Assembly (NCBI GenBank): GCA_015058045.1
Contig: SVDC01000023.1
Span: 1 to 60,439, forward strand
Direction of reading: 5' to 3'
From: Cellulosilyticum sp.
GTDB lineage: Bacteria; Bacillota; Clostridia; Lachnospirales; Cellulosilyticaceae
Length of the DNA: 60,439 nucleotides
The translations under genes were made by a program, and so were the position numbers. The notes beneath the pieces are model-generated. The model was not told where the DNA came from, made no database searches, and saw only the letters and a program-made list of their open reading frames with translations. Position 1 is the first letter of the stretch. Each line of letters begins with the position of its first letter. Shown here in pieces: positions 1 through 60,439 of the stretch.

Positions 1-104
1 ATTACTCCTATTGGAAGTAAAACAATAGCATTTTTCTTAGCCATTTCATCTATTTCACACCATGTCATCTCCATCATGTTTTTCTTTAAGATCTTTCTTT
101 GCAT
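1..104 (-). CDS. Creatininase-family amidohydrolase, N-terminus only (cut by window edge)
   Basis: The minus strand opens with a G-rich Shine-Dalgarno about seven bases before an ATG. About 34 residues follow, including MEMTWCEIDEMAKKNAIVL and then LPIGV. This resembles the start of creatininase-family proteins (E-M-T-W then V-I-L-P-x-G). The catalytic region lies outside the window, so the family call rests on the N-terminus alone. Later in-frame ATG codons are also possible starts. Confidence 0.5.
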   Translation of the reverse strand, partial: MQRKILKKNMMEMTWCEIDEMAKKNAIVLLPIGV

Positions 105-248
105 TTTTTATTCCCCCCATTATTCTACTTGTACTTCCTGTTTCCGTAACTCGAATAGCATATTTGTGAAATTGTTCGCTTACATGTATATTTATTCTAA
201 ATATTATAACAATTACTTTCTGTTAATTCTATACTTTTACATAAATTC

Positions 249-288
249 ACTCCCAACCATTATATTGGGGGCTTTTTCTTTGGGAGTG
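249..288. terminator. Hairpin, probable terminator
   Basis: CACTCCCA and TGGGAGTG arms enclose a smaller CCCAA/TTGGG stem and a T-rich stretch. The core (cccaaccattat) also occurs near 8.85 and 19.55 kb, beside prophage small-gene ends. The flanking 105-248 and 290-510 stretches show no convincing gene. Confidence 0.45.
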
Positions 289-514
289 ATTAATAAATAT
301 CATAAAGCGCAATATTTACGGTTCCATAAAAAATCTAATGCCCTATTGATTTCACCATTTAGAGTGCAATATTAAATCAATTATTATATATTACTTATTA
401 ATAATCAGTAAGACACCTTTGTCGTGGTTCATAGACATCTTTATCCTACTACTTAGCCAACTATGTCCTAGCACCTAGACATTAATGCCCATGTTTTTCC
501 ATAGATGATTTAGA

Positions 515-543
515 CAAAAAAATAAAACCAACCTGAAGGTTGG
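515..543 (-). terminator. Rho-independent terminator after the 609-1124 gene
   Basis: On the minus strand a perfect 7-bp stem (CCAACCT/AGGTTGG) with a 2-base loop is followed by a run of mostly T. It lies about 65 bases after the stop codon of the P-loop kinase gene. Confidence 0.75.
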
Positions 544-608
544 CGTATAAATTACTATTTATTAAGTTGAAGATTGCAGCTGTAATAACTTCATAAATTT
601 GAATTTGC

Positions 609-1124
609 CTATTTAAGAATAACATCCAAATTATATTTTTTATCTATATAAACATAAGGTAACTCATATTTTTTGCACATTTCAAGATTGTTTAGATTAT
701 CTTCTTTTAATGATTCTGCATTACAGTAAGAATCATCAAGACGACATTCAATATCGTTGGCATGCTCTTTTATATCTACAAAGTGCTCATCTATATATCT
801 ATTAGATAAAATCAGACAAATGTATTTAATTTTATTCAAATACTCCTGTTCAAAATCTCTTTTCCAATCGAAAGGAATATAACATCCTTCAACTATAAGA
901 TTCTGTTTATTTTCTATCGCTGTTTTAATCATTTCTCTAACAACAGGCCAAAGATAACCAACTAATTCATAATCATCAGATGGTGTTAAATTTGTATATC
1001 CACTCCGAATAAGACCCATTTTAATATGGTCAATCGATACATACGGATATTTTGTTTTCTCTAGTAGTTTTTGTGCCAATACTGTTTTTCCTGTATGTGA
1101 TGCACCTGTAATCAAAACAATCAT
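609..1124 (-). CDS. Small P-loop kinase-like protein (cassette gene)
   Basis: This is a 171-residue cytosolic protein with a Walker A motif GASHTGKT at residues 7-14. It has the size and layout of adenylate-kinase-like small-molecule kinases, several of which modify drugs or nucleosides; the substrate is unknown. The start is set by AGGAG about eight bases upstream. That ribosome binding site directly follows a shortened copy of the HNH-tail repeat at 1138-1200, so the gene is the most distal cassette of the leftmost array. Its terminator is at 515-543. Function beyond NTP binding is inference. Confidence 0.8.
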   Translation of the reverse strand: MIVLITGASHTGKTVLAQKLLEKTKYPYVSIDHIKMGLIRSGYTNLTPSDDYELVGYLWPVVREMIKTAIENKQNLIVEGCYIPFDWKRDFEQEYLNKIKYICLILSNRYIDEHFVDIKEHANDIECRLDDSYCNAESLKEDNLNNLEMCKKYELPYVYIDKKYNLDVILK

Positions 1125-1137
1125 CGTTTTCTCTCCT

Positions 1138-1200
1138 GCAAATTCTGATTTATCAAGTTACAAAACATCTAGTTTATTATTATTTTGTTGTTTTATGATA
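1138..1200 (-). repeat. HNH-tail repeat, decayed copy (copy 0)
   Basis: The minus strand keeps TTTTGTAACTTG and ATAAATCAGAATTTGCAGGAG-like ends of the cassette repeat, with the middle deleted. The adjoining stretch (ttattattttgttgttttat) also occurs at 3968-3990, in front of the stop of the 4017-4547 gene. Confidence 0.45.
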
Positions 1201-1201
1201 T

Positions 1202-1450
1202 TTAAGATTCCGTTTTGTATTCTCTTACATATCTCTCTTGCTTTGATTTAACACCATTAAATTTCCCACTCTTTACATTAAATCCATCAGCAGGAACAAA
1301 TAAAGGAGCATATCCAGCTCTCCATATTTCAGCAGCCTTTTCAGGCAACTCAGGATTTGAACCACCTGGTATCATTATAACATCTGACTCTTCTAATATA
1401 TCTTCTACAAAAATGAAATTTGATATATCTTCAATTATTCGCATATTCAT
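1202..1450 (-). pseudogene. YdcF/DUF218-like N-terminal fragment
   Basis: The 82-residue frame contains VIMIPGGSNPELPEKAAEIW and then a second basic patch. This matches the start of DUF218 (YdcF-like) proteins, where a glycine-rich GG motif is followed by a helix with A-x-x-Y. The family is usually 160-250 residues, so only the N-terminal third remains. The first codons run on in frame from the upstream HNH-tail repeat, which here lacks its stop. It is probably a decayed cassette; the family assignment is moderate. Confidence 0.45.
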
Positions 1451-1452
1451 AA

Positions 1453-1558
1453 GAAATCCACCTTACTACTATCTCCCATCTGCAAATTACATACCCTACA
1501 AAGCACAGCTAGATTATCCAACTAAGTAAGTTGTAGTTAATGGATAAACTGAAATTTG
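1453..1558 (-). repeat. HNH-tail cassette repeat, copy 1
   Basis: On the minus strand the tail motif CAGTTTATCCATTAAC leads into GTTGGATAAT and then HNH codons reading LAVLCRVCNLQMGDSSKVD. The usual stop has been replaced, so the frame continues into the YdcF-like fragment. Confidence 0.85.
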
Positions 1559-1564
1559 TTATCC

Positions 1565-2313
1565 CTACTTAAAAAACAAACCAATGAGTTGTCTGACTCG
1601 TTTTGTATCATGCTCATTAAGTCTGCAAACTGCATTTACATACACAGCTTTCATAAAGATATCCTCAGAATACCCTTCTATAGCTAGAACCTGCTTCATA
1701 TATCTACTCTTTAATCCGGCAGCATATTCATAAAAAATCACATAAGTACGCGCATAATCCCATATTGGTTTGCCATTTTTTGCATTAACCCAGTCAATAA
1801 TTCGGATATCATCACCTTCATACATAACATTTAAAGTGTGATAATCCATATGACAAAGGGCTTCGTCCTCGAGAACTTCCTTCTCCACATCTACACAACA
1901 TTGTTTTGCATATAATTTCTGTTCTTCTGTGACAGGGGCAACATCTATTTGCTCGCATAAATGCTTAGAAACACTATGGAGTGTAAGACCTTTTACTTCA
2001 TGTATTTTTTTAAACCATGCTAGAAAATCAGTCATAACAGCATCTTTACCAACCACATCAAATCTTTCAAACATGGAGATACCGGAAATTAAATCCATCT
2101 TTATCGTGTTAGGAAATTCAGATTCATAATATCGGGAACTGGAAGCTCACATTTACAGACTTCATTCTGCTGATTGTATTCATAATCAATCCATTCTTTT
2201 GGATAACCTTCATTGAAACATTTATAAGCATATTCATTCCATGAATAAACCTTTGCCACCATTCCTGCTCCGATTTCAATCCTCTCATTAATAAACGCAT
2301 CAAATACACTCAT
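1565..2313 (-). pseudogene. Aminoglycoside/choline phosphotransferase-like gene, frameshifted
   Basis: Two overlapping minus-strand frames make one kinase. The first (2313 to 2101) holds the N-lobe with IGAGMVAKVYSWNEYAYKCF and ELPVPDI. The second (2098 to 1565) starts MDLISGISMFERF and has the catalytic loop CHMDYHTLNVMY and the metal-binding IIDWVNAKNG. The frames differ by one base, so a small indel near 2125 breaks the gene. Brenner-type H-x-D-x-x-x-x-N and D-W motifs identify the APH fold; the original substrate is unknown. It sits between repeat copies 1 and 2 as one cassette. Confidence 0.8.
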
Positions 2314-2331
2314 TCAATTTTTTCCTCCTGC

Positions 2332-2451
2332 TAATTCTAATTTACCAATCCACCTCACTACTATCGCCAATCTACAAATTACACACCCCGAATAATACAG
2401 CTACATTCTCCAACTAGATGAGTTTCAGCTGATAGGCTAACTGAAAATTTT
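2332..2451 (-). repeat. HNH-tail cassette repeat, copy 2
   Basis: It carries the tail motif, then HNH codons reading VAVLFGVCNL-stop-IGDSSEVDW-stop, then TAAATTAGAATTAG and a GGAGG ribosome binding site for the phosphotransferase cassette. The internal stop shows this copy has drifted. Confidence 0.85.
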
Positions 2452-2452
2452 A

Positions 2453-2758
2453 TCATTCCTTGCTATAATCAGAATGAAGAATAACTTCTTTTCCTTTACT
2501 TTTAGCATACTCTATCTCTTTTGAAACCTGATTACCAATATATCCTTGGATATCAACAACATAAATCGCGTCTGAAAGTTCAATTTTCCTAAAATGTGCC
2601 TTTTCAAGAGATACTAGCTCTTTCTCAGAAATCTCCAAGTCATCCACATTATAAACGCATTGTAAAACATTGAAATCATGTTTTGTCTCTAGCAGAAATG
2701 CTATTTCTTGCATTTCTTTCTCAAATTTCATGCTTCCACATATTGTAACTGTCTTCAT
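2453..2758 (-). CDS. Nucleoside 2-deoxyribosyltransferase-like protein
   Basis: This 101-residue protein starts MKTVTICGSMKF and has HFRKIELSDAIYVVDIQGYIG and a conserved Glu in SKEIEYAKSKGK. These match the small Rossmann-like fold of the nucleoside 2-deoxyribosyltransferase/DUF4406 group (start V-x-I-C-G-S, then S-D-A-I-x-V). Members cleave N-glycosidic bonds or bind nucleotides; the reaction here is not shown. A GAGG ribosome binding site lies just after repeat copy 3, so it is a one-gene cassette. Confidence 0.7.
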   Translation of the reverse strand: MKTVTICGSMKFEKEMQEIAFLLETKHDFNVLQCVYNVDDLEISEKELVSLEKAHFRKIELSDAIYVVDIQGYIGNQVSKEIEYAKSKGKEVILHSDYSKE

Positions 2759-2770
2759 CTTTTACCTCGT

Positions 2771-2890
2771 TAAATTCTAATTTACCAATCTTTTATACTC
2801 TTATCCCCAATCTGCAAGTTACACACTCTACAAAGCACCGCAATATTATCCGATTAGGTAAATTTCAACTAATAGATAAACTGGAATTTG
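2771..2890 (-). repeat. HNH-tail cassette repeat, copy 3
   Basis: This is one of the best-preserved copies. The tail (CAGTTTATCTATTAG, loop, CCTAATCGGATAAT) is followed by HNH codons AVLCRVCNLQIGDKSIKDW-stop and then GGTAAATTAGAATTT. The DKSIKDW ending differs from the DSSVVDW type but matches copy 13. Confidence 0.9.
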
Positions 2891-2902
2891 TACTTGGTTT
2901 AA

Positions 2903-3451
2903 TTAACGCTTTATGTCAAAAAATCTTACCACTTTTGCAAAATTATCCTCTATTTTATCTCCTCCATTTAAATGTAGAATCTTACACGAAAGTAGCTTTT
3001 GCCATTCATCATGCTTCATCTTACTTCTTATATCTATTCCGCCTGTGTCATAAGTTTTTGCCCATCCAATAAAATCAATGTAATTTTGGTACATATCCCC
3101 ACCAGGTTCAATACGTGAACCAAAGTGTTCTTTTTCTCTGTGCTTCAATCTTTCAATTCGCAGTGTCTGTTCTGTTTCAATTCGTATAGCTAAGGTGAAA
3201 TAAGGAATCAACACATCTCCCCAATCTGTAAGAGAGCCAGATATTACAACATTCGCTGATTTGTCAATATCTCTTTTCATTAGCTTTATTCGTTCCTCAG
3301 TAGGGCGCTTGTATGTGAATTTTGGATCTGTAGGCAACCAAAAATAATCGTCTGTATCCATAAGTGTATATCCTAATTCTTCGCATATCTTTTTGCCTAA
3401 CGTTGTAGTACCAGAGCCTGATGCACCAAAAATATGAATTACATTTTTCAT
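2903..3451 (-). CDS. AAA-type small kinase-like protein with lysine-less P-loop (cassette gene)
   Basis: This 182-residue protein begins MKNVIHIFGASGSGTTTLG. The loop at residues 9-17 has the Walker A spacing, but Thr stands where the phosphate-binding Lys is expected. A D-T-D-D-Y-F-W acidic stretch follows at about residues 32-38. As far as I recall, a GASGSGTTT loop also occurs in related small Firmicute proteins, so this may be a family trait, not damage. It follows a complete-length HNH remnant and is the first cassette of the left array. Confidence 0.7.
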   Translation of the reverse strand: MKNVIHIFGASGSGTTTLGKKICEELGYTLMDTDDYFWLPTDPKFTYKRPTEERIKLMKRDIDKSANVVISGSLTDWGDVLIPYFTLAIRIETEQTLRIERLKHREKEHFGSRIEPGGDMYQNYIDFIGWAKTYDTGGIDIRSKMKHDEWQKLLSCKILHLNGGDKIEDNFAKVVRFFDIKR

Positions 3452-3465
3452 GATAAATACCTCCG

Positions 3466-3758
3466 TAAATTCTAATTTACCAATCTACCACACTGCTATC
3501 TCCTATCTGCCAGTTACATATCTTACATAACACAGCAATATTATCTTCATCTAATCTCAACTCAAGCTAATCCTTAAATGACTTTATATTATGACCTTGT
3601 AAATTCTCAGTAGTAATGATTTTCCACTTACTCCAACACCTCTCACAATAAGGATATTCTTTTACTTTCCTATTCGTAATTTCTGCCAAGCATATGATGA
3701 GTAAAATTTACGTTTCTCAGGTTCGATTGTTTTGCCACATTTACTGGTATTTTTTCAT
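3466..3758 (-). pseudogene. HNH endonuclease remnant carrying repeat copy 4
   Basis: Reading leftward from an ATG at 3758, nearly the whole HNH gene is recognisable (YAWQKL-, EYPYCERCWSKWKIIT, LQGHNIKSFKD, IAVLCKICNWQIGDSSVVDW-stop), but the 5' part has small deletions and shifts. The intact relative is at 23331-23669. The 3' end passes straight into TAAATTAGAATTTA and the ribosome binding site of the 2903-3451 gene. Confidence 0.85.
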
Positions 3759-4016
3759 ATGTATCCTTATTCTAGACATTATAACAAATATATTTAATAT
3801 TTAAAATGTTATAATATTTGAACCATCTCTAATACATCTCTTTCCTTAAAGCTCTCTATACTTTCGTTTACCATTAAATTCTCTCTATCTAAAAAAGCTC
3901 ACCAATGCTGATAGATAAAGGATTAGCGCTTATGACTTTTCCTATTACTACAGCTGATGAGCTACTATTATTTTGTTGTTTTATTATGTTAAAATTCCGC
4001 TGTATGGATCGATAAT

Positions 4017-4547
4017 TTACATCACCTCTTTATAATACCCTTTGCCACCTATTCCAATCGTTGCCCAATGAAATGCTTTTTGCTTTTCTATCTCTAAATC
4101 TTCATTATCCTGAATATCAATTCCCTCTTTTATCATTTCATCCGTCATTTCTTTTATTTGTGCGGGAGTATTTTGCCTAAAAATCCCTACACTAATATTT
4201 AAAAAGGCATATGCGTATCCCTTTCCTAATTCATCATATATCTCACCATTATTTTTTTCCTTAAGAATATCATATAAATTATCTACATCAGTTTCAAATG
4301 CTTTTATGCCATATATAATTGGTTGTAGCTTACCATTTATCCCTGCTAAAAATTCTATGAACTCAACACAATTGTTTTCATCAAAATCAATCCTTAGATC
4401 ACTATTAAAATAGTAATATGATTTTTTGAAAATACTCTCTGGTTCACCTAATATACTTTTTACTTGATTAGATGAATCCAATATATTAATTGCATTATTC
4501 CCCCACTTTATCCCTATTAGAGGCATTATTTCAATTATCCTACACAT
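4017..4547 (-). CDS. Uncharacterised acidic protein
   Basis: This 176-residue protein has no signal peptide or membrane segment. The N-terminus reads RIIEIMPLIGIKWG and is followed by ILGEPESIFKKSYYYFNSDLRIDFDE. The pattern (short beta start, then an L-G-E-P turn and paired beta strands) resembles small toxin-immunity or lipoprotein-like beta-sheet proteins, but I do not recognise the family. GGGGTG five bases before the ATG at 4547 supports this start over an upstream TTG. Neighbouring 3760-4016 has no gene that I can see. Confidence 0.6.
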   Translation of the reverse strand: MCRIIEIMPLIGIKWGNNAINILDSSNQVKSILGEPESIFKKSYYYFNSDLRIDFDENNCVEFIEFLAGINGKLQPIIYGIKAFETDVDNLYDILKEKNNGEIYDELGKGYAYAFLNISVGIFRQNTPAQIKEMTDEMIKEGIDIQDNEDLEIEKQKAFHWATIGIGGKGYYKEVM

Positions 4548-4785
4548 ATACTCACCCCACAAAACTAATTTATTATTTAGTGCAATACTATAAATAATTA
4601 TCTCATAATGATACTGAAGAATCCATTAATTTATGCAGTAATATACTCAATATAAGATTAACTGTACAAATGTCTTATATTGTCCACTTGACCATTCATG
4701 CTCATCTGACTCAGTATAAAAAGAACCACTAACTTAGTTAATGAGTGCTCTACTTTTATAGCCTTGCCATATAAGTGCCATCACT

Positions 4786-4839
4786 CTATACTTCTCCCCA
4801 AATTCCATTTATAACTTGGTGTGCTAAAAATTTGTCCAT
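4786..4839 (-). pseudogene. Phage tail small-protein (XkdX/CD1375-like) fragment
   Basis: A GGAGG site and an ATG start a 17-codon frame, MDKFLAHQVINGIWGEV. It resembles the N-terminus of the tiny phage proteins that begin MDKFLAxxVIxGxW and follow tail-fibre genes. The rest is lost. It suggests that the tail end of a prophage once lay here. The rest of 4563-4916 holds nothing else I can read except the terminator. Confidence 0.45.
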
Positions 4840-4861
4840 CTGTCCTCCTAATTTTGAGTAT

Positions 4862-4884
4862 AAAAAAAGAGCACATTGTGCTCA
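4862..4884 (-). terminator. Rho-independent terminator after the XRE-DUF5680 gene
   Basis: A GAGCAC/GTGCTC stem with a three-base loop is followed by TTTTTTTA on the minus strand, 33 bases after the stop of the 4917-5594 gene. Confidence 0.8.
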
Positions 4885-4916
4885 AGATTTAAGATTTTGT
4901 ATACTTTTACCATCTA

Positions 4917-5594
4917 TTATTGAATTAGTCCCCCATGATAAAAACACTCATAGACTTTTAAATCTCCATAAAAAATTTCTTCTTTTCCTTGAAACCATTT
5001 AAACTCTCCGTCAACTGTATTATGATAAATATAATTGCCTTCTTGGTATATTTTAGGCCCTCTAAAAGGTATTTCATCTGGCCTTAATAATAAAGCTTTT
5101 TTTAGAAAATCTCCTGAAAACTGCTCTTGAAGTGTCCTGCCACAGTAATTCATTGACCATATAGGGATGTCATCTTTAAATACTACTTCTTCACCCGAAA
5201 AAGCATTGCCACCCACATATGTATCTATATACTTTAAATTTCCTTTTTCGTATATAAAATCATGTGAGTTAGGCCTACACTGTTTTTCCGATTCCTTGCC
5301 TTTTCCTGCATAGGAGTTAGCACTTGCTTGTTTTAAAAAATCAATTACCTCACCAACAGCAATATTTCTTTTTACAAATTCTTTACTCGTACATCCCTTG
5401 TCTATTTTCACCAAACTATCAATTGTAACACAGAATAGCTCACTGAGCTGTATGAGTTTATCAATATCAGGAAACGTTTCTCCTGACTCCCATTTTGCCA
5501 CAGCTTGTCTTGAAACACCCAAGTAATCTGCTATATTTTCTTGAGACATTCTTGATTTATTTCGTTCTATTTTCAATTTTTTATTAAATTCCAC
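4917..5594 (-). CDS. XRE-family regulator with DUF5680-like C-terminal domain
   Basis: Residues 1-60 form a helix-turn-helix (SQENIADYLGVSRQAVAKWE) typical of XRE regulators. The rest (about 80-225) is a compact domain with DFLKQASANSYAGKG, GGNAFSGEEVV and PIWSMNYCGR, the layout of DUF5680 proteins. A GTG start at 5594 is preferred because TTGAGGTG lies six bases upstream; an ATG thirty bases earlier has none. Targets are unknown. It lacks an HNH-tail repeat, so it may be an older resident or have lost its boundary. Confidence 0.75.
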   Translation of the reverse strand: MEFNKKLKIERNKSRMSQENIADYLGVSRQAVAKWESGETFPDIDKLIQLSELFCVTIDSLVKIDKGCTSKEFVKRNIAVGEVIDFLKQASANSYAGKGKESEKQCRPNSHDFIYEKGNLKYIDTYVGGNAFSGEEVVFKDDIPIWSMNYCGRTLQEQFSGDFLKKALLLRPDEIPFRGPKIYQEGNYIYHNTVDGEFKWFQGKEEIFYGDLKVYECFYHGGLIQ

Positions 5595-5754
5595 ATTTAT
5601 CACCTCAAGAATATTATATCGCATAATATCATATTATCCATTAACTGTTCATTGTCTATTTGTCAACCTATAGTTGCATTAGATAAAATTTCTTATCGTT
5701 ACTTTTTCTCCATCATTTTAAACTCATTCTAGCTCTCTTATATATCATCGTTGC

Positions 5755-6171
5755 TCATCTAGTGTACTTACTTTTGACTCCATTATGTAAAAGGTCTATT
5801 ATAGCTTCCTCACTTTCTAAATTATCATAGTCTTTATTCCATCCATATAGGATACCATTATTTTGATTAACTAAAACGTATTGAGCTAGTTTATCAATAC
5901 CTTCAGCTTTTGCAACTTTTACAAATGTTCTATTTCGAATATTGTGATGTTCATTAAACATATCCTTTGTACATGGAGATTCACTACACTCCCAACAACC
6001 ATTGATGCCTTTGTTGACGCAACAATTATATTGAAAACATCCTTGTTCGCTCAAATGTCTCCCACAACAATTGTTATTAGATTTGCAACCATTACAATGG
6101 TCTGATTCATGACAAAATCTGCATATTAAACCACAATATCCTATACTATCAGCTACTTCTTTAATACTCAT
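5755..6171 (-). CDS. DUF3795-like cysteine-rich protein
   Basis: The 138-residue protein has about fifteen cysteines in its first half (YCGLICRFCHESDHCNGC, then CCGRHLSEQGCFQYNCC and CWECSESPC). The pattern fits DUF3795, a presumed metal-binding family. The ATG at 6171 is chosen because AAGGAGAG lies five bases upstream. It begins just after the kinase gene at 6189-6761 and probably shares its transcript, making this a two-gene cassette. Confidence 0.75.
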   Translation of the reverse strand: MSIKEVADSIGYCGLICRFCHESDHCNGCKSNNNCCGRHLSEQGCFQYNCCVNKGINGCWECSESPCTKDMFNEHHNIRNRTFVKVAKAEGIDKLAQYVLVNQNNGILYGWNKDYDNLESEEAIIDLLHNGVKSKYTR

Positions 6172-6188
6172 ATTTTCTCTCCTTAAAC

Positions 6189-6761
6189 TCATAAAATATT
6201 TAATATTCTTGTTAATAGTGTATCCCACGGCCTCGGCTCAATAATTCTAATACCATTCCTATTGCAAGTATCTGCAATCCACTTTCCATATGCAATACTT
6301 ATTTCAGATCTATAATGTTGTATTTGTCCACCTTCTCTAGATAAATAATTTTCCTCTATTTGAGTAACATCTGTTTCGTTTATAAAGATTGATTTCACCT
6401 CTGGAGTGTCAAAGAAATTTACAAATTCAGGATAGATAAAATCACCCTCAATAATAACAGGTAATTTATCTTCAATATGCCTGTTTACAAGTTCTTTAAG
6501 CACTGGAATCATTTCTTTACTCACATCAATTAGCCAGTCTACATTGCCCTGAACTCCAATATCATTCCAGTTTATACCAGTCTCCCAATAATGTATTGCG
6601 GGAAAACTTTCCTTTGTTGTAACCATTTTTACAGATAGGTGGATATCATCTACTTCTAATACATTCACACCATAGAATTTAGCAATTTCATAAGCTATAC
6701 TTGATTTTCCTGTTCCCGAAGCTCCTCCAATAAATAAGACTGTCCAATTTCTATCATTCAT
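6189..6761 (-). CDS. P-loop kinase-like protein (cassette gene)
   Basis: The 190-residue protein has a Walker A motif GGASGTGKSS at residues 12-21, a DDIHLS acidic site near 40, and VIIEGDFIYPEF in the central strand. This is the layout of 2-phosphoglycerate-kinase-like and uridine-kinase-like small kinases. GTG at 6764 is an alternative start; AAGGGG lies upstream of both. It is the third P-loop kinase in the cassette region and follows repeat copy 5. Confidence 0.75.
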   Translation of the reverse strand: MNDRNWTVLFIGGASGTGKSSIAYEIAKFYGVNVLEVDDIHLSVKMVTTKESFPAIHYWETGINWNDIGVQGNVDWLIDVSKEMIPVLKELVNRHIEDKLPVIIEGDFIYPEFVNFFDTPEVKSIFINETDVTQIEENYLSREGGQIQHYRSEISIAYGKWIADTCNRNGIRIIEPRPWDTLLTRILNIL

Positions 6762-6779
6762 CACTTATTAACCCCTTTT

Positions 6780-6985
6780 ATAAATTCTAATTTACCAATC
6801 TATCATACTACTATCAACTATCTGCAAATTACATACTCTACAAAGCACAGCCACACTATCAGATGAAATGTTTCTGTTATATGTATTGTTAGCTCTGCAA
6901 GTAAAAGTTCAGTTATATTCGATTGTTTGCTCACATTTACTGCAATCTTACGTATATTTAACCCTTTATATATCCCGATTCTAAT
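6780..6985 (-). repeat. HNH-tail repeat copy 5 joined to an HNH 5' remnant
   Basis: Minus-strand codons VAVLCRVCNLQIVDSSMIDW-stop and the TAAATTAGAATTTA end are present. Immediately upstream the sequence jumps to the HNH N-terminal part (zinc-ribbon CSKCG region and YNRNI-like codons) with the centre deleted. This is an internal deletion derivative of a full HNH gene. Confidence 0.8.
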
Positions 6986-7088
6986 ATGTAAAACATATAA
7001 TGTCATTTAGCATGGATCTATATTAAATAAGTAGACACGATTTGATTTTAGTGATTATATTAAAGTAGACACAAAAGGAGGTGCCCAC

Positions 7089-7373
7089 ATGGCAACTAAA
7101 CAAACTCGCTACGATGAAGATTTTAAGAAATCCATCGTTGCACTTTATCACAATGGCAAAACTCAGACTTCACTTTCTCAAGAATATGACATTTCTTTGA
7201 CTTCTCTGGCCAAATGGATTAAACAATATTCAACTGTCGAAACAGATGACGGTGAAATCTTAACTGCTAAACAGATTAAAGAAATGCAGAAAAGAATGGC
7301 TCAGCTCGAGGAAGAAAACCTGATATTAAAAAAAGCGATTGCCATATTCACGCCACACTCACACAACGGCTAG
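7089..7373 (+). CDS. IS3-family transposase OrfA
   Basis: The 94-residue protein has a helix-turn-helix of the Tnp_1 type (TSLSQEYDISLTSLAKWIKQY) and a C-terminal leucine-zipper stretch (MQKRMAQLEEENLILKKA). GGAGG lies eight bases before the ATG. At 7328-7335 AAAAAAAG occurs in the last codons. Slipping back one base there joins OrfA to the OrfB frame, the usual way the OrfAB transposase is made in this family. Confidence 0.85.
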   Translation: MATKQTRYDEDFKKSIVALYHNGKTQTSLSQEYDISLTSLAKWIKQYSTVETDDGEILTAKQIKEMQKRMAQLEEENLILKKAIAIFTPHSHNG

Positions 7374-7423
7374 ATGCTGTTTATAAACTACGTTTTCAGC
7401 ATGATATTAAAACACTTTGCCGC

Positions 7424-8230
7424 GTGCTAAAAGTAAATCGTAGCACTTATTATAAGCACTTCAACTCTGAGCCTGCTCCTAGAGTGAAGGAAAATCTAGA
7501 TATTAAACGTATCATTCTTCAAATTTATTCTGACTATGATAAATGTCTTGGTGCTTATAAGATCACATATCTCCTTAGTCGTGATTATGGTATAAACATC
7601 AGCGTCGGACGAGTGTACCGACTGATGCAATCAATGTCTCTACCTAAAATGTCTACCGATAAACCTCGCAGAACTAAGCATCATGATCAGGGAGATTGCG
7701 ATAATCACCTCCATCAGGAATTTAATCAAAAGGCTCCAAATCTGGTTTGGGCTAGTGATTTTACTTACATAAAAGTTAATAGTAAATGGTACTATCTTTG
7801 CATTGTTATGGATTTATTTTCAAGAAAGATTATTGGCTGGCACATTGCTGCCAATCATAACGTTGAATTAACGATGTCAGCATTTAATAAGGCCTATAAA
7901 AGCCGTCATGTTCAGTATGGACTTATATTTCATTCTGACCAAGGATCTGAATATACTGCTTTTGCTTTTAGAAATCTCTTAGATTCTTGTAATGTTGTAC
8001 AGTCATTTTCTAAAAAGGGATACCCTTTTGATAATGCTTGTTGTGAAAGCTTTTTTTAATATCTAAAGAAAAATCGTACCAATCGAAGAACCTATCATAC
8101 CCTAGATGAACTTCGACTGGATATTTTTGAGTACATTGAAAATCTATATAACAACCGACTCCCTCATGGTGCGATTGGATATAAAACTCCAAATGAGTTA
8201 GAAGCTGAATATTGGGATCAACATGCATAA
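7424..8230 (+). pseudogene. IS3-family transposase OrfB with premature stop
   Basis: The rve/DDE integrase core is clear: WASDFTYIKV (first Asp), IFHSDQGSEY (second Asp) and CCESFF (Glu). A TAA at 8057-8059 stands where the family normally has a Lys codon right after ESFF. The frame then continues for 56 codons (YLKKNRTNRRTYHTLDEL to YWDQHA). A single base change therefore removes the C-terminus, and the element is probably inactive unless helped in trans. Confidence 0.85.
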
Positions 8231-8272
8231 TTGTTGACCTTAGAAAATTTTTCGTTATAAATCGTGTCTAAA

Positions 8273-8779
8273 TTATTGACTGTATTCCAGCAGATAATTT
8301 TCTTTTTGAATGTTCCCATATGGATCTAACCAGCTAGCACTAATTTCCAAGTCACTAAATAGCATCTCTATATCGTTATCCTCTAACCCCTTACTATAAA
8401 AAATAAATTCAAATACATACTCTGTAGAATTTGTATTTTCATTATCTTCTTCTGAAGAATTACCAAACCAATAACGTTCCATATCGTATGAGTTAATAGC
8501 ATTTTTTAGTTCTACCATAGTAGGCACAATAATTTTTCTGTTCTTTATTTTATGAGTATGCTGCATCGCTACTTTAATCTCTACTTTTCTAAAATCATCC
8601 TTAATAGGATTATCCAATCCACTAACTCCCACCTCTTCATATTCCTTATCCGTTAGCTTATGAATGTTAAATGAGCTAGAAAATGAGGCACTTTCCTGTA
8701 TAGCCTTCTTATAGAACAATCCACAAAGTAAGACAATGAGTATACCTATTATAAGACTTATTATCTTAATATTTTTCAT
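8273..8779 (-). CDS. Membrane-anchored protein of unknown function
   Basis: The 168-residue protein has an N-terminal membrane segment (IISLIIGILIVLLCGLFY) followed by an extracytoplasmic domain with charged beta-strand regions. I do not recognise the family. The IS right end abuts the stop codon, so the original C-terminus may be shortened or altered. AGGTGG lies upstream of the ATG at 8779. Confidence 0.6.
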   Translation of the reverse strand: MKNIKIISLIIGILIVLLCGLFYKKAIQESASFSSSFNIHKLTDKEYEEVGVSGLDNPIKDDFRKVEIKVAMQHTHKIKNRKIIVPTMVELKNAINSYDMERYWFGNSSEEDNENTNSTEYVFEFIFYSKGLEDNDIEMLFSDLEISASWLDPYGNIQKENYLLEYSQ

Positions 8780-8837
8780 AACACCACCTCAAAACAACCA
8801 GTATTTACATGCTAAAATATTATTCTGAATATTTAAA

Positions 8838-8945
8838 TCAAATCACCCCCAACCATTATGATTGGAGGTTTAATAAGGGAACGTTTCACGACTCATATTA
8901 GCCACTGTTATCGTTGTAGTGGTCTTCTCGACTACTCTATAATAT
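8838..8945 (-). repeat. Prophage small-gene 3' end and hairpin, second repeat family
   Basis: A CACCCCCAACC hairpin is followed (reading +) by a decayed copy of the last codons of the small prophage gene at 19595-19792 (YNDNIAKIS-stop). The same module occurs at 19549-19640 and 24190-24285. The rest of 8946-9058 shows no gene. Confidence 0.6.
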
Positions 8946-9058
8946 CACTATTTAGTTTGAGGCATAGATGTATTTTGTACTTTTTTAAGCTGTTTTTCTT
9001 TACGCTGAATATGGTATAGTCACCACAATAAGCAAAAATTGTTAGTGGATAATTCATC

Positions 9059-9400
9059 TTATAATATAATTTTATCCCCATGTGATTTAGGCATAGATAC
9101 TACAATAAACTCAACATCATTTTCAGACACATTAGTCATCTGGTGAGCTTCATTTGGCTCAATTTCTATACCACTACCAGTTTCCAGTTTTACAATGGTG
9201 TTCCTACATTTCATTTCCGCTTCACCAGACAATATATAAAAAAATTGTCTAGCTTTACAGTGATAGTGCATATCCTCTGATGTGTGTGGAGGCATTTTTT
9301 CTGCAATAATACTTAGTTCTTCAGTCTGAATAAAATGCCAACCTTCACAAATAGTTTTCCAATTATAATGTTGTGCATGCTCTCTATCAATTTTCCTCAT
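9059..9400 (-). CDS. Single-domain cupin (cassette gene)
   Basis: The 113-residue protein is one cupin barrel. Motif 1 is MHYHCKARQFFYILSGEAEM and motif 2 is GIEIEPNEAHQMTN, giving likely His metal ligands. Small cupins of this size act as isomerases, dioxygenases or sensors; no substrate is shown. GGAGG six bases before the ATG at 9400 supports this start over one 51 bases upstream. The gene follows repeat copy 6. Confidence 0.8.
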   Translation of the reverse strand: MRKIDREHAQHYNWKTICEGWHFIQTEELSIIAEKMPPHTSEDMHYHCKARQFFYILSGEAEMKCRNTIVKLETGSGIEIEPNEAHQMTNVSENDVEFIVVSMPKSHGDKIIL

Positions 9401-9472
9401 AACTTTCCTCCACTCACTTACAATTAATTGCATTTCATATAATATAATCAATCTTCATATACCAATATTACA

Positions 9473-9586
9473 TCATTACCAATCACTCTCACTACTATCA
9501 CCAATCTGCAAGTTACATACTCTACAAAGCACCCCAATATTATCCAATTAGGTAAATTTCAACTAATAGATAAACTGAAATTTGCC
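9473..9586 (-). repeat. HNH-tail cassette repeat, copy 6
   Basis: The tail (CAGTTTATCTATTAG, loop, CCTAATTGGATAAT) and HNH codons GVLCRVCNLQIGDSSESDW-stop are intact. The AT-rich end after the stop has changed, and the gene's ribosome binding site lies about 75 bases further on. Confidence 0.85.
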
Positions 9587-9628
9587 TACTTGAAATAATT
9601 TGGTCCTATACACCCACTAAAGCATAAC

Positions 9629-10393
9629 TTATTTTTTTAATTCCCAGTATAAATATAGTGGAATTTTTTGTAGCCATGCTATTGATGTGGATATTTTCGC
9701 TTGCTCATCAGTCGCTCTTGGCTCATTTATATCAACAATTGTTAACCCCGCTTTGATAAATGTTTTAACATAATCTTCTAACGTTCTGTGTCTCCAAACA
9801 ACTGGTATTGTGCCTCCCCAAAGCGGTGCTTCCCATGTCCTTGGTTCAAAATAATTCATAACAACTACTTGCCTATCAAGTCCTATACCTTGACGTCCAA
9901 TTCCTCTTTCATGATTTCCATCAAAGCAAGGATGTAATACACTTGCAAACAATCGTCCGTTTGGTTTGAGGACACGCACAACTTCATTAATTGTCCCTTC
10001 AAAATCCTCACAATCCATTAGCATCATTGAGCAGAGTACTATATCAAATTTTTCATCTGATATTCCAAACAAATGATTGCTATTTCTAACATAATGTTCT
10101 ATTTTTAGTTCTTCTTTTTTTGCCAAATTTACAGCATATTCAATTGCCTTTTTAGAACAATCTATTGCCACAACTTGAGCACCTTTTTTAGATAATTCTC
10201 TCGAATAACCTCCTTCGCCACACCCAAGATCAAGTATTCTCATTCCATCAACATTGCCTAATAGATTAAGCATGTATGGCATAATAAAATGAATCCTGCT
10301 TTCTCCTCTTTGTGCCAATTCGAACCATTCATCCCCCATTTCATTCCATGCATTTGTTGAACTATCTTGCTTCATTTCCTTCATTTCAGCCAT
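9629..10393 (-). CDS. SAM-dependent methyltransferase (class I)
   Basis: The protein has about 254 residues. The SAM site is RILDLGCGEGGYSRELSKKG near residue 53, with VVAIDCSKKAI (acidic loop) and FDIVLCSMMLMD (motif IV). The C-terminal part (WRHRTLEDYVKTFIKAG) is typical of small-molecule methyltransferases of the UbiE/methyltransferase-11 group. The ATG at 10393 overlaps the TGA stop of an HNH 5' fragment as TGATG, with AGAGG just upstream, so translation may be coupled. This boundary differs from the other cassettes. Confidence 0.8.
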   Translation of the reverse strand: MAEMKEMKQDSSTNAWNEMGDEWFELAQRGESRIHFIMPYMLNLLGNVDGMRILDLGCGEGGYSRELSKKGAQVVAIDCSKKAIEYAVNLAKKEELKIEHYVRNSNHLFGISDEKFDIVLCSMMLMDCEDFEGTINEVVRVLKPNGRLFASVLHPCFDGNHERGIGRQGIGLDRQVVVMNYFEPRTWEAPLWGGTIPVVWRHRTLEDYVKTFIKAGLTIVDINEPRATDEQAKISTSIAWLQKIPLYLYWELKK

Positions 10394-10575
10394 CACCTCT
10401 CACAATAAGGATGTTCTTTTACTTTCCTATTCCGTAATTTCTGCCAAGCATATGATGAGTAAAATTTACGTTTCTCAGGTGAAATTGTTCGGTTATATGT
10501 ATTGCCTGTCCTACAAGCACAAATTGCGTTATATTCGATTGTTTTGCCACATTTACTGGATATTTTTTTCACCAC
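10393..10575 (-). pseudogene. HNH endonuclease 5' fragment fused to the methyltransferase gene
   Basis: Sixty residues match the HNH N-terminus (SSKCGKTIEY zinc-ribbon start, KRKFYSSYAWQKLRNRKV, HPYCER). The frame ends at a TGA created where the HNH sequence GAGAGGTGTTGG has become GAGAGGTGATGG, the first codons of the methyltransferase. The HNH centre and 3' end are gone. Confidence 0.85.
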
Positions 10576-10630
10576 CTTACATAGTAATGATTAAAGCTAC
10601 TATTTAAAGAAAAATTACTCTTGATATCCA

Positions 10631-11518
10631 TTAATCATCAAAGATTTGTGTTATCCACTCATAGCACTGATCTAATTGGCTTCTACTTATTAAGTCAGAT
10701 CTATGTTCAAAAAGAACCATTAACTCTTTATTCTTTTGACTAATCATTTTTAATATATTCTTGATATCTGCCCATCCCTCATTTACACAGAGCGACTCAA
10801 GTGCTGGATAATGCCGATTCTCTATTTTCTCCCCTACCTGTATATTTGATATGTGTAATAATTCAACGTACGGTACATATTTTAATATAAATTCATCTAG
10901 ATTAAATTCATTATCTATTTCATCAAGTACATGTAGTCTAGCAGTATCTAAGCAAAGCTTTATACTCCTATGCTCTTCTAACAAATCTTTTAGCAAATTG
11001 CCTTGGTATAAATATTTGTTTATTACCTCCAGCTCTAATATAATTGGTACTCTATACTTTTCTATAAGTTTATCTAACCAATTAAATACTTCCTCGCATC
11101 TCTGTTTAAATACTTCAAATGAATATTCATTTTCATCAATATGCTCATAGTCATGAAATTTACATTTGTCCCAGCTCAAATTATGATTTAAAATCATAGG
11201 TTTCGGAAAGTGGATTAGCATATATCTTGCACGAATCCTCTCTGCATATGCCATCTCTCGTTCAACGGCTGCTCTAGCCATTTTTGCTTCTTCAGCATCT
11301 TTTGAAAATATTAGAGGATCCCTTTTTAAATAATCTGTTTTAATTAATGGGAAGTGTATCCCTATTCTAAAGTGTTTTCTTTCTTGTTGATGCAATACTT
11401 TGTTTATTTGCTCCTCATTCAGATTGCAAAATTCTATTCCATAAAACCATTCTTTATAATCTGTATTATATTTGTTTTCATCAAAAATATTATGCATTCC
11501 AATTAAGTAATTTGCCAT
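10631..11518 (-). CDS. TIM-barrel xylose-isomerase/AP-endonuclease-2-like protein
   Basis: This 295-residue protein begins MANYLIGMHN. It has RIGIHFPL, RARYMLIHFPKP, IILELEV and IKLCLDTARLHV, the strand-end motifs of the AP_endonuc_2 (xylose isomerase-like) barrel. Glu in LELEV, Asp in CLDTAR and His in LLHISN are likely metal ligands. Members are sugar-phosphate isomerases, epimerases or endonuclease-IV relatives; the low similarity prevents a choice. The ATG at 11518 has AGGA eight bases upstream. It lies between phage tail remnants and an HNH fragment. Confidence 0.7.
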   Translation of the reverse strand: MANYLIGMHNIFDENKYNTDYKEWFYGIEFCNLNEEQINKVLHQQERKHFRIGIHFPLIKTDYLKRDPLIFSKDAEEAKMARAAVEREMAYAERIRARYMLIHFPKPMILNHNLSWDKCKFHDYEHIDENEYSFEVFKQRCEEVFNWLDKLIEKYRVPIILELEVINKYLYQGNLLKDLLEEHRSIKLCLDTARLHVLDEIDNEFNLDEFILKYVPYVELLHISNIQVGEKIENRHYPALESLCVNEGWADIKNILKMISQKNKELMVLFEHRSDLISRSQLDQCYEWITQIFDD

Positions 11519-11589
11519 ATGGTTCTTCCTCTCCACCTCTTCATATATAAGCATTAATAAGGTTTCCTCAAAGAAGTATATCAAAATTA

Positions 11590-12100
11590 TTATTTTCTGA
11601 CAAATTCAACTTCTAACTCACTTATATATACTCCCTTACTCCATGTATGAACATTACAAGTAACTTCAATTCTATTCACTAGGTTAATGTTCTTCCATTC
11701 TTTGTTATAGTTGTCTTAACTGTAGTTTTAATAAACTTATACTCTTTAAGTTCCAACGCAAAATAAACATCACCTGTTCCATCTACTTCTGAATAAGTTA
11801 AATTTTCTATTATCATAGCATAATTAATAGGTGTACCAGTTACAATGACTCTAATAGGCTTTCCTGAGTTCTTCCAGTTTAAAAGTTATTTAATATATTC
11901 ATAGGGTTTAAGGAATCCTGAATATAAACAAAAAGAATATTGTTGATTAGGAAAGAAACTCTCCATTGTCATATTCATTAAACCAGTCTTACCAATTAGA
12001 TTAATTTCACCTAGCTCAGTAATATTTACTATTGTATTTTGATGAGGAATATTCACCTCAAAAGAAGAAGGAATAACTGGAAGCCTTACCCTTTCTTAAT
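11590..12100 (-). pseudogene. xkdP: PBSX XkdP-like phage tube/LysM protein, degraded
   Basis: The minus strand reads LPVIPSSFEVNIPHQNTIVN, ELGEINLIGKTGLMNM, SFFPNQQYSF, then after a TAA NWKNSGKPIRVIVTGTPIN and DGTGDVYFALELKEYKF. This is the layout of the phage tube-associated protein with a C-terminal LysM. The LysM part is missing and an unplaced tail fragment (HTWSKGVYISELEVEF) follows near 11600-11660. Not functional. Confidence 0.7.
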
Positions 12101-12224
12101 TGTTATTAAATGATAAATAATAATCCAATCCTACCTCCTATGCCATGTTAAATGCTTGCTTCTTATGTTTGTTATATAGTGCATTTGCAATCTGATCTAT
12201 ATCATCCCACCCTGTAAGTGCTAT

Positions 12225-12372
12225 AATTACATGGCTTCACTTACTTGTGAGGCACTCCATGCTGTAAATGCGCCTAGTTCATGTGCCTTACGCTTTAGTT
12301 TAAGTAGCTCTTTCCCTGTTAATCCTGATAAGGCTTGAATCATAGACATGGCACTATCAAATTCCATTGTTG
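12225..12372 (-). pseudogene. Phage tail tape-measure fragment
   Basis: About 45 minus-strand codons read EFDSAMSMIQALSGLTGKEL, then LKRKAHELGAFTAWSASQVSEAM. This is the conserved N-terminal box of TP901-type tape-measure proteins. The gene is normally several kilobases, so almost all is deleted. A leftover of another phage frame lies at 12120-12200. Confidence 0.75.
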
Positions 12373-12416
12373 TATTTAAAAGAGTAAATACATAACTTGC
12401 ATTTCATAGTCCGTAT

Positions 12417-12833
12417 CTATTGCTTTTTTACTTCTTCCTCATCCCCTGACTTATCATAGCCCGATAGCTCAGTAATCACATTAGAAAGCTCTGCAATTTC
12501 ACCTGCTAGGAATAATTTTTTAACTAACTCTTTAGGTATTACACATCCAAAGTAAGCAAGCAATCTTTCATATTTTAAACTAGGTTCAACCACACCATCA
12601 ATAACGGTGAGTACCTGCATCTCGTAAAGGTTAATGTTTCGCAATCCACCGTTCTTGTTGAGGCCAATAGCTGAACGCTGAATGTCCGCATATCTCTCAC
12701 CATCAATTGCCTTACATTTAACCTTGAATGGCTCTCCTGTCAATTCTGAAAGCTTTGTCATCTCTAACTATTCTGTATGCATATTCATTAATTTCCCTTT
12801 ATCCATCTGTAATAACTTATCAATTAAACTCAT
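12417..12833 (-). pseudogene. xkdN: PBSX XkdN-like tail assembly chaperone with in-frame stop
   Basis: AAGGAG precedes an ATG at 12833; 21 codons (MSLIDKLLQMDKGK...) lead to a TAG at 12768-12770. The same frame then continues with LSELTGEPFKVKCKAIDGER and LLAYFGCVIPKELVKKLF to 12417. The length and the position between the tail tube and the tape measure fit the XkdN chaperone. One nonsense mutation breaks it. Confidence 0.75.
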
Positions 12834-12843
12834 TTTGTTCTCC

Positions 12844-13038
12844 TTAAATTGTATCTAATAAATCCCAATCACTATATGTGAAGCTTACTTGTTCTTCTCC
12901 AAATATCTTAGCTGCCCAATTGGCTAAAGTAAGTTCATCAAAAACTGCATCCCTGATCACTACTCGCTCTGCTCCACTTGAATCAGGATCATCTAGCTTT
13001 GGAATAATAGTGCAAGCTGTTTGTCTACCTGCTTTCAT
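12844..13038 (-). pseudogene. xkdM: PBSX XkdM-like tail tube protein, C-terminal fragment
   Basis: The 64 residues include TIIPKLDDPDSSGAERV, LANWAAK and a C-terminal YSDWDLLDTI. These match the conserved second half of XkdM-type contractile-phage tube proteins (L-D-D-P-x-x-x-G-x-E-R-V, then N-W, then D-x-D-L-I-D). The N-terminal half is missing, and gp10 codons directly precede it. Confidence 0.65.
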
Positions 13039-13056
13039 ATCATCGCTTAATTTTTT

Positions 13057-13432
13057 CTATTTTAGTCCTTTTATTAGGTTATCAACCATCTTTTCTACTT
13101 CTTTTGGAAAGTTCTTTTGATACTCAAAAACTGTTTGTTCAACCATATGTTTTCCGTGAACTCGCTTTCCAGTATCTCTTCCCCTTTTATCAACTATCTT
13201 ATGACCACGTTCTACTAAGTAAAAGTGTGGAGAGGTAGATCTAAAATCTACATAAAGTTCTTTTCCTGATCCTTGAACCTTGCTCACTCGATAAGATTTC
13301 ATAAGTTTCCTTTTGCTTTCATAACCACTATCAGGTGTAATGCGTTTAACTGAATTTCTAAACTTGTTCCCTATCTTCTTAAGTAAAACTTCAGACTCAT
13401 AAGCATAGTGTATAGCAACATAGTTAAATTTC
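13057..13432 (-). pseudogene. HK97 gp10-like phage protein, N-terminally truncated
   Basis: Open frame from about 13432 reads YAYESEVLLKKIGNKFRNSV, then GSGKELYVDFRSTSPHFYLVERGHK and the C-terminal VEKMVDNLIKG. This is the HK97 gp10/minor tail protein family, with its G-H-x-x-x-x-R-G loop. An ATG at 13302 would give an 81-residue product, but the family's start is missing. Confidence 0.7.
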
Positions 13433-13468
13433 TTTTATATAGTATCAAGACCATTAATATCTAACCCA

Positions 13469-13680
13469 TTAGTTGCGATCCCACATCTCACCTTTCCATG
13501 CCGCTGTTATTTCCATATAAGCGTGGCGTTCTTTAATATCCAATACTTGATAAATGTATAGCTTTTTATTGTTATAATTAATCAGCATTTCTTAAGTAAT
13601 TCTTTTATGATAACGAGTTAATATCTTATAGGTTGTCTCACTACTTAATCTTTGAGCTTCAGTTTGTTTAGTTTTCCACT
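13469..13680 (-). pseudogene. Phage head-tail adaptor, degraded
   Basis: The minus strand reads WKTKQTEAQRLSSETTYKIL, TRYHKRIT, a stop, then EMLINYNNKKLYIYQVLDIKERHAYMEI. The T-Y-K-x-x-x-R-Y followed by a beta-hairpin and R-H-A-Y is typical of SPP1/HK97 head-tail adaptors. Stops interrupt the frame. The 13700-13810 stretch next to it is unreadable phage debris. Confidence 0.6.
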
Positions 13681-13812
13681 ATCGAAATGTATTTGTTACT
13701 CATCTCCTAATTCTATTTTTATAGGTAACTCATTTAAAGAATAAATGCTATCAATTTCTTTAACCATAATTTCTTCCATTTTTCTATTAATCCATATTCC
13801 ATGCATACAAAT

Positions 13813-14349
13813 CTATTTACATGGCAAGATATCCGTTCTTACCTCATCACCAACATAATAACATTCTTCAGGGCGTACATTATTATTTTTACATGCAATT
13901 TGAAACAGCTCAATGTTTGGTTTTGAAACTCCATATTCTTCTGCTGTCACAATATCGCAAAAATATTTTTCAACTCCTATTTTTCTCAATTTTAGTACCT
14001 GTTGCTGATAGTCTCCATTACTTATAATACCAAGCTTACAGCTATTTAACTGCTCTAAAGTAGATCTTACATCATCATAGGCACTCCAACTCGCTTCATA
14101 ATTAAACAAATAATATTCAAATTTATTTAGTGCCTCAACATCTGTCAATTCAATGCCAATATCATTAAAAAGTTCCTTTATTCTATTAGCTCTCTGCTCT
14201 TCAAATGTACATTTCTTTGATAAATATCTGCTAAAATTAATCCTTAAATTAATTCGCTCATTAACACTTATTGTCCTATTATCATAAAACTCGGCACAAA
14301 GCACTGGCACTGCAATAGTCAAATCTTTACTCTCTTCTAGTTGTTCCAA
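13813..14349 (-). pseudogene. HAD-superfamily hydrolase fragment inserted in phage head genes
   Basis: About 178 residues show HAD motifs II (LGIISNGD), III (GVSKPNIELF) and IV (YYVGDEVRTDI). Motif I (D-x-D-G-T) at the N-terminus and the final helix are absent, so it cannot be active as it stands. The frame begins right where the head-tail connector gene stops (YTG-stop) and ends where adaptor debris resumes. The cargo gene was therefore inserted among virion genes and not in the HNH cassette zone. Confidence 0.7.
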
Positions 14350-14352
14350 ATC

Positions 14353-14481
14353 CTACCCTGTGTATTTCACAATATAGTCTTTTGCACCTCCTAAAATAGC
14401 TCCAATTAGTTTATCATCTTCATCACCATCTTGTCTGAGGTATTCTTTTACAAAAGGGATATCAATCTCTGATAATTTCAT
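14353..14481 (-). pseudogene. Phage head-tail connector (gp6-like) N-terminal fragment
   Basis: The 42 residues MKLSEIDIPFVKEYLRQDGD, DDKLIGAILGGAKDYIVKYTG match the start of HK97 gp6-like/DUF3199-type connectors, which are about 95-110 residues. The frame ends in TAG at the junction with the HAD fragment. Its ATG overlaps the preceding stop as TAATG. Confidence 0.65.
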
Positions 14482-15176
14482 TAAGCTGCTTTGCTCCTAG
14501 ATACCTTAGCTACACTTCCTACTGTTCCAAGTACCATAGCTTCACCTACAATAAGGGCACGTTTTAAATCTCCAATATAAATAGACGTTCCTGTACCATC
14601 TAAATTAGCAATATGCTCGATAACCATTTTTGCAGCACCTACCTCATCTATGCAGGCAGACGAAACACGTCTACAATCCAATGTATCTGCATCACTAGAA
14701 AGTACCTTAAGTGTATTTTGATTCAATTTACAGGTAATTACATCTCTTTTAATATCAAATTTATCTCTGATAATCGGACTACTTTCAAGAAGCTTTCTTG
14801 TTTCTCCATATACAATCTTCGCCTGATCTCTTGTATTAACATAAAGATAGAACTCCGAATACTTTAGTTCTAAAATCATAAGAATGATCATCAGCAAACT
14901 CGCGTTTACCGACTTACTATTCTTACGCGATATCCATAGCAAACAAATTTCATATGTTCGTTTTTCAGGCTTATCTTTCTGTTGCTAACAGAAGATATAG
15001 AGTATAAAAAAATACTGATAACCTACACAAGCCTCATATAAAGATTGGCCTGCTACAGCACCAGTAGCAAAATTAATTAACTTCATGATATTAATAATCT
15101 TATCTGCTGTTTTATAGTCAAAATAATAAAGAAGCTCCTCTTAATGATCTATTTCATAAAGGAACTTCTTACATAT
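14481..15176 (-). pseudogene. Terminase large subunit remnant joined to a capsid-like tail
   Basis: TerL codons (KKFLYEI, stop, EELLYYFDYKTADKIINIMK, WISRKNSKS, YSEFYLYVNTRDQAKIVY, IDEVGAAK) run leftward with two nonsense codons. At about 14612 the frame passes into NLDGTGTSIYIGDLKRALIVGE, which resembles an HK97-type capsid C-terminus (inference). Portal, protease and most of the capsid are deleted. The P-loop position reads RKNSKS, as in the second TerL copy. Confidence 0.65.
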
Positions 15177-15576
15177 TGGCAAGTTTAGCTCTCGACTGAG
15201 GAGTTAGGTTTAGCTCATTGCAGATTCAAAAAAACTCCTTCATATAATTAGATTTCATATTCACATAAGCACTTGGCTTACCATCCTCATCTAAAAGGCC
15301 ATTCTCATTTAGTTGCCTTTCACATTCATTGATGCGGTCAATTGTAATTGCTGCATGGGTTATAATGTGAACATCTATATTACCAAATATTCCTGATGGT
15401 GTAAGATAATCCACTATACCTTTAAACAAGCGCTCCTGCTCTTTAGATAAAAAAGAAGTCGGCCTGATTTTATCAGACTAACCCCTGAGCTTTGCTTCAT
15501 ATTCGATTCGTGCATCTATTTTATTTTTACTCATATGTCCTGTTCTTGTTGTTATGCTCTTTGTTGGTCGTGCCAT
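15177..15576 (-). pseudogene. Terminase small subunit (P27-like), degraded, copy A
   Basis: From ATG 15576 the frame matches the intact TerS at 20310-20777 (MARPTKS, TRTGHMSK, EYEAKLRG), with a TAG in place of the next codon, and a TGA within MKEFF-ICNEL. It ends RAKLAN fused to TerL codons, so about 100 bases between the two genes are deleted. About 60 percent of positions agree by eye with copy B. Confidence 0.75.
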
Positions 15577-15624
15577 GATGCCACCTTTCATTCTCTAATA
15601 GCATGTTAAATTAATTTTTCATAC

Positions 15625-16113
15625 TCACATATTATTACTTAACAATTCTTTATAATATACATCATTTTCTTCATCATACTGAAAATTCGCTGCTAATAAA
15701 GTGTTTCTTGAAATTTGATTCTTACTATCAGGCTGTACAATAATCTTCTTTGCATCTGTATTAGCCTTTACTTCTTCTGCTAAAGCAAAAACTATTCCTG
15801 TACCAAAACCTTTTCCAAGATATTTTTCTTCACCTATCATGTAGTCAATACTATATGCCTCTTTCACATCTGCTCTATTGTGCCAAGTCTCACCACTTAA
15901 CGCATAATCATAATATTGACAAAATCCAATTGCTACACCTTCAACTTCTACAATAAAATGATGCAACCAATTAAATTCATCATTTCGTTTTTCAATTTCA
16001 TAAATCCAATCATCTGGCTCTGTATACCATTGGGCAACATGCTCTTTATTTAACCATTGTTTAAATAAACTCAAGTCTTGATCCTTAAATGCTCTCAATT
16101 TTACTTTGTTCAT
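15625..16113 (-). CDS. GNAT acetyltransferase, AAC(6')-like
   Basis: The 162-residue protein begins MNKVKLRAFKDQDLSLFKQW and has HVAQWYTEPDDW, FIVEVEGVAIGFCQYYDY, IDYMIGEEKYLGKGFGTGIV (acetyl-CoA binding, Q/R-x-x-G-x-G variant) and IIVQPDSKNQISR. This is the layout of AAC(6')-I-type and related Acetyltransf_8 enzymes. Resistance activity is not shown. It lies between the putative cos block and TerS, the only cargo gene on that side, and no HNH-tail repeat precedes it. Confidence 0.75.
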   Translation of the reverse strand: MNKVKLRAFKDQDLSLFKQWLNKEHVAQWYTEPDDWIYEIEKRNDEFNWLHHFIVEVEGVAIGFCQYYDYALSGETWHNRADVKEAYSIDYMIGEEKYLGKGFGTGIVFALAEEVKANTDAKKIIVQPDSKNQISRNTLLAANFQYDEENDVYYKELLSNNM

Positions 16114-16230
16114 CTTATATTCCTTTCATCAAGTAATTTTGTTTTGTTAGGGTATACTATTTACCCATCACTAATGTATTTATTTCCTTTATATGTATTT
16201 TTTCATTTTAGGTATTTTCTGTCTCTTGTT

Positions 16231-16263
16231 GGAGTCACGTGGTCTTGAGTATAAGTTTGTATT
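16231..16263. promoter_or_regulatory. Putative packaging (cos) site, copy A
   Basis: TCACGTGGTCTTGAGTATAA and TTTGT match, with few changes, a block in front of the other TerS at 20967-21000. The block contains the CACGTG palindrome and does not code for protein in either copy. Its position between cargo and TerS fits a cos or terminase-binding site; this is inference. Confidence 0.45.
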
Positions 16264-16293
16264 ATAGTTTGTTTATTAGTGGGCTTTCTAAAA

Positions 16294-16650
16294 TCAAAAT
16301 AGTGAATCTAGATATTCTATTAGTTCTGCCCCTTGATTTGTATCATAAACGTAATAGTTACAAATTTTTTCTCCATTGGAATAGTGTAATCGTAATACAT
16401 AATGTAAAGACATCCCTTCTGAACTAATGCTTTTGTAATTATCGTCATTAAATGTAATTATAGAAATAATTTGATTTACTTCATTAGGAACTTCATTAGA
16501 TTTTAAAATAAGCTCTTCATCTGTATTATAATTTTCTACAATAATTATTCCTGTCTCTGAAACAGTAGGAGTTCTATTAATATATTTAAATACTAATAAT
16601 ATAGCAATGAGAATTGCTATTCCACTACCAAATACTAGCTTTTTCCTCAA
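16294..16650 (-). CDS. Membrane-anchored small protein of unknown function
   Basis: The 118-residue protein has an N-terminal membrane anchor (VFGSGIAILIAILLVFKYI) and a small extracytoplasmic domain ending EGMSLHYVLRLHYSNGEKIC, DTNQGAELIEYLDSLF. I do not recognise the family for certain. The start is a TTG at 16650, with GGAGG ten bases upstream. It follows the 52-residue gene without a repeat between them, so both may form one cassette. Confidence 0.6.
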   Translation of the reverse strand: MRKKLVFGSGIAILIAILLVFKYINRTPTVSETGIIIVENYNTDEELILKSNEVPNEVNQIISIITFNDDNYKSISSEGMSLHYVLRLHYSNGEKICNYYVYDTNQGAELIEYLDSLF

Positions 16651-16707
16651 TTATTTTATTCCTCCAATTTGTATATCTAATATATTATATTGACAACTAC
16701 AATATAT

Positions 16708-16866
16708 TTATTGATTATTCTTCTTTATGTATATCTTTAGTGCTTTAATTCCTAATATGCATAAATAAATCATTAGTATTGTTAAACCAACTGATATAAC
16801 TGTTGAACCTATTTGTAATCCTATAAGTGCATTATTATTAAAACCTATAATTTGACCTGATTCCAT
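16708..16866 (-). CDS. 52-residue single-pass membrane protein
   Basis: AAGGAG lies nine bases before the ATG. The product MESGQIIGFNNNALIGLQIG continues into a hydrophobic helix (STVISVGLTILMIYLCILGI) and a basic tail ending KKNNQ. No family is recognised. It starts right after repeat copy 7 and is probably the first gene of that cassette. Confidence 0.6.
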   Translation of the reverse strand: MESGQIIGFNNNALIGLQIGSTVISVGLTILMIYLCILGIKALKIYIKKNNQ

Positions 16867-16895
16867 ATACCATTCTCCTTATTAACAATAATTTC

Positions 16896-16938
16896 AAATT
16901 ACCCATCCACCATACTATTATCTCCAATCTGCAAGTTA
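16896..16938 (-). repeat. HNH-tail repeat, copy 7 (3' half only)
   Basis: Minus-strand codons NLQIGDNSMVDG-stop and AATTTGAAATTATT remain. The upstream half is replaced by the last codons of the 16936-17424 gene, whose stop overlaps AACTTGCAG. The junction thus lies inside the HNH CNLQ codons, unlike the other copies. Confidence 0.75.
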
Positions 16939-17424
16939 GTTGGTATCATCATTATTTAAGCTTTTTTGTCCAAATATAATAAATACATAAGGCATTAAAT
17001 CTTGAATAAAACTTCCTAACCAAAAATTTCCTGTTATCATAAATATAAGTTGAGAGCTCCCCCCACTCCATTCATATATTCTTGATATATATAGAGAGAT
17101 AATACCAAACACTCCGGTAGCTCCACCCATTAGCCATTGTATTAAGCTTATTATCACCTGAAATACAACAATAACTGTAGCTGAAAAAAATATTTCTTTT
17201 TTTGTCATTTTACGAAATAAGCCTATTCCTCCTATTAAAACAGTAGCAACAAAAATTCCTCCATACACTATCAATGTTCTTGTATTATCAGTTGTGATTG
17301 TACCATCAGCTCCTGTAGCTATCATAAAACGTCCAAATATATAAAGAATTAAGTAAAAAGACACTATCCCTGCAATAATACAATATAAGGGAACTCTCCA
17401 TAAACAATTCCTGCTACTATTCAA
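16936..17424 (-). CDS. Four-helix membrane protein of unknown function
   Basis: The 162-residue protein has membrane segments near residues 12-35, 50-66, 80-97 and 135-155, with a glycine-rich loop (GGATGVFGIISLYISRIYEW). No family is recognised. Its last codons are fused to the truncated repeat copy 7, so the C-terminus may have been trimmed. Start by an AAAAGGGGG-type site upstream of ATG 17424. Confidence 0.6.
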   Translation of the reverse strand: MNSSRNCLWRVPLYCIIAGIVSFYLILYIFGRFMIATGADGTITTDNTRTLIVYGGIFVATVLIGGIGLFRKMTKKEIFFSATVIVVFQVIISLIQWLMGGATGVFGIISLYISRIYEWSGGSSQLIFMITGNFWLGSFIQDLMPYVFIIFGQKSLNNDDTN

Positions 17425-17454
17425 AATCCCACCCCCTTTTAATTTTCAGTACAC

Positions 17455-17572
17455 ATCTTCTATTTTACCAATCCACCACACTACTATCACCCATCTGCAA
17501 GTTACACACTCTACAAAGCACAGCTACATTACTTAACTAGGTAAGTTTCAGCTAATAGATTTGCTTTAACTT
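17455..17572 (-). repeat. HNH-tail cassette repeat, copy 8
   Basis: HNH codons NVAVLCRVCNLQMGDSSVVDW-stop are intact; the tail reads ATCTATTAGCTGAAACTTACCTAG with the far end altered. Confidence 0.85.
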
Positions 17573-17591
17573 CTATATTTTGCAATTATTA

Positions 17592-17795
17592 TCACTCATT
17601 TTGTTTAAGCTTATTACGGATTAAGAAGCAAACGACTGCTGGTAATAAAAACTCCAATACTCTGTCTAAAAAGAGTGGCATTCTCGTATTATATGGACTA
17701 AAATTGCTAATTTCATAGCTCATTACAACAAAATAAATAATAACTAGTACTACACCAATTATCAGCAACAACTTTCTTATTGCTTTAACTTTCAT
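17592..17795 (-). CDS. 67-residue two-helix membrane protein
   Basis: The product has hydrophobic stretches LLLIIGVVLVIIYFVVM and LEFLLPAVVCFLI separated by a short polar loop, and a basic C-terminus. No family is recognised. It lies between repeat copies 8 and 9 as a one-gene cassette. AGGT lies upstream of the ATG at 17795. Confidence 0.6.
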   Translation of the reverse strand: MKVKAIRKLLLIIGVVLVIIYFVVMSYEISNFSPYNTRMPLFLDRVLEFLLPAVVCFLIRNKLKQNE

Positions 17796-17805
17796 CTTTT
17801 TACCT

Positions 17806-17897
17806 CATCAAGTTATATTCTACCAATCCACCCTACTACTATCTCCAATCTGCAAGTTACACACTCTACAAAGTACTGCCACTCTATAAAGGACTAT
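17806..17897 (-). repeat. HNH-tail cassette repeat, copy 9 (tail truncated)
   Basis: HNH codons VAVLCRVCNLQIGDSSRVDW-stop are intact. The hairpin tail on the upstream side is missing: the match stops just beyond the VAV codons. Confidence 0.8.
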
Positions 17898-17917
17898 CAC
17901 AGCTTGTTTTGCATTTG

Positions 17918-18379
17918 CTAATACTTTCTTTTTATATATTTAATTGCCTCTTTAGCCATCAAATAAATATCATCTAATAATTCATTCTTAATATCATCAA
18001 GCTCACTTTCAGAATACCATTTTAATATATTAGATTCTTCTTTCCCTGGAAACAACTTATTAGACTCACTTTCTGCATAAAAGACAAAGTCAATATGCTC
18101 ATGTCCTTGCTCAATCTCACCTAATACCATATGCATTGGATTAATTAGCATCTTTTCTCTTTCAGTATCTACATATTTATCTCTTAAAGTATTCAGGTCA
18201 TGTAATTTTACGCTAATCCCTGCTTCCTCAAAAGCTTCCCTTACAGCCGCTTCTTCTGGCAGTTCATTTTCTTCTATATGTCCTCCAACTGGTAATAATA
18301 TTTCTGCCTTTTTATGTTTATGAAGTAATACCTTATTCTTATGTACTATATAAACTGATACAGTATAATGTCTGTCCAT
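17918..18379 (-). CDS. Nudix hydrolase (cassette gene)
   Basis: The 153-residue protein carries a complete Nudix box, GGHIEENELPEEAAVREAFEEAG (shown here in two parts: GGHIEENELPEEAAV and REAFEEAG) near residues 32-54. The Glu residues bind Mg and the enzyme should hydrolyse a nucleoside diphosphate derivative. The C-terminal KWYSESELDDIKNELL is usual for the 8-oxo-dGTPase/ADP-ribose groups, but substrate is open. It follows repeat copy 10. Confidence 0.85.
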   Translation of the reverse strand: MDRHYTVSVYIVHKNKVLLHKHKKAEILLPVGGHIEENELPEEAAVREAFEEAGISVKLHDLNTLRDKYVDTEREKMLINPMHMVLGEIEQGHEHIDFVFYAESESNKLFPGKEESNILKWYSESELDDIKNELLDDIYLMAKEAIKYIKRKY

Positions 18380-18403
18380 TAGTACTTCCCCTTCTTCGTT
18401 GTT

Positions 18404-18509
18404 CTATTTCCAGTCAACTACACTACTATCTCCCACCTGCAAATTACACACTCTACAAAATACAGCCACATTATCCAAGGTGTCCAAATATCAACTAAAC
18501 AGAAATTGC
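18404..18509 (-). repeat. HNH-tail cassette repeat, copy 10
   Basis: HNH codons VAVFCRVCNLQVGDSSVVDW are followed by N-R-stop; the tail is divergent (CTGTTTAGTTGATATTTGG) but begins with GCAATTTC like the others. Confidence 0.8.
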
Positions 18510-18908
18510 TTACTTATGGTGATATATTTCCATTTGTCCAGAAAGCATTGTAAAGAATCCAAACTTTTCATAATAACTCCTAAGGCTTTCTTCACCATAG
18601 ATAACAGATATCATATAGATACCTTTCTCTTTTATTTTATTGATTGCCATATTCATCAACTTCGTCCCTATTCCTTGGTTTTGATAATTAGGGTGCACTA
18701 TAACATCTTGAATATATGCATCCGTCACCCCATTGCTAACTACAGATAGAAAACCTATAAGTTGATTTTCTTCATAACAGCTAATTCTAAAATCATCCTT
18801 CAACAAAGGATTACATAGTTCATTATCCATTCTATTCCATCCAACAGATTGTCTTAAATCACTAATATCTTTAGGCTTAATACAATTGTTTATTTTGAAA
18901 TCAAACAT
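18510..18908 (-). CDS. GNAT-family acetyltransferase (cassette gene)
   Basis: The 132-residue protein has the GNAT core: AYIQDVIVHPNYQNQGIGTK (motif A, Q-x-x-G-I-G) and SYYEKFGFF near the end. It should transfer an acetyl group from acetyl-CoA; the acceptor is unknown. The ATG at 18908 is set by GGAGG eight bases upstream. A longer in-frame start at 19007 would add 33 residues, which are only the HNH-tail repeat read in another frame. It is the first cassette after the HNH copy at 19272. Confidence 0.85.
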   Translation of the reverse strand: MFDFKINNCIKPKDISDLRQSVGWNRMDNELCNPLLKDDFRISCYEENQLIGFLSVVSNGVTDAYIQDVIVHPNYQNQGIGTKLMNMAINKIKEKGIYMISVIYGEESLRSYYEKFGFFTMLSGQMEIYHHK

Positions 18909-18933
18909 ACATTTCTCCTCCATAAGTTCAAAC

Positions 18934-19272
18934 CTACCAATCCCTCTCACTACTATCTCCAATCTGCAAATTACACACTCTACAAAGCACAGCCACATTA
19001 TCCTCATCTAATCTCAGCTCTGGATAATCTTTAAACGACTTTATATGATGACCTTGTAAATTCTCAGTAGTGATAATCTTCTACTTACTCCAACATCTCT
19101 CACAACAAGGATGTTCTTTAACTTTTCTATTCCTTAACTTCTGCCATGCATATGATGAGTAAAATTTACGTTTCTCAAGTGAAATATTTCTCTTGTATAA
19201 AGTGCTTGTCCCACAAGTACAATTGCTACTATATTCAATTGTTTTGCCACATTTACTACAAACCTTTTTCAT
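18934..19272 (-). pseudogene. HNH endonuclease with premature stop, carrying repeat copy 11
   Basis: Full-length match to the intact HNH at 23331-23669 (zinc-ribbon KVCSKCGKTIEY, FYSSYAWQKL, HPCCERCWSK). TAG replaces the Trp after CWSK at 19081-19083. The frame continues to LQGHHIKSFKDYPELRLDED and NVAVLCRVCNLQIGDSSERDW-stop at 18934. The 3' end runs directly into the GNAT cassette's GGAGG. Confidence 0.85.
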
Positions 19273-19320
19273 ATGTAATCCTTGATATAAACATCATGTC
19301 TATCTTATAGTTTATTCAGC

Positions 19321-19455
19321 TTATTGAATATTAGCTATAAGTTTTCCTAATAAGTAACATACGTTATATACTGCAAATACGATAATTGTAAGTTTTAGAA
19401 TAAACTATTCAAAGTTGCTACATTTATTTTTAACCTTATCTAATACATTGTTCAT
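19321..19455 (-). pseudogene. Small prophage membrane protein with in-frame stop
   Basis: GAGGAGGG lies six bases before ATG 19455. The frame MNNVLDKVKNKCSNFE-stop-FILKLTIIVFAVYNVCYLL ends at 19321. One membrane helix is predicted after the nonsense codon. Nothing else is seen in 19273-19594 except the hairpin at 19549. Confidence 0.5.
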
Positions 19456-19548
19456 AATTAACCCTCCTCACGCTCTTCAATCCTACTATTCTAAATATTA
19501 TAACAAATATATTTAATATTTCCAATATTATAATTTTAATCCATAAAA

Positions 19549-19580
19549 ATCACCCCCAACCATTATGATTGAGGGTTTAA
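19549..19580 (-). terminator. Hairpin after the small prophage gene
   Basis: CACCCCCAACC and a partly matching GATTGAGGGT form a stem just after the stop of the 19595-19792 gene. Related hairpins follow the other two copies of this gene end. Confidence 0.5.
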
Positions 19581-19594
19581 ATAGGGAGCGTTAT

Positions 19595-19792
19595 TTAACT
19601 GATTTTAGCGATGTTATCGTTGTAGTGCTTACCCTCATATTGTTCTCTTAGAAGTTCTGAACGCATTTTATATAACTCACTTAACTCCACTATAGCTACA
19701 TCTAGCTCTTTAATCTTCTCTACCAGTTGATCCATCTCAACTTTTATTTGCATCGTTTGTTTATCAATATTATTTACTTTTTTATTTGCCAT
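19595..19792 (-). CDS. Small coiled-coil prophage protein
   Basis: The 65 residues form an amphipathic helix (QIKVEMDQLVEKIKELDVAI, VELSELYKMRSELLREQYEG) and end HYNDNIAKIS. No family is recognised; the size and position upstream of HNH suggest a late-region phage protein. Its last codons and hairpin recur at 8838 and 24190, next to the other HNH loci. Confidence 0.6.
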   Translation of the reverse strand: MANKKVNNIDKQTMQIKVEMDQLVEKIKELDVAIVELSELYKMRSELLREQYEGKHYNDNIAKIS

Positions 19793-19833
19793 TTTCTTTA
19801 CCTCTTTTTATCCTTAATAAACTACTATAACGA

Positions 19834-20310
19834 TTAATATAATTCTTCATATACAATCTTTGCTTGATCTCTTGTATTGGCACACAAATAGAATTCTGAA
19901 TACTTTGGTTCTAGTAGCATTAGAATAATCATCACAATTCCGCTTCCACACGATTTGCTATTCTTACGCGCCAACCATAATAAGCATACTTCATATCTTC
20001 TTTTTTCAGGCTTATCTTTTCGCTTCCAACAGAAAATATTGAGTATAAAAAAATACTGATAACCTACACAAGCCTCGTATAAAGATTGGCCTGCTACAGC
20101 ACCAGTAGCGAAATTAATTAACTTCATAATATTAATAATTTTATCTGCTGTTTCATAATCGAAATAATAAAGAAGCTCCTCCTGATGGCCTATTTCATAA
20201 AGGAACTTCCTGCATATTGCTTTTATATATTTATTTGTTGGGAATCTACCATCCAATACATCTATTGCATACTGGTAGGCTTTTGATTCTTTAAACCTTT
20301 CGTGATTCAT
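19834..20310 (-). pseudogene. Terminase large subunit, N-terminal third (copy B)
   Basis: The 158 residues MNHERFKESKAYQYAIDVLD to NTRDQAKIVYEELY are the start of a P27/HK97-type TerL, normally 500-580 residues. The P-loop region reads ARKNSKSCG. The frame ends in TAA right at the deletion joint, and the small gene of the next prophage copy begins 40 bases on. The start overlaps the TerS stop. Confidence 0.75.
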
Positions 20311-20777
20311 TAATCATTACCTCTGATAATAGATAGCAATGGATCAACCTTTTCTGCTTCTGCATTAGCATTAATATTTGCCAACTTCGCCCTAGCTTGT
20401 GGACTTAAGCATAATTCATTGCAAATCCTAAAAAACTCGCTCATATACCCACTTTTTATTTTAACTTGAGGATTAATATTTCCTTCATCATCTACAAGTC
20501 CTGTTTCATTAATAATTTTCTCACATTCCTGTACACGATTAATTGTAACAGCTGCTTGGGCTACAATATGAACATCAATATTGCCAAGCAAACCTGCTGG
20601 CATTAGATGATCAACCAAACCTTTAAATATCTTTTTCTGAGGCAATGTCAAAAAAGAAGGTGGTCTGATTTTATCAGCATCTCCTCTGAGCTTTGCTTCA
20701 TATTCTAGCCTTGTATCGATATCTTTTTTACTCATATGACCAGTTCTTGTCGCAACACTTTTCGTAGGTCTTGCCAT
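20310..20777 (-). CDS. Phage terminase small subunit, P27 family (copy B)
   Basis: The intact 155-residue protein has MARPTKSVATRTGHMSKKDI, KIRPPSFLTLPQKKIFKGLVD and the C-terminal helix FFRICNELCLSPQARAKLA. P27-type TerS binds the packaging site and directs TerL. GGAGG lies eight bases before the ATG. TerL is truncated and no virion genes follow in this copy, so the protein has no working partner here. Confidence 0.85.
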   Translation of the reverse strand: MARPTKSVATRTGHMSKKDIDTRLEYEAKLRGDADKIRPPSFLTLPQKKIFKGLVDHLMPAGLLGNIDVHIVAQAAVTINRVQECEKIINETGLVDDEGNINPQVKIKSGYMSEFFRICNELCLSPQARAKLANINANAEAEKVDPLLSIIRGND

Positions 20778-20834
20778 TCTTTTTACCTCCTTGTCTTACA
20801 TTTTTTCATTAGAAATTATATGTTTTTGCATTAA

Positions 20835-20884
20835 AAAAGAGCCTTTTTGATAGCTTTTTAAGTCACCATCAATTGGCTCTATGT
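20835..20884 (-). terminator. Probable rho-independent terminator
   Basis: On the minus strand AGAGCC and GGCTCT, with inner TTGATG/TATCAA pairing, are followed by TTTTTT. It lies between the putative cos site and TerS. Confidence 0.55.
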
Positions 20885-20966
20885 ACTGAAAACTCTAGGT
20901 TTCTTTTATTAACCACACCCTACACCTGCAAAAAATCCGCATTACAGGCGTTTTGATTAAATGTTT

Positions 20967-21000
20967 GGGGGCACGTGATCTTGAGTATAAATTTGTGTTT
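20967..21000. promoter_or_regulatory. Putative packaging (cos) site, copy B
   Basis: GCACGTGATCTTGAGTATAA followed by ATTTGTGTTT matches 16231-16263. The adjacent 20915-20966 is less AT-rich (CACACCCTACACCTGC, CGCATTACAGGCG), as cos regions often are. It separates the last cassette (HD hydrolase) from TerS. The cos role is inferred from position and conservation only. Confidence 0.45.
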
Positions 21001-21048
21001 AAGTTTAAATAGTAGGGGGATATCTCCTTTAACAGTACAAACGAAAAA

Positions 21049-22065
21049 TTAGATTAATCGTGAAACACCACAAATCCAATCATTCTGACTTGTTTTTAGG
21101 AAATCTTCTAGCATTTCTTTAAAAGCATAATCCATCTCTGATATCCGACCATTTCCAAAGACCAATGGATCGATATATCTTTTCTTGGTCTTAATGGTTC
21201 GCCTACACTCTATAGGAGCCGTTTCATCATAAACCATATCATATAGATTTCTAAAGTTCCTCCAACTGATATTCAAACTTTTATCATTTTCGAGTTTATC
21301 AATAATTTCTTTTTCACTCAGCATAAAATCACTTTCTATCAAAACTCCTCTTTGAATTGCCACTTCCAAAAGTTCTGAGAGAATCTGCATTGCGTACCTA
21401 TCTTCATCCGATATATATACTTTGGAACATCTTAATGCATCTTTTGCAAATTGTTGAGCAATCGTTCTATCTTGAAAGCACAATTCTGGTTGCCCATCTT
21501 CCGCCTCACCAACTATAAGATTATCATAATATTGCTTAATAGTATTATAATCACTAAACCCATATCTCCACAAATTTCCCATTGTGTATTCCAACCTGTC
21601 TGCAGAAATCCTTGGAGAATTGTTATCAGCAATAGGATACATATGATAATCCTTTACTGCATCTATAGAAATGTTCATAGTATTTAACAGCTGACTAATC
21701 TCAAAACTATCACTAATAATCTTTTCTGTAGCATTCTCTGTGAACTCCTGCAGCATATAGTCATTATGTAGAAAATCGATAGTATGAGCAAACGTTGGTG
21801 TAGCAATATCATGAAATAATGCCGCTAGTGTTTGGATAGTATCTGAAGTAAAATGCCAAACAATTAAAGCAGTACCTAAACTATGCTGAAATCTAGAATA
21901 CTTCTGTAAATTTCTAAAAAGTGGAAAGTCTGTATATTCACATCCACAATTCATTCCTATGTGTTTTAATCTCTGCATTTGAATGGTATTTAAAAAAGGG
22001 ATTAAAAATTCAGGAACCTCTTTATGATAAATACTAATTTCAAAATCATCTTTTCTAATATACAT
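21049..22065 (-). CDS. HD-domain phosphohydrolase (dGTPase-like)
   Basis: The 338-residue protein has RFQHSLGTALIVWHF (first His) and TLAALFHDIATPTFAHTID (HD pair and a further His), then SADRLEYTMGN (last Asp). This is the HD fold of the dGTPase/SAMHD1-like group, with R-x-x-H-S-L-G as in those enzymes. It may degrade dNTPs or another phosphoester; the substrate is not shown. GGAGG precedes the ATG. It follows repeat copy 12 and is the last cassette before the putative cos site. Nucleotide-depleting HD enzymes can be anti-phage, but that is speculation. Confidence 0.75.
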   Translation of the reverse strand: MYIRKDDFEISIYHKEVPEFLIPFLNTIQMQRLKHIGMNCGCEYTDFPLFRNLQKYSRFQHSLGTALIVWHFTSDTIQTLAALFHDIATPTFAHTIDFLHNDYMLQEFTENATEKIISDSFEISQLLNTMNISIDAVKDYHMYPIADNNSPRISADRLEYTMGNLWRYGFSDYNTIKQYYDNLIVGEAEDGQPELCFQDRTIAQQFAKDALRCSKVYISDEDRYAMQILSELLEVAIQRGVLIESDFMLSEKEIIDKLENDKSLNISWRNFRNLYDMVYDETAPIECRRTIKTKKRYIDPLVFGNGRISEMDYAFKEMLEDFLKTSQNDWICGVSRLI

Positions 22066-22078
22066 TTATTTTCCTCCA

Positions 22079-22242
22079 CAATTTCTAATTTACCAATCCA
22101 CCACACTACTATTGCCTATCTGCAAATTACACACCCTACAAAGCACAGCCACATTATCTAATTATTAATCTTTCCGTTGATTAAAAATAGATAAATTGGA
22201 ATTTATAAAGCTCTCTACATAGATAAATTAGAATTTATAAAG
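22079..22242 (-). repeat. HNH-tail cassette repeat, copy 12, with duplicated end
   Basis: HNH codons NVAVLCRVCNLQIGNSSVVDW-stop are intact. The upstream end carries AGATAAATTGGAATTTATAA and, 32 bases on, a near copy of it. The second copy overlaps the 3' end of the 22235-22936 gene. Confidence 0.8.
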
Positions 22243-22936
22243 CGTTCCAAATAAAGCAAAAAGCAAATACACATCCCCATGCATTTCCTGTTTTCTTTCT
22301 TATTATCAACATTCCATAAATCGCAATGAAAGTTGTAATGATTTCAAGAATTCCCCAAAATGAAGTGCTAAATGGATGGAACACTATACAGACAATCGCA
22401 CAGGTTATAGCGCCATAATCCAACCATTGTTTTTTTGTAGGATACCTTCTGTTGATTTTCTCGCAAATTACAACATAGTTAAAGCCTTCAAAAAATCCCC
22501 ACACAACAACAATAAGAGCCATTCCTAATATTGAAAAAGGAATACCACTTGCTATCACATCATCAGTAATCATAATGCTAAAAGGCTGATAATTATTGAA
22601 TTTTCCTGAAGCAAAAATATAGCAGATATGGGGAAGAAAACTAATAACAGTACCAACAATCGATTTGCCTAAGTTTTTTTTCATCAATCCAAACTGTATA
22701 AATTTCTCTTTTCTTAAAATGCAAACAATAGTAATTCCTAATCCAGCAATTCCAAATTGGATGCTAGCAATAAGTAACAGTCGTGGAATGACTGAAATAT
22801 GACTGTCCCTAACAAAACTCATTAATTGATTTCCCTTTGTCGCATAGAAAAGAAAAACACCTAAAGTAATGATTGAAATAATCCAAATATCTGCTTCTAA
22901 TCGTTTTTGTTCAATGGTAAGTTGCTTTTTTTCCAT
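22235..22936 (-). CDS. Polytopic membrane protein, possibly CPBP-like
   Basis: The 233-residue protein has about six to seven membrane helices, an inner-loop FGLMKKNLGKSI and a conserved-looking VWGFFEGFNYVVICEKINRR. The overall plan (helices with E-G-F-N-Y in mid-protein) recalls CPBP-type intramembrane proteases, but the E-E-x-x-x-R motif is not present. Function unknown. It is a one-gene cassette between repeat copies 12 and 13. Confidence 0.6.
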   Translation of the reverse strand: MEKKQLTIEQKRLEADIWIISIITLGVFLFYATKGNQLMSFVRDSHISVIPRLLLIASIQFGIAGLGITIVCILRKEKFIQFGLMKKNLGKSIVGTVISFLPHICYIFASGKFNNYQPFSIMITDDVIASGIPFSILGMALIVVVWGFFEGFNYVVICEKINRRYPTKKQWLDYGAITCAIVCIVFHPFSTSFWGILEIITTFIAIYGMLIIRKKTGNAWGCVFAFCFIWNAL

Positions 22937-22951
22937 GTTATTATCACCTCA

Positions 22952-23076
22952 TTAAATTCTAATTTACCAGTCCTTTATGCTCTTATCTCCCACCTGCAAG
23001 TTGCACACCCTACAAAGCACAGCTACATTATCTAACTAGATAAGTTTCAACTAATAGATAAACTGGAAGTTGTCTC
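22952..23076 (-). repeat. HNH-tail cassette repeat, copy 13
   Basis: The best-preserved unit: tail CAGTTTATCTATTAG, loop TTGAAACTTAT, CTAGTTAGATAAT, then HNH codons VAVLCRVCNLQVGDKSIKDW-stop and GGTAAATTAGAATTTA. The ending KSIKDW matches copy 3, about 20 kb away. Confidence 0.9.
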
Positions 23077-23090
23077 TCAGCTCAGATTCA

Positions 23091-23303
23091 TTAAATTTTT
23101 ATTGGTTTCATATTGAATCTTTTACGAATTTTTCTACCCAATTTATGAAGCTCTTTTTCTTGTTGCTCTGTCAATTCAGGAACACGCTCCCATAAAATAC
23201 GAATAACTGTTTCAGCTTCCGCTTCTGTCTTTATTGAGTCGAATATTTGCTCTGTGCTTATTAAAAGTTCTTCTGTCCTACAAGTTAATAATACATTATA
23301 CAT
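23091..23303 (-). CDS. Small hypothetical protein, first cassette after the intact HNH
   Basis: The 70 residues are charged and helical (EQIFDSIKTEAEAETVIRIL, LTEQQEKELHKLGRKIRKRF) with a basic C-terminus ending MKPIKI. No signal peptide or membrane segment. Not recognised. GGAGG precedes the ATG at 23303, directly after the HNH stop and the TAAATTAGAATTTA end. Confidence 0.6.
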   Translation of the reverse strand: MYNVLLTCRTEELLISTEQIFDSIKTEAEAETVIRILWERVPELTEQQEKELHKLGRKIRKRFNMKPIKI

Positions 23304-23330
23304 ATTATTTCATCCTCCATAAATTCTAAT

Positions 23331-23669
23331 TTACCAATCCACCACCCTACTATCACCAATCTGTAAGTTACACACTCTACAAAGTACAGCCACATTATCC
23401 TCATCCAATCTTAACTCAGGATAATCCTTAAATGACTTTATATGATGACCTTGCAAATTCTCAGTAATAATGATCTTCCACTTACTCCAACACCTCTCAC
23501 AATAAGGATGTTCTTCGACTTTTCTATTCCTTAATTTCTGCCAAGCATATGATAAGTAAAATTTACGTTTCTCAGGTATAATATTTCTGTTATATGTAAT
23601 ATTAGCTCTACAAGTACAAGCTTTGTTATATTCGACTGTCTTACCACATTTACTGCATATTTTCTTCAT
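23331..23669 (-). CDS. Phage HNH endonuclease, intact; source of the cassette repeat (copy 14)
   Basis: The 112-residue protein has a zinc-ribbon start (KKICSKCGKTVEY, CTC), FYLSYAWQKLRNRKV, HPYCERCWSKW, the catalytic LQGHHIKSFKDYPEL and NVAVLCRVCNLQIGDSRVVDW. HH and the later Asn fit the HNH fold, and C-x-x-C near the end binds zinc. Such HNH proteins beside terminase genes assist cos cleavage in some phages (known for HK97-type phages). The last 20 codons plus about 15 following bases are the unit that recurs in front of the cassette genes. Confidence 0.9.
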   Translation of the reverse strand: MKKICSKCGKTVEYNKACTCRANITYNRNIIPEKRKFYLSYAWQKLRNRKVEEHPYCERCWSKWKIIITENLQGHHIKSFKDYPELRLDEDNVAVLCRVCNLQIGDSRVVDW

Positions 23670-23670
23670 T

Positions 23671-24135
23671 CTATATTACATTATCTCCAAATCTATTATA
23701 TAACTCTTCTTTTCCCTTATTTGATACCAAGATACTTATGCTGACCTTTTCACTTCTTATTAATACTACATTGCTCTTGCTTCTATATTCTTTATTAGCA
23801 ATATAGGTTTTTGATTTAAGTAACATTCTACTTTGAATAAATACTCTTTCATCATTTTCAAAACATAGTATTCTGCCTAAAGATGTATAGCATAAAAATC
23901 CCATCATCAGTACCATTGGAAAACTATTCATATTTCCATCAATGGCCACTATAAGATTTCCAATTAAAGCAACTAAATATATAAAAATGCATATCTTATC
24001 TAATACATTTGTTACTGAAAGATATTTATATTTTTTGATAAACTTTAAATATATCGCTTTAGCAAACATATCTATATAAATAAACACTTCTACACATAAA
24101 CTAATAACAATTAATACATTAATAATCTTATCCAT
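23671..24135 (-). CDS. Prophage membrane protein upstream of HNH
   Basis: The 154-residue protein has three to four membrane segments in its first 100 residues (INVLIVISLCVEVFIYIDMF, ICIFIYLVALIGNLIVAI, MVLMMGFLCY) and a soluble tail rich in charged residues. Not recognised. Its stop lies one base before the HNH start, so the two are probably co-translated. Confidence 0.6.
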   Translation of the reverse strand: MDKIINVLIVISLCVEVFIYIDMFAKAIYLKFIKKYKYLSVTNVLDKICIFIYLVALIGNLIVAIDGNMNSFPMVLMMGFLCYTSLGRILCFENDERVFIQSRMLLKSKTYIANKEYRSKSNVVLIRSEKVSISILVSNKGKEELYNRFGDNVI

Positions 24136-24189
24136 ATAATCCTCTTTTTGATTTTATTATATTCTGATTATTATGTTTTTTCAACAACA

Positions 24190-24285
24190 AAGACCCTTAA
24201 CCTTTTATAGTTAAGAGCCTCTATTAGGGAGCGTTATTCAACTGATTTTAGCGATGTTATCGTTGTAGTGGCTTCCCCGACTACT
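24190..24285 (-). repeat. Small-gene 3' end and hairpin, third copy
   Basis: The block AGGGAGCGTTATTCAACTGA and GCGATGTTATCGTTGTAGTG matches the end of the 19595-19792 gene (YNDNIAKIS-stop) and is followed by a CTTAAC/GTTAAG hairpin. No start remains. Confidence 0.65.
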
Positions 24286-24299
24286 CTTATATATTATCA

Positions 24300-24669
24300 T
24301 TCCACTTGTCTACTTTATAAGTCAGTTTTCTAGTTCAATTAGCAACATCTCTTGCTCTGTTAATGTATTTAATACATTTTCTACTTTCTTAATCTGCCTT
24401 TCCTTCTTTAAAATGTTACTTTCAATAGCCTATACTCTTTTCTCTAGGTTCTTCTCTCTATCCAGTATTTCATTTTCTATCACACTACTAAATGCATGGG
24501 TTGGGCTTCCTGCTTTCTCGTTATCACTAGCACCTTTAATGCCTACAATCTCCCTTGCTTCTTCTAGATCCAGCTTTAGATTATCTATCTCTACCTTTAG
24601 CTTCGGATAATTATATAAAATGCCTTCTACTATGCTGTAATTATTATCTTTCATTCGCTGTCCCTCCAT
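24300..24669 (-). pseudogene. Phage late regulator (ArpU/DUF1492-like), broken
   Basis: From ATG 24669 the frame reads YSIVEGILYNYPKLKVEIDN, REIVGIKGASDNEKAGSPTH and AFSSVIENEIL to a TAG, then AIESNILKKERQIKKVENVL and TLTEQEMLLIELEN. The helical start, S-x-P-T-H, and L-T-x-x-E-x-x-L-x-E pattern match sigma-like phage regulators of the ArpU/DUF1492 group. The DNA-binding C-terminus is missing. Confidence 0.65.
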
Positions 24670-24673
24670 GATG

Positions 24674-25003
24674 TTAAAATGTTTGCAAGATTGGCTTGTA
24701 CACCTTATTCCTATTAGTTGCCAGTTTGTTTGTCTTAGTAACTATACCTGCCAATACATATTTTAAATCTTCTATTTCCCTAATCTCATCTATCTTCTCA
24801 ATCACCCTAAGCTTATCTCTAATTTGCCACACATAAACTGTCACATTTAATGGATATTTTCTTGTTTTACTCATATTTATTTCTATATCATATCCATTGC
24901 CCAAGTCACGATATATGCACCACGAATCATCAATAAGTATTAGGGTATATTGATTGCCTAACGTTGCTGCAACTTCTTTAATTAATCCTGTAAGTTTTTG
25001 CAT
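24674..25003 (-). CDS. Small phage protein of unknown function
   Basis: The 109-residue protein contains LILIDDSWCIYRDLGNGYDI and VTVYVWQIRDKLRVIEKIDE, a beta-rich pattern without known motifs. Its ATG overlaps the preceding stop as TAATG. The genes from 25159 down to 24300 are tightly packed like a phage early operon. Confidence 0.55.
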   Translation of the reverse strand: MQKLTGLIKEVAATLGNQYTLILIDDSWCIYRDLGNGYDIEINMSKTRKYPLNVTVYVWQIRDKLRVIEKIDEIREIEDLKYVLAGIVTKTNKLATNRNKVYKPILQTF

Positions 25004-25077
25004 TAGCTCGCACCATACGCATTATCTATTACTTTTACTATGCGCTCCTCAAATAGTTTTCTTGGATAGGCTTTCAT
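25003..25077 (-). CDS. 24-codon overlapping phage microgene
   Basis: ATG at 25077, within the preceding gene, starts MKAYPRKLFEERIVKVIDNA and ends YGAS with TAA overlapping the next ATG. Linked overlaps on both sides suggest translation, but evidence is only positional. Confidence 0.35.
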   Translation of the reverse strand: MKAYPRKLFEERIVKVIDNAYGAS

Positions 25078-25159
25078 ACTGTTCTATTTGCCAATTTAAC
25101 AAAGTCTTTTCGGCTGTTAGCTCTGCATGTTCTGATAGTATTTTAAAAATGTAGCTCAT
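25049..25159 (-). CDS. 36-residue phage microgene
   Basis: AAGAGAG lies just before ATG 25159; the product MSYIFKILSEHAELTAEKTL continues LNWQIEQYESLSKKTI. It is amphipathic and resembles small phage helper proteins beside early regulators. No family assigned. Confidence 0.45.
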   Translation of the reverse strand: MSYIFKILSEHAELTAEKTLLNWQIEQYESLSKKTI

Positions 25160-25164
25160 CTCTC

Positions 25165-25365
25165 TTATCTCCCTTCCTTAAATAAGTATTGAAGCTCTAA
25201 GTCAGGAAAATAACTTTTTTGAATACGTTGTGCTTCCTCAAATGTAAATTGACTCTTACAACTAATCTTTAATGATATGGTTGCAGGTCTTACACCTAAT
25301 AGATTTGCTAAGTCAATGCACATAACGCCTCTTCTTGCCATTTCAGCTTTTAAATTCCATAACAT
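25165..25365 (-). CDS. Small Cro/CI-type HTH regulator
   Basis: The 66 residues are one helix-turn-helix (DLANLLGVRPATISLKISCK) with the XRE/Cro layout. AGGAG precedes the ATG. It probably controls the prophage early region and may bind the repeats at 25444-25503 just upstream. Confidence 0.75.
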   Translation of the reverse strand: MLWNLKAEMARRGVMCIDLANLLGVRPATISLKISCKSQFTFEEAQRIQKSYFPDLELQYLFKEGR

Positions 25366-25443
25366 TTTTCATATCTCCTTTTATTTTATTTGCTGTGCTT
25401 TCGCTACAAGACATATGATAGAACTTAAATTTGACTTAGAATT

Positions 25444-25503
25444 AATGCCTTTTCAATGATTTTTTAATGTCAAAATGATGTCTTTTTAATGTGTTTTTAA
25501 TGC
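25444..25503. promoter_or_regulatory. AATG-iteron cluster, candidate prophage operator
   Basis: TTTTTAATG occurs at 25461, 25483 and 25494, with related AATG units at 25444 and 25455. The spacing (about 11 and 22 bases) is close to one or two helical turns. It lies between the HTH regulator and the integrase, where lysogeny control regions usually sit. The rest of 25366-25587 has no gene. Confidence 0.45.
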
Positions 25504-25539
25504 CTTTATGAAGTGTTTATGTATAAAGTATTAAGGTAG

Positions 25540-25577
25540 AAAAATGGCAAAAAAAATAGATCTAGTAATACGACTAG
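25540..25577 (-). terminator. Rho-independent terminator after the integrase
   Basis: On the minus strand TCTAG/CTAGA arms are followed by CTATTTTTTTT, about ten bases after the integrase stop. Confidence 0.7.
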
Positions 25578-25587
25578 ACCTGCTATA

Positions 25588-26505
25588 TTATTTAATATTC
25601 ATTAATGGACTGGTTTTTACCGCCATTTTTAATACATCTTCATCTTGAATAGATTGTAGATACCTTTTGGTAATAGATATATCTTCATGACCTAACAATC
25701 TACTTACTGAGTATACATCTAAGCCATTTCGTAGTTGAGCTTGAGCATAATAATGCCTGCAAGTATGCGGTGAGCATCTGATATCTTTTCTGACATTAGC
25801 AAGCGTTCCAGATTTCTTGACCACATTTTCAACAGTTTCAATTGTAAGCTGTTTTCCTTTTTGAGAAAAAAAATAGTATTCATCCTGATATCGTTCTTTA
25901 GTATACAGTTTTCTCTTCTGCTCATACTTTAACATTATTTTAGCTAACATTGGTGATATTGGTACAAAACGTTCTTTATATCCTTTGCCATAGATTAGAA
26001 TAGCATTCTTCTTTATATCTACGCATTTGATATTGCATAGTTCTGAGTTTCTTATTCCAGTATCACAAAGCATAGCAACAATACATTTATTCCTCGCTTC
26101 CAAGTATGTGTTATACGAAAAAGCATTGATCATCTTAGATACTTCTTTATCAGTAAATGATTTAATTATTACTTTATCTTGCTTTTGCCATCTAACCATT
26201 TTAGCAAAATTTTCTCTAATGTAACCTTCTTCCTTTAAATAACAAAAGAACATGCTAAGGTTTCTTAAGATAGAATTGATATAAGTTGCTTTTAAGCCTA
26301 AAGATTGTTTGTATTTAATATATGCCTTAATGTGCACATGAGATAATTTATCTAATGTTTCAATTTTAAATTCACTTTCTAAATATCTTAGGAACAAACC
26401 ATTATTATTTTTAACTGATTTTAGAGTCCTTATTGAATAATTTTTTAGTTGTATTTCAAGCAAGTATTCTTCCAATAAATGTTGCAATAGTAATCCTTTA
26501 GACAT
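25588..26505 (-). CDS. Prophage tyrosine recombinase (integrase)
   Basis: The 305-residue protein has an N-terminal SAM-like domain (LEEYLLEIQLKNYSIRTLKS) and a catalytic domain with the full set: Arg in CDTGIRNSEL, Lys in GKGYKERF, H-x-x-R in SPHTCRHYYA, His in LLGHEDI and Tyr in TKRYLQ. XerC/phage type. It lies beside yebC, so that end is one boundary of the prophage block; the attachment core was not identified. GGAGG sits seven bases before the ATG, inside a strong hairpin. Confidence 0.9.
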   Translation of the reverse strand: MSKGLLLQHLLEEYLLEIQLKNYSIRTLKSVKNNNGLFLRYLESEFKIETLDKLSHVHIKAYIKYKQSLGLKATYINSILRNLSMFFCYLKEEGYIRENFAKMVRWQKQDKVIIKSFTDKEVSKMINAFSYNTYLEARNKCIVAMLCDTGIRNSELCNIKCVDIKKNAILIYGKGYKERFVPISPMLAKIMLKYEQKRKLYTKERYQDEYYFFSQKGKQLTIETVENVVKKSGTLANVRKDIRCSPHTCRHYYAQAQLRNGLDVYSVSRLLGHEDISITKRYLQSIQDEDVLKMAVKTSPLMNIK

Positions 26506-26509
26506 AAAA

Positions 26510-26562
26510 AAACCTCCAGTTATGATATATTCTGTATGTCAATACACCATAATTGAAGGTTT
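26510..26562 (-). promoter_or_regulatory. 15-nt inverted repeat covering the integrase ribosome binding site
   Basis: Arms AAACCTTCAATTATG and CATAACTGGAGGTTT (minus strand) pair at 13 positions plus one G-U. The right arm contains the GGAGG of the integrase, and TTTTTTT follows. It could be the yebC terminator, an RBS-hiding structure, or both. Confidence 0.6.
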
Positions 26563-26629
26563 GAAGTTTACCATAACTGGTAACGTTTTTAATTATATAA
26601 AACCCACCAATCCCTTGACTATCAAAGGT

Positions 26630-27361
26630 TTACTCTTCGTCCCAGTTGTGGTAAATATTTTGAACATCATCGTCATCCTCAAGAAGATCCATCATTTTAT
26701 TCATTGCTTTGATATCTGTTTCTGAAGTTAATGTTGTCCATGTTTGAGGTACCATTGTAACCTCTGCTTCTGCCATTTCAATGCCAGCTGCTTCTAGGGC
26801 TGCATGTACTTCAGCGAAAGCATCTGGTGAAGTGTAGATTGTATAACCTTCTTCTTCGGCTTCGAAATCATCAGCACCAGCTTCAATAGCCATCATCATA
26901 AGTTCATCTTCTTCCATATCTACAGCATCTTTTTCGATGATAATTTGACCTTTTTGATCGAACATGAATGATACGCAACCTGTTGTACCCATGTTACCGT
27001 TTCCTTTTGTGAAGGCAGCACGTACGTTTGCAGCAGTACGGTTTTTGTTATCTGTAAGCGTTTCAACGATTACTGCTACACCGCTTGGTCCATATCCTTC
27101 ATAAGTAATGTATTCATAGTGAACACTATCTCCATCACCAGCTGCACGTTTAATACTACGTGTAATGGTATCATTTGGCATATTATTTGATTTTGCTTTT
27201 GCAATAACATCAGCAAGTTTTCTATTTAATGTCGGGTCTGCCCCGCCAGCTTTTACTGCAACGGCAATTTCACGACCAATTTTAGTAAAAATTTTTCCTT
27301 TTGCAGCATCATTTTTAGCTTTTTTATGTTTAATATTTGCAAACTTTGAATGTCCAGACAT
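26630..27361 (-). CDS. yebC: YebC/PmpR-family protein
   Basis: The 243-residue protein begins [20 protein letters not shown] and has [20 protein letters not shown], the [19 protein letters not shown] signature and a DUF28 C-terminal domain. Full length for the family. Members act as transcription regulators or, as shown more recently, as translation factors that relieve ribosome stalling at prolines. AAGGAGG precedes the ATG at 27361; an upstream in-frame start lacks one. Confidence 0.9.
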
Positions 27362-27457
27362 TTTCTGTTCCTCCTTATTGGCTTTTCTTTCAAGCAAAGC
27401 ACATTGTCTATATTTTACCATATTATCTGCCTAATTAGCAATATATCTTTCAGCATG

Positions 27458-28096
27458 CTATAGGCTTACTGGCACCTCTATAAAATCATCTTCTCCTGGT
27501 ATAATGTTAACACCTGCATTCGTTTGTTCTTGCATCCAAGTCATAAAACTTTCTCCCTCAGAAATAAGTACCTCTACAATGAAGGTGACATCTTCTAAAT
27601 AAATGCTCTCACGAATGACGTATTTTCTTTCACCAAGAAGGTATTGAACTTTACCTACTAATGTATAAGGCATCTGTAAGTGATACAGTTTAACACGTCT
27701 TTTTTCTACAATACCCGCTGCTAGTAGCCCTTCTTTAGCGGCTTTTCCATAAGCACGCACTAGGCCACCTGTTCCAAGTAAGGTACCACCAAAATAACGT
27801 GTGACACAAATGAGTGTATCTTTAATCTCTTCACCTTTTAATACATCAAGAATGGGTTTACCTGCAGTTCCTTGAGGTTCTCCATCATCACTAGATTTTT
27901 GGAATTCATTTTTTTCACCTATTTGATAAGCATAGCAGTTATGGGTTGCATCATAGTATTTTTTTCTAAGCTGAACCATATAAGCTTCTGCTTCTTCTGG
28001 ACTTTTTACTTTATGCACGGTTGCAATAAACTTCGATTTCTTTTCTACAACCAGTGCCTCCCCACTATCATGGATTGTTCTATACTGTTCAAGCAT
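27458..28096 (-). CDS. YigZ/IMPACT-family protein
   Basis: The 212-residue protein has SKFIATVHKVKSPEEAE, the conserved THNCYAYQIG and SDDGEPQGTAGKPILDVLKG, and CVTRYFGGTLLGTGGLVRAY, the IMPACT N-terminal domain, followed by DUF1949. Function in bacteria is not settled; it may bind RNA or ribosomes. The ATG at 28096 follows TAGGTG; a start 21 bases upstream is possible. Confidence 0.9.
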   Translation of the reverse strand: MLEQYRTIHDSGEALVVEKKSKFIATVHKVKSPEEAEAYMVQLRKKYYDATHNCYAYQIGEKNEFQKSSDDGEPQGTAGKPILDVLKGEEIKDTLICVTRYFGGTLLGTGGLVRAYGKAAKEGLLAAGIVEKRRVKLYHLQMPYTLVGKVQYLLGERKYVIRESIYLEDVTFIVEVLISEGESFMTWMQEQTNAGVNIIPGEDDFIEVPVSL

Positions 28097-28150
28097 GTAA
28101 TCACCTAACCTTTTCATGATAGTTTTATCCTAACATAGCTCCCTATTATT

Positions 28151-28195
28151 AGGCAAACAAAAACCACTTCAAGATGAAGTGGTTTTTGTTTGCCT
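28151..28195. terminator. Strong bidirectional hairpin terminator
   Basis: A 20-base perfect inverted repeat (AGGCAAACAAAAACCACTTC and its complement) with a five-base loop overlaps the stop of the 28194-28439 gene and separates it from the YigZ-family gene. Confidence 0.85.
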
Positions 28196-28439
28196 AGAGT
28201 ATATAATTATCTATAAGTTCACTTACATGAATGGATGAAGCACCATGTTGACAAAGTAATTCTATGAAAGCTTGAGTATGACTGGGATCTTCTGAAAACC
28301 ATTCTATTGTACTAATTAAATACGGATTACTTCCTTCTAGCAATTCAACACCATAGTATGAGTCTTTCTGAATCATATAATATTGTCTTTCGCCATCCTG
28401 TCCAGTATATTTTCCGATATATTTCTTTTTGATTTCCAT
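28194..28439 (-). CDS. Small conserved protein, DUF6514-like
   Basis: The 81 residues include KYTGQDGERQYYMIQKDSYY, GVELLEGSNPYLIS and HGASSIHVSELIDNYI. The pattern is close to the DUF6514 family of Clostridia; function unknown. GGAGG lies upstream of ATG 28439. Confidence 0.6.
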   Translation of the reverse strand: MEIKKKYIGKYTGQDGERQYYMIQKDSYYGVELLEGSNPYLISTIEWFSEDPSHTQAFIELLCQHGASSIHVSELIDNYIL

Positions 28440-28455
28440 AGCCTTCCTCCAGAAC

Positions 28456-28504
28456 GTATTATTTTTCTCTTTTTATGAATGTATTATTTTTCTCTTTTTA
28501 TGAA
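28456..28504. repeat. 24-bp perfect tandem duplication
   Basis: GTATTATTTTTCTCTTTTTA-TGAA occurs twice with one base between copies, just upstream of the 28194-28439 gene. The rest of 28505-28650 shows no gene. Confidence 0.9.
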
Positions 28505-28652
28505 CTCATTATACATTATATTCTGTCTATTTACTTCAAAAAAATATCGGGCTAATTTGAGAGAAAACGCCTTATTTCACTAGTTAAATTACAGTATCTG
28601 GAAAAGGTATAAGGATTATCTTCTTATTTACTCTAAAGAGATAAAAAAATAG

Positions 28653-28689
28653 CAAAATCTGCGATAAAAAATAATTATCGCAGATTTTG
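28653..28689 (-). terminator. Terminator after hflX
   Basis: A perfect 15-bp stem (CAAAATCTGCGATAA) with a seven-base loop, 20 bases after the hflX stop. Confidence 0.8.
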
Positions 28690-28709
28690 AAAGCACTTAC
28701 TTATTGTTT

Positions 28710-29966
28710 TTATGACAAAATCCATGGTTCAATTTTATAAATTTTATCTTGAGGCATAAATCCTTTAATATGTGTACCTGTATTTGTATATTCCTCTTCT
28801 AAACGTTCACCATATTCATGGCAATATCGCACAATATGACCTTCTGAATAAGGTATTTCAATTTCAAAAGGTTTCATTGAAGCATAGAGAATTTGTTCAA
28901 CCGTCTCAAGAAGTTGCTCACATCCCATACCTGTTTTTGCAGAAATGGATACTTCATAATCTGCTTTTTCATCCTTTGGATAAATACCATCAAACTGATC
29001 TATTTTATTGTATACAGAAATAATTGGAACACCTATTATTTGTAAGCGCTCTAATGTTTCATATACAATTTGTTGATGCGTTAAAATATGTGGTGAACTA
29101 ATGTCCATTACATGTAAAATAATGTCTGCATATTTAGCCTCTTCAAGTGTTGAGTAAAAGGCTTTAATCAAGTGGTGAGGCAACTTACGAATAAATCCAA
29201 CTGTATCTGTTAAAAGAATTTCTGAGCCACTTGGAAGTTGTGTTGCCCTTGTTGTTGGGTCAAGCGTTGCAAAAAGTTGATTTTGGACATATACATCGCT
29301 ACCACTTAATTTATTTAATAGTGTGGACTTTCCTGCATTAGTATAACCGACAATAGCAACAACTGGTGTACTGTTTTTCTGACGACGGTCACGAATCAGT
29401 TGACGATGTTTTTCAACTTCTGCAAGTTCTTTTTCCAATATTTCCATTCGTGTACGTAGATGTCTTTTATCAAGTTCTAACTTTTTCTCTCCTGGGCCAC
29501 GACTACCAATACCACCAGCTTGCCTTGAAAGCATAGTACCAAAACCAATTAATCTGGAAGATTGATATTTAAGCTGTGCCATTTCTACTTGTAGTTTACC
29601 CTCTTTGGAACGAGCTCTAGAAGCAAAAATATCTAAAATTATCATGGTACGGTCCATTACTTTAACTTGCAATGCTTCTGCTAAATTGCGCATTTGGATA
29701 GGCGAAAGCTCATCATCAAATACTACACCTGTTGCTTCGTGCATAGTAATCAGTTCTCTGATTTCTTCTACTTTACCTGTTCCAATATAATAGCCTGGGT
29801 TAATGCGATCTACACGTTGAAGCATCTCCATGATGACTTCCCCACCAGCTGTTTTAACCAGTTCCTTAAGCTCTTCTAAACTTTCCCATGCTTCTTTTTC
29901 TTCAAATTGCTTTTTTTGAGCTGCAACTAATATAAATCTTTCAATTACTTCTTTATGTTCAATCAT
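28710..29966 (-). CDS. hflX: GTPase HflX
   Basis: The 418-residue protein has the HflX N-terminal domain (RINPGYYIGTGKVEEI, DDELSPIQMRNL), the glycine-rich ARSKEGKLQVEMAQLKYQSS, and a GTPase domain with G1 GYTNAGKST, G3 DTVGFIRKLP and G4 NKID. Full length. HflX splits stalled or heat-damaged ribosomes in a GTP-dependent way (known for the family). It lies 31 bases after the PfkB-like gene and may share its transcript. Confidence 0.95.
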   Translation of the reverse strand: MIEHKEVIERFILVAAQKKQFEEKEAWESLEELKELVKTAGGEVIMEMLQRVDRINPGYYIGTGKVEEIRELITMHEATGVVFDDELSPIQMRNLAEALQVKVMDRTMIILDIFASRARSKEGKLQVEMAQLKYQSSRLIGFGTMLSRQAGGIGSRGPGEKKLELDKRHLRTRMEILEKELAEVEKHRQLIRDRRQKNSTPVVAIVGYTNAGKSTLLNKLSGSDVYVQNQLFATLDPTTRATQLPSGSEILLTDTVGFIRKLPHHLIKAFYSTLEEAKYADIILHVMDISSPHILTHQQIVYETLERLQIIGVPIISVYNKIDQFDGIYPKDEKADYEVSISAKTGMGCEQLLETVEQILYASMKPFEIEIPYSEGHIVRYCHEYGERLEEEYTNTGTHIKGFMPQDKIYKIEPWILS

Positions 29967-29997
29967 ATAAATCCTTTCCTTTATAAAGCTACTACAA

Positions 29998-30945
29998 CTA
30001 GAGCTCTATTTTAATTATCTTTGTTTTCTTATAGTGATGTTCTACATCCTTTCGACTACAAATCCGACGTGAAACATTATCATCTGCAGATAATGCTGCG
30101 GCTAAACACCATTTACCAATCTTTTCTTGCTCATATTTGCGACTAATACCAGTAGCTAGCGCACCTAAAAAAGCCCCACTAGCAGCTGTATTATTTAAAT
30201 TTATTAAATCAAGACTAGATTGTACATGACAATAGATATTTTTAGATAGTACTAACGCCCCACGATTCTTTAAATAAACGCATATAAAATGTAGTCCATT
30301 ACCTAAATAGCTTATAAGTGACTTTATAAGTTCAGTCAAATCTATTGTTTCAAATGATAATGCTTTTAGCTGTTCTTCTGTTAAGAAAAGTGCATAAGGT
30401 TTTTCAACCATTAGAGAGTCCCAAACTTCTTTTTGTCCTGTAGAAACAATGGTTTTCACATTATGCTTTTTAGCAATCTTAATCCATTCACTAAAAATGT
30501 CAGAATTTTGTTTTACTGGAATCTTACCAGATAAAACCAAGGTAGAAACTTTTTTAATATGACTATTTAACTTATAAGTTATCCTCGTTAACTCAGAATC
30601 TAAAGTAAAGGGCTCCTCACTACGTAAGGTGTAGTTTTTATCTTGATTGGTCAACATGATTTTTACCTGATGAGGTGTTTCATAGTCTGTCCATACAACA
30701 TCGGATTTGATTTTAGACTTATCCAAATAATGTTTAATACTTTTTCCTGCAAAACCACCAAAACTACTAATTAGAATAGGTTCTTCTTGTAGCACTTTCA
30801 TCATCTGAGCACTATAAATACCTTTTGACAGAATACTAAGCGATACATTTTTAGAAGTAAGTAATTTTTGGGGTTCGAACTCTTCCACACTATATATGTA
30901 TTCAATGGATGGAAAAGGCGTTAGGGTAATAATCACTTTAGTCAC
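29998..30945 (-). CDS. PfkB-like protein without the catalytic aspartate
   Basis: The 315-residue protein keeps the ribokinase/1-phosphofructokinase order: ITLTPFPSIEYIY start, SSFGGFAGKSIKHYL, VKTIVSTGQKEVWDSL, and a C-terminal NNTAASGAFLGALATG. The last stretch aligns with the anion-hole motif G-A-G-D, but the catalytic Asp position is Gly (AASG). The N-terminal G-G-x-x-x-N motif is also lost (SKGIYSAQMM). It is probably a non-catalytic sugar-binding relative. Its operon-like place before hflX is unusual. Confidence 0.75.
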   Translation of the reverse strand: MTKVIITLTPFPSIEYIYSVEEFEPQKLLTSKNVSLSILSKGIYSAQMMKVLQEEPILISSFGGFAGKSIKHYLDKSKIKSDVVWTDYETPHQVKIMLTNQDKNYTLRSEEPFTLDSELTRITYKLNSHIKKVSTLVLSGKIPVKQNSDIFSEWIKIAKKHNVKTIVSTGQKEVWDSLMVEKPYALFLTEEQLKALSFETIDLTELIKSLISYLGNGLHFICVYLKNRGALVLSKNIYCHVQSSLDLINLNNTAASGAFLGALATGISRKYEQEKIGKWCLAAALSADDNVSRRICSRKDVEHHYKKTKIIKIEL

Positions 30946-31161
30946 CGACCTTTATTTTCTTTTACTTATATAGTTATAGCATATTCATAAGGATATTATC
31001 CACTAAAATAAAAAAACTATCTTAGAGGATATAATCATGAAAATTATGGCAATAATATGACTATGCTTTTAGGATTTTCGTCTTACTTACAAAATCTTAA
31101 TCTAAATGTTATATATTTGAAGGATAATCTGTTATATAATAAATGAGTATTTGGGATTATT

Positions 31162-31190
31162 TTGCTTATATCCTCGATATTTGCTATAAT
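31162..31190 (+). promoter_or_regulatory. Probable sigma-A promoter of the PBP1A gene
   Basis: TTGCTT, a 17-base spacer and TATAAT lie 25 bases before the start codon, just ahead of the GGAGGAGGAAG ribosome binding site. The 30946-31161 stretch upstream has no gene. Confidence 0.6.
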
Positions 31191-31214
31191 ACATCCTTGA
31201 GGAGGAGGAAGAAA

Positions 31215-33944
31215 ATGAATTACTCAACTAATTCTCGTAATAAAGCAGAGAAAAAAAATAAGAGCGATACAAAGCAGATCAAGAAAAAAGGTAAAGTCAC
31301 TGCCTTTCGTATTGTGATTATGACAATCATCATTGGGATGTTTGCTATAGTAGGTGCAGGTCTAGGGGTTTTCATTGGGATTATTAAAAGTGCACCTGAT
31401 GTAACAACTATAGATTTAAAGCCACAAGGCAATTATACTTCTTTTGTTTATGATGATAAAGGCGAAACCAAAATTGCTGCCTTTGAACCAGCAGACAATA
31501 GAGAATATGTTAAACTTAGTGATATTCCTTTAAACTTACAACATGCGGTAATTGCTACTGAAGATGAACGCTTTTATGAGCATAATGGGATTGATATTAA
31601 AGGGATTTTTAGAGCACTGGTTAGTAATCTAAAATCTGGAAAGTTTAACGAAGGGGCAAGTACCATTACCCAACAACTTGTTAAAAATAATGTGTTAACT
31701 AATGAAAAGAAAATTACACGTAAAATCCAAGAACAATATTTAGCCATTCAATTTGAAAAGATTTATGATAAAGATACAATCTTAGAGTATTATCTTAATA
31801 CTATCGGTTTAAGTCAAGGTGTATCCGGTGTGCAAGCTGCTTCTCAGCGCTACTTTGGCAAAAATGTAAGTGACCTGAGTTTAACAGAGTGTGTTGTTAT
31901 TGCAGTTATTACACAGTTACCAACTTACTATGACCCTATCAGAAATCCAGAAAACAACTGGGAAAAAGTACAGGTTGTTCTTCAAAAAATGGAAGATCAA
32001 GGCTATATTACACCTGAAGAACATGCACAAGCTTTAACTGAAAATCCATATATCAATATTAAAGAAGTTCATGAAGAATATCAAAGCAAGTCTACACAAA
32101 ATTCTTTCGTCGATGCTCTCTTTAACCAACTTGTTTCAGATTTACAAGAGTTAGGTTACACAGAAGCTCAAGCAAAAAAAGAAATTTATGGTGGTGGTTT
32201 AATTATTAACTCTACTATGGATGTAAATATGCAAGAAATTGTAGATAGAAATATAAATGATGAATCTCTTTATCCATCTAACTTATATAAAGTTCAAGTA
32301 GATTATAGTGTGGCTGGAACAAAAGCAGATGGTACTGAATTTAAACATGCCTCACAAGCTGTATTAGATAGTAATGATGAAATTGATGCTTATATTGCAC
32401 AGAAAAAAGATGAATGGGGTATTACAGCTGAAGATAAAATTACTGAAAGTATTATCAAACAACCTCAACCACAAGCTGCATTCGTATTAATGGACTATAC
32501 AACAGGACAAATTAAAGCACTTTCTGGTGGTCGTGGTGATAAAACTAATTTAGGCTTTAACTATGCAACTCAAGCTGAACGTCAGCCTGGTTCAACTTTT
32601 AAAGTATTAGCATCCTATGCACCGGCATTAGATACAGGTCTTTTCTCTCCTGGAACAGCTATTAAGAATGAAGCAGTTTCTTATCCTCAATGGGATGGAT
32701 CGACATGGTCACCAAGAAACTGGGACAATAATTATGATGGCGCTTATTATACAGTTCGACAAGCCATTGCTAATTCTATGAATATTATTGCAGTTAAAAC
32801 ATTAGATAAAGTTGGTATAGATACTGCATTTGATTATTTACAACGCTTTGGATTTACCACTTTAGTAGATAGTGATAAGAATTTACCACTTGCACTAGGT
32901 GGGATCACAAATGGGGTAACAGCATTAGAACTAAATGCAGCCTATTCAGCAATTGCTAATGATGGAACTTATGTTAAGCCAATATACTATACAACAGTAA
33001 CTAAAAAAGAAACTGGAAAAGTATTGATCGATAATACAGGTGAAAATATGGCTAATAATTCTCATCAAGTTATCAAATCTTCTACTGCTCGTATGTTAAC
33101 TGATATGATGACAGAAGTCATTGATGGACCAAGTAAGCATACCGGTGGAAGTATTAGAACCTACCTTTCAAATATGCCTGTTGCTGGTAAAACCGGAACC
33201 ACAACAGAAAGTAAAGACTTAGTTTTTTCTGGATATACACCTTATTATTCTGCAACAATTTGGACTGGATATGCTCAACCAGAAACCATTAGCTCATCTA
33301 ATGGAGGAAATACCTATCACTTAAAGATTTGGTCTAAAATTATGAGTGAGATTCATGAGGGCTTACCATATAAATCATTCCCAACAGTGACTACTGATTC
33401 TAATAGTGGAGTATCAGAAGTTGATATTTGTACAAAGTCTGGTAAATTAGCTACTGATCTCTGTAAATTAGATCCAGATGATTGTGTAAAAAGTGAGTTC
33501 TTTACAAATAACAATCGTCCTTCTGAATATTGTGATGTTCATGAAGAAGTTAAAATTTGTAAAGAATCAGGCAAGATTGCAACAGAATTTTGTCCTGATA
33601 CAGTCACAGAAGTTCGCATAAAAAATGAATCAGAGCCTACTGAACAAGCAACATGTGATATTCATACTACACCTGAAGGAGTAACAGACCCTATGGAATC
33701 TCCAAATCCAGATGGTAATCTAACTGATGATATGTTAGAGAATAATGGTTCGCAAAATAATACAGTTATTCCTGGTAATCCTGTTATCCCAAATGATCCT
33801 TCTGCTCCAACTCAACCAGACGAAACGCCTACACCATCACCTACTCCTGGTGATAGTGTAACGCCAGAGCTTCCACCTGTGGTTAATCCGTCTCCTACTC
33901 CTGGTATTGATGATGAAGATGATTTTGTCATTCCACAGTATTAA
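31215..33944 (+). CDS. Class A penicillin-binding protein (PBP1A)
   Basis: The 909-residue protein has a short basic cytoplasmic tail, one membrane helix (about residues 34-56), a glycosyltransferase-51 domain with ATEDERFYEHNGIDIKG and GASTITQQLVKN, and a transpeptidase domain with PGSTFK (active Ser), SMN and KTGTT. It polymerises and crosslinks peptidoglycan outside the membrane. The C-terminus has two Cys-rich SGK motifs (CTKSGKLATDLC, CKESGKIATEFC) and a Pro/Thr-rich tail. The ATG at 31215 follows GGAGGAGGAAG. Confidence 0.95.
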   Translation: MNYSTNSRNKAEKKNKSDTKQIKKKGKVTAFRIVIMTIIIGMFAIVGAGLGVFIGIIKSAPDVTTIDLKPQGNYTSFVYDDKGETKIAAFEPADNREYVKLSDIPLNLQHAVIATEDERFYEHNGIDIKGIFRALVSNLKSGKFNEGASTITQQLVKNNVLTNEKKITRKIQEQYLAIQFEKIYDKDTILEYYLNTIGLSQGVSGVQAASQRYFGKNVSDLSLTECVVIAVITQLPTYYDPIRNPENNWEKVQVVLQKMEDQGYITPEEHAQALTENPYINIKEVHEEYQSKSTQNSFVDALFNQLVSDLQELGYTEAQAKKEIYGGGLIINSTMDVNMQEIVDRNINDESLYPSNLYKVQVDYSVAGTKADGTEFKHASQAVLDSNDEIDAYIAQKKDEWGITAEDKITESIIKQPQPQAAFVLMDYTTGQIKALSGGRGDKTNLGFNYATQAERQPGSTFKVLASYAPALDTGLFSPGTAIKNEAVSYPQWDGSTWSPRNWDNNYDGAYYTVRQAIANSMNIIAVKTLDKVGIDTAFDYLQRFGFTTLVDSDKNLPLALGGITNGVTALELNAAYSAIANDGTYVKPIYYTTVTKKETGKVLIDNTGENMANNSHQVIKSSTARMLTDMMTEVIDGPSKHTGGSIRTYLSNMPVAGKTGTTTESKDLVFSGYTPYYSATIWTGYAQPETISSSNGGNTYHLKIWSKIMSEIHEGLPYKSFPTVTTDSNSGVSEVDICTKSGKLATDLCKLDPDDCVKSEFFTNNNRPSEYCDVHEEVKICKESGKIATEFCPDTVTEVRIKNESEPTEQATCDIHTTPEGVTDPMESPNPDGNLTDDMLENNGSQNNTVIPGNPVIPNDPSAPTQPDETPTPSPTPGDSVTPELPPVVNPSPTPGIDDEDDFVIPQY

Positions 33945-33968
33945 GGATTTTAATAGGATAAAATAAAA

Positions 33969-34004
33969 ATAGACCATAAACAAATTGTTTATGGTCTATT
34001 TTTT
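33969..34004. terminator. Bidirectional terminator between PBP1A and VanW genes
   Basis: AGACCATAAACAA and TTGTTTATGGTCT with T and A runs on both sides serve two convergent genes. Confidence 0.85.
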
Positions 34005-34015
34005 ATAAACTTTTA

Positions 34016-35572
34016 TTATTCCTGAGTTACAAAGAAGTTATTATCTGCAATATTCTCTTGTTCTATTTGATCTGTTGATTCTGAAGTATCTGGTGTAACA
34101 CTTGGAATTGGAGTAGGTGTTACTGTACCTGATGGTATGTTTTGGCTTATCGACTCATTAGGTGTTGTAGATGGACTTGTAGATGCTTGAACTTCATTAT
34201 CAGTTTTCTTAGTTCCGCGTCTAATAACAGCCGCACGTGGTTTATAATAACTTTTGTTAACAAGTTCTTTATTTACTAATTGGTTACCTTCGTAATAAAG
34301 CTTATATAAAGTTACACGTTTTCCATCTAACGCTCTTACCTCTACAACTTCTTTACCTTCTTCTAAGGTTGGATCATCTTCATATTTGGTTTCAGGTGCA
34401 GGAATAACCTCTGTTACCACAGATTCAAACTTTATAGTCTGTTCTGATTTTAGACTTTTGTGACCATAGATATTAACAATGACCTCATTATTTTCGCAAT
34501 AACCTTCAATAAAAATTGGATGACCTGAATTGTTTTTAAACTTAAAGTCAATAGTACCTGTATTATAGGTTGCATCGCGTCCTAATGGCACATAAGAAAC
34601 AGCTAACGAGTGATTTTGTCTATAAACAATCTCTAAATCCGTTAATAAGACAGCATTATAGAGCGTTGAACCTACTTGACAGATACCGCCGCCTAAACTA
34701 TCTTCTATTTTTCCATTTACAATTGTTCCTGCATTTTTATAGCCGGCTGCTTCTGTAAAGGGTTCTAATTGATTAGAGAGATAAAAAACTTCATCAGGTA
34801 AAAGCATGCGACTAATTTTGTTAGCTGCAACTTTTAAATTTTCATTTCTATTTGCATCTGAATTATTATAGGAAGTTGAAAAACTTGAAACGAGTGTTTG
34901 TACATCTGCTAAAGAAGCTTCTGTACATTCTGGCAAGATTGTTTCTGTAACAACCTCTATCGTTATTTTTTCAGTATCATCTTCCATTTGTTCAAGTGAT
35001 GTTAAAAGTTTTTCTTTCGTTGCAGCCTGATTTAAAGATGCACCATTGACTTCTTTGGTTGTAACGAACTTTCTATTAACACGTTTTAGTGTTGCATTAA
35101 CTGGTGCAGTATAAAATACATCTGAACAAGCTTCAAGTTGCTGATCTATTTTAGTTTCATCAATACTTCTGACTAAATTAAAGTGCTGACTTTCCTCCAT
35201 ACCATTTTTTGCAATTTGGTATTTTTTGAAGAAATTTTCCTCATGTCCTACCTTAAATGCCGAGTCTATTGTCTCATCAATATTATAGGTTATTCCAAGA
35301 TCATATAAAGGAATCTCTTTTGAAACATCCCCATTCGTAAACACTATATGTTGCTTACTCATTTCATCTGAAATACTTTGTTCTAATTTTGCTTTGGCTT
35401 CTGCTTTTGTTAACCCACCTACAGCTAAATCCTCAATGTATACATTTTTTGCAAATACTTCACTAAATGCATTTATCTTTGTATACATACAACCTATAGT
35501 ACCAAGAGATAGACCAATTAGAATAACGACGCCTATAGCGATACCCCATTTAAAGAGTTTTTTATTACTCAT
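34016..35572 (-). CDS. VanW-family cell wall protein (YoaR-like)
   Basis: The 518-residue protein has an N-terminal membrane anchor, two peptidoglycan-binding-4-like segments (about 45-210; YIEDLAVGGLTKAEAKAKLE), the VanW domain with SLGGGICQVGSTLYNAVL and DATYNTGTIDFKFKN, a G5-like region (RALDGKRVTLYKLYYEG) and a Thr/Pro/Ser-rich tail. Located outside the membrane and probably acting on the cell wall; the biochemical role of the family is not settled. It is convergent with PBP1A. Confidence 0.9.
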   Translation of the reverse strand: MSNKKLFKWGIAIGVVILIGLSLGTIGCMYTKINAFSEVFAKNVYIEDLAVGGLTKAEAKAKLEQSISDEMSKQHIVFTNGDVSKEIPLYDLGITYNIDETIDSAFKVGHEENFFKKYQIAKNGMEESQHFNLVRSIDETKIDQQLEACSDVFYTAPVNATLKRVNRKFVTTKEVNGASLNQAATKEKLLTSLEQMEDDTEKITIEVVTETILPECTEASLADVQTLVSSFSTSYNNSDANRNENLKVAANKISRMLLPDEVFYLSNQLEPFTEAAGYKNAGTIVNGKIEDSLGGGICQVGSTLYNAVLLTDLEIVYRQNHSLAVSYVPLGRDATYNTGTIDFKFKNNSGHPIFIEGYCENNEVIVNIYGHKSLKSEQTIKFESVVTEVIPAPETKYEDDPTLEEGKEVVEVRALDGKRVTLYKLYYEGNQLVNKELVNKSYYKPRAAVIRRGTKKTDNEVQASTSPSTTPNESISQNIPSGTVTPTPIPSVTPDTSESTDQIEQENIADNNFFVTQE

Positions 35573-35598
35573 ATTGCACCTCCTAGTGTTTTATTTTG

Positions 35599-35748
35599 TT
35601 AGACTTGTACTAAACCTGCTAATAAGCCTAATACAAGAACAAAACATATAATGGCTGCAAAAACTTTTTGATTTTTTTGCCCCCAAACATACATATTAAA
35701 CGATTGTTTTTTATGATGTTTTTGTTTTGAGCGGTTATGATTTTTCAT
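35599..35748 (-). CDS. 49-residue basic single-pass membrane protein
   Basis: AGGAAA precedes ATG 35748. The product has a His/Lys-rich start (MKNHNRSKQKHHKKQSF) and one membrane helix (VFAAIICFVLVLGLLAGLV). It overlaps the helicase 3' end by 14 bases and lies before the VanW gene in the same direction. It resembles the DUF4044-like micropeptides of Clostridia; function unknown. Confidence 0.65.
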   Translation of the reverse strand: MKNHNRSKQKHHKKQSFNMYVWGQKNQKVFAAIICFVLVLGLLAGLVQV

Positions 35749-37756
35749 TTTCCTCATCCTCCCACGTTATTATAGCATTATTTATACAATAGTGACCATC
35801 TATTTTTCTTTTTTCACCTGTATTAAATTGCACAATCATCATATTTTGCTCTAAGACTTGAATAATTGTACCTATCCCTAATCTTTTATGTCGAATTTTT
35901 CTACCTACTTGTAATTGCTCTTTTAGATTATTTTCTTTCAATTCATCTAAAAATGAAGAACACTCCACAGCTTTTCCATGCTTTTGAGAAGGAACATATA
36001 AAAAGAGTTTGTTTTTTGCTCTTGTCATACCAACATAAAGTAAACGTCGTTCTTCCTCTATTTCTTGAAGTGTTGCACTTTTGTGATAAGGAATAGTTCC
36101 TTCAACTACATCAATAATAAAAACAGTATCGAATTCAAGTCCCTTAGAACCATGCATTGTGGTCAGTGTTAATAAGTCAGAAGCACTTTTCTTAGTTGTT
36201 TGTTTAATTTGTGTAGCCATCTCAATTAAAGCACTCTCCCACTCTTCTAATGTTTCATAATTTTGAGCTGAATCTTCAATATCTTCTAGTACCTCAAATA
36301 ACGTCATTGCAGGCATTTTACGATATGAGGCATATTCATTTAAGTAGCCATCATAGCCAATGTGATGTCTAATATAGCGTATCGCTTCTAGAAGGCTTTT
36401 TTTGCTTAAAACTTGCAAGTCAAAAATCAGCTCTTGAATATAGTTTGTTTGCCACTCTGTTAATGAATCAATTTCAAGTAAATTAAAAATAAAAGGTTTA
36501 TTACCTTTTCTAGCTTTTTCCATATTAACCTTACTGATATAGCGTTTAGGTTTATTAATGATACGATAAGCATATTCTGTTTGATCAATATATTTAGAAA
36601 GATGCAAATAACTTAGTATATCTTTGGTAATCCACTGATCATATAGACTAATCATGCCATCTCTTAAACAAAATGGTACATTCGCTGCCAAAAGTGTTTC
36701 AACAACAGGTCTAGCTTGAATATTAGTACGGTAAATAACTGCCATATCCTTTAGTGGGATACCACATTGACGACGCTTTGTCATTTCATGAATAATATGC
36801 CTTGCTTCTTCTTTCGCATCTTTACAGTAAATAATTTGAGGAGGTTCTCCTTTAGCATTTGGCGTTGTCAGTTGCTTTTTATAACGTACTGTATTTTGAT
36901 TAATAAGTGATAAACTATGACTTAAAATAGATTCCGAACAACGATAGTTAATATCTAGGTATATTTCTTGAACATGTTCAAAGTGCTTTTTAAAATCTAA
37001 AAGATAAGCTGGTTTTGCTCCTCTAAATTGATAAATACTTTGGTCATCATCACCAACTACAAATATATGTTGATGCTTAGACACTAATAGTTTTAGAATT
37101 TCAAACTGGACTAAGTTAATATCTTGAAATTCATCTACTAATATATACTGATAACGCATCCCTACTGCATGACATAAGGCTTCATCATTTCTTAATAAAT
37201 AATAGCACTCTACAAGCATATCATCAAAATCAAATAACCCATGACGTTCTTTATAGGCTTCATATCGATTTAAAAGTTCTATAAACACAGGTTTTGAAAT
37301 ACCTACAGGTTGATATTCTTTGGGTAAAATAAGTTGATTTTTCATAAGTGATAAATGTCTAATAAAGCCTTCTAAAAACTCATCACCTTCATCTGTATCC
37401 ATTTCTTTTAGTAGTTGAGTTAATAAAATCTTACACTTATCTTCAAGCAAAAGATGATCTAAGGCATAACGATTTGGATTTACTTTTCTTAAAATACGAT
37501 AAAAAACACTATGTAATGTTCCAAACGTAATAGAAGATGTCCCAAACAAATGGGTGTATCGGTCTTTCATCTCTTCTGCTGCTAATTTACTAAAAGTTAC
37601 AACTAATATCTGATGTGCCGGACACTGAAAATGGTCAATCATATAGTGGATACGGTTAACAATCACTTGTGTTTTTCCAGACCCCGGACCAGCAATCACA
37701 ATAGTTGGTCCAAGATCGCAGGTTACTGCTTTAAATTGATTCTGATTTAAATTCAT
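35735..37756 (-). CDS. UvrD/PcrA-type ATP-dependent DNA helicase
   Basis: The 673-residue superfamily-1 helicase has motif I AGPGSGKTQ, motif II LVDEFQDIN, motif III GDDDQSIYQFRGA, TTMHGSKGLEFDTVFI and VGMTRAKNKL. The C-terminus has a short Tudor-like GRKIRHKRLGIGTI as in PcrA. It is a little shorter than typical PcrA (about 730), so it may be a paralogue and not the main pcrA. Confidence 0.9.
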   Translation of the reverse strand: MNLNQNQFKAVTCDLGPTIVIAGPGSGKTQVIVNRIHYMIDHFQCPAHQILVVTFSKLAAEEMKDRYTHLFGTSSITFGTLHSVFYRILRKVNPNRYALDHLLLEDKCKILLTQLLKEMDTDEGDEFLEGFIRHLSLMKNQLILPKEYQPVGISKPVFIELLNRYEAYKERHGLFDFDDMLVECYYLLRNDEALCHAVGMRYQYILVDEFQDINLVQFEILKLLVSKHQHIFVVGDDDQSIYQFRGAKPAYLLDFKKHFEHVQEIYLDINYRCSESILSHSLSLINQNTVRYKKQLTTPNAKGEPPQIIYCKDAKEEARHIIHEMTKRRQCGIPLKDMAVIYRTNIQARPVVETLLAANVPFCLRDGMISLYDQWITKDILSYLHLSKYIDQTEYAYRIINKPKRYISKVNMEKARKGNKPFIFNLLEIDSLTEWQTNYIQELIFDLQVLSKKSLLEAIRYIRHHIGYDGYLNEYASYRKMPAMTLFEVLEDIEDSAQNYETLEEWESALIEMATQIKQTTKKSASDLLTLTTMHGSKGLEFDTVFIIDVVEGTIPYHKSATLQEIEEERRLLYVGMTRAKNKLFLYVPSQKHGKAVECSSFLDELKENNLKEQLQVGRKIRHKRLGIGTIIQVLEQNMMIVQFNTGEKRKIDGHYCINNAIITWEDEENEKS

Positions 37757-37858
37757 TTTTTACTCCATTCTATAAGGTTTGCTCACGAATCCTTTCCTTT
37801 TAATTATAGACAATTTATATTATAATAAACCTAGTCATTTTATGAAAGGGGATAAAAT

Positions 37859-38470
37859 ATGGATTTAGGTTGGCTTCCCTCTTTAGGGTTTTATATACTA
37901 GGTATTCTTATTATAGGTTTAACCTTTAGAATGCATTTACGTAAAGCAAATTCTTCTAGCCAAGAAAAATTAGCTAATTTACTGCAAGAAGAACAAAATG
38001 CACGGTTTGTGAGAGCTAGTGAGTTGAAAACAGAATTATTTATTCAAGTAGATTTTTTAGCTTATCCATCTGTAACACATAAAGCGTGTGCGAAAAAGTA
38101 TCAGGAATTAATGAGCTATGCAAAACGCCCTATGATGAACTTACAAAAATTTTCTAATTTAGAACTTAAACAAACTTATGGTCCTCAAGTATTAGAAAAA
38201 ATTGCAGCATACGAAAAAAATTACTTTGGATTTATGGATATTTCTATTCAATATGGTGAAATACTATACGAAAATAATTATCTATTAGAAGCTAGAAAAA
38301 CCTTGGAACAATGTATTCGTTATCATTGTGATATATCCAAATGCTATATTCTACTAATTAAAATTTATAAAGCTCAAAATGATGTGACTGCATTAAATCA
38401 CATAAAAACGGTAATTGAAAAAGAAATGGGGCATTCACCCTTATTACATAAAGTACTTCAGATGCTTTAA
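37859..38470 (+). CDS. Membrane-anchored TPR-like protein
   Basis: The 203-residue protein has an N-terminal membrane helix (LPSLGFYILGILIIGLTF) and a helical C-terminal half (QYGEILYENNYLLEARKTLE, YILLIKIYKAQNDVTALNHI) that fits two to three tetratricopeptide repeats. Protein-binding role inferred. It precedes the glycosyltransferase gene by 29 bases, on the same strand. Confidence 0.65.
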   Translation: MDLGWLPSLGFYILGILIIGLTFRMHLRKANSSSQEKLANLLQEEQNARFVRASELKTELFIQVDFLAYPSVTHKACAKKYQELMSYAKRPMMNLQKFSNLELKQTYGPQVLEKIAAYEKNYFGFMDISIQYGEILYENNYLLEARKTLEQCIRYHCDISKCYILLIKIYKAQNDVTALNHIKTVIEKEMGHSPLLHKVLQML

Positions 38471-38499
38471 TAACTATAACAAAGAATGAGAGGTTTCCA

Positions 38500-39732
38500 A
38501 TGAATATTGGTATATTTTCAGACACTTATTCACCCCAAGTAAATGGTGTAGTAAGTTCTATTTTAACACTAGAAAAAAAATTACGTGAGCAAGGGCATAA
38601 TGTTTACATTTTTACCATTAGTCATCCCCAAGCTGAACATGATTCACCTTTTGTATATCGCATGGCCAGTGTACCATTTGTCTTTCTTAAAGACCACCGC
38701 GTAGGGATTGTCTACTCTAATAAAGCTGTACACAAAATTAAACGTTTAAAACTAGATTTAATCTTGTCTCAAACAGAATTTTCTATGGGCATATTTGCTC
38801 GAATGATGGCAAAGAAATTAGATGTTCCAATTATTCATACTTACCATACGGTATATGAAGATTACATGCACTATATTTCAAAAGGTATTGACCTATCTCC
38901 ACGTATTGCACGTAAATATAGTAAATCTTTTTGTAATCATGTCGATGGGGTCGTTGCACCAACCAAAAAAACAGAAAAACTTTTAAAAAGTTACGGGGTA
39001 CAAAAGCCAATTCGTATTATTCCAACAGGTATTGACTTTACACCTTTTAAACCTGAAAACTACAGTGAAAAGGATATTGACCGTTTAAAGGAAATCTTTA
39101 ATATTCCACCAAATGATCCTATTATTCTTTTTATAGGGCGTGTAGCTAAAGAAAAAAGTATTGATTTTCTTATTAAAGCCATGCCACAATTATTAACACA
39201 AATACCAGATGCCAAATTAGTGATTGTAGGTGATGGACCAATACGTTTAGAATTAGAAGAATTGGCTCAAAATCTAGGCGTTCGAAATGCGGTTATCTTT
39301 ACAGGTATGCAACCTTGGAATACAATTGGACGTATGTATCAGCTAGGAGATGTATTTGTCAGTGCCTCCGTTACAGAGACCCAAGGTCTTACTTTTGCCG
39401 AAGCTATGGCTGCTGCACTTCCTGTTATTGCCAGAGAAGATGAAAGTATTGCTGGTTTCGTAAGAGATGGATATAACGGTCAATTATTCCATACCATAGA
39501 CGAACTTTCCAAGGCACTCTATCAAATCTTAAGTAATGAGGCCTATCGCAAACAATTAAGCCAAAATGCAATTCATTCTATTAAACCATTATCAGCAGAG
39601 ACTTTTGGTCATCATGCGGAAGTATTCTATGAAGAAATTCTTCAAACATATCATGGTTTGGAAAACAAGGCAACTCATAAACATCATTTTAAATTACCAT
39701 TTAAAAAAAGTAAGAAAAATTCATCTCTATAA
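38500..39732 (+). CDS. Glycosyltransferase family 4
   Basis: The 410-residue GT-B enzyme has MNIGIFSDTYSPQVNGVVSS, IHTYHTVYEDYMHY, FIGRVAKEKSIDFLIKAM, and the donor-binding SVTETQGLTFAEAMAAALP. The plan fits diacylglycerol glucosyltransferases and related GT4 enzymes that build glycolipids or lipoteichoic-acid anchors in Firmicutes. The basic C-terminus (HHFKLPFKKSKKN) suggests membrane contact. Exact substrate not shown. Confidence 0.85.
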   Translation: MNIGIFSDTYSPQVNGVVSSILTLEKKLREQGHNVYIFTISHPQAEHDSPFVYRMASVPFVFLKDHRVGIVYSNKAVHKIKRLKLDLILSQTEFSMGIFARMMAKKLDVPIIHTYHTVYEDYMHYISKGIDLSPRIARKYSKSFCNHVDGVVAPTKKTEKLLKSYGVQKPIRIIPTGIDFTPFKPENYSEKDIDRLKEIFNIPPNDPIILFIGRVAKEKSIDFLIKAMPQLLTQIPDAKLVIVGDGPIRLELEELAQNLGVRNAVIFTGMQPWNTIGRMYQLGDVFVSASVTETQGLTFAEAMAAALPVIAREDESIAGFVRDGYNGQLFHTIDELSKALYQILSNEAYRKQLSQNAIHSIKPLSAETFGHHAEVFYEEILQTYHGLENKATHKHHFKLPFKKSKKNSSL

Positions 39733-39768
39733 TACGAGGTTAGCTCATAGCATAAAATAATTGGTATT

Positions 39769-39821
39769 ATATCAAAAAAGCCCCTATCTTAGTATATAAG
39801 AATAAGGGGCTTTTTTGATAT
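39769..39821. terminator. Bidirectional terminator
   Basis: A 16-base stem (ATATCAAAAAAGCCCC and complement) lies between the convergent glycosyltransferase and nth genes. Confidence 0.9.
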
Positions 39822-39827
39822 ATAATA

Positions 39828-40520
39828 TTAATACATATGTCCTTTTTGTAAAGCTTCTTGAGCTTCCTCAGGTAATTTTTTACGTAAAAGCGTTAATCCA
39901 TGTGGACAAACGGTTAGAAACATACAGTTTTCACATTTTGGATTGCGTGCTGTACAAATAGCACGTCCATGTGCAATGACTTGCGTATTGTAACGAATCC
40001 AATGCTCTCTAGGTAATTTAGTCATTAAGTCTTTTTCTATTTGCACAGGATCTTCATATAGCGTAATACCCCATCTAATACTAATACGTTTAACATGGGT
40101 ATCTACAACAATACTAGGAATCATAAAGATGTTTCCTCTGATCACATTAGCTGTTTTGCGTCCAACACCAGGCAATGTAACCAGTTCATCAATATCTGAA
40201 GGTACTTCTCCATGATACACCTCTACGAGTCGCTGTGCACAAGCAATAATGTTCTTAGCCTTATTTTTATAGAAACCTGTACTTTTAATAAGGTTCTCTA
40301 ACTCTCTTAAATCAGCTGTTGCAAAATCATAAACACTTGGAAATCTTTCAAATAAATCAGGGGTCACTAAATTGACTCGATCATCTGTACATTGTGCACT
40401 TAAGATGGTCGCTACTAAAAGTTCAAATGTATTTTTATGATTTAAGTAGCAAATCACATCTTTTGGATAGTAGGTATCTAAGCGTTCTAATAGCGTTGCA
40501 ATTTGTGCTTTTTGTTTCAT
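39828..40520 (-). CDS. nth: Endonuclease III
   Basis: The 230-residue DNA glycosylase/AP lyase has the helix-hairpin-helix LPGVGRKTANVI (catalytic Lys), VDTHVKRISIRWG (catalytic Asp) and the 4Fe-4S ligands C-x6-C-x2-C-x5-C (CTARNPKCENCMFLTVC). It removes oxidised pyrimidines. It follows the radical SAM gene with six bases between. Confidence 0.95.
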   Translation of the reverse strand: MKQKAQIATLLERLDTYYPKDVICYLNHKNTFELLVATILSAQCTDDRVNLVTPDLFERFPSVYDFATADLRELENLIKSTGFYKNKAKNIIACAQRLVEVYHGEVPSDIDELVTLPGVGRKTANVIRGNIFMIPSIVVDTHVKRISIRWGITLYEDPVQIEKDLMTKLPREHWIRYNTQVIAHGRAICTARNPKCENCMFLTVCPHGLTLLRKKLPEEAQEALQKGHMY

Positions 40521-40526
40521 GTCGTT

Positions 40527-42272
40527 TTACTCCTCATTAATAAGTAACCATTTTGGTGGATTGAAGGAATAATCAAAGAGTATTTTTTGTGTTTTTCTTA
40601 ATGCTACCTGATTCATCTTTTCACCTAATATAGATTGCCATACTGGATATTTAAATGCATCTAAATAAGTTGAACGATAACGTTGTCTAGGTGCATAGTT
40701 TTGTAAGTGAGGTAAATATTTGACTACCCATTCATCATCTTTTAGTAAGCTATTAAAGATTTCTTTTAGTTCCTCTCTATGAATGGTCTCAAATTCAGCA
40801 GGCATTTCTTTAATAGGTTCATGTATAAGATAATCTAATCGAATCATTTCTTTTAAAATTTCCTCATTTACTTTTGGACTAGCAACTGCAAATTCAACAA
40901 GATGCTTATAATAAGCCATTTTATTATGTTCGATTACATCATAGCCTTTTTCTTCCCAGAATTTAGATAATGCTTCAAAGAAATCAAATGGCTGCTGCTC
41001 ATAGCAGTCAAAGAAATATTCTAATGAATGACTAAAACGTCCGTTATTATAGTAACGGTCAACTAAATCATCTATAGCATGTAAACGCAAGATCTCATCA
41101 TAGGTAATCGATGAAGTATATAAAATCTCATAAGGTGGCTCAGCTTTATAAATTAGTCCATACTCTTTGGCTTTTTCTCTAAGTCCTGAGCCTTTTAAAA
41201 GTTTTAAAAATCCTAATTGGAATTGCTCAGGTCTTAAGCTCATCACATCATTAAAAGACTGTCTAAATGAGCTATAATCTTCTTCTGGTAAACCAGCTAT
41301 TAAATCTAAATGTTGATGAATATTACCTAGTGCACGAATACGCTCTACGACTTTTTTAATATCTTTAAAAGGCATAGGACGTTTAATAATCTTTAGGACA
41401 TTTTCATTAGTAGATTGTACACCAATTTCAAATTGGATTAGACCTGGTCTGGCTTTTTTAAGTAAAGAATACATTTCTTCATGAATGAGTTCAGCAGCAA
41501 TTTCAAAGTGGAAATTGGTGTAGCCATTATCATTTTCGATAAGATAAGTCCAAATATCCATGGCATACTGGCGTCTTGCATTAAAGGTACGATCTACAAA
41601 TTTAACCTGCTTGACACGCTTTTCTAAGAAAAATGCCATATGTTGCTTAACTTTGTCAAGAGGTACAAAACGCACACCTTGCTCAATAGAAGATAAACAG
41701 TATTGGCAATTAAATGGACAACCTCTAGAGGCTTCATAATAAATAATCTTATGTTCCAGTCCCTCTAGATTCTCATAAACAAACGGCAAATGATTTAAAT
41801 CTAAAGGCTTACGCGCTTTATTTTTGTGAATTTCACCCTGCTCATTACGATATACCAGACCTGTAATATCTGAAATATGCCCTTTATTGAATATACGATA
41901 ATCTAAATATTCCTTCCAGGTTTCTTCTCCTTCACCCTCCATAATTAAATCCACTTCCGGAAGGCTTAATAAACTTTCTCCTTCATAAGACACTTCTGGT
42001 CCACCTAATATAATTGTTGTATCTGGTAGAATCTTTTTGAGTGTTGGGATGAGCATCTTAATATAGGACATATTCCAAATATAGCATGAAATCCCAATAA
42101 TATTTGGTTGCTCTTTATAAATAGCTTTAATAATTTCATTCTCATTATTATTAATGCTTGTTTCTAAAATTTGGATTTGCTCATCATATTGATGACAATA
42201 TGCTTTTATATAGCGTAAAGCAAGTGAAGTATGAATAAATTTTGCATTTAATGCGAGTAATAATACTTTCAA
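40527..42272 (-). CDS. B12-binding radical SAM protein (DUF4080)
   Basis: The 581-residue protein has a cobalamin-binding-like N-terminus (KVLLLALNAKFIHTSLALR, IIGISCYIWNMSY, ILGGPEVSYE) and a radical SAM core with RGCPFNCQYCLSS (C-x3-C-x2-C). The C-terminus fits DUF4080. Such proteins perform methyl transfers or similar chemistry; the substrate is unknown. It probably shares a transcript with nth. Confidence 0.9.
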   Translation of the reverse strand: MKVLLLALNAKFIHTSLALRYIKAYCHQYDEQIQILETSINNNENEIIKAIYKEQPNIIGISCYIWNMSYIKMLIPTLKKILPDTTIILGGPEVSYEGESLLSLPEVDLIMEGEGEETWKEYLDYRIFNKGHISDITGLVYRNEQGEIHKNKARKPLDLNHLPFVYENLEGLEHKIIYYEASRGCPFNCQYCLSSIEQGVRFVPLDKVKQHMAFFLEKRVKQVKFVDRTFNARRQYAMDIWTYLIENDNGYTNFHFEIAAELIHEEMYSLLKKARPGLIQFEIGVQSTNENVLKIIKRPMPFKDIKKVVERIRALGNIHQHLDLIAGLPEEDYSSFRQSFNDVMSLRPEQFQLGFLKLLKGSGLREKAKEYGLIYKAEPPYEILYTSSITYDEILRLHAIDDLVDRYYNNGRFSHSLEYFFDCYEQQPFDFFEALSKFWEEKGYDVIEHNKMAYYKHLVEFAVASPKVNEEILKEMIRLDYLIHEPIKEMPAEFETIHREELKEIFNSLLKDDEWVVKYLPHLQNYAPRQRYRSTYLDAFKYPVWQSILGEKMNQVALRKTQKILFDYSFNPPKWLLINEE

Positions 42273-42346
42273 TCCTCTACTCCTTTCTTAGTATCAACGT
42301 TATTTCTCCTTATTATAACATGACTTATGCATTTTTACTAAAAAAA

Positions 42347-42379
42347 TAAAGCAAGAGTAAGGATACTCTTGCTTTATTA
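42347..42379. terminator. Terminator upstream of the radical SAM gene
   Basis: A 15-bp stem (AATAAAGCAAGAGTA) with a four-base loop follows the lipoprotein gene stop on the minus strand. Confidence 0.85.
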
Positions 42380-42398
42380 GATATTGACGTTCATATTA

Positions 42399-42755
42399 CT
42401 ATTTAGTAGTAGTTGTGTTGCCATCATTAACAACACCATTTTGATCTTTTACAACACCATTTGTTGCATTGTCAGTATTATTAGTTGTACCACCATTCAT
42501 GTTTGTACCAGCATTATTAGTTGTACCACCAGTAGTACCTGTAGTATTAGATGCTCCTGCATTAGTTGATCCGTTAGCACTACCATTACCGCCACCGTTT
42601 GTACCAGTAGTACCATTTGTATTACCAGTGCCATTAGTACCATTAGTTGCAGGACTTTCAACGGCAGAATTACCATTAGTGCCATTATCTGTAGTACAAC
42701 CTACACATGCAAATCCCATTAATACAAGTGCAGATAAAAAGAGAAATTTTTTCAT
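42399..42755 (-). CDS. Low-complexity Thr/Asn/Gly-rich lipoprotein
   Basis: The 118-residue product has a signal peptide (KKFLFLSALVLMGFACVGC) with a plausible lipobox Cys at residue 20. After it almost all residues are T, N or G in irregular repeats, ending GVVKDQNGVVNDGNTTTTK. It is probably an exported spacer-like or surface protein. The opposite strand shows a long Val/Leu/Pro-rich frame that is only its shadow. Confidence 0.8.
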   Translation of the reverse strand: MKKFLFLSALVLMGFACVGCTTDNGTNGNSAVESPATNGTNGTGNTNGTTGTNGGGNGSANGSTNAGASNTTGTTGGTTNNAGTNMNGGTTNNTDNATNGVVKDQNGVVNDGNTTTTK

Positions 42756-42844
42756 TTTGTACTAACTCCTTTATAATATAATTATTATACAAGGTTAGTA
42801 TAAACGTTAATCTCTTTTTTATTCATTTTTAAAAAAACACGATT

Positions 42845-43882
42845 TTAGCTTAAGTCGACAATTTGGACTGTGAAATCTGCATTCATATCAATGTAACGGT
42901 CTTGAACCCTAATAATTGGACGGTAGACGCAGGATGGATTAATCGCCACAACTTCTCCTATTTCTCCAGTATTAAGTGCAACATATGTTCCAATATAATA
43001 AGTTGCAATATTAGATAGGAAGGTTAATAAAATTTTTGTATCTAGTTTACCAAAAATCCCCTCCTGTAATAGATGCATGACTTCAAATGGCGAACGTTTC
43101 TTTTGATACGGACGTTCTGAAATCATAGCATCGTAGGCATCAGCTACAGCAATAATCCTAGCAATAGTATTAATATTTTCATTATGTACACCATATGGAT
43201 ATCCAGAACCATCCATACGCTCGTGGTGCATTAAAATGCCTACTTTTACGTCTAATGGTATATTTGTATTATCTTGAAGAAATTCATAGGAATAAATAGG
43301 ATGTTTCTTAATTTCCTCAAATTCTTCATCAGTTAACTTCTCTGGTTTATTTAGTAAATCTTTATTGATACGCATTTTTCCAATATCATGAAATAAACCT
43401 GCTAGCATAAGCTGATCTTGCGCTTGCTCTCCAAGCTTCATCCATTTACCAATTAAAGTTGCAAGCAATGCAACATTAATGCTATGTGTATAAGTATAAC
43501 TAGCTGCAACTTTTGATAAATTAATACATCCTATCATTTTGTAGTTATCATTGAAATATTTGATCATTTCTTCCTTAACTTGTTTAAATGCGACAAAGTC
43601 TACGACATTATCATATGCAATTTGATTCAGTAATTTTTTAGCTTTATCTGTGCATCTTTGATAGTGTTCCTTTGTTTCTTCAGAAATCTTCCACACATCA
43701 TCCCACGTATTGACATATATCTTAATTTCCTCAATTCCACTTCTTTCCAGCTTTTGAATGATATCTGCTGTTAATTCTTGATTTTCACCTACATAAATTA
43801 ATCCTGTCTCTAAATTACGAATAGGTTCAGCAACCAACATACCAGGCATTGTTTCTGATAAAGGTACTAAAATCTTCTGCAT
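42845..43882 (-). CDS. HD-GYP domain protein (cyclic-di-GMP phosphodiesterase-like)
   Basis: The 345-residue protein has LAGLFHDIGKMRINKDLLNK (HD) and GILMHHERMDGSGYPYGVHN (HH and GYP), VADAYDAMISERPYQKKR and a C-terminal beta region (VALNTGEIGEVVAINPSCVY). These motifs are those of active HD-GYP phosphodiesterases. An N-terminal DUF3391-like domain precedes it. No membrane segment. Confidence 0.9.
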   Translation of the reverse strand: MQKILVPLSETMPGMLVAEPIRNLETGLIYVGENQELTADIIQKLERSGIEEIKIYVNTWDDVWKISEETKEHYQRCTDKAKKLLNQIAYDNVVDFVAFKQVKEEMIKYFNDNYKMIGCINLSKVAASYTYTHSINVALLATLIGKWMKLGEQAQDQLMLAGLFHDIGKMRINKDLLNKPEKLTDEEFEEIKKHPIYSYEFLQDNTNIPLDVKVGILMHHERMDGSGYPYGVHNENINTIARIIAVADAYDAMISERPYQKKRSPFEVMHLLQEGIFGKLDTKILLTFLSNIATYYIGTYVALNTGEIGEVVAINPSCVYRPIIRVQDRYIDMNADFTVQIVDLS

Positions 43883-43960
43883 ATTTTCCCCCTAGTTTTA
43901 TATGTTTTGTGATATTCCCTATCATTTTATCTTATTTTTTTTAGATATACAACATAAAAT

Positions 43961-44009
43961 AACAAAAGGAAAACCTCTCCTATAATAAAGAAGAGGTTTT
44001 CCTTTTGTT
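43961..44009. terminator. Terminator after gdhA
   Basis: An 18-bp stem (AACAAAAGGAAAACCTCT) directly after the gdhA stop on the minus strand, and able to work in both directions. Confidence 0.9.
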
Positions 44010-44017
44010 ATTCCTTC

Positions 44018-45367
<1,350 letters not shown>

Positions 45368-45420
45368 TCAATGCGCCTCCTAGCAAATAAATATACGGTC
45401 TACTTATTACCGTTACATGT

Positions 45421-45448
45421 ATTTTATCACATTTTGTTGCATTTTCAA
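45421..45448 (-). promoter_or_regulatory. Probable sigma-A promoter of gdhA
   Basis: TTGAAA, a 16-base spacer and TAAAAT on the minus strand, 54 bases before the gdhA start. Confidence 0.55.
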
Positions 45449-45469
45449 TAAATTTTTGTAATACTCTAA

Positions 45470-45502
45470 AAAATAGTATCAACTTTTAAAATACTATTTT
45501 TT
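45470..45502. terminator. Hairpin terminator after the transpeptidase-like gene
   Basis: AAAATAGTAT and ATACTATTTT arms, flanked by T and A runs, overlap the stop at 45501. Confidence 0.65.
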
Positions 45503-46829
45503 ACTCTCTTACAATAATCATTGTATCAGTTGCTATCTTTCCATAAAGCCATGCTGCATCTTCATCACTGATGATAATATTTTTAGCCTTATTAAACTGA
45601 TTACTAGGTTGCCAATAAGAATCTCTTAAATCTCCTTGAATACCTAACTTATCTGAAATAATCATCCAATAGTTTCCTCCTAAATAATTTGAATTATCTT
45701 CATATACTTCTGCTTTTCCTTGTAGATAATAAGTTCCTAATAAATATGCATTTTTATTTTGTGTATATTGACAAGGGATTTTTCGAATACATTTTGTCCC
45801 TTCATAACAACAAATTTGTTTTTCTTTGCCTAAATGAATATCCATCCAAAATCTTTTTTGTTCCAAGGTAGTTGTCGTAAAGTGAATAACCTTTGACTCA
45901 CTTACTTCACCGCTAGACACTTGAACTTGAAATTTTAACTCATAGGCAGTTTCAGGTTTTAATAGTTCATCTAATATAAAGTAAGCATGCTTTGAATCTA
46001 CTAATGTACCTTTTAAAGGTTGATTATTAATCATTGCATATACCTGAGCGACTTCCTCTTTACTCTCTAAAAGAATCCTAGGATACAACCCAATCCATTT
46101 ATCACCATCTATAGGATAAGTTTTATTAATTGTAGGCTTTTGATCTACTTCTAACTGAATGATTTGATCTTGCTTTAAAAAGGTGCCACATTTGGCTCGC
46201 ATACCTGCTTTAATTATTAAAATATAGTTTTTTCCATTTTCTAATGCTGATTTAGGTGTTAATAAAAAACGTGTATCATCTGTAAAACTTTCACCTGCTG
46301 AAGTTGCTATTTCAAAAGGCTTGATATCAAATCTTGTTTCGCACTGTAGATATTTGTTTATTTGTTGCATGCTAACAGGCGTATTAAAGGCTATTACGAA
46401 AGCGTGTGTACTTGAAACCAAAAGTTTATTGGTAGGTTCTAAAAGCTCAATATCTGTTTTGAATTGTAAAGGTATAGTGGCGGATTTAGAGAGTCCTTTA
46501 AATTGAGTAGGTGCCGCACCAATAATCAGTTTAATCTTTTGCCCTTTAAGCTCATTTTGCTCTTCAAATTTAAGTTCAACGACCTGTTTATTTAACCATT
46601 TTATAGAATAATTAAAGGCCGTTTGATTTTCTCTTGTTCCCCTAAGCTGAATGTGTTCCTTCAATTGATCTTGTTCCATAGGAATCAGAAAGTTAATCGT
46701 TACTTTTACATAAGATGTATTCGATTCAACCCATGATAAGTTCAAGTATTTAAGTGAGCAAAACATCACTATGCTGAAAATACAAATGCCTAATACATAA
46801 TAAATTATTCGATAGGGTTTATTCATCAT
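45501..46829 (-). CDS. Exported Ig-like protein with degenerate L,D-transpeptidase domain
   Basis: The 442-residue protein has a membrane anchor, three bacterial Ig-like regions (about 30-330) and a C-terminal domain that follows the YkuD plan (IPCQYTQNKNAYLLGTYYLQ, YLGGNYWMIISDKLGIQGDL, ISDEDAAWLYGKIATDTMII). The catalytic H-x-G...S-H-G-C-x-R is missing: QGD stands for the His segment and KAKNIIISDEDA for the Cys segment. So it may bind the cell wall without crosslinking it. Confidence 0.75.
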   Translation of the reverse strand: MMNKPYRIIYYVLGICIFSIVMFCSLKYLNLSWVESNTSYVKVTINFLIPMEQDQLKEHIQLRGTRENQTAFNYSIKWLNKQVVELKFEEQNELKGQKIKLIIGAAPTQFKGLSKSATIPLQFKTDIELLEPTNKLLVSSTHAFVIAFNTPVSMQQINKYLQCETRFDIKPFEIATSAGESFTDDTRFLLTPKSALENGKNYILIIKAGMRAKCGTFLKQDQIIQLEVDQKPTINKTYPIDGDKWIGLYPRILLESKEEVAQVYAMINNQPLKGTLVDSKHAYFILDELLKPETAYELKFQVQVSSGEVSESKVIHFTTTTLEQKRFWMDIHLGKEKQICCYEGTKCIRKIPCQYTQNKNAYLLGTYYLQGKAEVYEDNSNYLGGNYWMIISDKLGIQGDLRDSYWQPSNQFNKAKNIIISDEDAAWLYGKIATDTMIIVRE

Positions 46830-47005
46830 TCATCTCCTCCACTTGTCTACATCATTTATATGTTATAAAAGGGACAAACATGACAGGAAGGTTATAAAAT
46901 TAAAGAAATGCTTTTGTTAAAGATTTAAATATGATTTTCCATACCACTTCTAAACAAAATATAGTATAATAGTGTATATATTCTTACTTTTAAAGGACGG
47001 TACAT

Positions 47006-47593
47006 ATGAAAATATTAGTAGTTTCAGATATTGAGAGTAATTACATATGGGATTTCTTTGATAAATCTAATTTTAGAGATATAGAGTGTGTGATTTCATG
47101 TGGTGACTTAAAAGCATCCTATTTATCTTTTTTAGTTACAATGCTAGCTGTACCTGTTTTTTATGTCCACGGTAATCATGATAAACAATATCTTTTAAAA
47201 CCACCTGAAGGCTGTGATTGTATAGAAAGTAAGGTTGTAGAGTTTAGAGGATTGCGAATTGCTGGATTAGGAGGATCAATCGAATATAAAGGAGGGCCTT
47301 TTCAGTATACAGAAGATAAAATGCAAAAACGCGTCAAAAAATTGATACGTACAACCAAACAACCTATTGATATTTTTGTATCTCATTCTCCTACTTTTGG
47401 ATTAGGAGATGACCCAAATAGCCAATGTCATGTTGGCTTTAAATGTTTCAACCAAATTTATCAAAATTTACAACCTAGCATTCATCTATATGGGCACAAT
47501 CATTTTACTTATTCTTCTCATGCTCAGCGTATCTTAAGACATGATGATATTCAATTAATTAATGGTTATAATTACTACATTTTAGAAATTTAA
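47006..47593 (+). CDS. Calcineurin-like metallophosphoesterase
   Basis: The 195-residue protein has the five usual motifs: VVSDIES (D-x-H variant with Glu), VISCGDLKA, YVHGNHDKQY, VSHSPTFG and LYGHNHFTYS. The first motif has DIES where D-x-H is usual. It is probably a cytosolic phosphodiesterase of the YfcE-like size class. GGACGG lies upstream of the ATG; TATAAT at 46965 may be part of its promoter. Confidence 0.85.
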   Translation: MKILVVSDIESNYIWDFFDKSNFRDIECVISCGDLKASYLSFLVTMLAVPVFYVHGNHDKQYLLKPPEGCDCIESKVVEFRGLRIAGLGGSIEYKGGPFQYTEDKMQKRVKKLIRTTKQPIDIFVSHSPTFGLGDDPNSQCHVGFKCFNQIYQNLQPSIHLYGHNHFTYSSHAQRILRHDDIQLINGYNYYILEI

Positions 47594-47622
47594 AAGCAGA
47601 TAGCATAACGCTATCTGCTTTT
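47592..47622. terminator. Bidirectional terminator
   Basis: A 13-bp stem (AAAAGCAGATAGC) with a five-base loop between convergent genes. Confidence 0.9.
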
Positions 47623-47630
47623 AAATTTTA

Positions 47631-49589
47631 TTAAGTATTTTTGCTTATAGATTGATTTAATCCTTGTCTGTATGAAAATGGGTCTGTTGGCGTTAAAGTT
47701 TTTATATTAGGAATTTCCCCTTCTACACCTCTTATGAGCCAATCCATATGAATAATATCTTCATAATCTAATGCTTCTTCATATTTAGCTTTAATTACAT
47801 TATTTTGGTCATATATAGGTCCTTCAAAAATATTAAACTCATTATTTCGTATAGACTGTTTGACACTTTCGATTAAACGCTTCATAGGTACAGATATATT
47901 ACGATTAGAATACAAAATATCTACAATACCATTATTCATACCTTGCCAGAAATTAATTGGAACATCATTGACTCCGAAAGTTTTGAGTGTGCCATTTAAT
48001 ACATTTTGAATCACTTGTTCATAAAAAAGTCCCCAATTCCAAATAGCCATTGCATAATGTGTTTTTTCTCCTGTTTCTGGTTCAATGCGATACACACCAT
48101 ACTCTTTTGTAATATCCCCTGGAATAGGTAAGTCTTCATTAGAGATAATATCAGCACCCATTTCCTGAAGTTTCTTTGCAACTTTCTTTCCCTCACTAGG
48201 GCTATCCCAACAATTCGTCCAAAGTGCTTTAACTTTGACATAAGGATTAACAGCTTGTGCGCCCAATGTAAAAGCGTTGATACTGCTTACAACCTCTGAA
48301 ATAGGATAAGGCGCTACATAACCTAATATATTAGTTTGTGTCATAGCACCTGCTATCATTCCAAGTAAATATCTAGGTTCATGTATACGACCATAATATA
48401 ATGTCAGCGACTTATAAGAGTGCGTAGCTGCACAGTTAAAAAAACGTATATTTGGAAATTCCATTGCTGCTTTTAAAGCTGGAGCCAAATAGGTTGGACT
48501 AGTAGCAAAAATTACATCTATTCCTTCTTTCGCCAATGCTTTGAATGTATCATATGCACGCTCATCTTCCGGCACATTTTCAACCTTTTGGGTTTGAATT
48601 TGCTCCTTAAATATATTTTCAATATGCAAGCGTCCAAGTTCATGTGCATATGTCCATCCTGAAGTTGTCGAAGATTTTCCATATACAAAGGCAATTTTTA
48701 TTACCTTTTTTAAATTCATAAATTCTGTAAGAGAAAAAAGTACACTTTTCTTTTTAACACTTTGAATTGCTTCTGTTTCCACATGACTCGCTTCAGAATC
48801 AATTACTTTAATTTCATTTATTACCTTTTTGATTTGACTACTATTCTTTTCATATGAAATTTCACTAGGTAAACCATATATTTTAAGGTAGGTTAAAAAT
48901 ACATCACCTGTGGTCAGTTCTAATTGATTACCGCCTAACTCATGATAGATTTGCCTAAATGGACGATAACAATTAGAAAGGAATAATTTTATACCATCTT
49001 CTTCTCCAACCTTTTTCTTATACTGTTTTACATACTCTAATAACTCTGTAAAACTACCTATCTCAGAAAACCATATGGAATTAATTTGAGTTTCTTTATA
49101 AAAATTCATAAATTCATAGTAAATGGTATTTGTTTTATCTTCAGGATTACGTTTTGGAATCAGTCTTGTTACATATCCATTAATAGTAGTTCCTTCTACA
49201 AACTTCAATACACTCACTCTTTTATTACCTTCTACTACAAAAAAACGATTTAAATATTCATATACTTTTATAGGATCAGCAATACCTGATTCAATATGAT
49301 AATCGTAAAGATGCATCCATTTAAGTGCAAACTCAGATTTAGAATCCATAATAGGCATATAGTTGTCTGCAAAAGAAACGCTTCGCCCATGGGTATAAGT
49401 CCCTACTATTTTATGAATTGGAATTTCTACTAATCCTAATGGATATTCAGTTACAACATCTCCTTGCTTCAACATGCTATCTAACGTACGTAAATACCCT
49501 GATTGTCCTCTGAGTACTTTTTGATTCCATTCTGACTTCCCTAGTTTCAGAGCTTGCTCATATATATTTAATAATTCTATTTGATCCAT
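47631..49589 (-). CDS. ParB-like domain fused to a BMP/PnrA-like sugar- or nucleoside-binding domain
   Basis: The 652-residue protein lacks a signal peptide or lipobox. Residues 1-140 include VEIPIHKIVGTYTHGRS and RFFVVEGNKRVSVLKFVEG, like the ParB/sulfiredoxin fold (G-N-x-R-x-x). Residues 300-590 match BMP-family binding proteins (IKIAFVYGKSSTTSGWTYAH, PNIRFFNCAATHSYKSLTLY, GMNNGIVDILYSN). BMP proteins normally bind nucleosides outside the cell, so a cytosolic fusion suggests a sensor role. Inference. Confidence 0.75.
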   Translation of the reverse strand: MDQIELLNIYEQALKLGKSEWNQKVLRGQSGYLRTLDSMLKQGDVVTEYPLGLVEIPIHKIVGTYTHGRSVSFADNYMPIMDSKSEFALKWMHLYDYHIESGIADPIKVYEYLNRFFVVEGNKRVSVLKFVEGTTINGYVTRLIPKRNPEDKTNTIYYEFMNFYKETQINSIWFSEIGSFTELLEYVKQYKKKVGEEDGIKLFLSNCYRPFRQIYHELGGNQLELTTGDVFLTYLKIYGLPSEISYEKNSSQIKKVINEIKVIDSEASHVETEAIQSVKKKSVLFSLTEFMNLKKVIKIAFVYGKSSTTSGWTYAHELGRLHIENIFKEQIQTQKVENVPEDERAYDTFKALAKEGIDVIFATSPTYLAPALKAAMEFPNIRFFNCAATHSYKSLTLYYGRIHEPRYLLGMIAGAMTQTNILGYVAPYPISEVVSSINAFTLGAQAVNPYVKVKALWTNCWDSPSEGKKVAKKLQEMGADIISNEDLPIPGDITKEYGVYRIEPETGEKTHYAMAIWNWGLFYEQVIQNVLNGTLKTFGVNDVPINFWQGMNNGIVDILYSNRNISVPMKRLIESVKQSIRNNEFNIFEGPIYDQNNVIKAKYEEALDYEDIIHMDWLIRGVEGEIPNIKTLTPTDPFSYRQGLNQSISKNT

Positions 49590-49630
49590 ATTATCCCCCT
49601 ATCCGCTAATAGCATGCGTTCCAGAACCTT

Positions 49631-49987
49631 CTAATACCACCTTTTTGTAAAACACTCCAGGTGATTTTTATCTATTCCCCAATAAAGCTTTTGGTCTTTT
49701 ATATAATACATCATTTGAAAAGTTTGACCTTCTATAGTATATTCCATAGTATCTGTTGAAAGAATATAATATATGCCATTTGACGAACCTCCATCAAACA
49801 CCACACGATTATCAGGTGTAAAACTTAAAATTTGCCCCGTTTCATCTGATTTCCAAGTACTTTGCAAAGTTGTATTTTGCATGTTATACATGAACTTTAG
49901 CATAAAAAAGCAACATATAAAAATAAGTATAAGTGCACATATAACCCCAATAATTTTTGTTTGTATATTCCATTTACCCCTTGTCAT
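49631..49987 (-). CDS. Membrane-anchored DUF5640-like protein
   Basis: The 118-residue product has an N-terminal helix (IIGVICALILIFICCFFMLK) and a small beta domain: STWKSDETGQILSFTPDNRV, FDGGSSNGIYYILSTD and YYIKDQKLYWGI. This lipocalin-like repeat (W-x-x... F... L-x-Y... L-x-W) fits the DUF5640 group. Extracytoplasmic; role unknown. Confidence 0.65.
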   Translation of the reverse strand: MTRGKWNIQTKIIGVICALILIFICCFFMLKFMYNMQNTTLQSTWKSDETGQILSFTPDNRVVFDGGSSNGIYYILSTDTMEYTIEGQTFQMMYYIKDQKLYWGIDKNHLECFTKRWY

Positions 49988-50065
49988 TGTTCTATCTCTT
50001 TGAGTAAGAGACCTCCTTATAAATGTATTATCTTTATATTACAACAAAATCATTGAAATGACAAA

Positions 50066-50839
50066 CTATTTCAAGTATGCTATAAGCTTTGCCCTCGGAA
50101 TTGTAATATAAATAGGTCCACTGGCATAAGGAGCAATCTCATATACATTAAACACAATGACTAAATCTCCATCTTTATTAATAAAAAATGGCCTATTTTC
50201 GCCAATACTTTGGAATCCATCACTACCGGAAAAGAAAAATTCTCCAAGTTCTTGTCGCCTTTCAATTTCTTGTTTAACAAGTTCATTTACTATAGATTGG
50301 TAATCCACATCTTCTTTAAATAAATCTGCTAAATTAAGTAATTGATTTTTTTCTTGATTCAGATTAATATAACTTAGTTCACTAATACCATGAGCTCCAC
50401 CACTATACTGATATTGATAGAGTTCAAGGGTATAATATGGATAGATGGTTGGAATGATTGAAAAGGTTTCGATATATTCAAATGGAATGGGTGTAAGCCC
50501 GTCTTTTATAAAATCTTTATTGTAAGATTTCGCCATTTCAATCATAGCTTTTTTTCTCTTTGTTGCTTCTTTTAGGAGGTAATGATTAACTTGTTTTTCA
50601 AAATCACTATTGGATAGATTAGAAAACTGTGGAATGTGCATCTCTAAATTAAGACCATCTTTTTTTACAGTAAAGGTTTTATCTGTAATACTAGGTGAGA
50701 CCTGTGTTGTTGCCATTACAAAAATAGCAGTACCCGGTGTACGAGGATTCTTTGCACTTTTAGCATATTGCATTTGAGGTAAACACATCATTAAACAAAA
50801 TATAAAGTACATCGCTCTAACTTGATTTTTCTTTTTCAT
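50066..50839 (-). CDS. Exported DUF4163/DUF3298 protein (RsiV-like)
   Basis: The 257-residue protein has a signal peptide (AMYFIFCLMMCLPQMQYA), a DUF4163-like region and a DUF3298 domain: YQYQYSGGAHGISELSYINL and ADLFKEDVDYQSIVNELVKQ. Such domains bind cell-wall material or lysozyme in RsiV relatives; here no sigma-factor gene is adjacent. GGGGG lies eight bases before the ATG. Confidence 0.8.
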   Translation of the reverse strand: MKKKNQVRAMYFIFCLMMCLPQMQYAKSAKNPRTPGTAIFVMATTQVSPSITDKTFTVKKDGLNLEMHIPQFSNLSNSDFEKQVNHYLLKEATKRKKAMIEMAKSYNKDFIKDGLTPIPFEYIETFSIIPTIYPYYTLELYQYQYSGGAHGISELSYINLNQEKNQLLNLADLFKEDVDYQSIVNELVKQEIERRQELGEFFFSGSDGFQSIGENRPFFINKDGDLVIVFNVYEIAPYASGPIYITIPRAKLIAYLK

Positions 50840-50978
50840 ATTGGCCCCCTATATATTTTATTTATATAGTTATTGTACCCTTATTAAAAAGTGATATGTT
50901 AGATAATGATTTGCAAATATGCAAAGAATTTCTTTAAGTAAATTTTGTAAACTATTAATTCGAAAGAGAGGTAATCGT

Positions 50979-52334
50979 ATGAATAATACACACGAAATGG
51001 TTCAAAAAATGAATCGTTTCTTTTATACACGACAAACATATGATATAAAAAAGCGAATCCAGATTTTAAAAAAACTCAGAAAATCCATTATTACCCATCA
51101 TAAAGCCATTATTGATGCGTTGTACTCAGATTTTCAAAAACCTACTTTAGAAGCCTATTCTACTGAAATTTATACAACACTTTCTGAACTCAATGAGGCT
51201 ATTAAATATGTATCTAGTTGGGCAAAACCAGATATTAAAGCTGCTCCGCTTCCTCTTTTAGGGGGGCATCATCGTATTTTAAAAGAACCTTATGGCGTAT
51301 GTGTCATTTATTCTCCTTATAATTATCCTTTTCAGCTTGCAATGTGTCCTCTTATTGGGGCTATTGCTGCAGGAAACTGTGCTATTATAAAGCCATCAGA
51401 ATATACACCAGCAACCAATAAGATTTTAAAACAAATTATCCGTGAAACCTTTCCTCCTTTTTATGTTCAAGTTGTAGAAGGAGATGCCAAAATTGCTGCT
51501 AAGCTTCTAGAAGAACCTATTGATTACATCTTCTTTACAGGAGGGATTGAAACAGGTAAAAAAGTGATGTATTCTGCTGCTCACAATCTCATTCCTGTTA
51601 CACTAGAGCTCGGTGGTAAGAGTCCAACTATTGTAGATTATGATGCAAATTTAAAATTAGCAGCAAAACGCATTGTATGGGGAAAATTCTTAAATGCTGG
51701 CCAAACTTGTGTTGCACCAGATTATGTCTTAGTTCATGAATCTGTTGCTCAGTCATTTCTTCGTCATATAAAATCTGAATTAACCCAATTATATAACGGT
51801 CCACATCAGATGGCACATATTATAAATGAAAGTCAATATGTCCGACTCCTCCAGCTTATTAATGAAGATAAGATTTACTGTGGTGGCCATTTTGATACAG
51901 ACACACTTTATATTGAACCTACTGTGTTATATCCTGTTCATCAAAGTGATTTGTGTATGCAAGAAGAAATTTTTGGTCCTATTTTGCCAATTATTCCATT
52001 TAAATGTTTAAGTGAGGCTATTCAAATTGTACAACGCCAACCTAAACCTTTAGCTTGTTATTTATTTGGAAATGATAAGAAGCGTATTAATCACTTATTA
52101 AAACACATCTCTTTTGGTGGTGGATGTATTAACGATACGATTCTACATCTTGTAAGCCCAAAAGTGCCTTTTGGTGGTGTAGGATATAGTGGTATGGGAG
52201 CCTATCATGGTTATGATAGCTTTAAAACCTTTACTCATCAAAAAACAGTTTTGGTCAGCAGTTCTAAAGAGATTCCTATCCGTTACTTTAATTTGGAAAA
52301 ACTTCCACACACTATAAGGAAGTGGATGCGTTAA
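50979..52334 (+). CDS. Aldehyde dehydrogenase (class 3-like)
   Basis: The 451-residue enzyme has YSPYNYPFQLAMCPLIGAIA, AIIKPSEYTPAT, VTLELGGKSPTIVD (catalytic Glu) and KFLNAGQTCVAPDYVLVHES (catalytic Cys). The short length and the C-terminal FGGVGYSGMGAYHGYDSFKT fit the class 3/fatty-aldehyde group. GAGAGGTAATCGT precedes ATG 50979, so this start is chosen over one 60 bases upstream. Confidence 0.9.
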   Translation: MNNTHEMVQKMNRFFYTRQTYDIKKRIQILKKLRKSIITHHKAIIDALYSDFQKPTLEAYSTEIYTTLSELNEAIKYVSSWAKPDIKAAPLPLLGGHHRILKEPYGVCVIYSPYNYPFQLAMCPLIGAIAAGNCAIIKPSEYTPATNKILKQIIRETFPPFYVQVVEGDAKIAAKLLEEPIDYIFFTGGIETGKKVMYSAAHNLIPVTLELGGKSPTIVDYDANLKLAAKRIVWGKFLNAGQTCVAPDYVLVHESVAQSFLRHIKSELTQLYNGPHQMAHIINESQYVRLLQLINEDKIYCGGHFDTDTLYIEPTVLYPVHQSDLCMQEEIFGPILPIIPFKCLSEAIQIVQRQPKPLACYLFGNDKKRINHLLKHISFGGGCINDTILHLVSPKVPFGGVGYSGMGAYHGYDSFKTFTHQKTVLVSSSKEIPIRYFNLEKLPHTIRKWMR

Positions 52335-52380
52335 AATAATATAAGGTGTACTTTACTTTTAGAGTACACCTTATATTATT
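52335..52380. terminator. Terminator after aldehyde dehydrogenase
   Basis: A perfect 18-bp stem (AATAATATAAGGTGTACT) with a ten-base loop starts directly at the gene end. Confidence 0.9.
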
Positions 52381-52411
52381 TTTACGTATTTTAGTCTTTA
52401 ATCCCTATCAT

Positions 52412-52639
52412 TTAAAGGTTATGACAATCATGACCTTTTGCTTTCTTAATTTGATTGATTTGGTCTAAGAAATCTTCAATCTGACCAATCTCCATATCAC
52501 TTTTAACTAGCATGGTATGAATCTTTTCTTCACGAAAATTTTTAAGGTGCATTGTCATACCTTCTTGCTCATCCTTTTCTGTATAAATACAGCGATAGCC
52601 CTCTTTATATTTTTGCTTTAATTCATCAACATCATTCAT
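52412..52639 (-). CDS. Small hypothetical protein
   Basis: The 75 residues include KYKEGYRCIYTEKDEQEGMT and IEDFLDQINQIKKAKGHDC. No family recognised; soluble and charged. AGGAG lies seven bases before the ATG. Confidence 0.6.
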   Translation of the reverse strand: MNDVDELKQKYKEGYRCIYTEKDEQEGMTMHLKNFREEKIHTMLVKSDMEIGQIEDFLDQINQIKKAKGHDCHNL

Positions 52640-52709
52640 AACCTATACTCCTTTCATATTATTAAATAGTATAAGTCAAAAATTAATTTTCATACCTTTA
52701 TTCAACTAC

Positions 52710-52764
52710 AAGAACAAATTAAAAAACTACGTTTAGTTAAAACGCAGTTTTTTAATTTGTTCTT
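52710..52764. terminator. Hairpin overlapping the recombinase 3' end
   Basis: Arms AAGAACAAATTAAAAAACT and its complement enclose ACGTTTAGTTAAAACGC. The recombinase stop lies in the loop side, so the gene's own end forms the stem. Confidence 0.7.
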
Positions 52765-53677
52765 GTTTGTTATGTGCATCTATTTCGTGAGTATAAATAG
52801 AAAGTGTAATAGATGGATTACTATGTGAAATCAGTGATGAAATCGTTGAGATATCCATATTAGCAGCAATACAATAAGATGCAAAAGTATGTCTAAATAA
52901 ATGGGCATGAATCGGTCTATTTAGAACATTGGATAGTTTTTTCATTAAATCATGAAGGGTACGAGTAGCCATATACTGCATACCATCTTGTTTACTTGGA
53001 AATAAATAAATACTTTTTTCTATGGTCGCTTTTAATGTTTCGCCAAGCTTTTCAATACCTTTTTCATAAATACTAAAAGCTTCTATCAACTCATCATGTA
53101 TTGGAATAGGATTATATTTGGCACCTTTTGTAAATAAGGTTATAATATTTTTTTCAAAATCAATATCTTTTTTTTGAATCGAAACAGCCTCATGTGCACG
53201 ACATCCTGTATATAATAAAAATGCAATTAAAAGTTCATTACGCACAGTACAATAATAAAGGTATTCATAATATGGGCTATGGCACTTAAGTGCAGCTTGC
53301 TCTTTTTCTTCCCGTAAAAAACTTTGGATCTGAATAATCTCTTCCTTTGAAAGTACTTCTTTAGGAATAGCTGTTTTCTTTGAACGAATAGGATCTATAT
53401 ATTCATGTAAACGCTCTTTACACAACCTTTTACGATAACAAAAAGCTAAAAAGCGATTGAGCACTACACGTTTTCTTTTAATACTCGTTACCTTAAGCGA
53501 AGCTATTTGTGCTAAATAATCTTGAAAATCTTCAAATCCAAGTTCATCTAAATCTTCTTTACCAATACAGTCGCAAAATTGTTCTAAATCTTGTTCATAG
53601 GCCCGTAAGGTGTGTAACGAAAGCTGTTCGTTTTCTAATGCTTGTTTAAAATACCCCATTGCTTTACGAATTTCCAT
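52733..53677 (-). CDS. XerC/D-like tyrosine recombinase
   Basis: The 314-residue protein has an N-terminal core-binding domain (LSLHTLRAYEQDLEQFCDCI) and catalytic residues Arg in LLYTGCRAHEAV, Lys in FTKGAKYNPIPI, H-x-x-R in HAHLFRHTFAS, His in LISHSNPS and Tyr in LSIYTHE. No att site or other mobility gene is adjacent, so a chromosomal Xer-like role or a stranded integrase are both possible. AAGGA precedes ATG 53677. Confidence 0.85.
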   Translation of the reverse strand: MEIRKAMGYFKQALENEQLSLHTLRAYEQDLEQFCDCIGKEDLDELGFEDFQDYLAQIASLKVTSIKRKRVVLNRFLAFCYRKRLCKERLHEYIDPIRSKKTAIPKEVLSKEEIIQIQSFLREEKEQAALKCHSPYYEYLYYCTVRNELLIAFLLYTGCRAHEAVSIQKKDIDFEKNIITLFTKGAKYNPIPIHDELIEAFSIYEKGIEKLGETLKATIEKSIYLFPSKQDGMQYMATRTLHDLMKKLSNVLNRPIHAHLFRHTFASYCIAANMDISTISSLISHSNPSITLSIYTHEIDAHNKQEQIKKLRFN

Positions 53678-53712
53678 CTTTAATTCCTTTTCTATAAAAT
53701 GATTCATCCTAT

Positions 53713-53741
53713 AAAAAAAGCCGCAGCATTCACTGCGACTC
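53713..53741 (-). terminator. Terminator after the formate channel gene
   Basis: AGTCGCAG/CTGCGGCT with a six-base loop, then TTTTTTT on the minus strand, between focA and the recombinase. Confidence 0.85.
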
Positions 53742-53744
53742 ATC

Positions 53745-54563
53745 TTATTTAGATGGCTTTGTTAATTTTTTGTAGATAACGAAATACATACAACCAATAA
53801 ATAAACCTCCAATGATATTCCCAAGTACAACTGGAATAGCATTATTAATAAAGAATTTACTCCATGAAATTTGATCTGCTGTTACATGCGCAAGTTCTAA
53901 GTATTCGTTTGTCTTAGCAAATAATGCTACTGGTACGTAGAACATGTTTGCTACGATATGTTCAGCTCCACTAATTGCAAAAGCAAAAATTGAGAAGAAT
54001 CCCGCTAAGATTTTACCAGGAATATCTTTTGCTGCGTAAATCATCCAAATACCTGCACATACAAAAATGTTACAAAGAATTGCAAGACATAAAGCTTCTG
54101 TAAATCCAAGGTTTACTTTTGTAGCAGCTGTTTTCATCATATAAGCACCAAAACCACCGTTGCTCATATCTAAAATGCCACTATTAGCAACTAAAAATGC
54201 AATAAATAATGCACCGATAAAGTTACCAATTAATACGATTACAAGATTTTTAATAAATCCTACCCATGATGTTTTTTTCTCTAAAGTTGAAATTACAATT
54301 AAACAGTTACCAGTAAATAAATCTGCACCATTTATTACAACGAACATTAATCCAATTGGGAATACCGCACCTGTAACCAGTTTTGCTACCCCTTTATTTG
54401 CAATATCATGAGCTGCTACAGATGATGCAAAACCACCTAACGCAATGTAAACACCAGCCATAATAGCCATTGTTAATACTAAAATCACACTACGGTTAAC
54501 TTTATTTACGCCACCTTCACTTGTGTAATCTGTAATTTCTTGTGGTGATAAATAATTTGCCAT
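53745..54563 (-). CDS. Formate/nitrite channel, FocA/NirC family
   Basis: The 272-residue membrane protein has six helices, the signatures GGFASSVAAHDIANKGVAKL, GNCLIVISTLEKKTSW and AGAEHIVANMFYVPVALF, all typical of the pentameric FNT channel. It most likely moves formate in a fermenting anaerobe; nitrite or another anion is possible. Promoter at 54591-54619. Confidence 0.9.
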   Translation of the reverse strand: MANYLSPQEITDYTSEGGVNKVNRSVILVLTMAIMAGVYIALGGFASSVAAHDIANKGVAKLVTGAVFPIGLMFVVINGADLFTGNCLIVISTLEKKTSWVGFIKNLVIVLIGNFIGALFIAFLVANSGILDMSNGGFGAYMMKTAATKVNLGFTEALCLAILCNIFVCAGIWMIYAAKDIPGKILAGFFSIFAFAISGAEHIVANMFYVPVALFAKTNEYLELAHVTADQISWSKFFINNAIPVVLGNIIGGLFIGCMYFVIYKKLTKPSK

Positions 54564-54590
54564 TTTTCTACACTCCTTTTTCAGTATAAG

Positions 54591-54619
54591 AGTATACCAT
54601 TGTTATTAAAGAAATTCAA
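54591..54619 (-). promoter_or_regulatory. Probable sigma-A promoter of the formate channel
   Basis: TTGAAT, a 17-base spacer and TATACT on the minus strand, followed by AAGGAG before the ATG. Confidence 0.65.
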
Positions 54620-54627
54620 CAACCATA

Positions 54628-55500
54628 TTATTCTTTTTGTACGGATTTTTTAATTTTATCCTCATATAATGCAAGTTCTTTCTGGTAATTTTTTTCAATC
54701 TGATTTTTTTCTTCTTTAATATGTGTGATTATATCTTTAAGTTCACTGATTTTTTCTGATAATGTTAGTTTTTGTTCCAATAATTCATTCTTTAGTCTTA
54801 ATTCAAATTGCTTCTCTAAAACCTCTGCTTCTTTTATTTGCTTTTCAACAAGCTGCTCTCGCTCTTTTGTCTGTTTCTCTATATCTCTTTGTAAGAACCA
54901 TACTTCAGAAGCTAATTCATCATTACGTTCTTTTAGCTTTGTATTCTCATCATTACGCTCTTCTATCTCCATTTCTAATCTTTCTAATGACGCAATACGT
55001 TCTTTAAGTTGTACCACTTCTTCTTCGAATTTTTTATGCAACAGTAAATTGTTTTCTAATTGTGTTTTTTGGAGTTGGGCTTCCTTATAGGCTGCTTCAA
55101 TCTCTTTTTGAAGTTCCTCTTCCCTTTTTTGATAGTCTATTTCCTTTGCTTTTGCCCTTTCTAAGGCTTCTTTTAACTCTTCTTGTGCTTTAATAAGCTT
55201 TTCCTTTTCACCTTGTTGTGCTTCAATGACATGCTCTAAAGCTTCTTGTTCTTCTTTATGACTTAATTTACTTTTTTCCGTCATATTTAAAAAGATGCTT
55301 TGAATACGTTTGATTAGATTTTGTAATTCTACAATATCACTTTCGTACAAATTAGCTTCTTCCTTTGCCTGATCTAATCTATAACTTGCTAGTAACATGC
55401 TCATGAACTCTTTGCCACTTAAAGCATGCTCTTTCATTAATAAACTTAATTCATTTTTCATTTCCTCAGATACTTTTACCCCAAATGTTACGTCTGCCAT
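54628..55500 (-). CDS. Ribbon-helix-helix-like N-terminus with long coiled coil
   Basis: The 290-residue protein starts MADVTFGVKVSEEMKNELSL, which fits a short beta strand followed by two helices as in ribbon-helix-helix DNA-binding proteins. Residues 60-290 are a nearly continuous charged coiled coil (Glu/Lys-rich). This plan recalls KfrA-type plasmid proteins. Five GTTAAC palindromes in its promoter region suggest self-control. DNA binding is inference. Confidence 0.65.
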   Translation of the reverse strand: MADVTFGVKVSEEMKNELSLLMKEHALSGKEFMSMLLASYRLDQAKEEANLYESDIVELQNLIKRIQSIFLNMTEKSKLSHKEEQEALEHVIEAQQGEKEKLIKAQEELKEALERAKAKEIDYQKREEELQKEIEAAYKEAQLQKTQLENNLLLHKKFEEEVVQLKERIASLERLEMEIEERNDENTKLKERNDELASEVWFLQRDIEKQTKEREQLVEKQIKEAEVLEKQFELRLKNELLEQKLTLSEKISELKDIITHIKEEKNQIEKNYQKELALYEDKIKKSVQKE

Positions 55501-55518
55501 CTTTATTCCCTCCTGTAA

Positions 55519-55592
55519 GTTAACCTTAGCAAAATAGTTAACTCGTTGATTTTATTATTGTTAACAAAGGTTAACTTAATTTATATGTTAAC
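55519..55592. promoter_or_regulatory. GTTAAC operator cluster
   Basis: GTTAAC occurs at 55519, 55537, 55560, 55570 and 55587. Two of the sites form a larger inverted pair, AAGTTAACCTT and AAGGTTAACTT. This is far more than expected in 75 bases and lies just upstream of the coiled-coil gene. Confidence 0.7.
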
Positions 55593-55788
55593 ATATATTT
55601 AAATAACATTTCAACCCACCACAGATAATTTTATATTATCTGTGCCACCCATGGTATAATATAGATAGTTCAGTATGAAAGGGTAAAGGCGAAAAATGGA
55701 ACATCTTATAATTATTATAAAGATTAATTATAAATAGTATAGTTGGTATAGTATGTGGAGATATTATATAAGTAGAAAGGAGAAAGAT

Positions 55789-56919
55789 ATGAATGTACAA
55801 GAAATTAAAATTGAAGGTAAGAAAAGATATATGTTAATAGATAATAATGGGATACCAGTCATTCCAGTTGTTAGGTATATAAAACATCTTGATCATATTG
55901 AAAAAAGCTACAATACTCAAAAAACATATTGTTATGCTCTAAAACTCTTTTTTGAGTATCTAGATGAGGTTAATATTGATTATAAGGAGATAACCTTTGA
56001 TACACTTTCTAAATTTATTAGTTGGCTAAGAAATCCATATCAAAGCACTAATATCGTTGCAATGAGTCCATCAAAAAGCAAAAGAGCTGAAAGGACTGTA
56101 AACCTTATAATAACTGCCGTAGTAAAGTTTTATGACTATTTGTATAGAAATGAAGAAATTGACAGCGATATGGTGGAAAAAACCCTTTCAAAAGTATATA
56201 CAAATGGTCATACCAATTATAAAAATTTTCTCTATCACATTAATAAGAATGCGCCATTAAAAAAGAATATATTAAAACTTAAAGAACCGCGTAGAAGAGT
56301 AAAGACACTTTCTCAAGAAGAAGTAAATATTATATATGCAGCTACAAGTAATATACGTGATAAGTTACTTATCAAATTACTATTTGAAACCGGATTACGT
56401 ATTGGAGAAGCTCTATCACTTTATCTAGAGGATTTTATTTACGACCATAAGAACGGCCATTACATCCAGCTTACTAATCGTGGTGAATTACCTAATGGTG
56501 CAAAATTAAAAACTGGTGAACGAAAACTCGAGGTATCTCAAGAACTAATGGACTTATTTGACGACTATGCATATGAAGTGCTGGATGAATTAGAAATAGA
56601 TACTAATTTTGTATTTGTAAAAATAACTGGTCCAAATAAAGGCGAGCCGCTTGATTACATTGCCGTAAGTTCTCTTTTTAAAAGGCTCAAACACAAAACA
56701 GGCATTGATGTCCATGCACATTTATTCAGACATACGCACGCAACTATTTACTACAACCAAACAAAGGATATCAAACAAGTTCAAGAGCGCTTAGGCCATA
56801 CGCAAATTCAAACAACGATGAATATATACGTTCACCCCTCTGAGGAAGAAAAAAGAGCTAATTGGGAAGTTGCACAACCTGCCTTTAAAATAAACAAAGG
56901 AGATAATACGAATGAATGA
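55789..56919 (+). CDS. tnpA: Transposase A, tyrosine recombinase (TnpA)
   Basis: The 376-residue protein has Arg in LLFETGLRIGEALS, H-x-x-R in DVHAHLFRHTHATI, His in RLGHTQIQ and Tyr in NIYVHPS. With TnpB and TnpC it carries out site-selective transposition in Tn554-type elements. AAGGAG lies six bases before ATG 55789. It overlaps tnpB by eight bases. Confidence 0.9.
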   Translation: MNVQEIKIEGKKRYMLIDNNGIPVIPVVRYIKHLDHIEKSYNTQKTYCYALKLFFEYLDEVNIDYKEITFDTLSKFISWLRNPYQSTNIVAMSPSKSKRAERTVNLIITAVVKFYDYLYRNEEIDSDMVEKTLSKVYTNGHTNYKNFLYHINKNAPLKKNILKLKEPRRRVKTLSQEEVNIIYAATSNIRDKLLIKLLFETGLRIGEALSLYLEDFIYDHKNGHYIQLTNRGELPNGAKLKTGERKLEVSQELMDLFDDYAYEVLDELEIDTNFVFVKITGPNKGEPLDYIAVSSLFKRLKHKTGIDVHAHLFRHTHATIYYNQTKDIKQVQERLGHTQIQTTMNIYVHPSEEEKRANWEVAQPAFKINKGDNTNE

Positions 56920-59020
56920 TATTTTACTCAACTTAGGCTACAACGACTTAGATTTATACAAACAAAAAATAACCACTACTCTATCCGGCTATATAGAAAA
57001 AATACCACTAGATGATGGATCTATTTACTCGCAATATATTAATACTGATTATTTCTTAGAAAACAATTGCTGGCACCTTGACTTCTTTAAAAGCATTGCT
57101 CAATTTAGTACTATAAAAGATACTACACATCTTAAGTATTTTACATTTGCGTTTAATAACCCAAATGTAAATACGGAAGTAAAGTTTATTGTTTATAATA
57201 AAATCTTTAATAATGAATGGAAATTACCATTATGTATTTTTAAACAGCAATCATTTTTATATAAGCTAGCTACATTTATTAACACTAAATATCCAGGCCT
57301 TAACTCTATCGCTGATATAGACATTAATAGCGCTAAAATTAAATGGATGGATTGGCTAGATAAACAAGACGTAGCCACAACCAAGATTTCCACAACTCAT
57401 ATTGAAAAACTATATACAGTTAAAACTACAATAGCCAATTTCTTGAACAACATGTATGAGTCTCTATTAGATTTGGTAGATGAACGAGTCGAATGGGAAA
57501 AAGATCGATGGAATGTAAAAAAGCTTGATAAATATGGAGTCACATATAACTCTTCTACAAGTAGCTATTATATTGATTTTAATAAAATAAATAATGTACA
57601 AATTAGAAGCCAAATAAAATCTTATGTACAACAACGCTTAGTAGCCAATGATAGTTTTTCTTGGAGTTCGGCACGCAGCTATCTTCTTTATCTACCTCAG
57701 TTTAGTAATTTTATTACTGAACTAGAACCTACATGGAATGATTTTATCGCATTAGATAGAGAACATATAGAAAAATATATTGAGTACCTACACACCTATA
57801 TTCAAGCACGAAACAATCAAAAGAATTCACATCCAGAAAATTATATTAAGACAGCACTAATTACAGTTGAAAAATTCTTAGCTGATATTCAAGCTAGAGA
57901 GTTTAAAATTGCTCCTCAAAAAGATGTTCGTCTGCTTATACACCCCTACGACAAACCCAAGCTCAAACGAAAAGCCCGTGATCAAATCGACTATGTACCC
58001 GATTTCGTTTTAGAACAATTATTTGAGCACATCAATGAGCTACCTAAAAGATATATCCCATTACTATGGATAATGTACAAAACCGGATTACGTGTATCAG
58101 ACGCATTAATGCTAAACCATGACTGTCTAATAAAATTAAACAACTCATATTGGCTAGCAACAGATGTTAGAAAGGTGTATATCGAAGAACACAGAATACC
58201 AATAGATGATGAATTGGCCGATATGATTGCTGTATTGATAAATGACTCAAAAGAACAAAGTAATCTAGATAATAACCCTAACAGTTATATATTTAATTGC
58301 TATACAGGCAAACGAAAAGGTCAGCCTTACCCTGCAAAAGAAATTCAAAGGAACCTTAATCAATTAGCTATTAAATATAACATTATTGATGAAACTGGCA
58401 ATATATTTCATTTTAAAAACCATTCATTTAGGCATACTTATGCTATTAAAATGCTGAACGGTGGGACTGACATTCTTACAGTACAAGAGTTATTAGCGCA
58501 CGCTTCACCAGAAATGACATTACGCTATGCCAAATTACTTAATGATACTAAAAGAAAAGCTTTTGATGAAGTCCACAAGAAGGGGGTATTTAGCTTTCAA
58601 AAAGGGAATGAGCTTATTTCTGAATCTAACGGAGACGTTCCTGACGATATACTTGATATGTTATGGCAAAACCACAAATTAAACGCAATAGACACACCTT
58701 ATGGAACTTGTTTACAAAGAACAAATGGGAAATGTCAGTTTGCAAAGCAACCTCCTTGCTTAACCTGTAATGGAGGTGAGCCTTGCAGAGATTTATGTGT
58801 GGGTGTATTTGAAGGAGATATTCATAAATATGAAATATTGATAAACTCAACTAAATCATTAATAACAAGCGCAAAATCATATAATAGGGCTGATATGTTA
58901 AAAGAAAACGAAGAGCTTCTACAAGTTTACGAAAATATTTACTCTACTATTAGAGAAGGTAATATTATCTATAGCAATCTTAATAGATTAAAAAAAGGTG
59001 ATGGAAATGTCAAACTATAA
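56912..59020 (+). CDS. tnpB: Transposase B, large tyrosine recombinase (TnpB)
   Basis: The 702-residue protein has a long N-terminal part, the catalytic Arg in MYKTGLRVSDALM, H-x-x-R in FKNHSFRHTYAIKML, His in ELLAHASPEM and Tyr in TLRYAKLL. The C-terminus carries a Cys cluster (CLQRTNGKCQFAKQPPC, CLTCNGGEPC, RDLC), probably zinc-binding. GGAG lies upstream of the overlapping start. Confidence 0.9.
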   Translation: MNDILLNLGYNDLDLYKQKITTTLSGYIEKIPLDDGSIYSQYINTDYFLENNCWHLDFFKSIAQFSTIKDTTHLKYFTFAFNNPNVNTEVKFIVYNKIFNNEWKLPLCIFKQQSFLYKLATFINTKYPGLNSIADIDINSAKIKWMDWLDKQDVATTKISTTHIEKLYTVKTTIANFLNNMYESLLDLVDERVEWEKDRWNVKKLDKYGVTYNSSTSSYYIDFNKINNVQIRSQIKSYVQQRLVANDSFSWSSARSYLLYLPQFSNFITELEPTWNDFIALDREHIEKYIEYLHTYIQARNNQKNSHPENYIKTALITVEKFLADIQAREFKIAPQKDVRLLIHPYDKPKLKRKARDQIDYVPDFVLEQLFEHINELPKRYIPLLWIMYKTGLRVSDALMLNHDCLIKLNNSYWLATDVRKVYIEEHRIPIDDELADMIAVLINDSKEQSNLDNNPNSYIFNCYTGKRKGQPYPAKEIQRNLNQLAIKYNIIDETGNIFHFKNHSFRHTYAIKMLNGGTDILTVQELLAHASPEMTLRYAKLLNDTKRKAFDEVHKKGVFSFQKGNELISESNGDVPDDILDMLWQNHKLNAIDTPYGTCLQRTNGKCQFAKQPPCLTCNGGEPCRDLCVGVFEGDIHKYEILINSTKSLITSAKSYNRADMLKENEELLQVYENIYSTIREGNIIYSNLNRLKKGDGNVKL

Positions 59021-59387
59021 TCGAGATGAACAATTAAAGCAGCTACACAATCTGCGCAGAACTAAAACACAGGAAAAGGTAAATGCAGCAATCAAAACAC
59101 TTATAAAACAGCAAAAACCAATAAATTTCAATAGCGTCTCTAATGAAAGTGGTGTTACTAAAGCTACTCTATATAATAATTTGGAGATAAAATCCAGAAT
59201 TCAAGAGCTACGATTACAACAATCCAAGGTTCCTACACCAGCTCAGGTAAAAAGAGAAATGGATGATAATAATAAAGATGCTATCATTGCCAGTCTAAAA
59301 CGTAAAATAAAGAAATTAGAAGCAGAAAATAAGGAATTAAAAAATCGTATAAAGATAACATATGCTGATATTTATAATAAAATATAA
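59007..59387 (+). CDS. tnpC: Transposon protein TnpC (DUF6262-like)
   Basis: The 126-residue protein has TKATLYNNLEIKSRIQELRL and a C-terminal coiled coil (IIASLKRKIKKLEAENKELK). This is the helix-turn-helix plus zipper plan of TnpC, which sets orientation or efficiency of Tn554-type transposition. ATG 59007 follows AAAGGTG; the gene overlaps tnpB by 14 bases. Confidence 0.8.
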   Translation: MSNYNRDEQLKQLHNLRRTKTQEKVNAAIKTLIKQQKPINFNSVSNESGVTKATLYNNLEIKSRIQELRLQQSKVPTPAQVKREMDDNNKDAIIASLKRKIKKLEAENKELKNRIKITYADIYNKI

Positions 59388-59391
59388 ATTG

Positions 59392-59422
59392 AAAATAAGG
59401 TATCCAAAGGATACCTTATTTT
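59392..59422. terminator. Bidirectional terminator
   Basis: AAAATAAGGTATCC and its complement with a three-base loop lie between tnpC and the convergent passenger gene. Confidence 0.9.
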
Positions 59423-60201
59423 CGTATATTTCTAGCCAATTGTAGATTGAGCGCTTCTCCTAAAGGACCATATTGCTCTAATCGTTGTCTATATACAGCA
59501 CACTCTTCATCTGATAATGCTGTAAAAACATTGAATGTTGGTTGTTCATCATATTTAACAAGTTGACTATGTAATTCCTTAAATTCTATTAAGTCTTTTT
59601 CAAGTCCAGAATAACTACTACATATACCATACAATTCTCCCACACTTTTTACCGTTGTAGGGAAACTGCATTGTTCAATAGTTGTAATTATTATAATAAT
59701 ATCTTCATCCAAATCCTGATATAATGATTTAGATTTTAACTTATCAATTTTTTGTTGTACTGTATTAGGAAATGATTGAAACTTCTTCCTAAAATCATCA
59801 AATGCTTGAGATTTTACATTTTTTTCTCCAGTTATGGCTTCTTTATTATAGTATATAGTATCACCTTGCAGATGTTTAATACTAATCTCATTCTGATTGA
59901 CATCCACAAAGCAGCTGAACAATGCTAACATAGTATCCATTTCGGTACATATATTATGTATTTCTGGTTGCAATATGTTTTTTGCTTCTTCTTGTTTTCT
60001 TACAGTTGGTATATATACTTGTAAAACAAAGAATATCAATGCTGATATATACCCTATAGATAAATTATATATGCACTCATACCACTGATTAATCCCTAAG
60101 TAATCTGGCATATTATATGTTATCAGGTAAGTAACGGATATGACCACAGATATTATACCCCAAATCGATATACAAGTATATCTTCTCCAAAAATTCTTCA
60201 T
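59416..60201 (-). CDS. Transposon passenger: two-helix membrane protein of unknown function
   Basis: The 261-residue protein has two N-terminal membrane helices (WGIISVVISVTYLITY and LSIGYISALIFFVLQVYI) and a cytosolic helical domain (DFRKKFQSFPNTVQQKID, DIIIIITTIEQCSF, GLEKDLIEFKELHSQL). No family is recognised. As the only cargo of the element it may help the host or the transposon; defence is possible but unproven. AGGAGAG lies before the ATG. Confidence 0.65.
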   Translation of the reverse strand: MKNFWRRYTCISIWGIISVVISVTYLITYNMPDYLGINQWYECIYNLSIGYISALIFFVLQVYIPTVRKQEEAKNILQPEIHNICTEMDTMLALFSCFVDVNQNEISIKHLQGDTIYYNKEAITGEKNVKSQAFDDFRKKFQSFPNTVQQKIDKLKSKSLYQDLDEDIIIIITTIEQCSFPTTVKSVGELYGICSSYSGLEKDLIEFKELHSQLVKYDEQPTFNVFTALSDEECAVYRQRLEQYGPLGEALNLQLARNIRK

Positions 60202-60274
60202 ATAAATCTCTCCTTTCAGTTATAATAATGATATTATAACTGAATTTTATGTATATTAAAACTTTTTTTAAAGA

Positions 60275-60326
60275 TTACAATAGGTATTACATATTATACA
60301 TATATATTATGTAATACCTATTGTAA
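60275..60326. repeat. 19-bp perfect inverted repeat near the transposon right end
   Basis: TTACAATAGGTATTACATA and its exact complement are separated by 14 A/T-rich bases. It lies upstream of the passenger gene and inside the right transposon end. It could be a terminator blocking incoming transcription, a protein site, or a transposition end structure. Confidence 0.7.
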
Positions 60327-60388
60327 ATGCTACCTTATTTACAATATAGTATATTTAATACCATATTATCTGTGGTGGGTTGTTGAAA

Positions 60389-60439
60389 TTGATTAAAAAA
60401 GGGAAGAAGAGAAAGTGGTTATTTATGGAATATTCAAAA
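60389..60439 (+). CDS. Start of a gene at the window edge (partial, uncertain)
   Basis: Just right of the transposon an open frame begins at TTG (60389) or ATG (60425) and reads KKGKKRKWLFMEYSK to the window end. The ribosome binding site is weak. Not assigned. Confidence 0.25.
   Translation, partial: MIKKGKKRKWLFMEYSK

Follow-up and report, generated by a model that had tools for sequence, protein, structure and literature searches.

The 60,439-nt stretch of DNA analysed here (the window; contig SVDC01000023.1 of a Cellulosilyticum sp.) contains arrays of single cargo genes parted by a repeated unit, which in most cassette units consists of a ~40-nt non-coding left arm and the final 22 codons of a phage HNH endonuclease gene. 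On balance, we consider that the arrays probably form a cos-adjacent accessory-gene (moron) locus, in which the HNH 3′ end serves as a homology linker for one-gene exchange with Sak4 as the probable mediator; a linker of this type, set in a phage accessory locus beside cos, accounts for most of the data.

The repeat was located using a profile, R1, built from nine window units and using sequence only. R1 matched the window at 14 places at E ≤ 1, all on the minus strand (match starts: 23319, 22952, 22078, 18922, 18399, 17808, 17454, 16890, 9467, 6781, 3466, 2770, 2331 and 1445); nine of the 14 are the model-building units and are matched by construction. An earlier note on this DNA had described a unit repeated in one orientation, which holds for these 14 copies, and independent copies occur elsewhere (see below); its 15th place, a supposed relic at 1138, was not detected by R1 at E ≤ 1 in the window. 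By eye, the leader 3′ of a stop codon is the sole remaining part of that relic. In the source genome, where 150 of 913 candidates were scored, at least 17 passed E ≤ 0.01: 14 on the window's contig, two on contig C16 and one, which is weak, on contig C74. Array 1 comprises the following features (R1 denotes a profile match).

23331–23669, minus strand: intact phage HNH endonuclease gene, 112 aa (phrog_144 HNH, 5.6e-21); its last 22 codons are the linker tail
23319–23402, minus strand: unit copy, 3′ end of HNH gene (R1)
23091–23303, minus strand: cargo gene, 70 aa
22952–23073, minus strand: full unit, left arm and HNH tail, KSIKDW allele (R1)
22235–22936, minus strand: cargo gene, 233 aa, no family found
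22078–22205, minus strand: full unit (R1); repeat family D17
21049–22065, minus strand: cargo gene, 338 aa, weak HD-domain match below cut-off
20962–21021, minus strand: cos-like conserved box, core motif 20967–20983
20310–20777, minus strand: terminase small subunit, P27 family
19834–20310, minus strand: terminase large subunit, piece only

Positions 1–46 of the 47 of PF01844 align to window 23352–23501, which identifies the tail as the terminal part of the HNH domain. The unit is longer than the tail with which the earlier note equated it, most cassette units carrying the left arm as well. Between the 22078–22205 unit and the stop codon, the start of the left arm is present again as a 32-nt tandem copy; the gene at 21049–22065 is the last cargo before the cos-like box, and has no unit 3′ of it. 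Array 2 is arranged as follows.

18937–19272, minus strand: HNH gene with one in-frame TAG
18922–19029, minus strand: unit copy, 3′ end of HNH (R1)
18510–19007, minus strand: cargo gene, GNAT acetyltransferase (listed frame)
18399–18508, minus strand: unit, left arm shortened (R1)
17918–18379, minus strand: cargo gene, NUDIX
17808–17896, minus strand: unit, different left arm (R1)
17592–17795, minus strand: cargo gene, 67 aa
17454–17573, minus strand: full unit (R1)
16936–17424, minus strand: cargo gene, 162 aa, no family found
16890–16939, minus strand: truncated unit, overlapping the end of the preceding gene (R1)
16708–16866, minus strand: cargo gene, 52 aa
16225–16285, minus strand: cos-like conserved box, core motif 16231–16247
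15625–16113, minus strand: GNAT gene between cos-like box and terminase, a second variable slot

The listed start of the GNAT cargo at 18510–19007 lies inside HNH, and a start near 18909, past the leader, is more likely. A relative of the 52-aa gene in the same-genus genome G001 (L052, 8557–8757) is also located directly 3′ of a degenerate unit. The other units and cargo in the window are listed below.

10393–10575, minus strand: HNH N-terminal part, tail lost, methyltransferase gene directly 3′
9629–10396, minus strand: cargo gene, methyltransferase
9467–9584, minus strand: full unit (R1)
9059–9451, minus strand: cargo gene, cupin
6781–6879, minus strand: unit copy, end of internally deleted HNH gene (R1)
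3466–3562, minus strand: unit copy, 3′ end of broken HNH gene (R1)
2903–3451, minus strand: cargo gene, P-loop kinase-like (AAA_18)
2770–2891, minus strand: full unit (R1)
2453–2758, minus strand: cargo gene, 101 aa, no family found
2331–2450, minus strand: full unit, left arm starting 3 nt past stop codon (R1)
1565–2098, minus strand: cargo gene, APH phosphotransferase family
1445–1559, minus strand: unit, ending just short of the HNH stop (R1)
1131–1161, minus strand: relic, leader 3′ of stop codon only (by eye)

Three copies had been thought to belong to full-length or nearly full-length HNH genes; only that at 23331–23669 is intact, the 18922 copy having its TAG and that at 3466 being broken by a deletion, a frameshift and a stop. 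The copy at 6781 carries an internal deletion.

The left arm begins 1–45 nt 3′ of the preceding gene's stop codon in the eight window units measured, and overlaps that stop in both units of phage contig L033. Its mean difference is 0.217, compared to 0.373 at third codon positions (eight units, the set excluding units bearing other left arms), i.e. the arm is the more conserved, which homology alone is insufficient to explain. The unit alignment left out 16890, 1138 and the degenerate units of L052, L053, L054 and C74. The common left arm is present 3′ of several unrelated genes, and is lacking in the 17808 and L051 units. A search for its origin, by local alignment of six arms with six cos flanks and seven HNH stretches, was negative, with 17 of 300 shuffles equal in the best cases. 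By eye, the gene edges bear similar AT-rich near-palindromes, TAAATTAGAATTTA and AAATTYCAGTTTA.

An arm of this kind could reflect site-specific insertion at the HNH 3′ end in the style of SCC at rlmH, whereby a phage or host recombinase would recognise the left arm and tail and insert one-gene circles, each with a replacement HNH end. The conservation of the non-coding arm, the tight junctions with unrelated genes on either side, the retained reading frame of the tail and the array architecture are consistent with such insertion; however, none of the array proteins scanned was recognised as a recombinase, the integrase of the phage (25588–26505) is an ordinary XerC/D-like enzyme, units lacking the common left arm occur, and no fixed crossover base was found. 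Since the left edge also varies in position, from 1 to 45 nt past the stop codon, the odds of this explanation, which we consider unlikely, are slightly lowered.

A ribosome binding site lies directly 3′ of most units, as would be expected if the unit were a promoter or leader needed by each accessory gene. Such an expression linker is very unlikely, as promoter-like sites in 15000–24500 show no excess (61 found, 54.1 expected) and tail variation tracks codons rather than a promoter. Extremely unlikely is an integron, i.e. IntI acting on attC-like units, despite the one-way single-gene array and the similar cargo types. None of 25 genomes, control genomes included, reached the IntI cut-off (TIGR02249, 265 bits; phage contigs L032–L034 lie outside this set), the best scores being 85.5 bits in the source genome and 133 bits anywhere. 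No fold common to 11 units was found with RNA parameters on either strand (HNH strand, −4.05 kcal/mol with covariation −0.02; opposite strand, 0 pairs). Among 12 DNA folds (six units, two strands), 2, 8, 14 and 17 of 200 shuffles were equally stable in four cases and 39–152 in the other eight; three of the four best-folding cases belong to the non-HNH strand. The integron was rejected on the lack of an IntI over cut-off in the 25 genomes and of an attC-like hairpin common to the units. A search for known RNA elements in window 1–26600 gave no Rfam match at gathering threshold.

The cassette tails show HNH-like constraint although they are part of no HNH gene. Their pN/pS is 0.33 (13 cassette-unit tails), compared to 0.32 for eight HNH genes or recent HNH relics and 0.95–1.81 for wrong reading frames of the tail; these groups omit C16c and L051c, whose tails are incomplete because the copies end within them, and the internally deleted u6780H. 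For the eight units with the common left arm, the tail value of 0.31 was equalled in none of 1000 column-order permutations. Tails differ by ~21%, and are as similar between arrays (mean 13.9 of 66 differences, 212 pairs) as within them (14.0 of 66, 19 pairs). The tail nearest to the L033 HNH gene is that of the window unit at 2770–2891 (six of 66 differences), and a window cassette is likewise nearest to the L032 HNH gene, again with six. Because the constraint is HNH-like and similarity within and between arrays is equal, tails appear to have been exchanged repeatedly with working HNH genes, and recombination may pass through the HNH tail. Against this, a PHI-type test confined to the 66-nt tail, a short region, gave no significant sign of recombination (p 0.12–0.62).

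The constraint bears on whether the units are passive debris, tandem prophages or co-integrates having left functionless HNH 3′ remnants between genes. The window does contain many broken HNH, TerS and TerL copies and an IS3 insertion, but neutral remnants should lose constraint, whereas the cassette tails hold pN/pS at 0.31–0.33; moreover, the same left arm recurs behind several unrelated genes and cassettes also occur in L033, whose HNH gene is intact, such that we regard debris as quite improbable.

Independent R1 matches were found in phage L033 (8.4e-29 and 2.5e-27), in Sporanaerobium (1.8e-17) and in G001 (5.8e-15). Four of 96 relatives were positive, the source genome included, and the same four, all of one family, were the positives among 392 genomes of the order, in a search whose strict filters recovered nine of the 17 source-genome matches. 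A scan of viral contigs with a left-arm 15-mer gave 67 stretches, one of which, L057, is the window's own DNA; when the other 66 and 12 HNH loci were put through R1, only L074 and L099 matched, and these two are the L042 and L033 contigs. When viral contigs were scanned with the tail pattern, L057 was the sole hit, and R1 matched only L034's own HNH end in that phage.

Unrelated single genes bordered by the unit beside HNH or HNH remnants occur in L033, L006, L050, L051 and L052, as the earlier note had anticipated for other genomes. Three phages of this kind besides the window's were compared (L032, L033 and L034). L032 and L033 align at 92.7% over L032 7104–8339; in each, the match stops at the HNH stop codon and picks up again within TerS, with unrelated genes in between and no unit between HNH stop and TerS in L032, compared to two in L033. 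The two phages differ also between L032 4763 and 7104. Cargo has thus been replaced between close relatives, which goes beyond tandem duplication of one locus. The proposal of a phage-borne cassette system is partly supported, in that unit-bounded cargo occurs in other phages and cargo is replaced between relatives; a wide spread across Clostridia is not supported (four of 392 genomes of the order), and, as no dedicated recombinase was found, a 'cassette system' in the integron sense is unproven.

Only one of 26 HNH loci, L033, repeats its own tail (1.1e-15 and 3e-10), the best value outside L033 being 0.003 over 27 bases. The loci were L032–L041, L043–L049 and L145–L153, of which several are near-duplicates and nine had a flank of at most ~1.5 kb initially; six were retested with larger flanks, and the L034 query was a longer C-terminus. 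This scarcity argues against an HNH-driven process, in which the endonuclease would nick or cut its own tail and the units, with the breaks repaired on other tails, as does the packaging role generally assumed for an HNH adjoining terminase. An HNH gene or remnant plus tail is the coding piece common to the arrays, and the reading frame of the tail is kept, as such a process would predict; nonetheless, we rate it as rather improbable. Gene capture, in which HNH or some recombinase would act on the 3′ end of the HNH gene and each captured gene would bring a new end for HNH, is doubtful; if true, the locus would resemble an integron whose attachment site proofreads itself, selection on the enzyme keeping the array sites functional.

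The setting of the arrays informs on the favoured reading, exchange through a homology linker. A conserved cos-like box, putatively cos from its position and conservation, lies between cargo and terminase at eight places, with its right half in a ninth. The cassettes are downstream of HNH and upstream of this box and the terminase, and variable genes lie between conserved genes beside the box, the arrangement of a hotspot. L033 encodes an exonuclease with a Sak4 domain and an SSB, and L034 encodes Sak4 and an SSB (the scan covered chosen proteins of these two phages, with L032 and the window outside it). In a scan for cargo with a defence role, the DUF2971 protein of L032 (8333–9325) matches PDC-S31 at 1.4e-38, any match at E ≤ 0.01 being found in two of ten proteins scanned.

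We propose that phages of one clostridial family would hold an accessory locus between the HNH gene and the cos-like packaging site, and that the window may represent a tandem series of decaying prophages. Copies of the HNH 3′ end, alone or after the left arm, would link one cargo gene to the next. An encounter of phage with prophage DNA would offer two stretches of homology, one in the linker and one on the cos/terminase side, and recombination could then add, remove or swap cargo, probably via the phages' exonuclease–Sak4–SSB functions, with Sak4 the likely agent. An incoming cassette may donate the end of the HNH gene, such that only tails leaving HNH intact would survive, which would explain why cassette tails stay coding-competent. 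PMC3945230 describes phage Rad52-like recombinases that recombine diverged DNA with defective prophages, and quotes a mean divergence of 17% for effective recombineering, which the ~21% tail divergence exceeds, counting against the homology reading. Also against it, annealing by Sak4 alone was weak in PMC5928155. For the P2/P4 cos-adjacent hotspots, Rousset et al. 2022 (PMC9122126) propose a mechanism using the cos end and homology.

One puzzle of phage biology is how accessory genes come to be acquired singly and with clean edges. In this locus, the cassette edge is visible, repeated and codon-constrained outside any gene, which speaks for many rounds of transit through functional HNH genes and offers a testable model of one-gene-at-a-time exchange. 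It also suggests a route to similar linkers, i.e. seeking gene ends that keep codon constraint where the gene itself is gone.

We found no paper describing this architecture in the open-access literature searched, although it resembles several known systems in part. Like integron cassettes, these are one-way arrays of unrelated single genes with a related ~120 bp spacer, but no IntI or shared fold was found and the spacer derives its sequence from within a gene that encodes a protein. SCC elements insert at the rlmH 3′ end and resupply that end, tandem copies being bounded by its repeats, and carry Ccr recombinases and many genes; the repeat here is similarly the 3′ end of a gene, HNH, with its reading frame kept, whereas the cassettes have one gene each and no recognised recombinase. 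T4-type PeSL, promoter and stem-loop linkers that aid single-gene shuffling, are likewise repeated linkers assisting such shuffling, although the linker here is coding sequence. The P2/P4 hotspots (PMC9122126) share variable accessory genes beside cos between conserved phage genes, but here single genes form arrays parted by a repeated piece of the flanking gene. Phage mosaicism through relaxed homologous recombination by Rad52-like recombinases or Sak4 (PMC3945230 and PMC5928155) has in common short diverged homology, defective-prophage donors and the Sak4 found in two phages here; in contrast, the homology in these arrays is a repeated linker travelling between cargo genes.

The window is one entire contig (C56, 60,439 bases) of a 4.16 Mb, 140-contig genome. 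Its left 24 kb holds several decaying prophage pieces, all on the minus strand, with two sets of terminase small- and large-subunit (TerS and TerL) pieces.

Features of the window
Near 23.3, 18.9, 10.5, 6.8 and 3.5 kb, minus strand: copies of a phage HNH endonuclease gene
20983 and 16247, minus strand: two cos-like boxes, lying between cargo and terminase
7089–8230: IS3-family element, orfA and orfB in separate frames, orfB broken by a stop; lies upstream of the 6.8 kb HNH copy, the one with an internal deletion
19547–19634, 24225–24301, 8822–8952 and 226–275: stretch repeated before the HNH-bearing pieces, terminator-like at 19552–19576; the copy at 226 suggests one further prophage piece past the contig end
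52733–53743: a further XerC/D-like tyrosine recombinase adjoining a formate/nitrite transporter gene
55753–59387, plus strand: three successive reading frames (388, 702 and 129 aa), the first two matching tyrosine recombinases, the third without a match; in size and order presumably like tnpA/tnpB/tnpC of Tn554 type

The cargo genes are separated by a repeated linker, the unit, which comprises, in sense order, a left arm, 66 nt, the HNH stop codon and a short AT-rich leader, which in most cases ends in the next gene's ribosome binding site. The left arm spans ~40 nt (approximate consensus AAATTYCAGTTTATCTATTAGYTGAAACTTAYCTAGTTG); the 66-nt tail makes up the end of the HNH domain and, within HNH genes, codes for DNVAVLCRVCNLQIGDSSVVDW. 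Unit copies at HNH genes have no left arm, the HNH coding sequence continuing into the tail. In eight window units measured, the arm starts 1, 3, 7, 13, 19, 19, 30 and 45 nt after the preceding stop codon, and in both units of the related phage contig L033 it overlaps the stop codon of the preceding gene. At window 22187–22250 the start of the arm occurs in a 32-nt tandem copy, the first copy overlapping the preceding gene's stop codon. A search of the window with R1, a profile of nine window units, returned 14 copies, nine of them its own building set; the repeat reported in the earlier note holds, as does its assignment to the HNH gene, with the number of intact HNH genes corrected.

Were the tails duplicated remnants, the 66 nt would be expected to vary irrespective of codons. 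They do not vary in this way: the tails of 13 cassette units give a pN of 0.155 and a pS of 0.468, a ratio of 0.33, alongside 0.32 for eight HNH genes or recent relics and 0.95–1.81 in the two other frames. The eight units with a common left arm give 0.31 (0 of 1000 column-order permutations were as low) and vary at 19/22 third, 9/22 first and 7/22 second positions. The arm they have in common points to a single origin of that arm, so one left arm has been joined to tails that evolved inside working HNH genes. Codon constraint may alternatively arise from translation of the 22 codons on their own, although the commonest left-arm type, inspected by eye, has an in-frame stop codon ahead of them. 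On average the tails differ at 14.0 of 66 positions within an array (19 pairs) and at 13.9 between arrays (212 pairs), the assignment of window units to arrays being ours (arrays 1 and 2 are the cassette rows behind the HNH copies near 23.3 and 18.9 kb). For two phage HNH genes, the closest tail lies in each case in a window cassette. This pattern argues for repeated exchange between HNH genes and cassettes, and against simple tandem duplication.

The cargo families include GNAT, NUDIX, APH, P-loop kinases, cupin and methyltransferase. Reading frames from 11 sources were compared all against all (E 1e-4). All but two of the rows touching the left 24 kb involved HNH, terminase, other phage genes or opposite-strand frames. 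The exceptions are a 52-aa gene with a relative at L052:8557–8757, each of the two standing behind a unit, and an HTH gene (4917–5624) with a partial match in L056. The window's cargo genes are thus not copies of each other. Between the cos-like box and TerS there is a second variable slot, occupied in array 2 by a GNAT gene (window 15625–16113), in L033 by an HNH-like gene and in L032, the sister contig of L033, by a gene of 296 aa; L138 and L139 have pre-box sequence in common, whereas their second-slot genes differ. This single-gene slot places accessory genes on both sides of the box.

The two sister phages differ in their cargo. Behind its intact HNH gene, L033 carries three genes of 131, 95 and 102 aa in that order, with a unit after each of the first two, and then the cos-like box, whereas L032 has a single DUF2971 gene behind HNH, ending within the box. 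They are 85.3% identical in the first 4.8 kb and, after a further difference between L032 4763 and 7104, 92.7% identical over L032 7104–8339; in both phages this alignment runs out at the stop codon of HNH, and similarity resumes within TerS at 88.5%. L042 (the same phage as L033) and L031 (the same DNA as the window) are not independent.

The unit was found in 4 of 392 genomes of the order: the window's own, two others of its genus (G001 and, by one weak match, G002) and Sporanaerobium hydrogeniformans from the window's family. G001, assembled as one contig of 4.7 Mb, contains three loci. L051 has two recognisable units; L052 and L053 each have two degenerate ones, in L052 together with an HNH end. 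In Sporanaerobium the HNH gene is broken and is accompanied by a single cargo gene and a single full unit; upstream of this HNH gene, 23 nt within hairpin-like sequence match the unit core (L006:9771–9800; E 0.12), which may be chance. Own-genome contig C16 holds an HNH remnant, a NUDIX-like gene (named by eye) and a unit fused to the box's right half. On own-genome contig C92, near 38635, a chromosomal gene that by eye resembles a sugar isomerase (L133:2130–2945) has a leader one mismatch from the cassette-leader pattern; the R1 search of L133 found no unit, and the gene might be a stray cassette or a chance likeness.

Since the HNH domain finishes in the tail, exchange through it alters how a working gene ends, and only functional HNH ends would last. 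Such exchange would use two homologies, the HNH tail on one side and cos/terminase on the other. L033 and L034, another related phage contig, code for Sak4 and SSB, and in L033 an exonuclease is fused to Sak4. Phage annealing proteins recombine diverged stretches with defective prophages (PMC3945230), and Sak4 anneals single strands, stimulated by its SSB (PMC5928155). A mechanism of cos end plus homology has been suggested for the cos-adjacent hotspots in P2 and P4 (PMC9122126). Three points count against a homology mechanism here: the crossover signal inside the 66-nt tail is not significant, tails diverge by ~21%, and the left arm is better conserved than third codon positions, which calls for some separate function of the arm.

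An integron was rejected: IntI was found at the cut-off in 0 of 25 genomes, where no control genome exceeded the cut-off either, and 11 units had no shared fold on the HNH strand or the other strand. Single-strand folds of six units were mostly no better than shuffles. The cassette idea of the earlier note survives in its anatomy and exchange and fails if read as a wide-spread integron-type system. The present locus is a phage accessory-gene locus, and what is new in it is a linker that comes from the neighbouring gene's own end.
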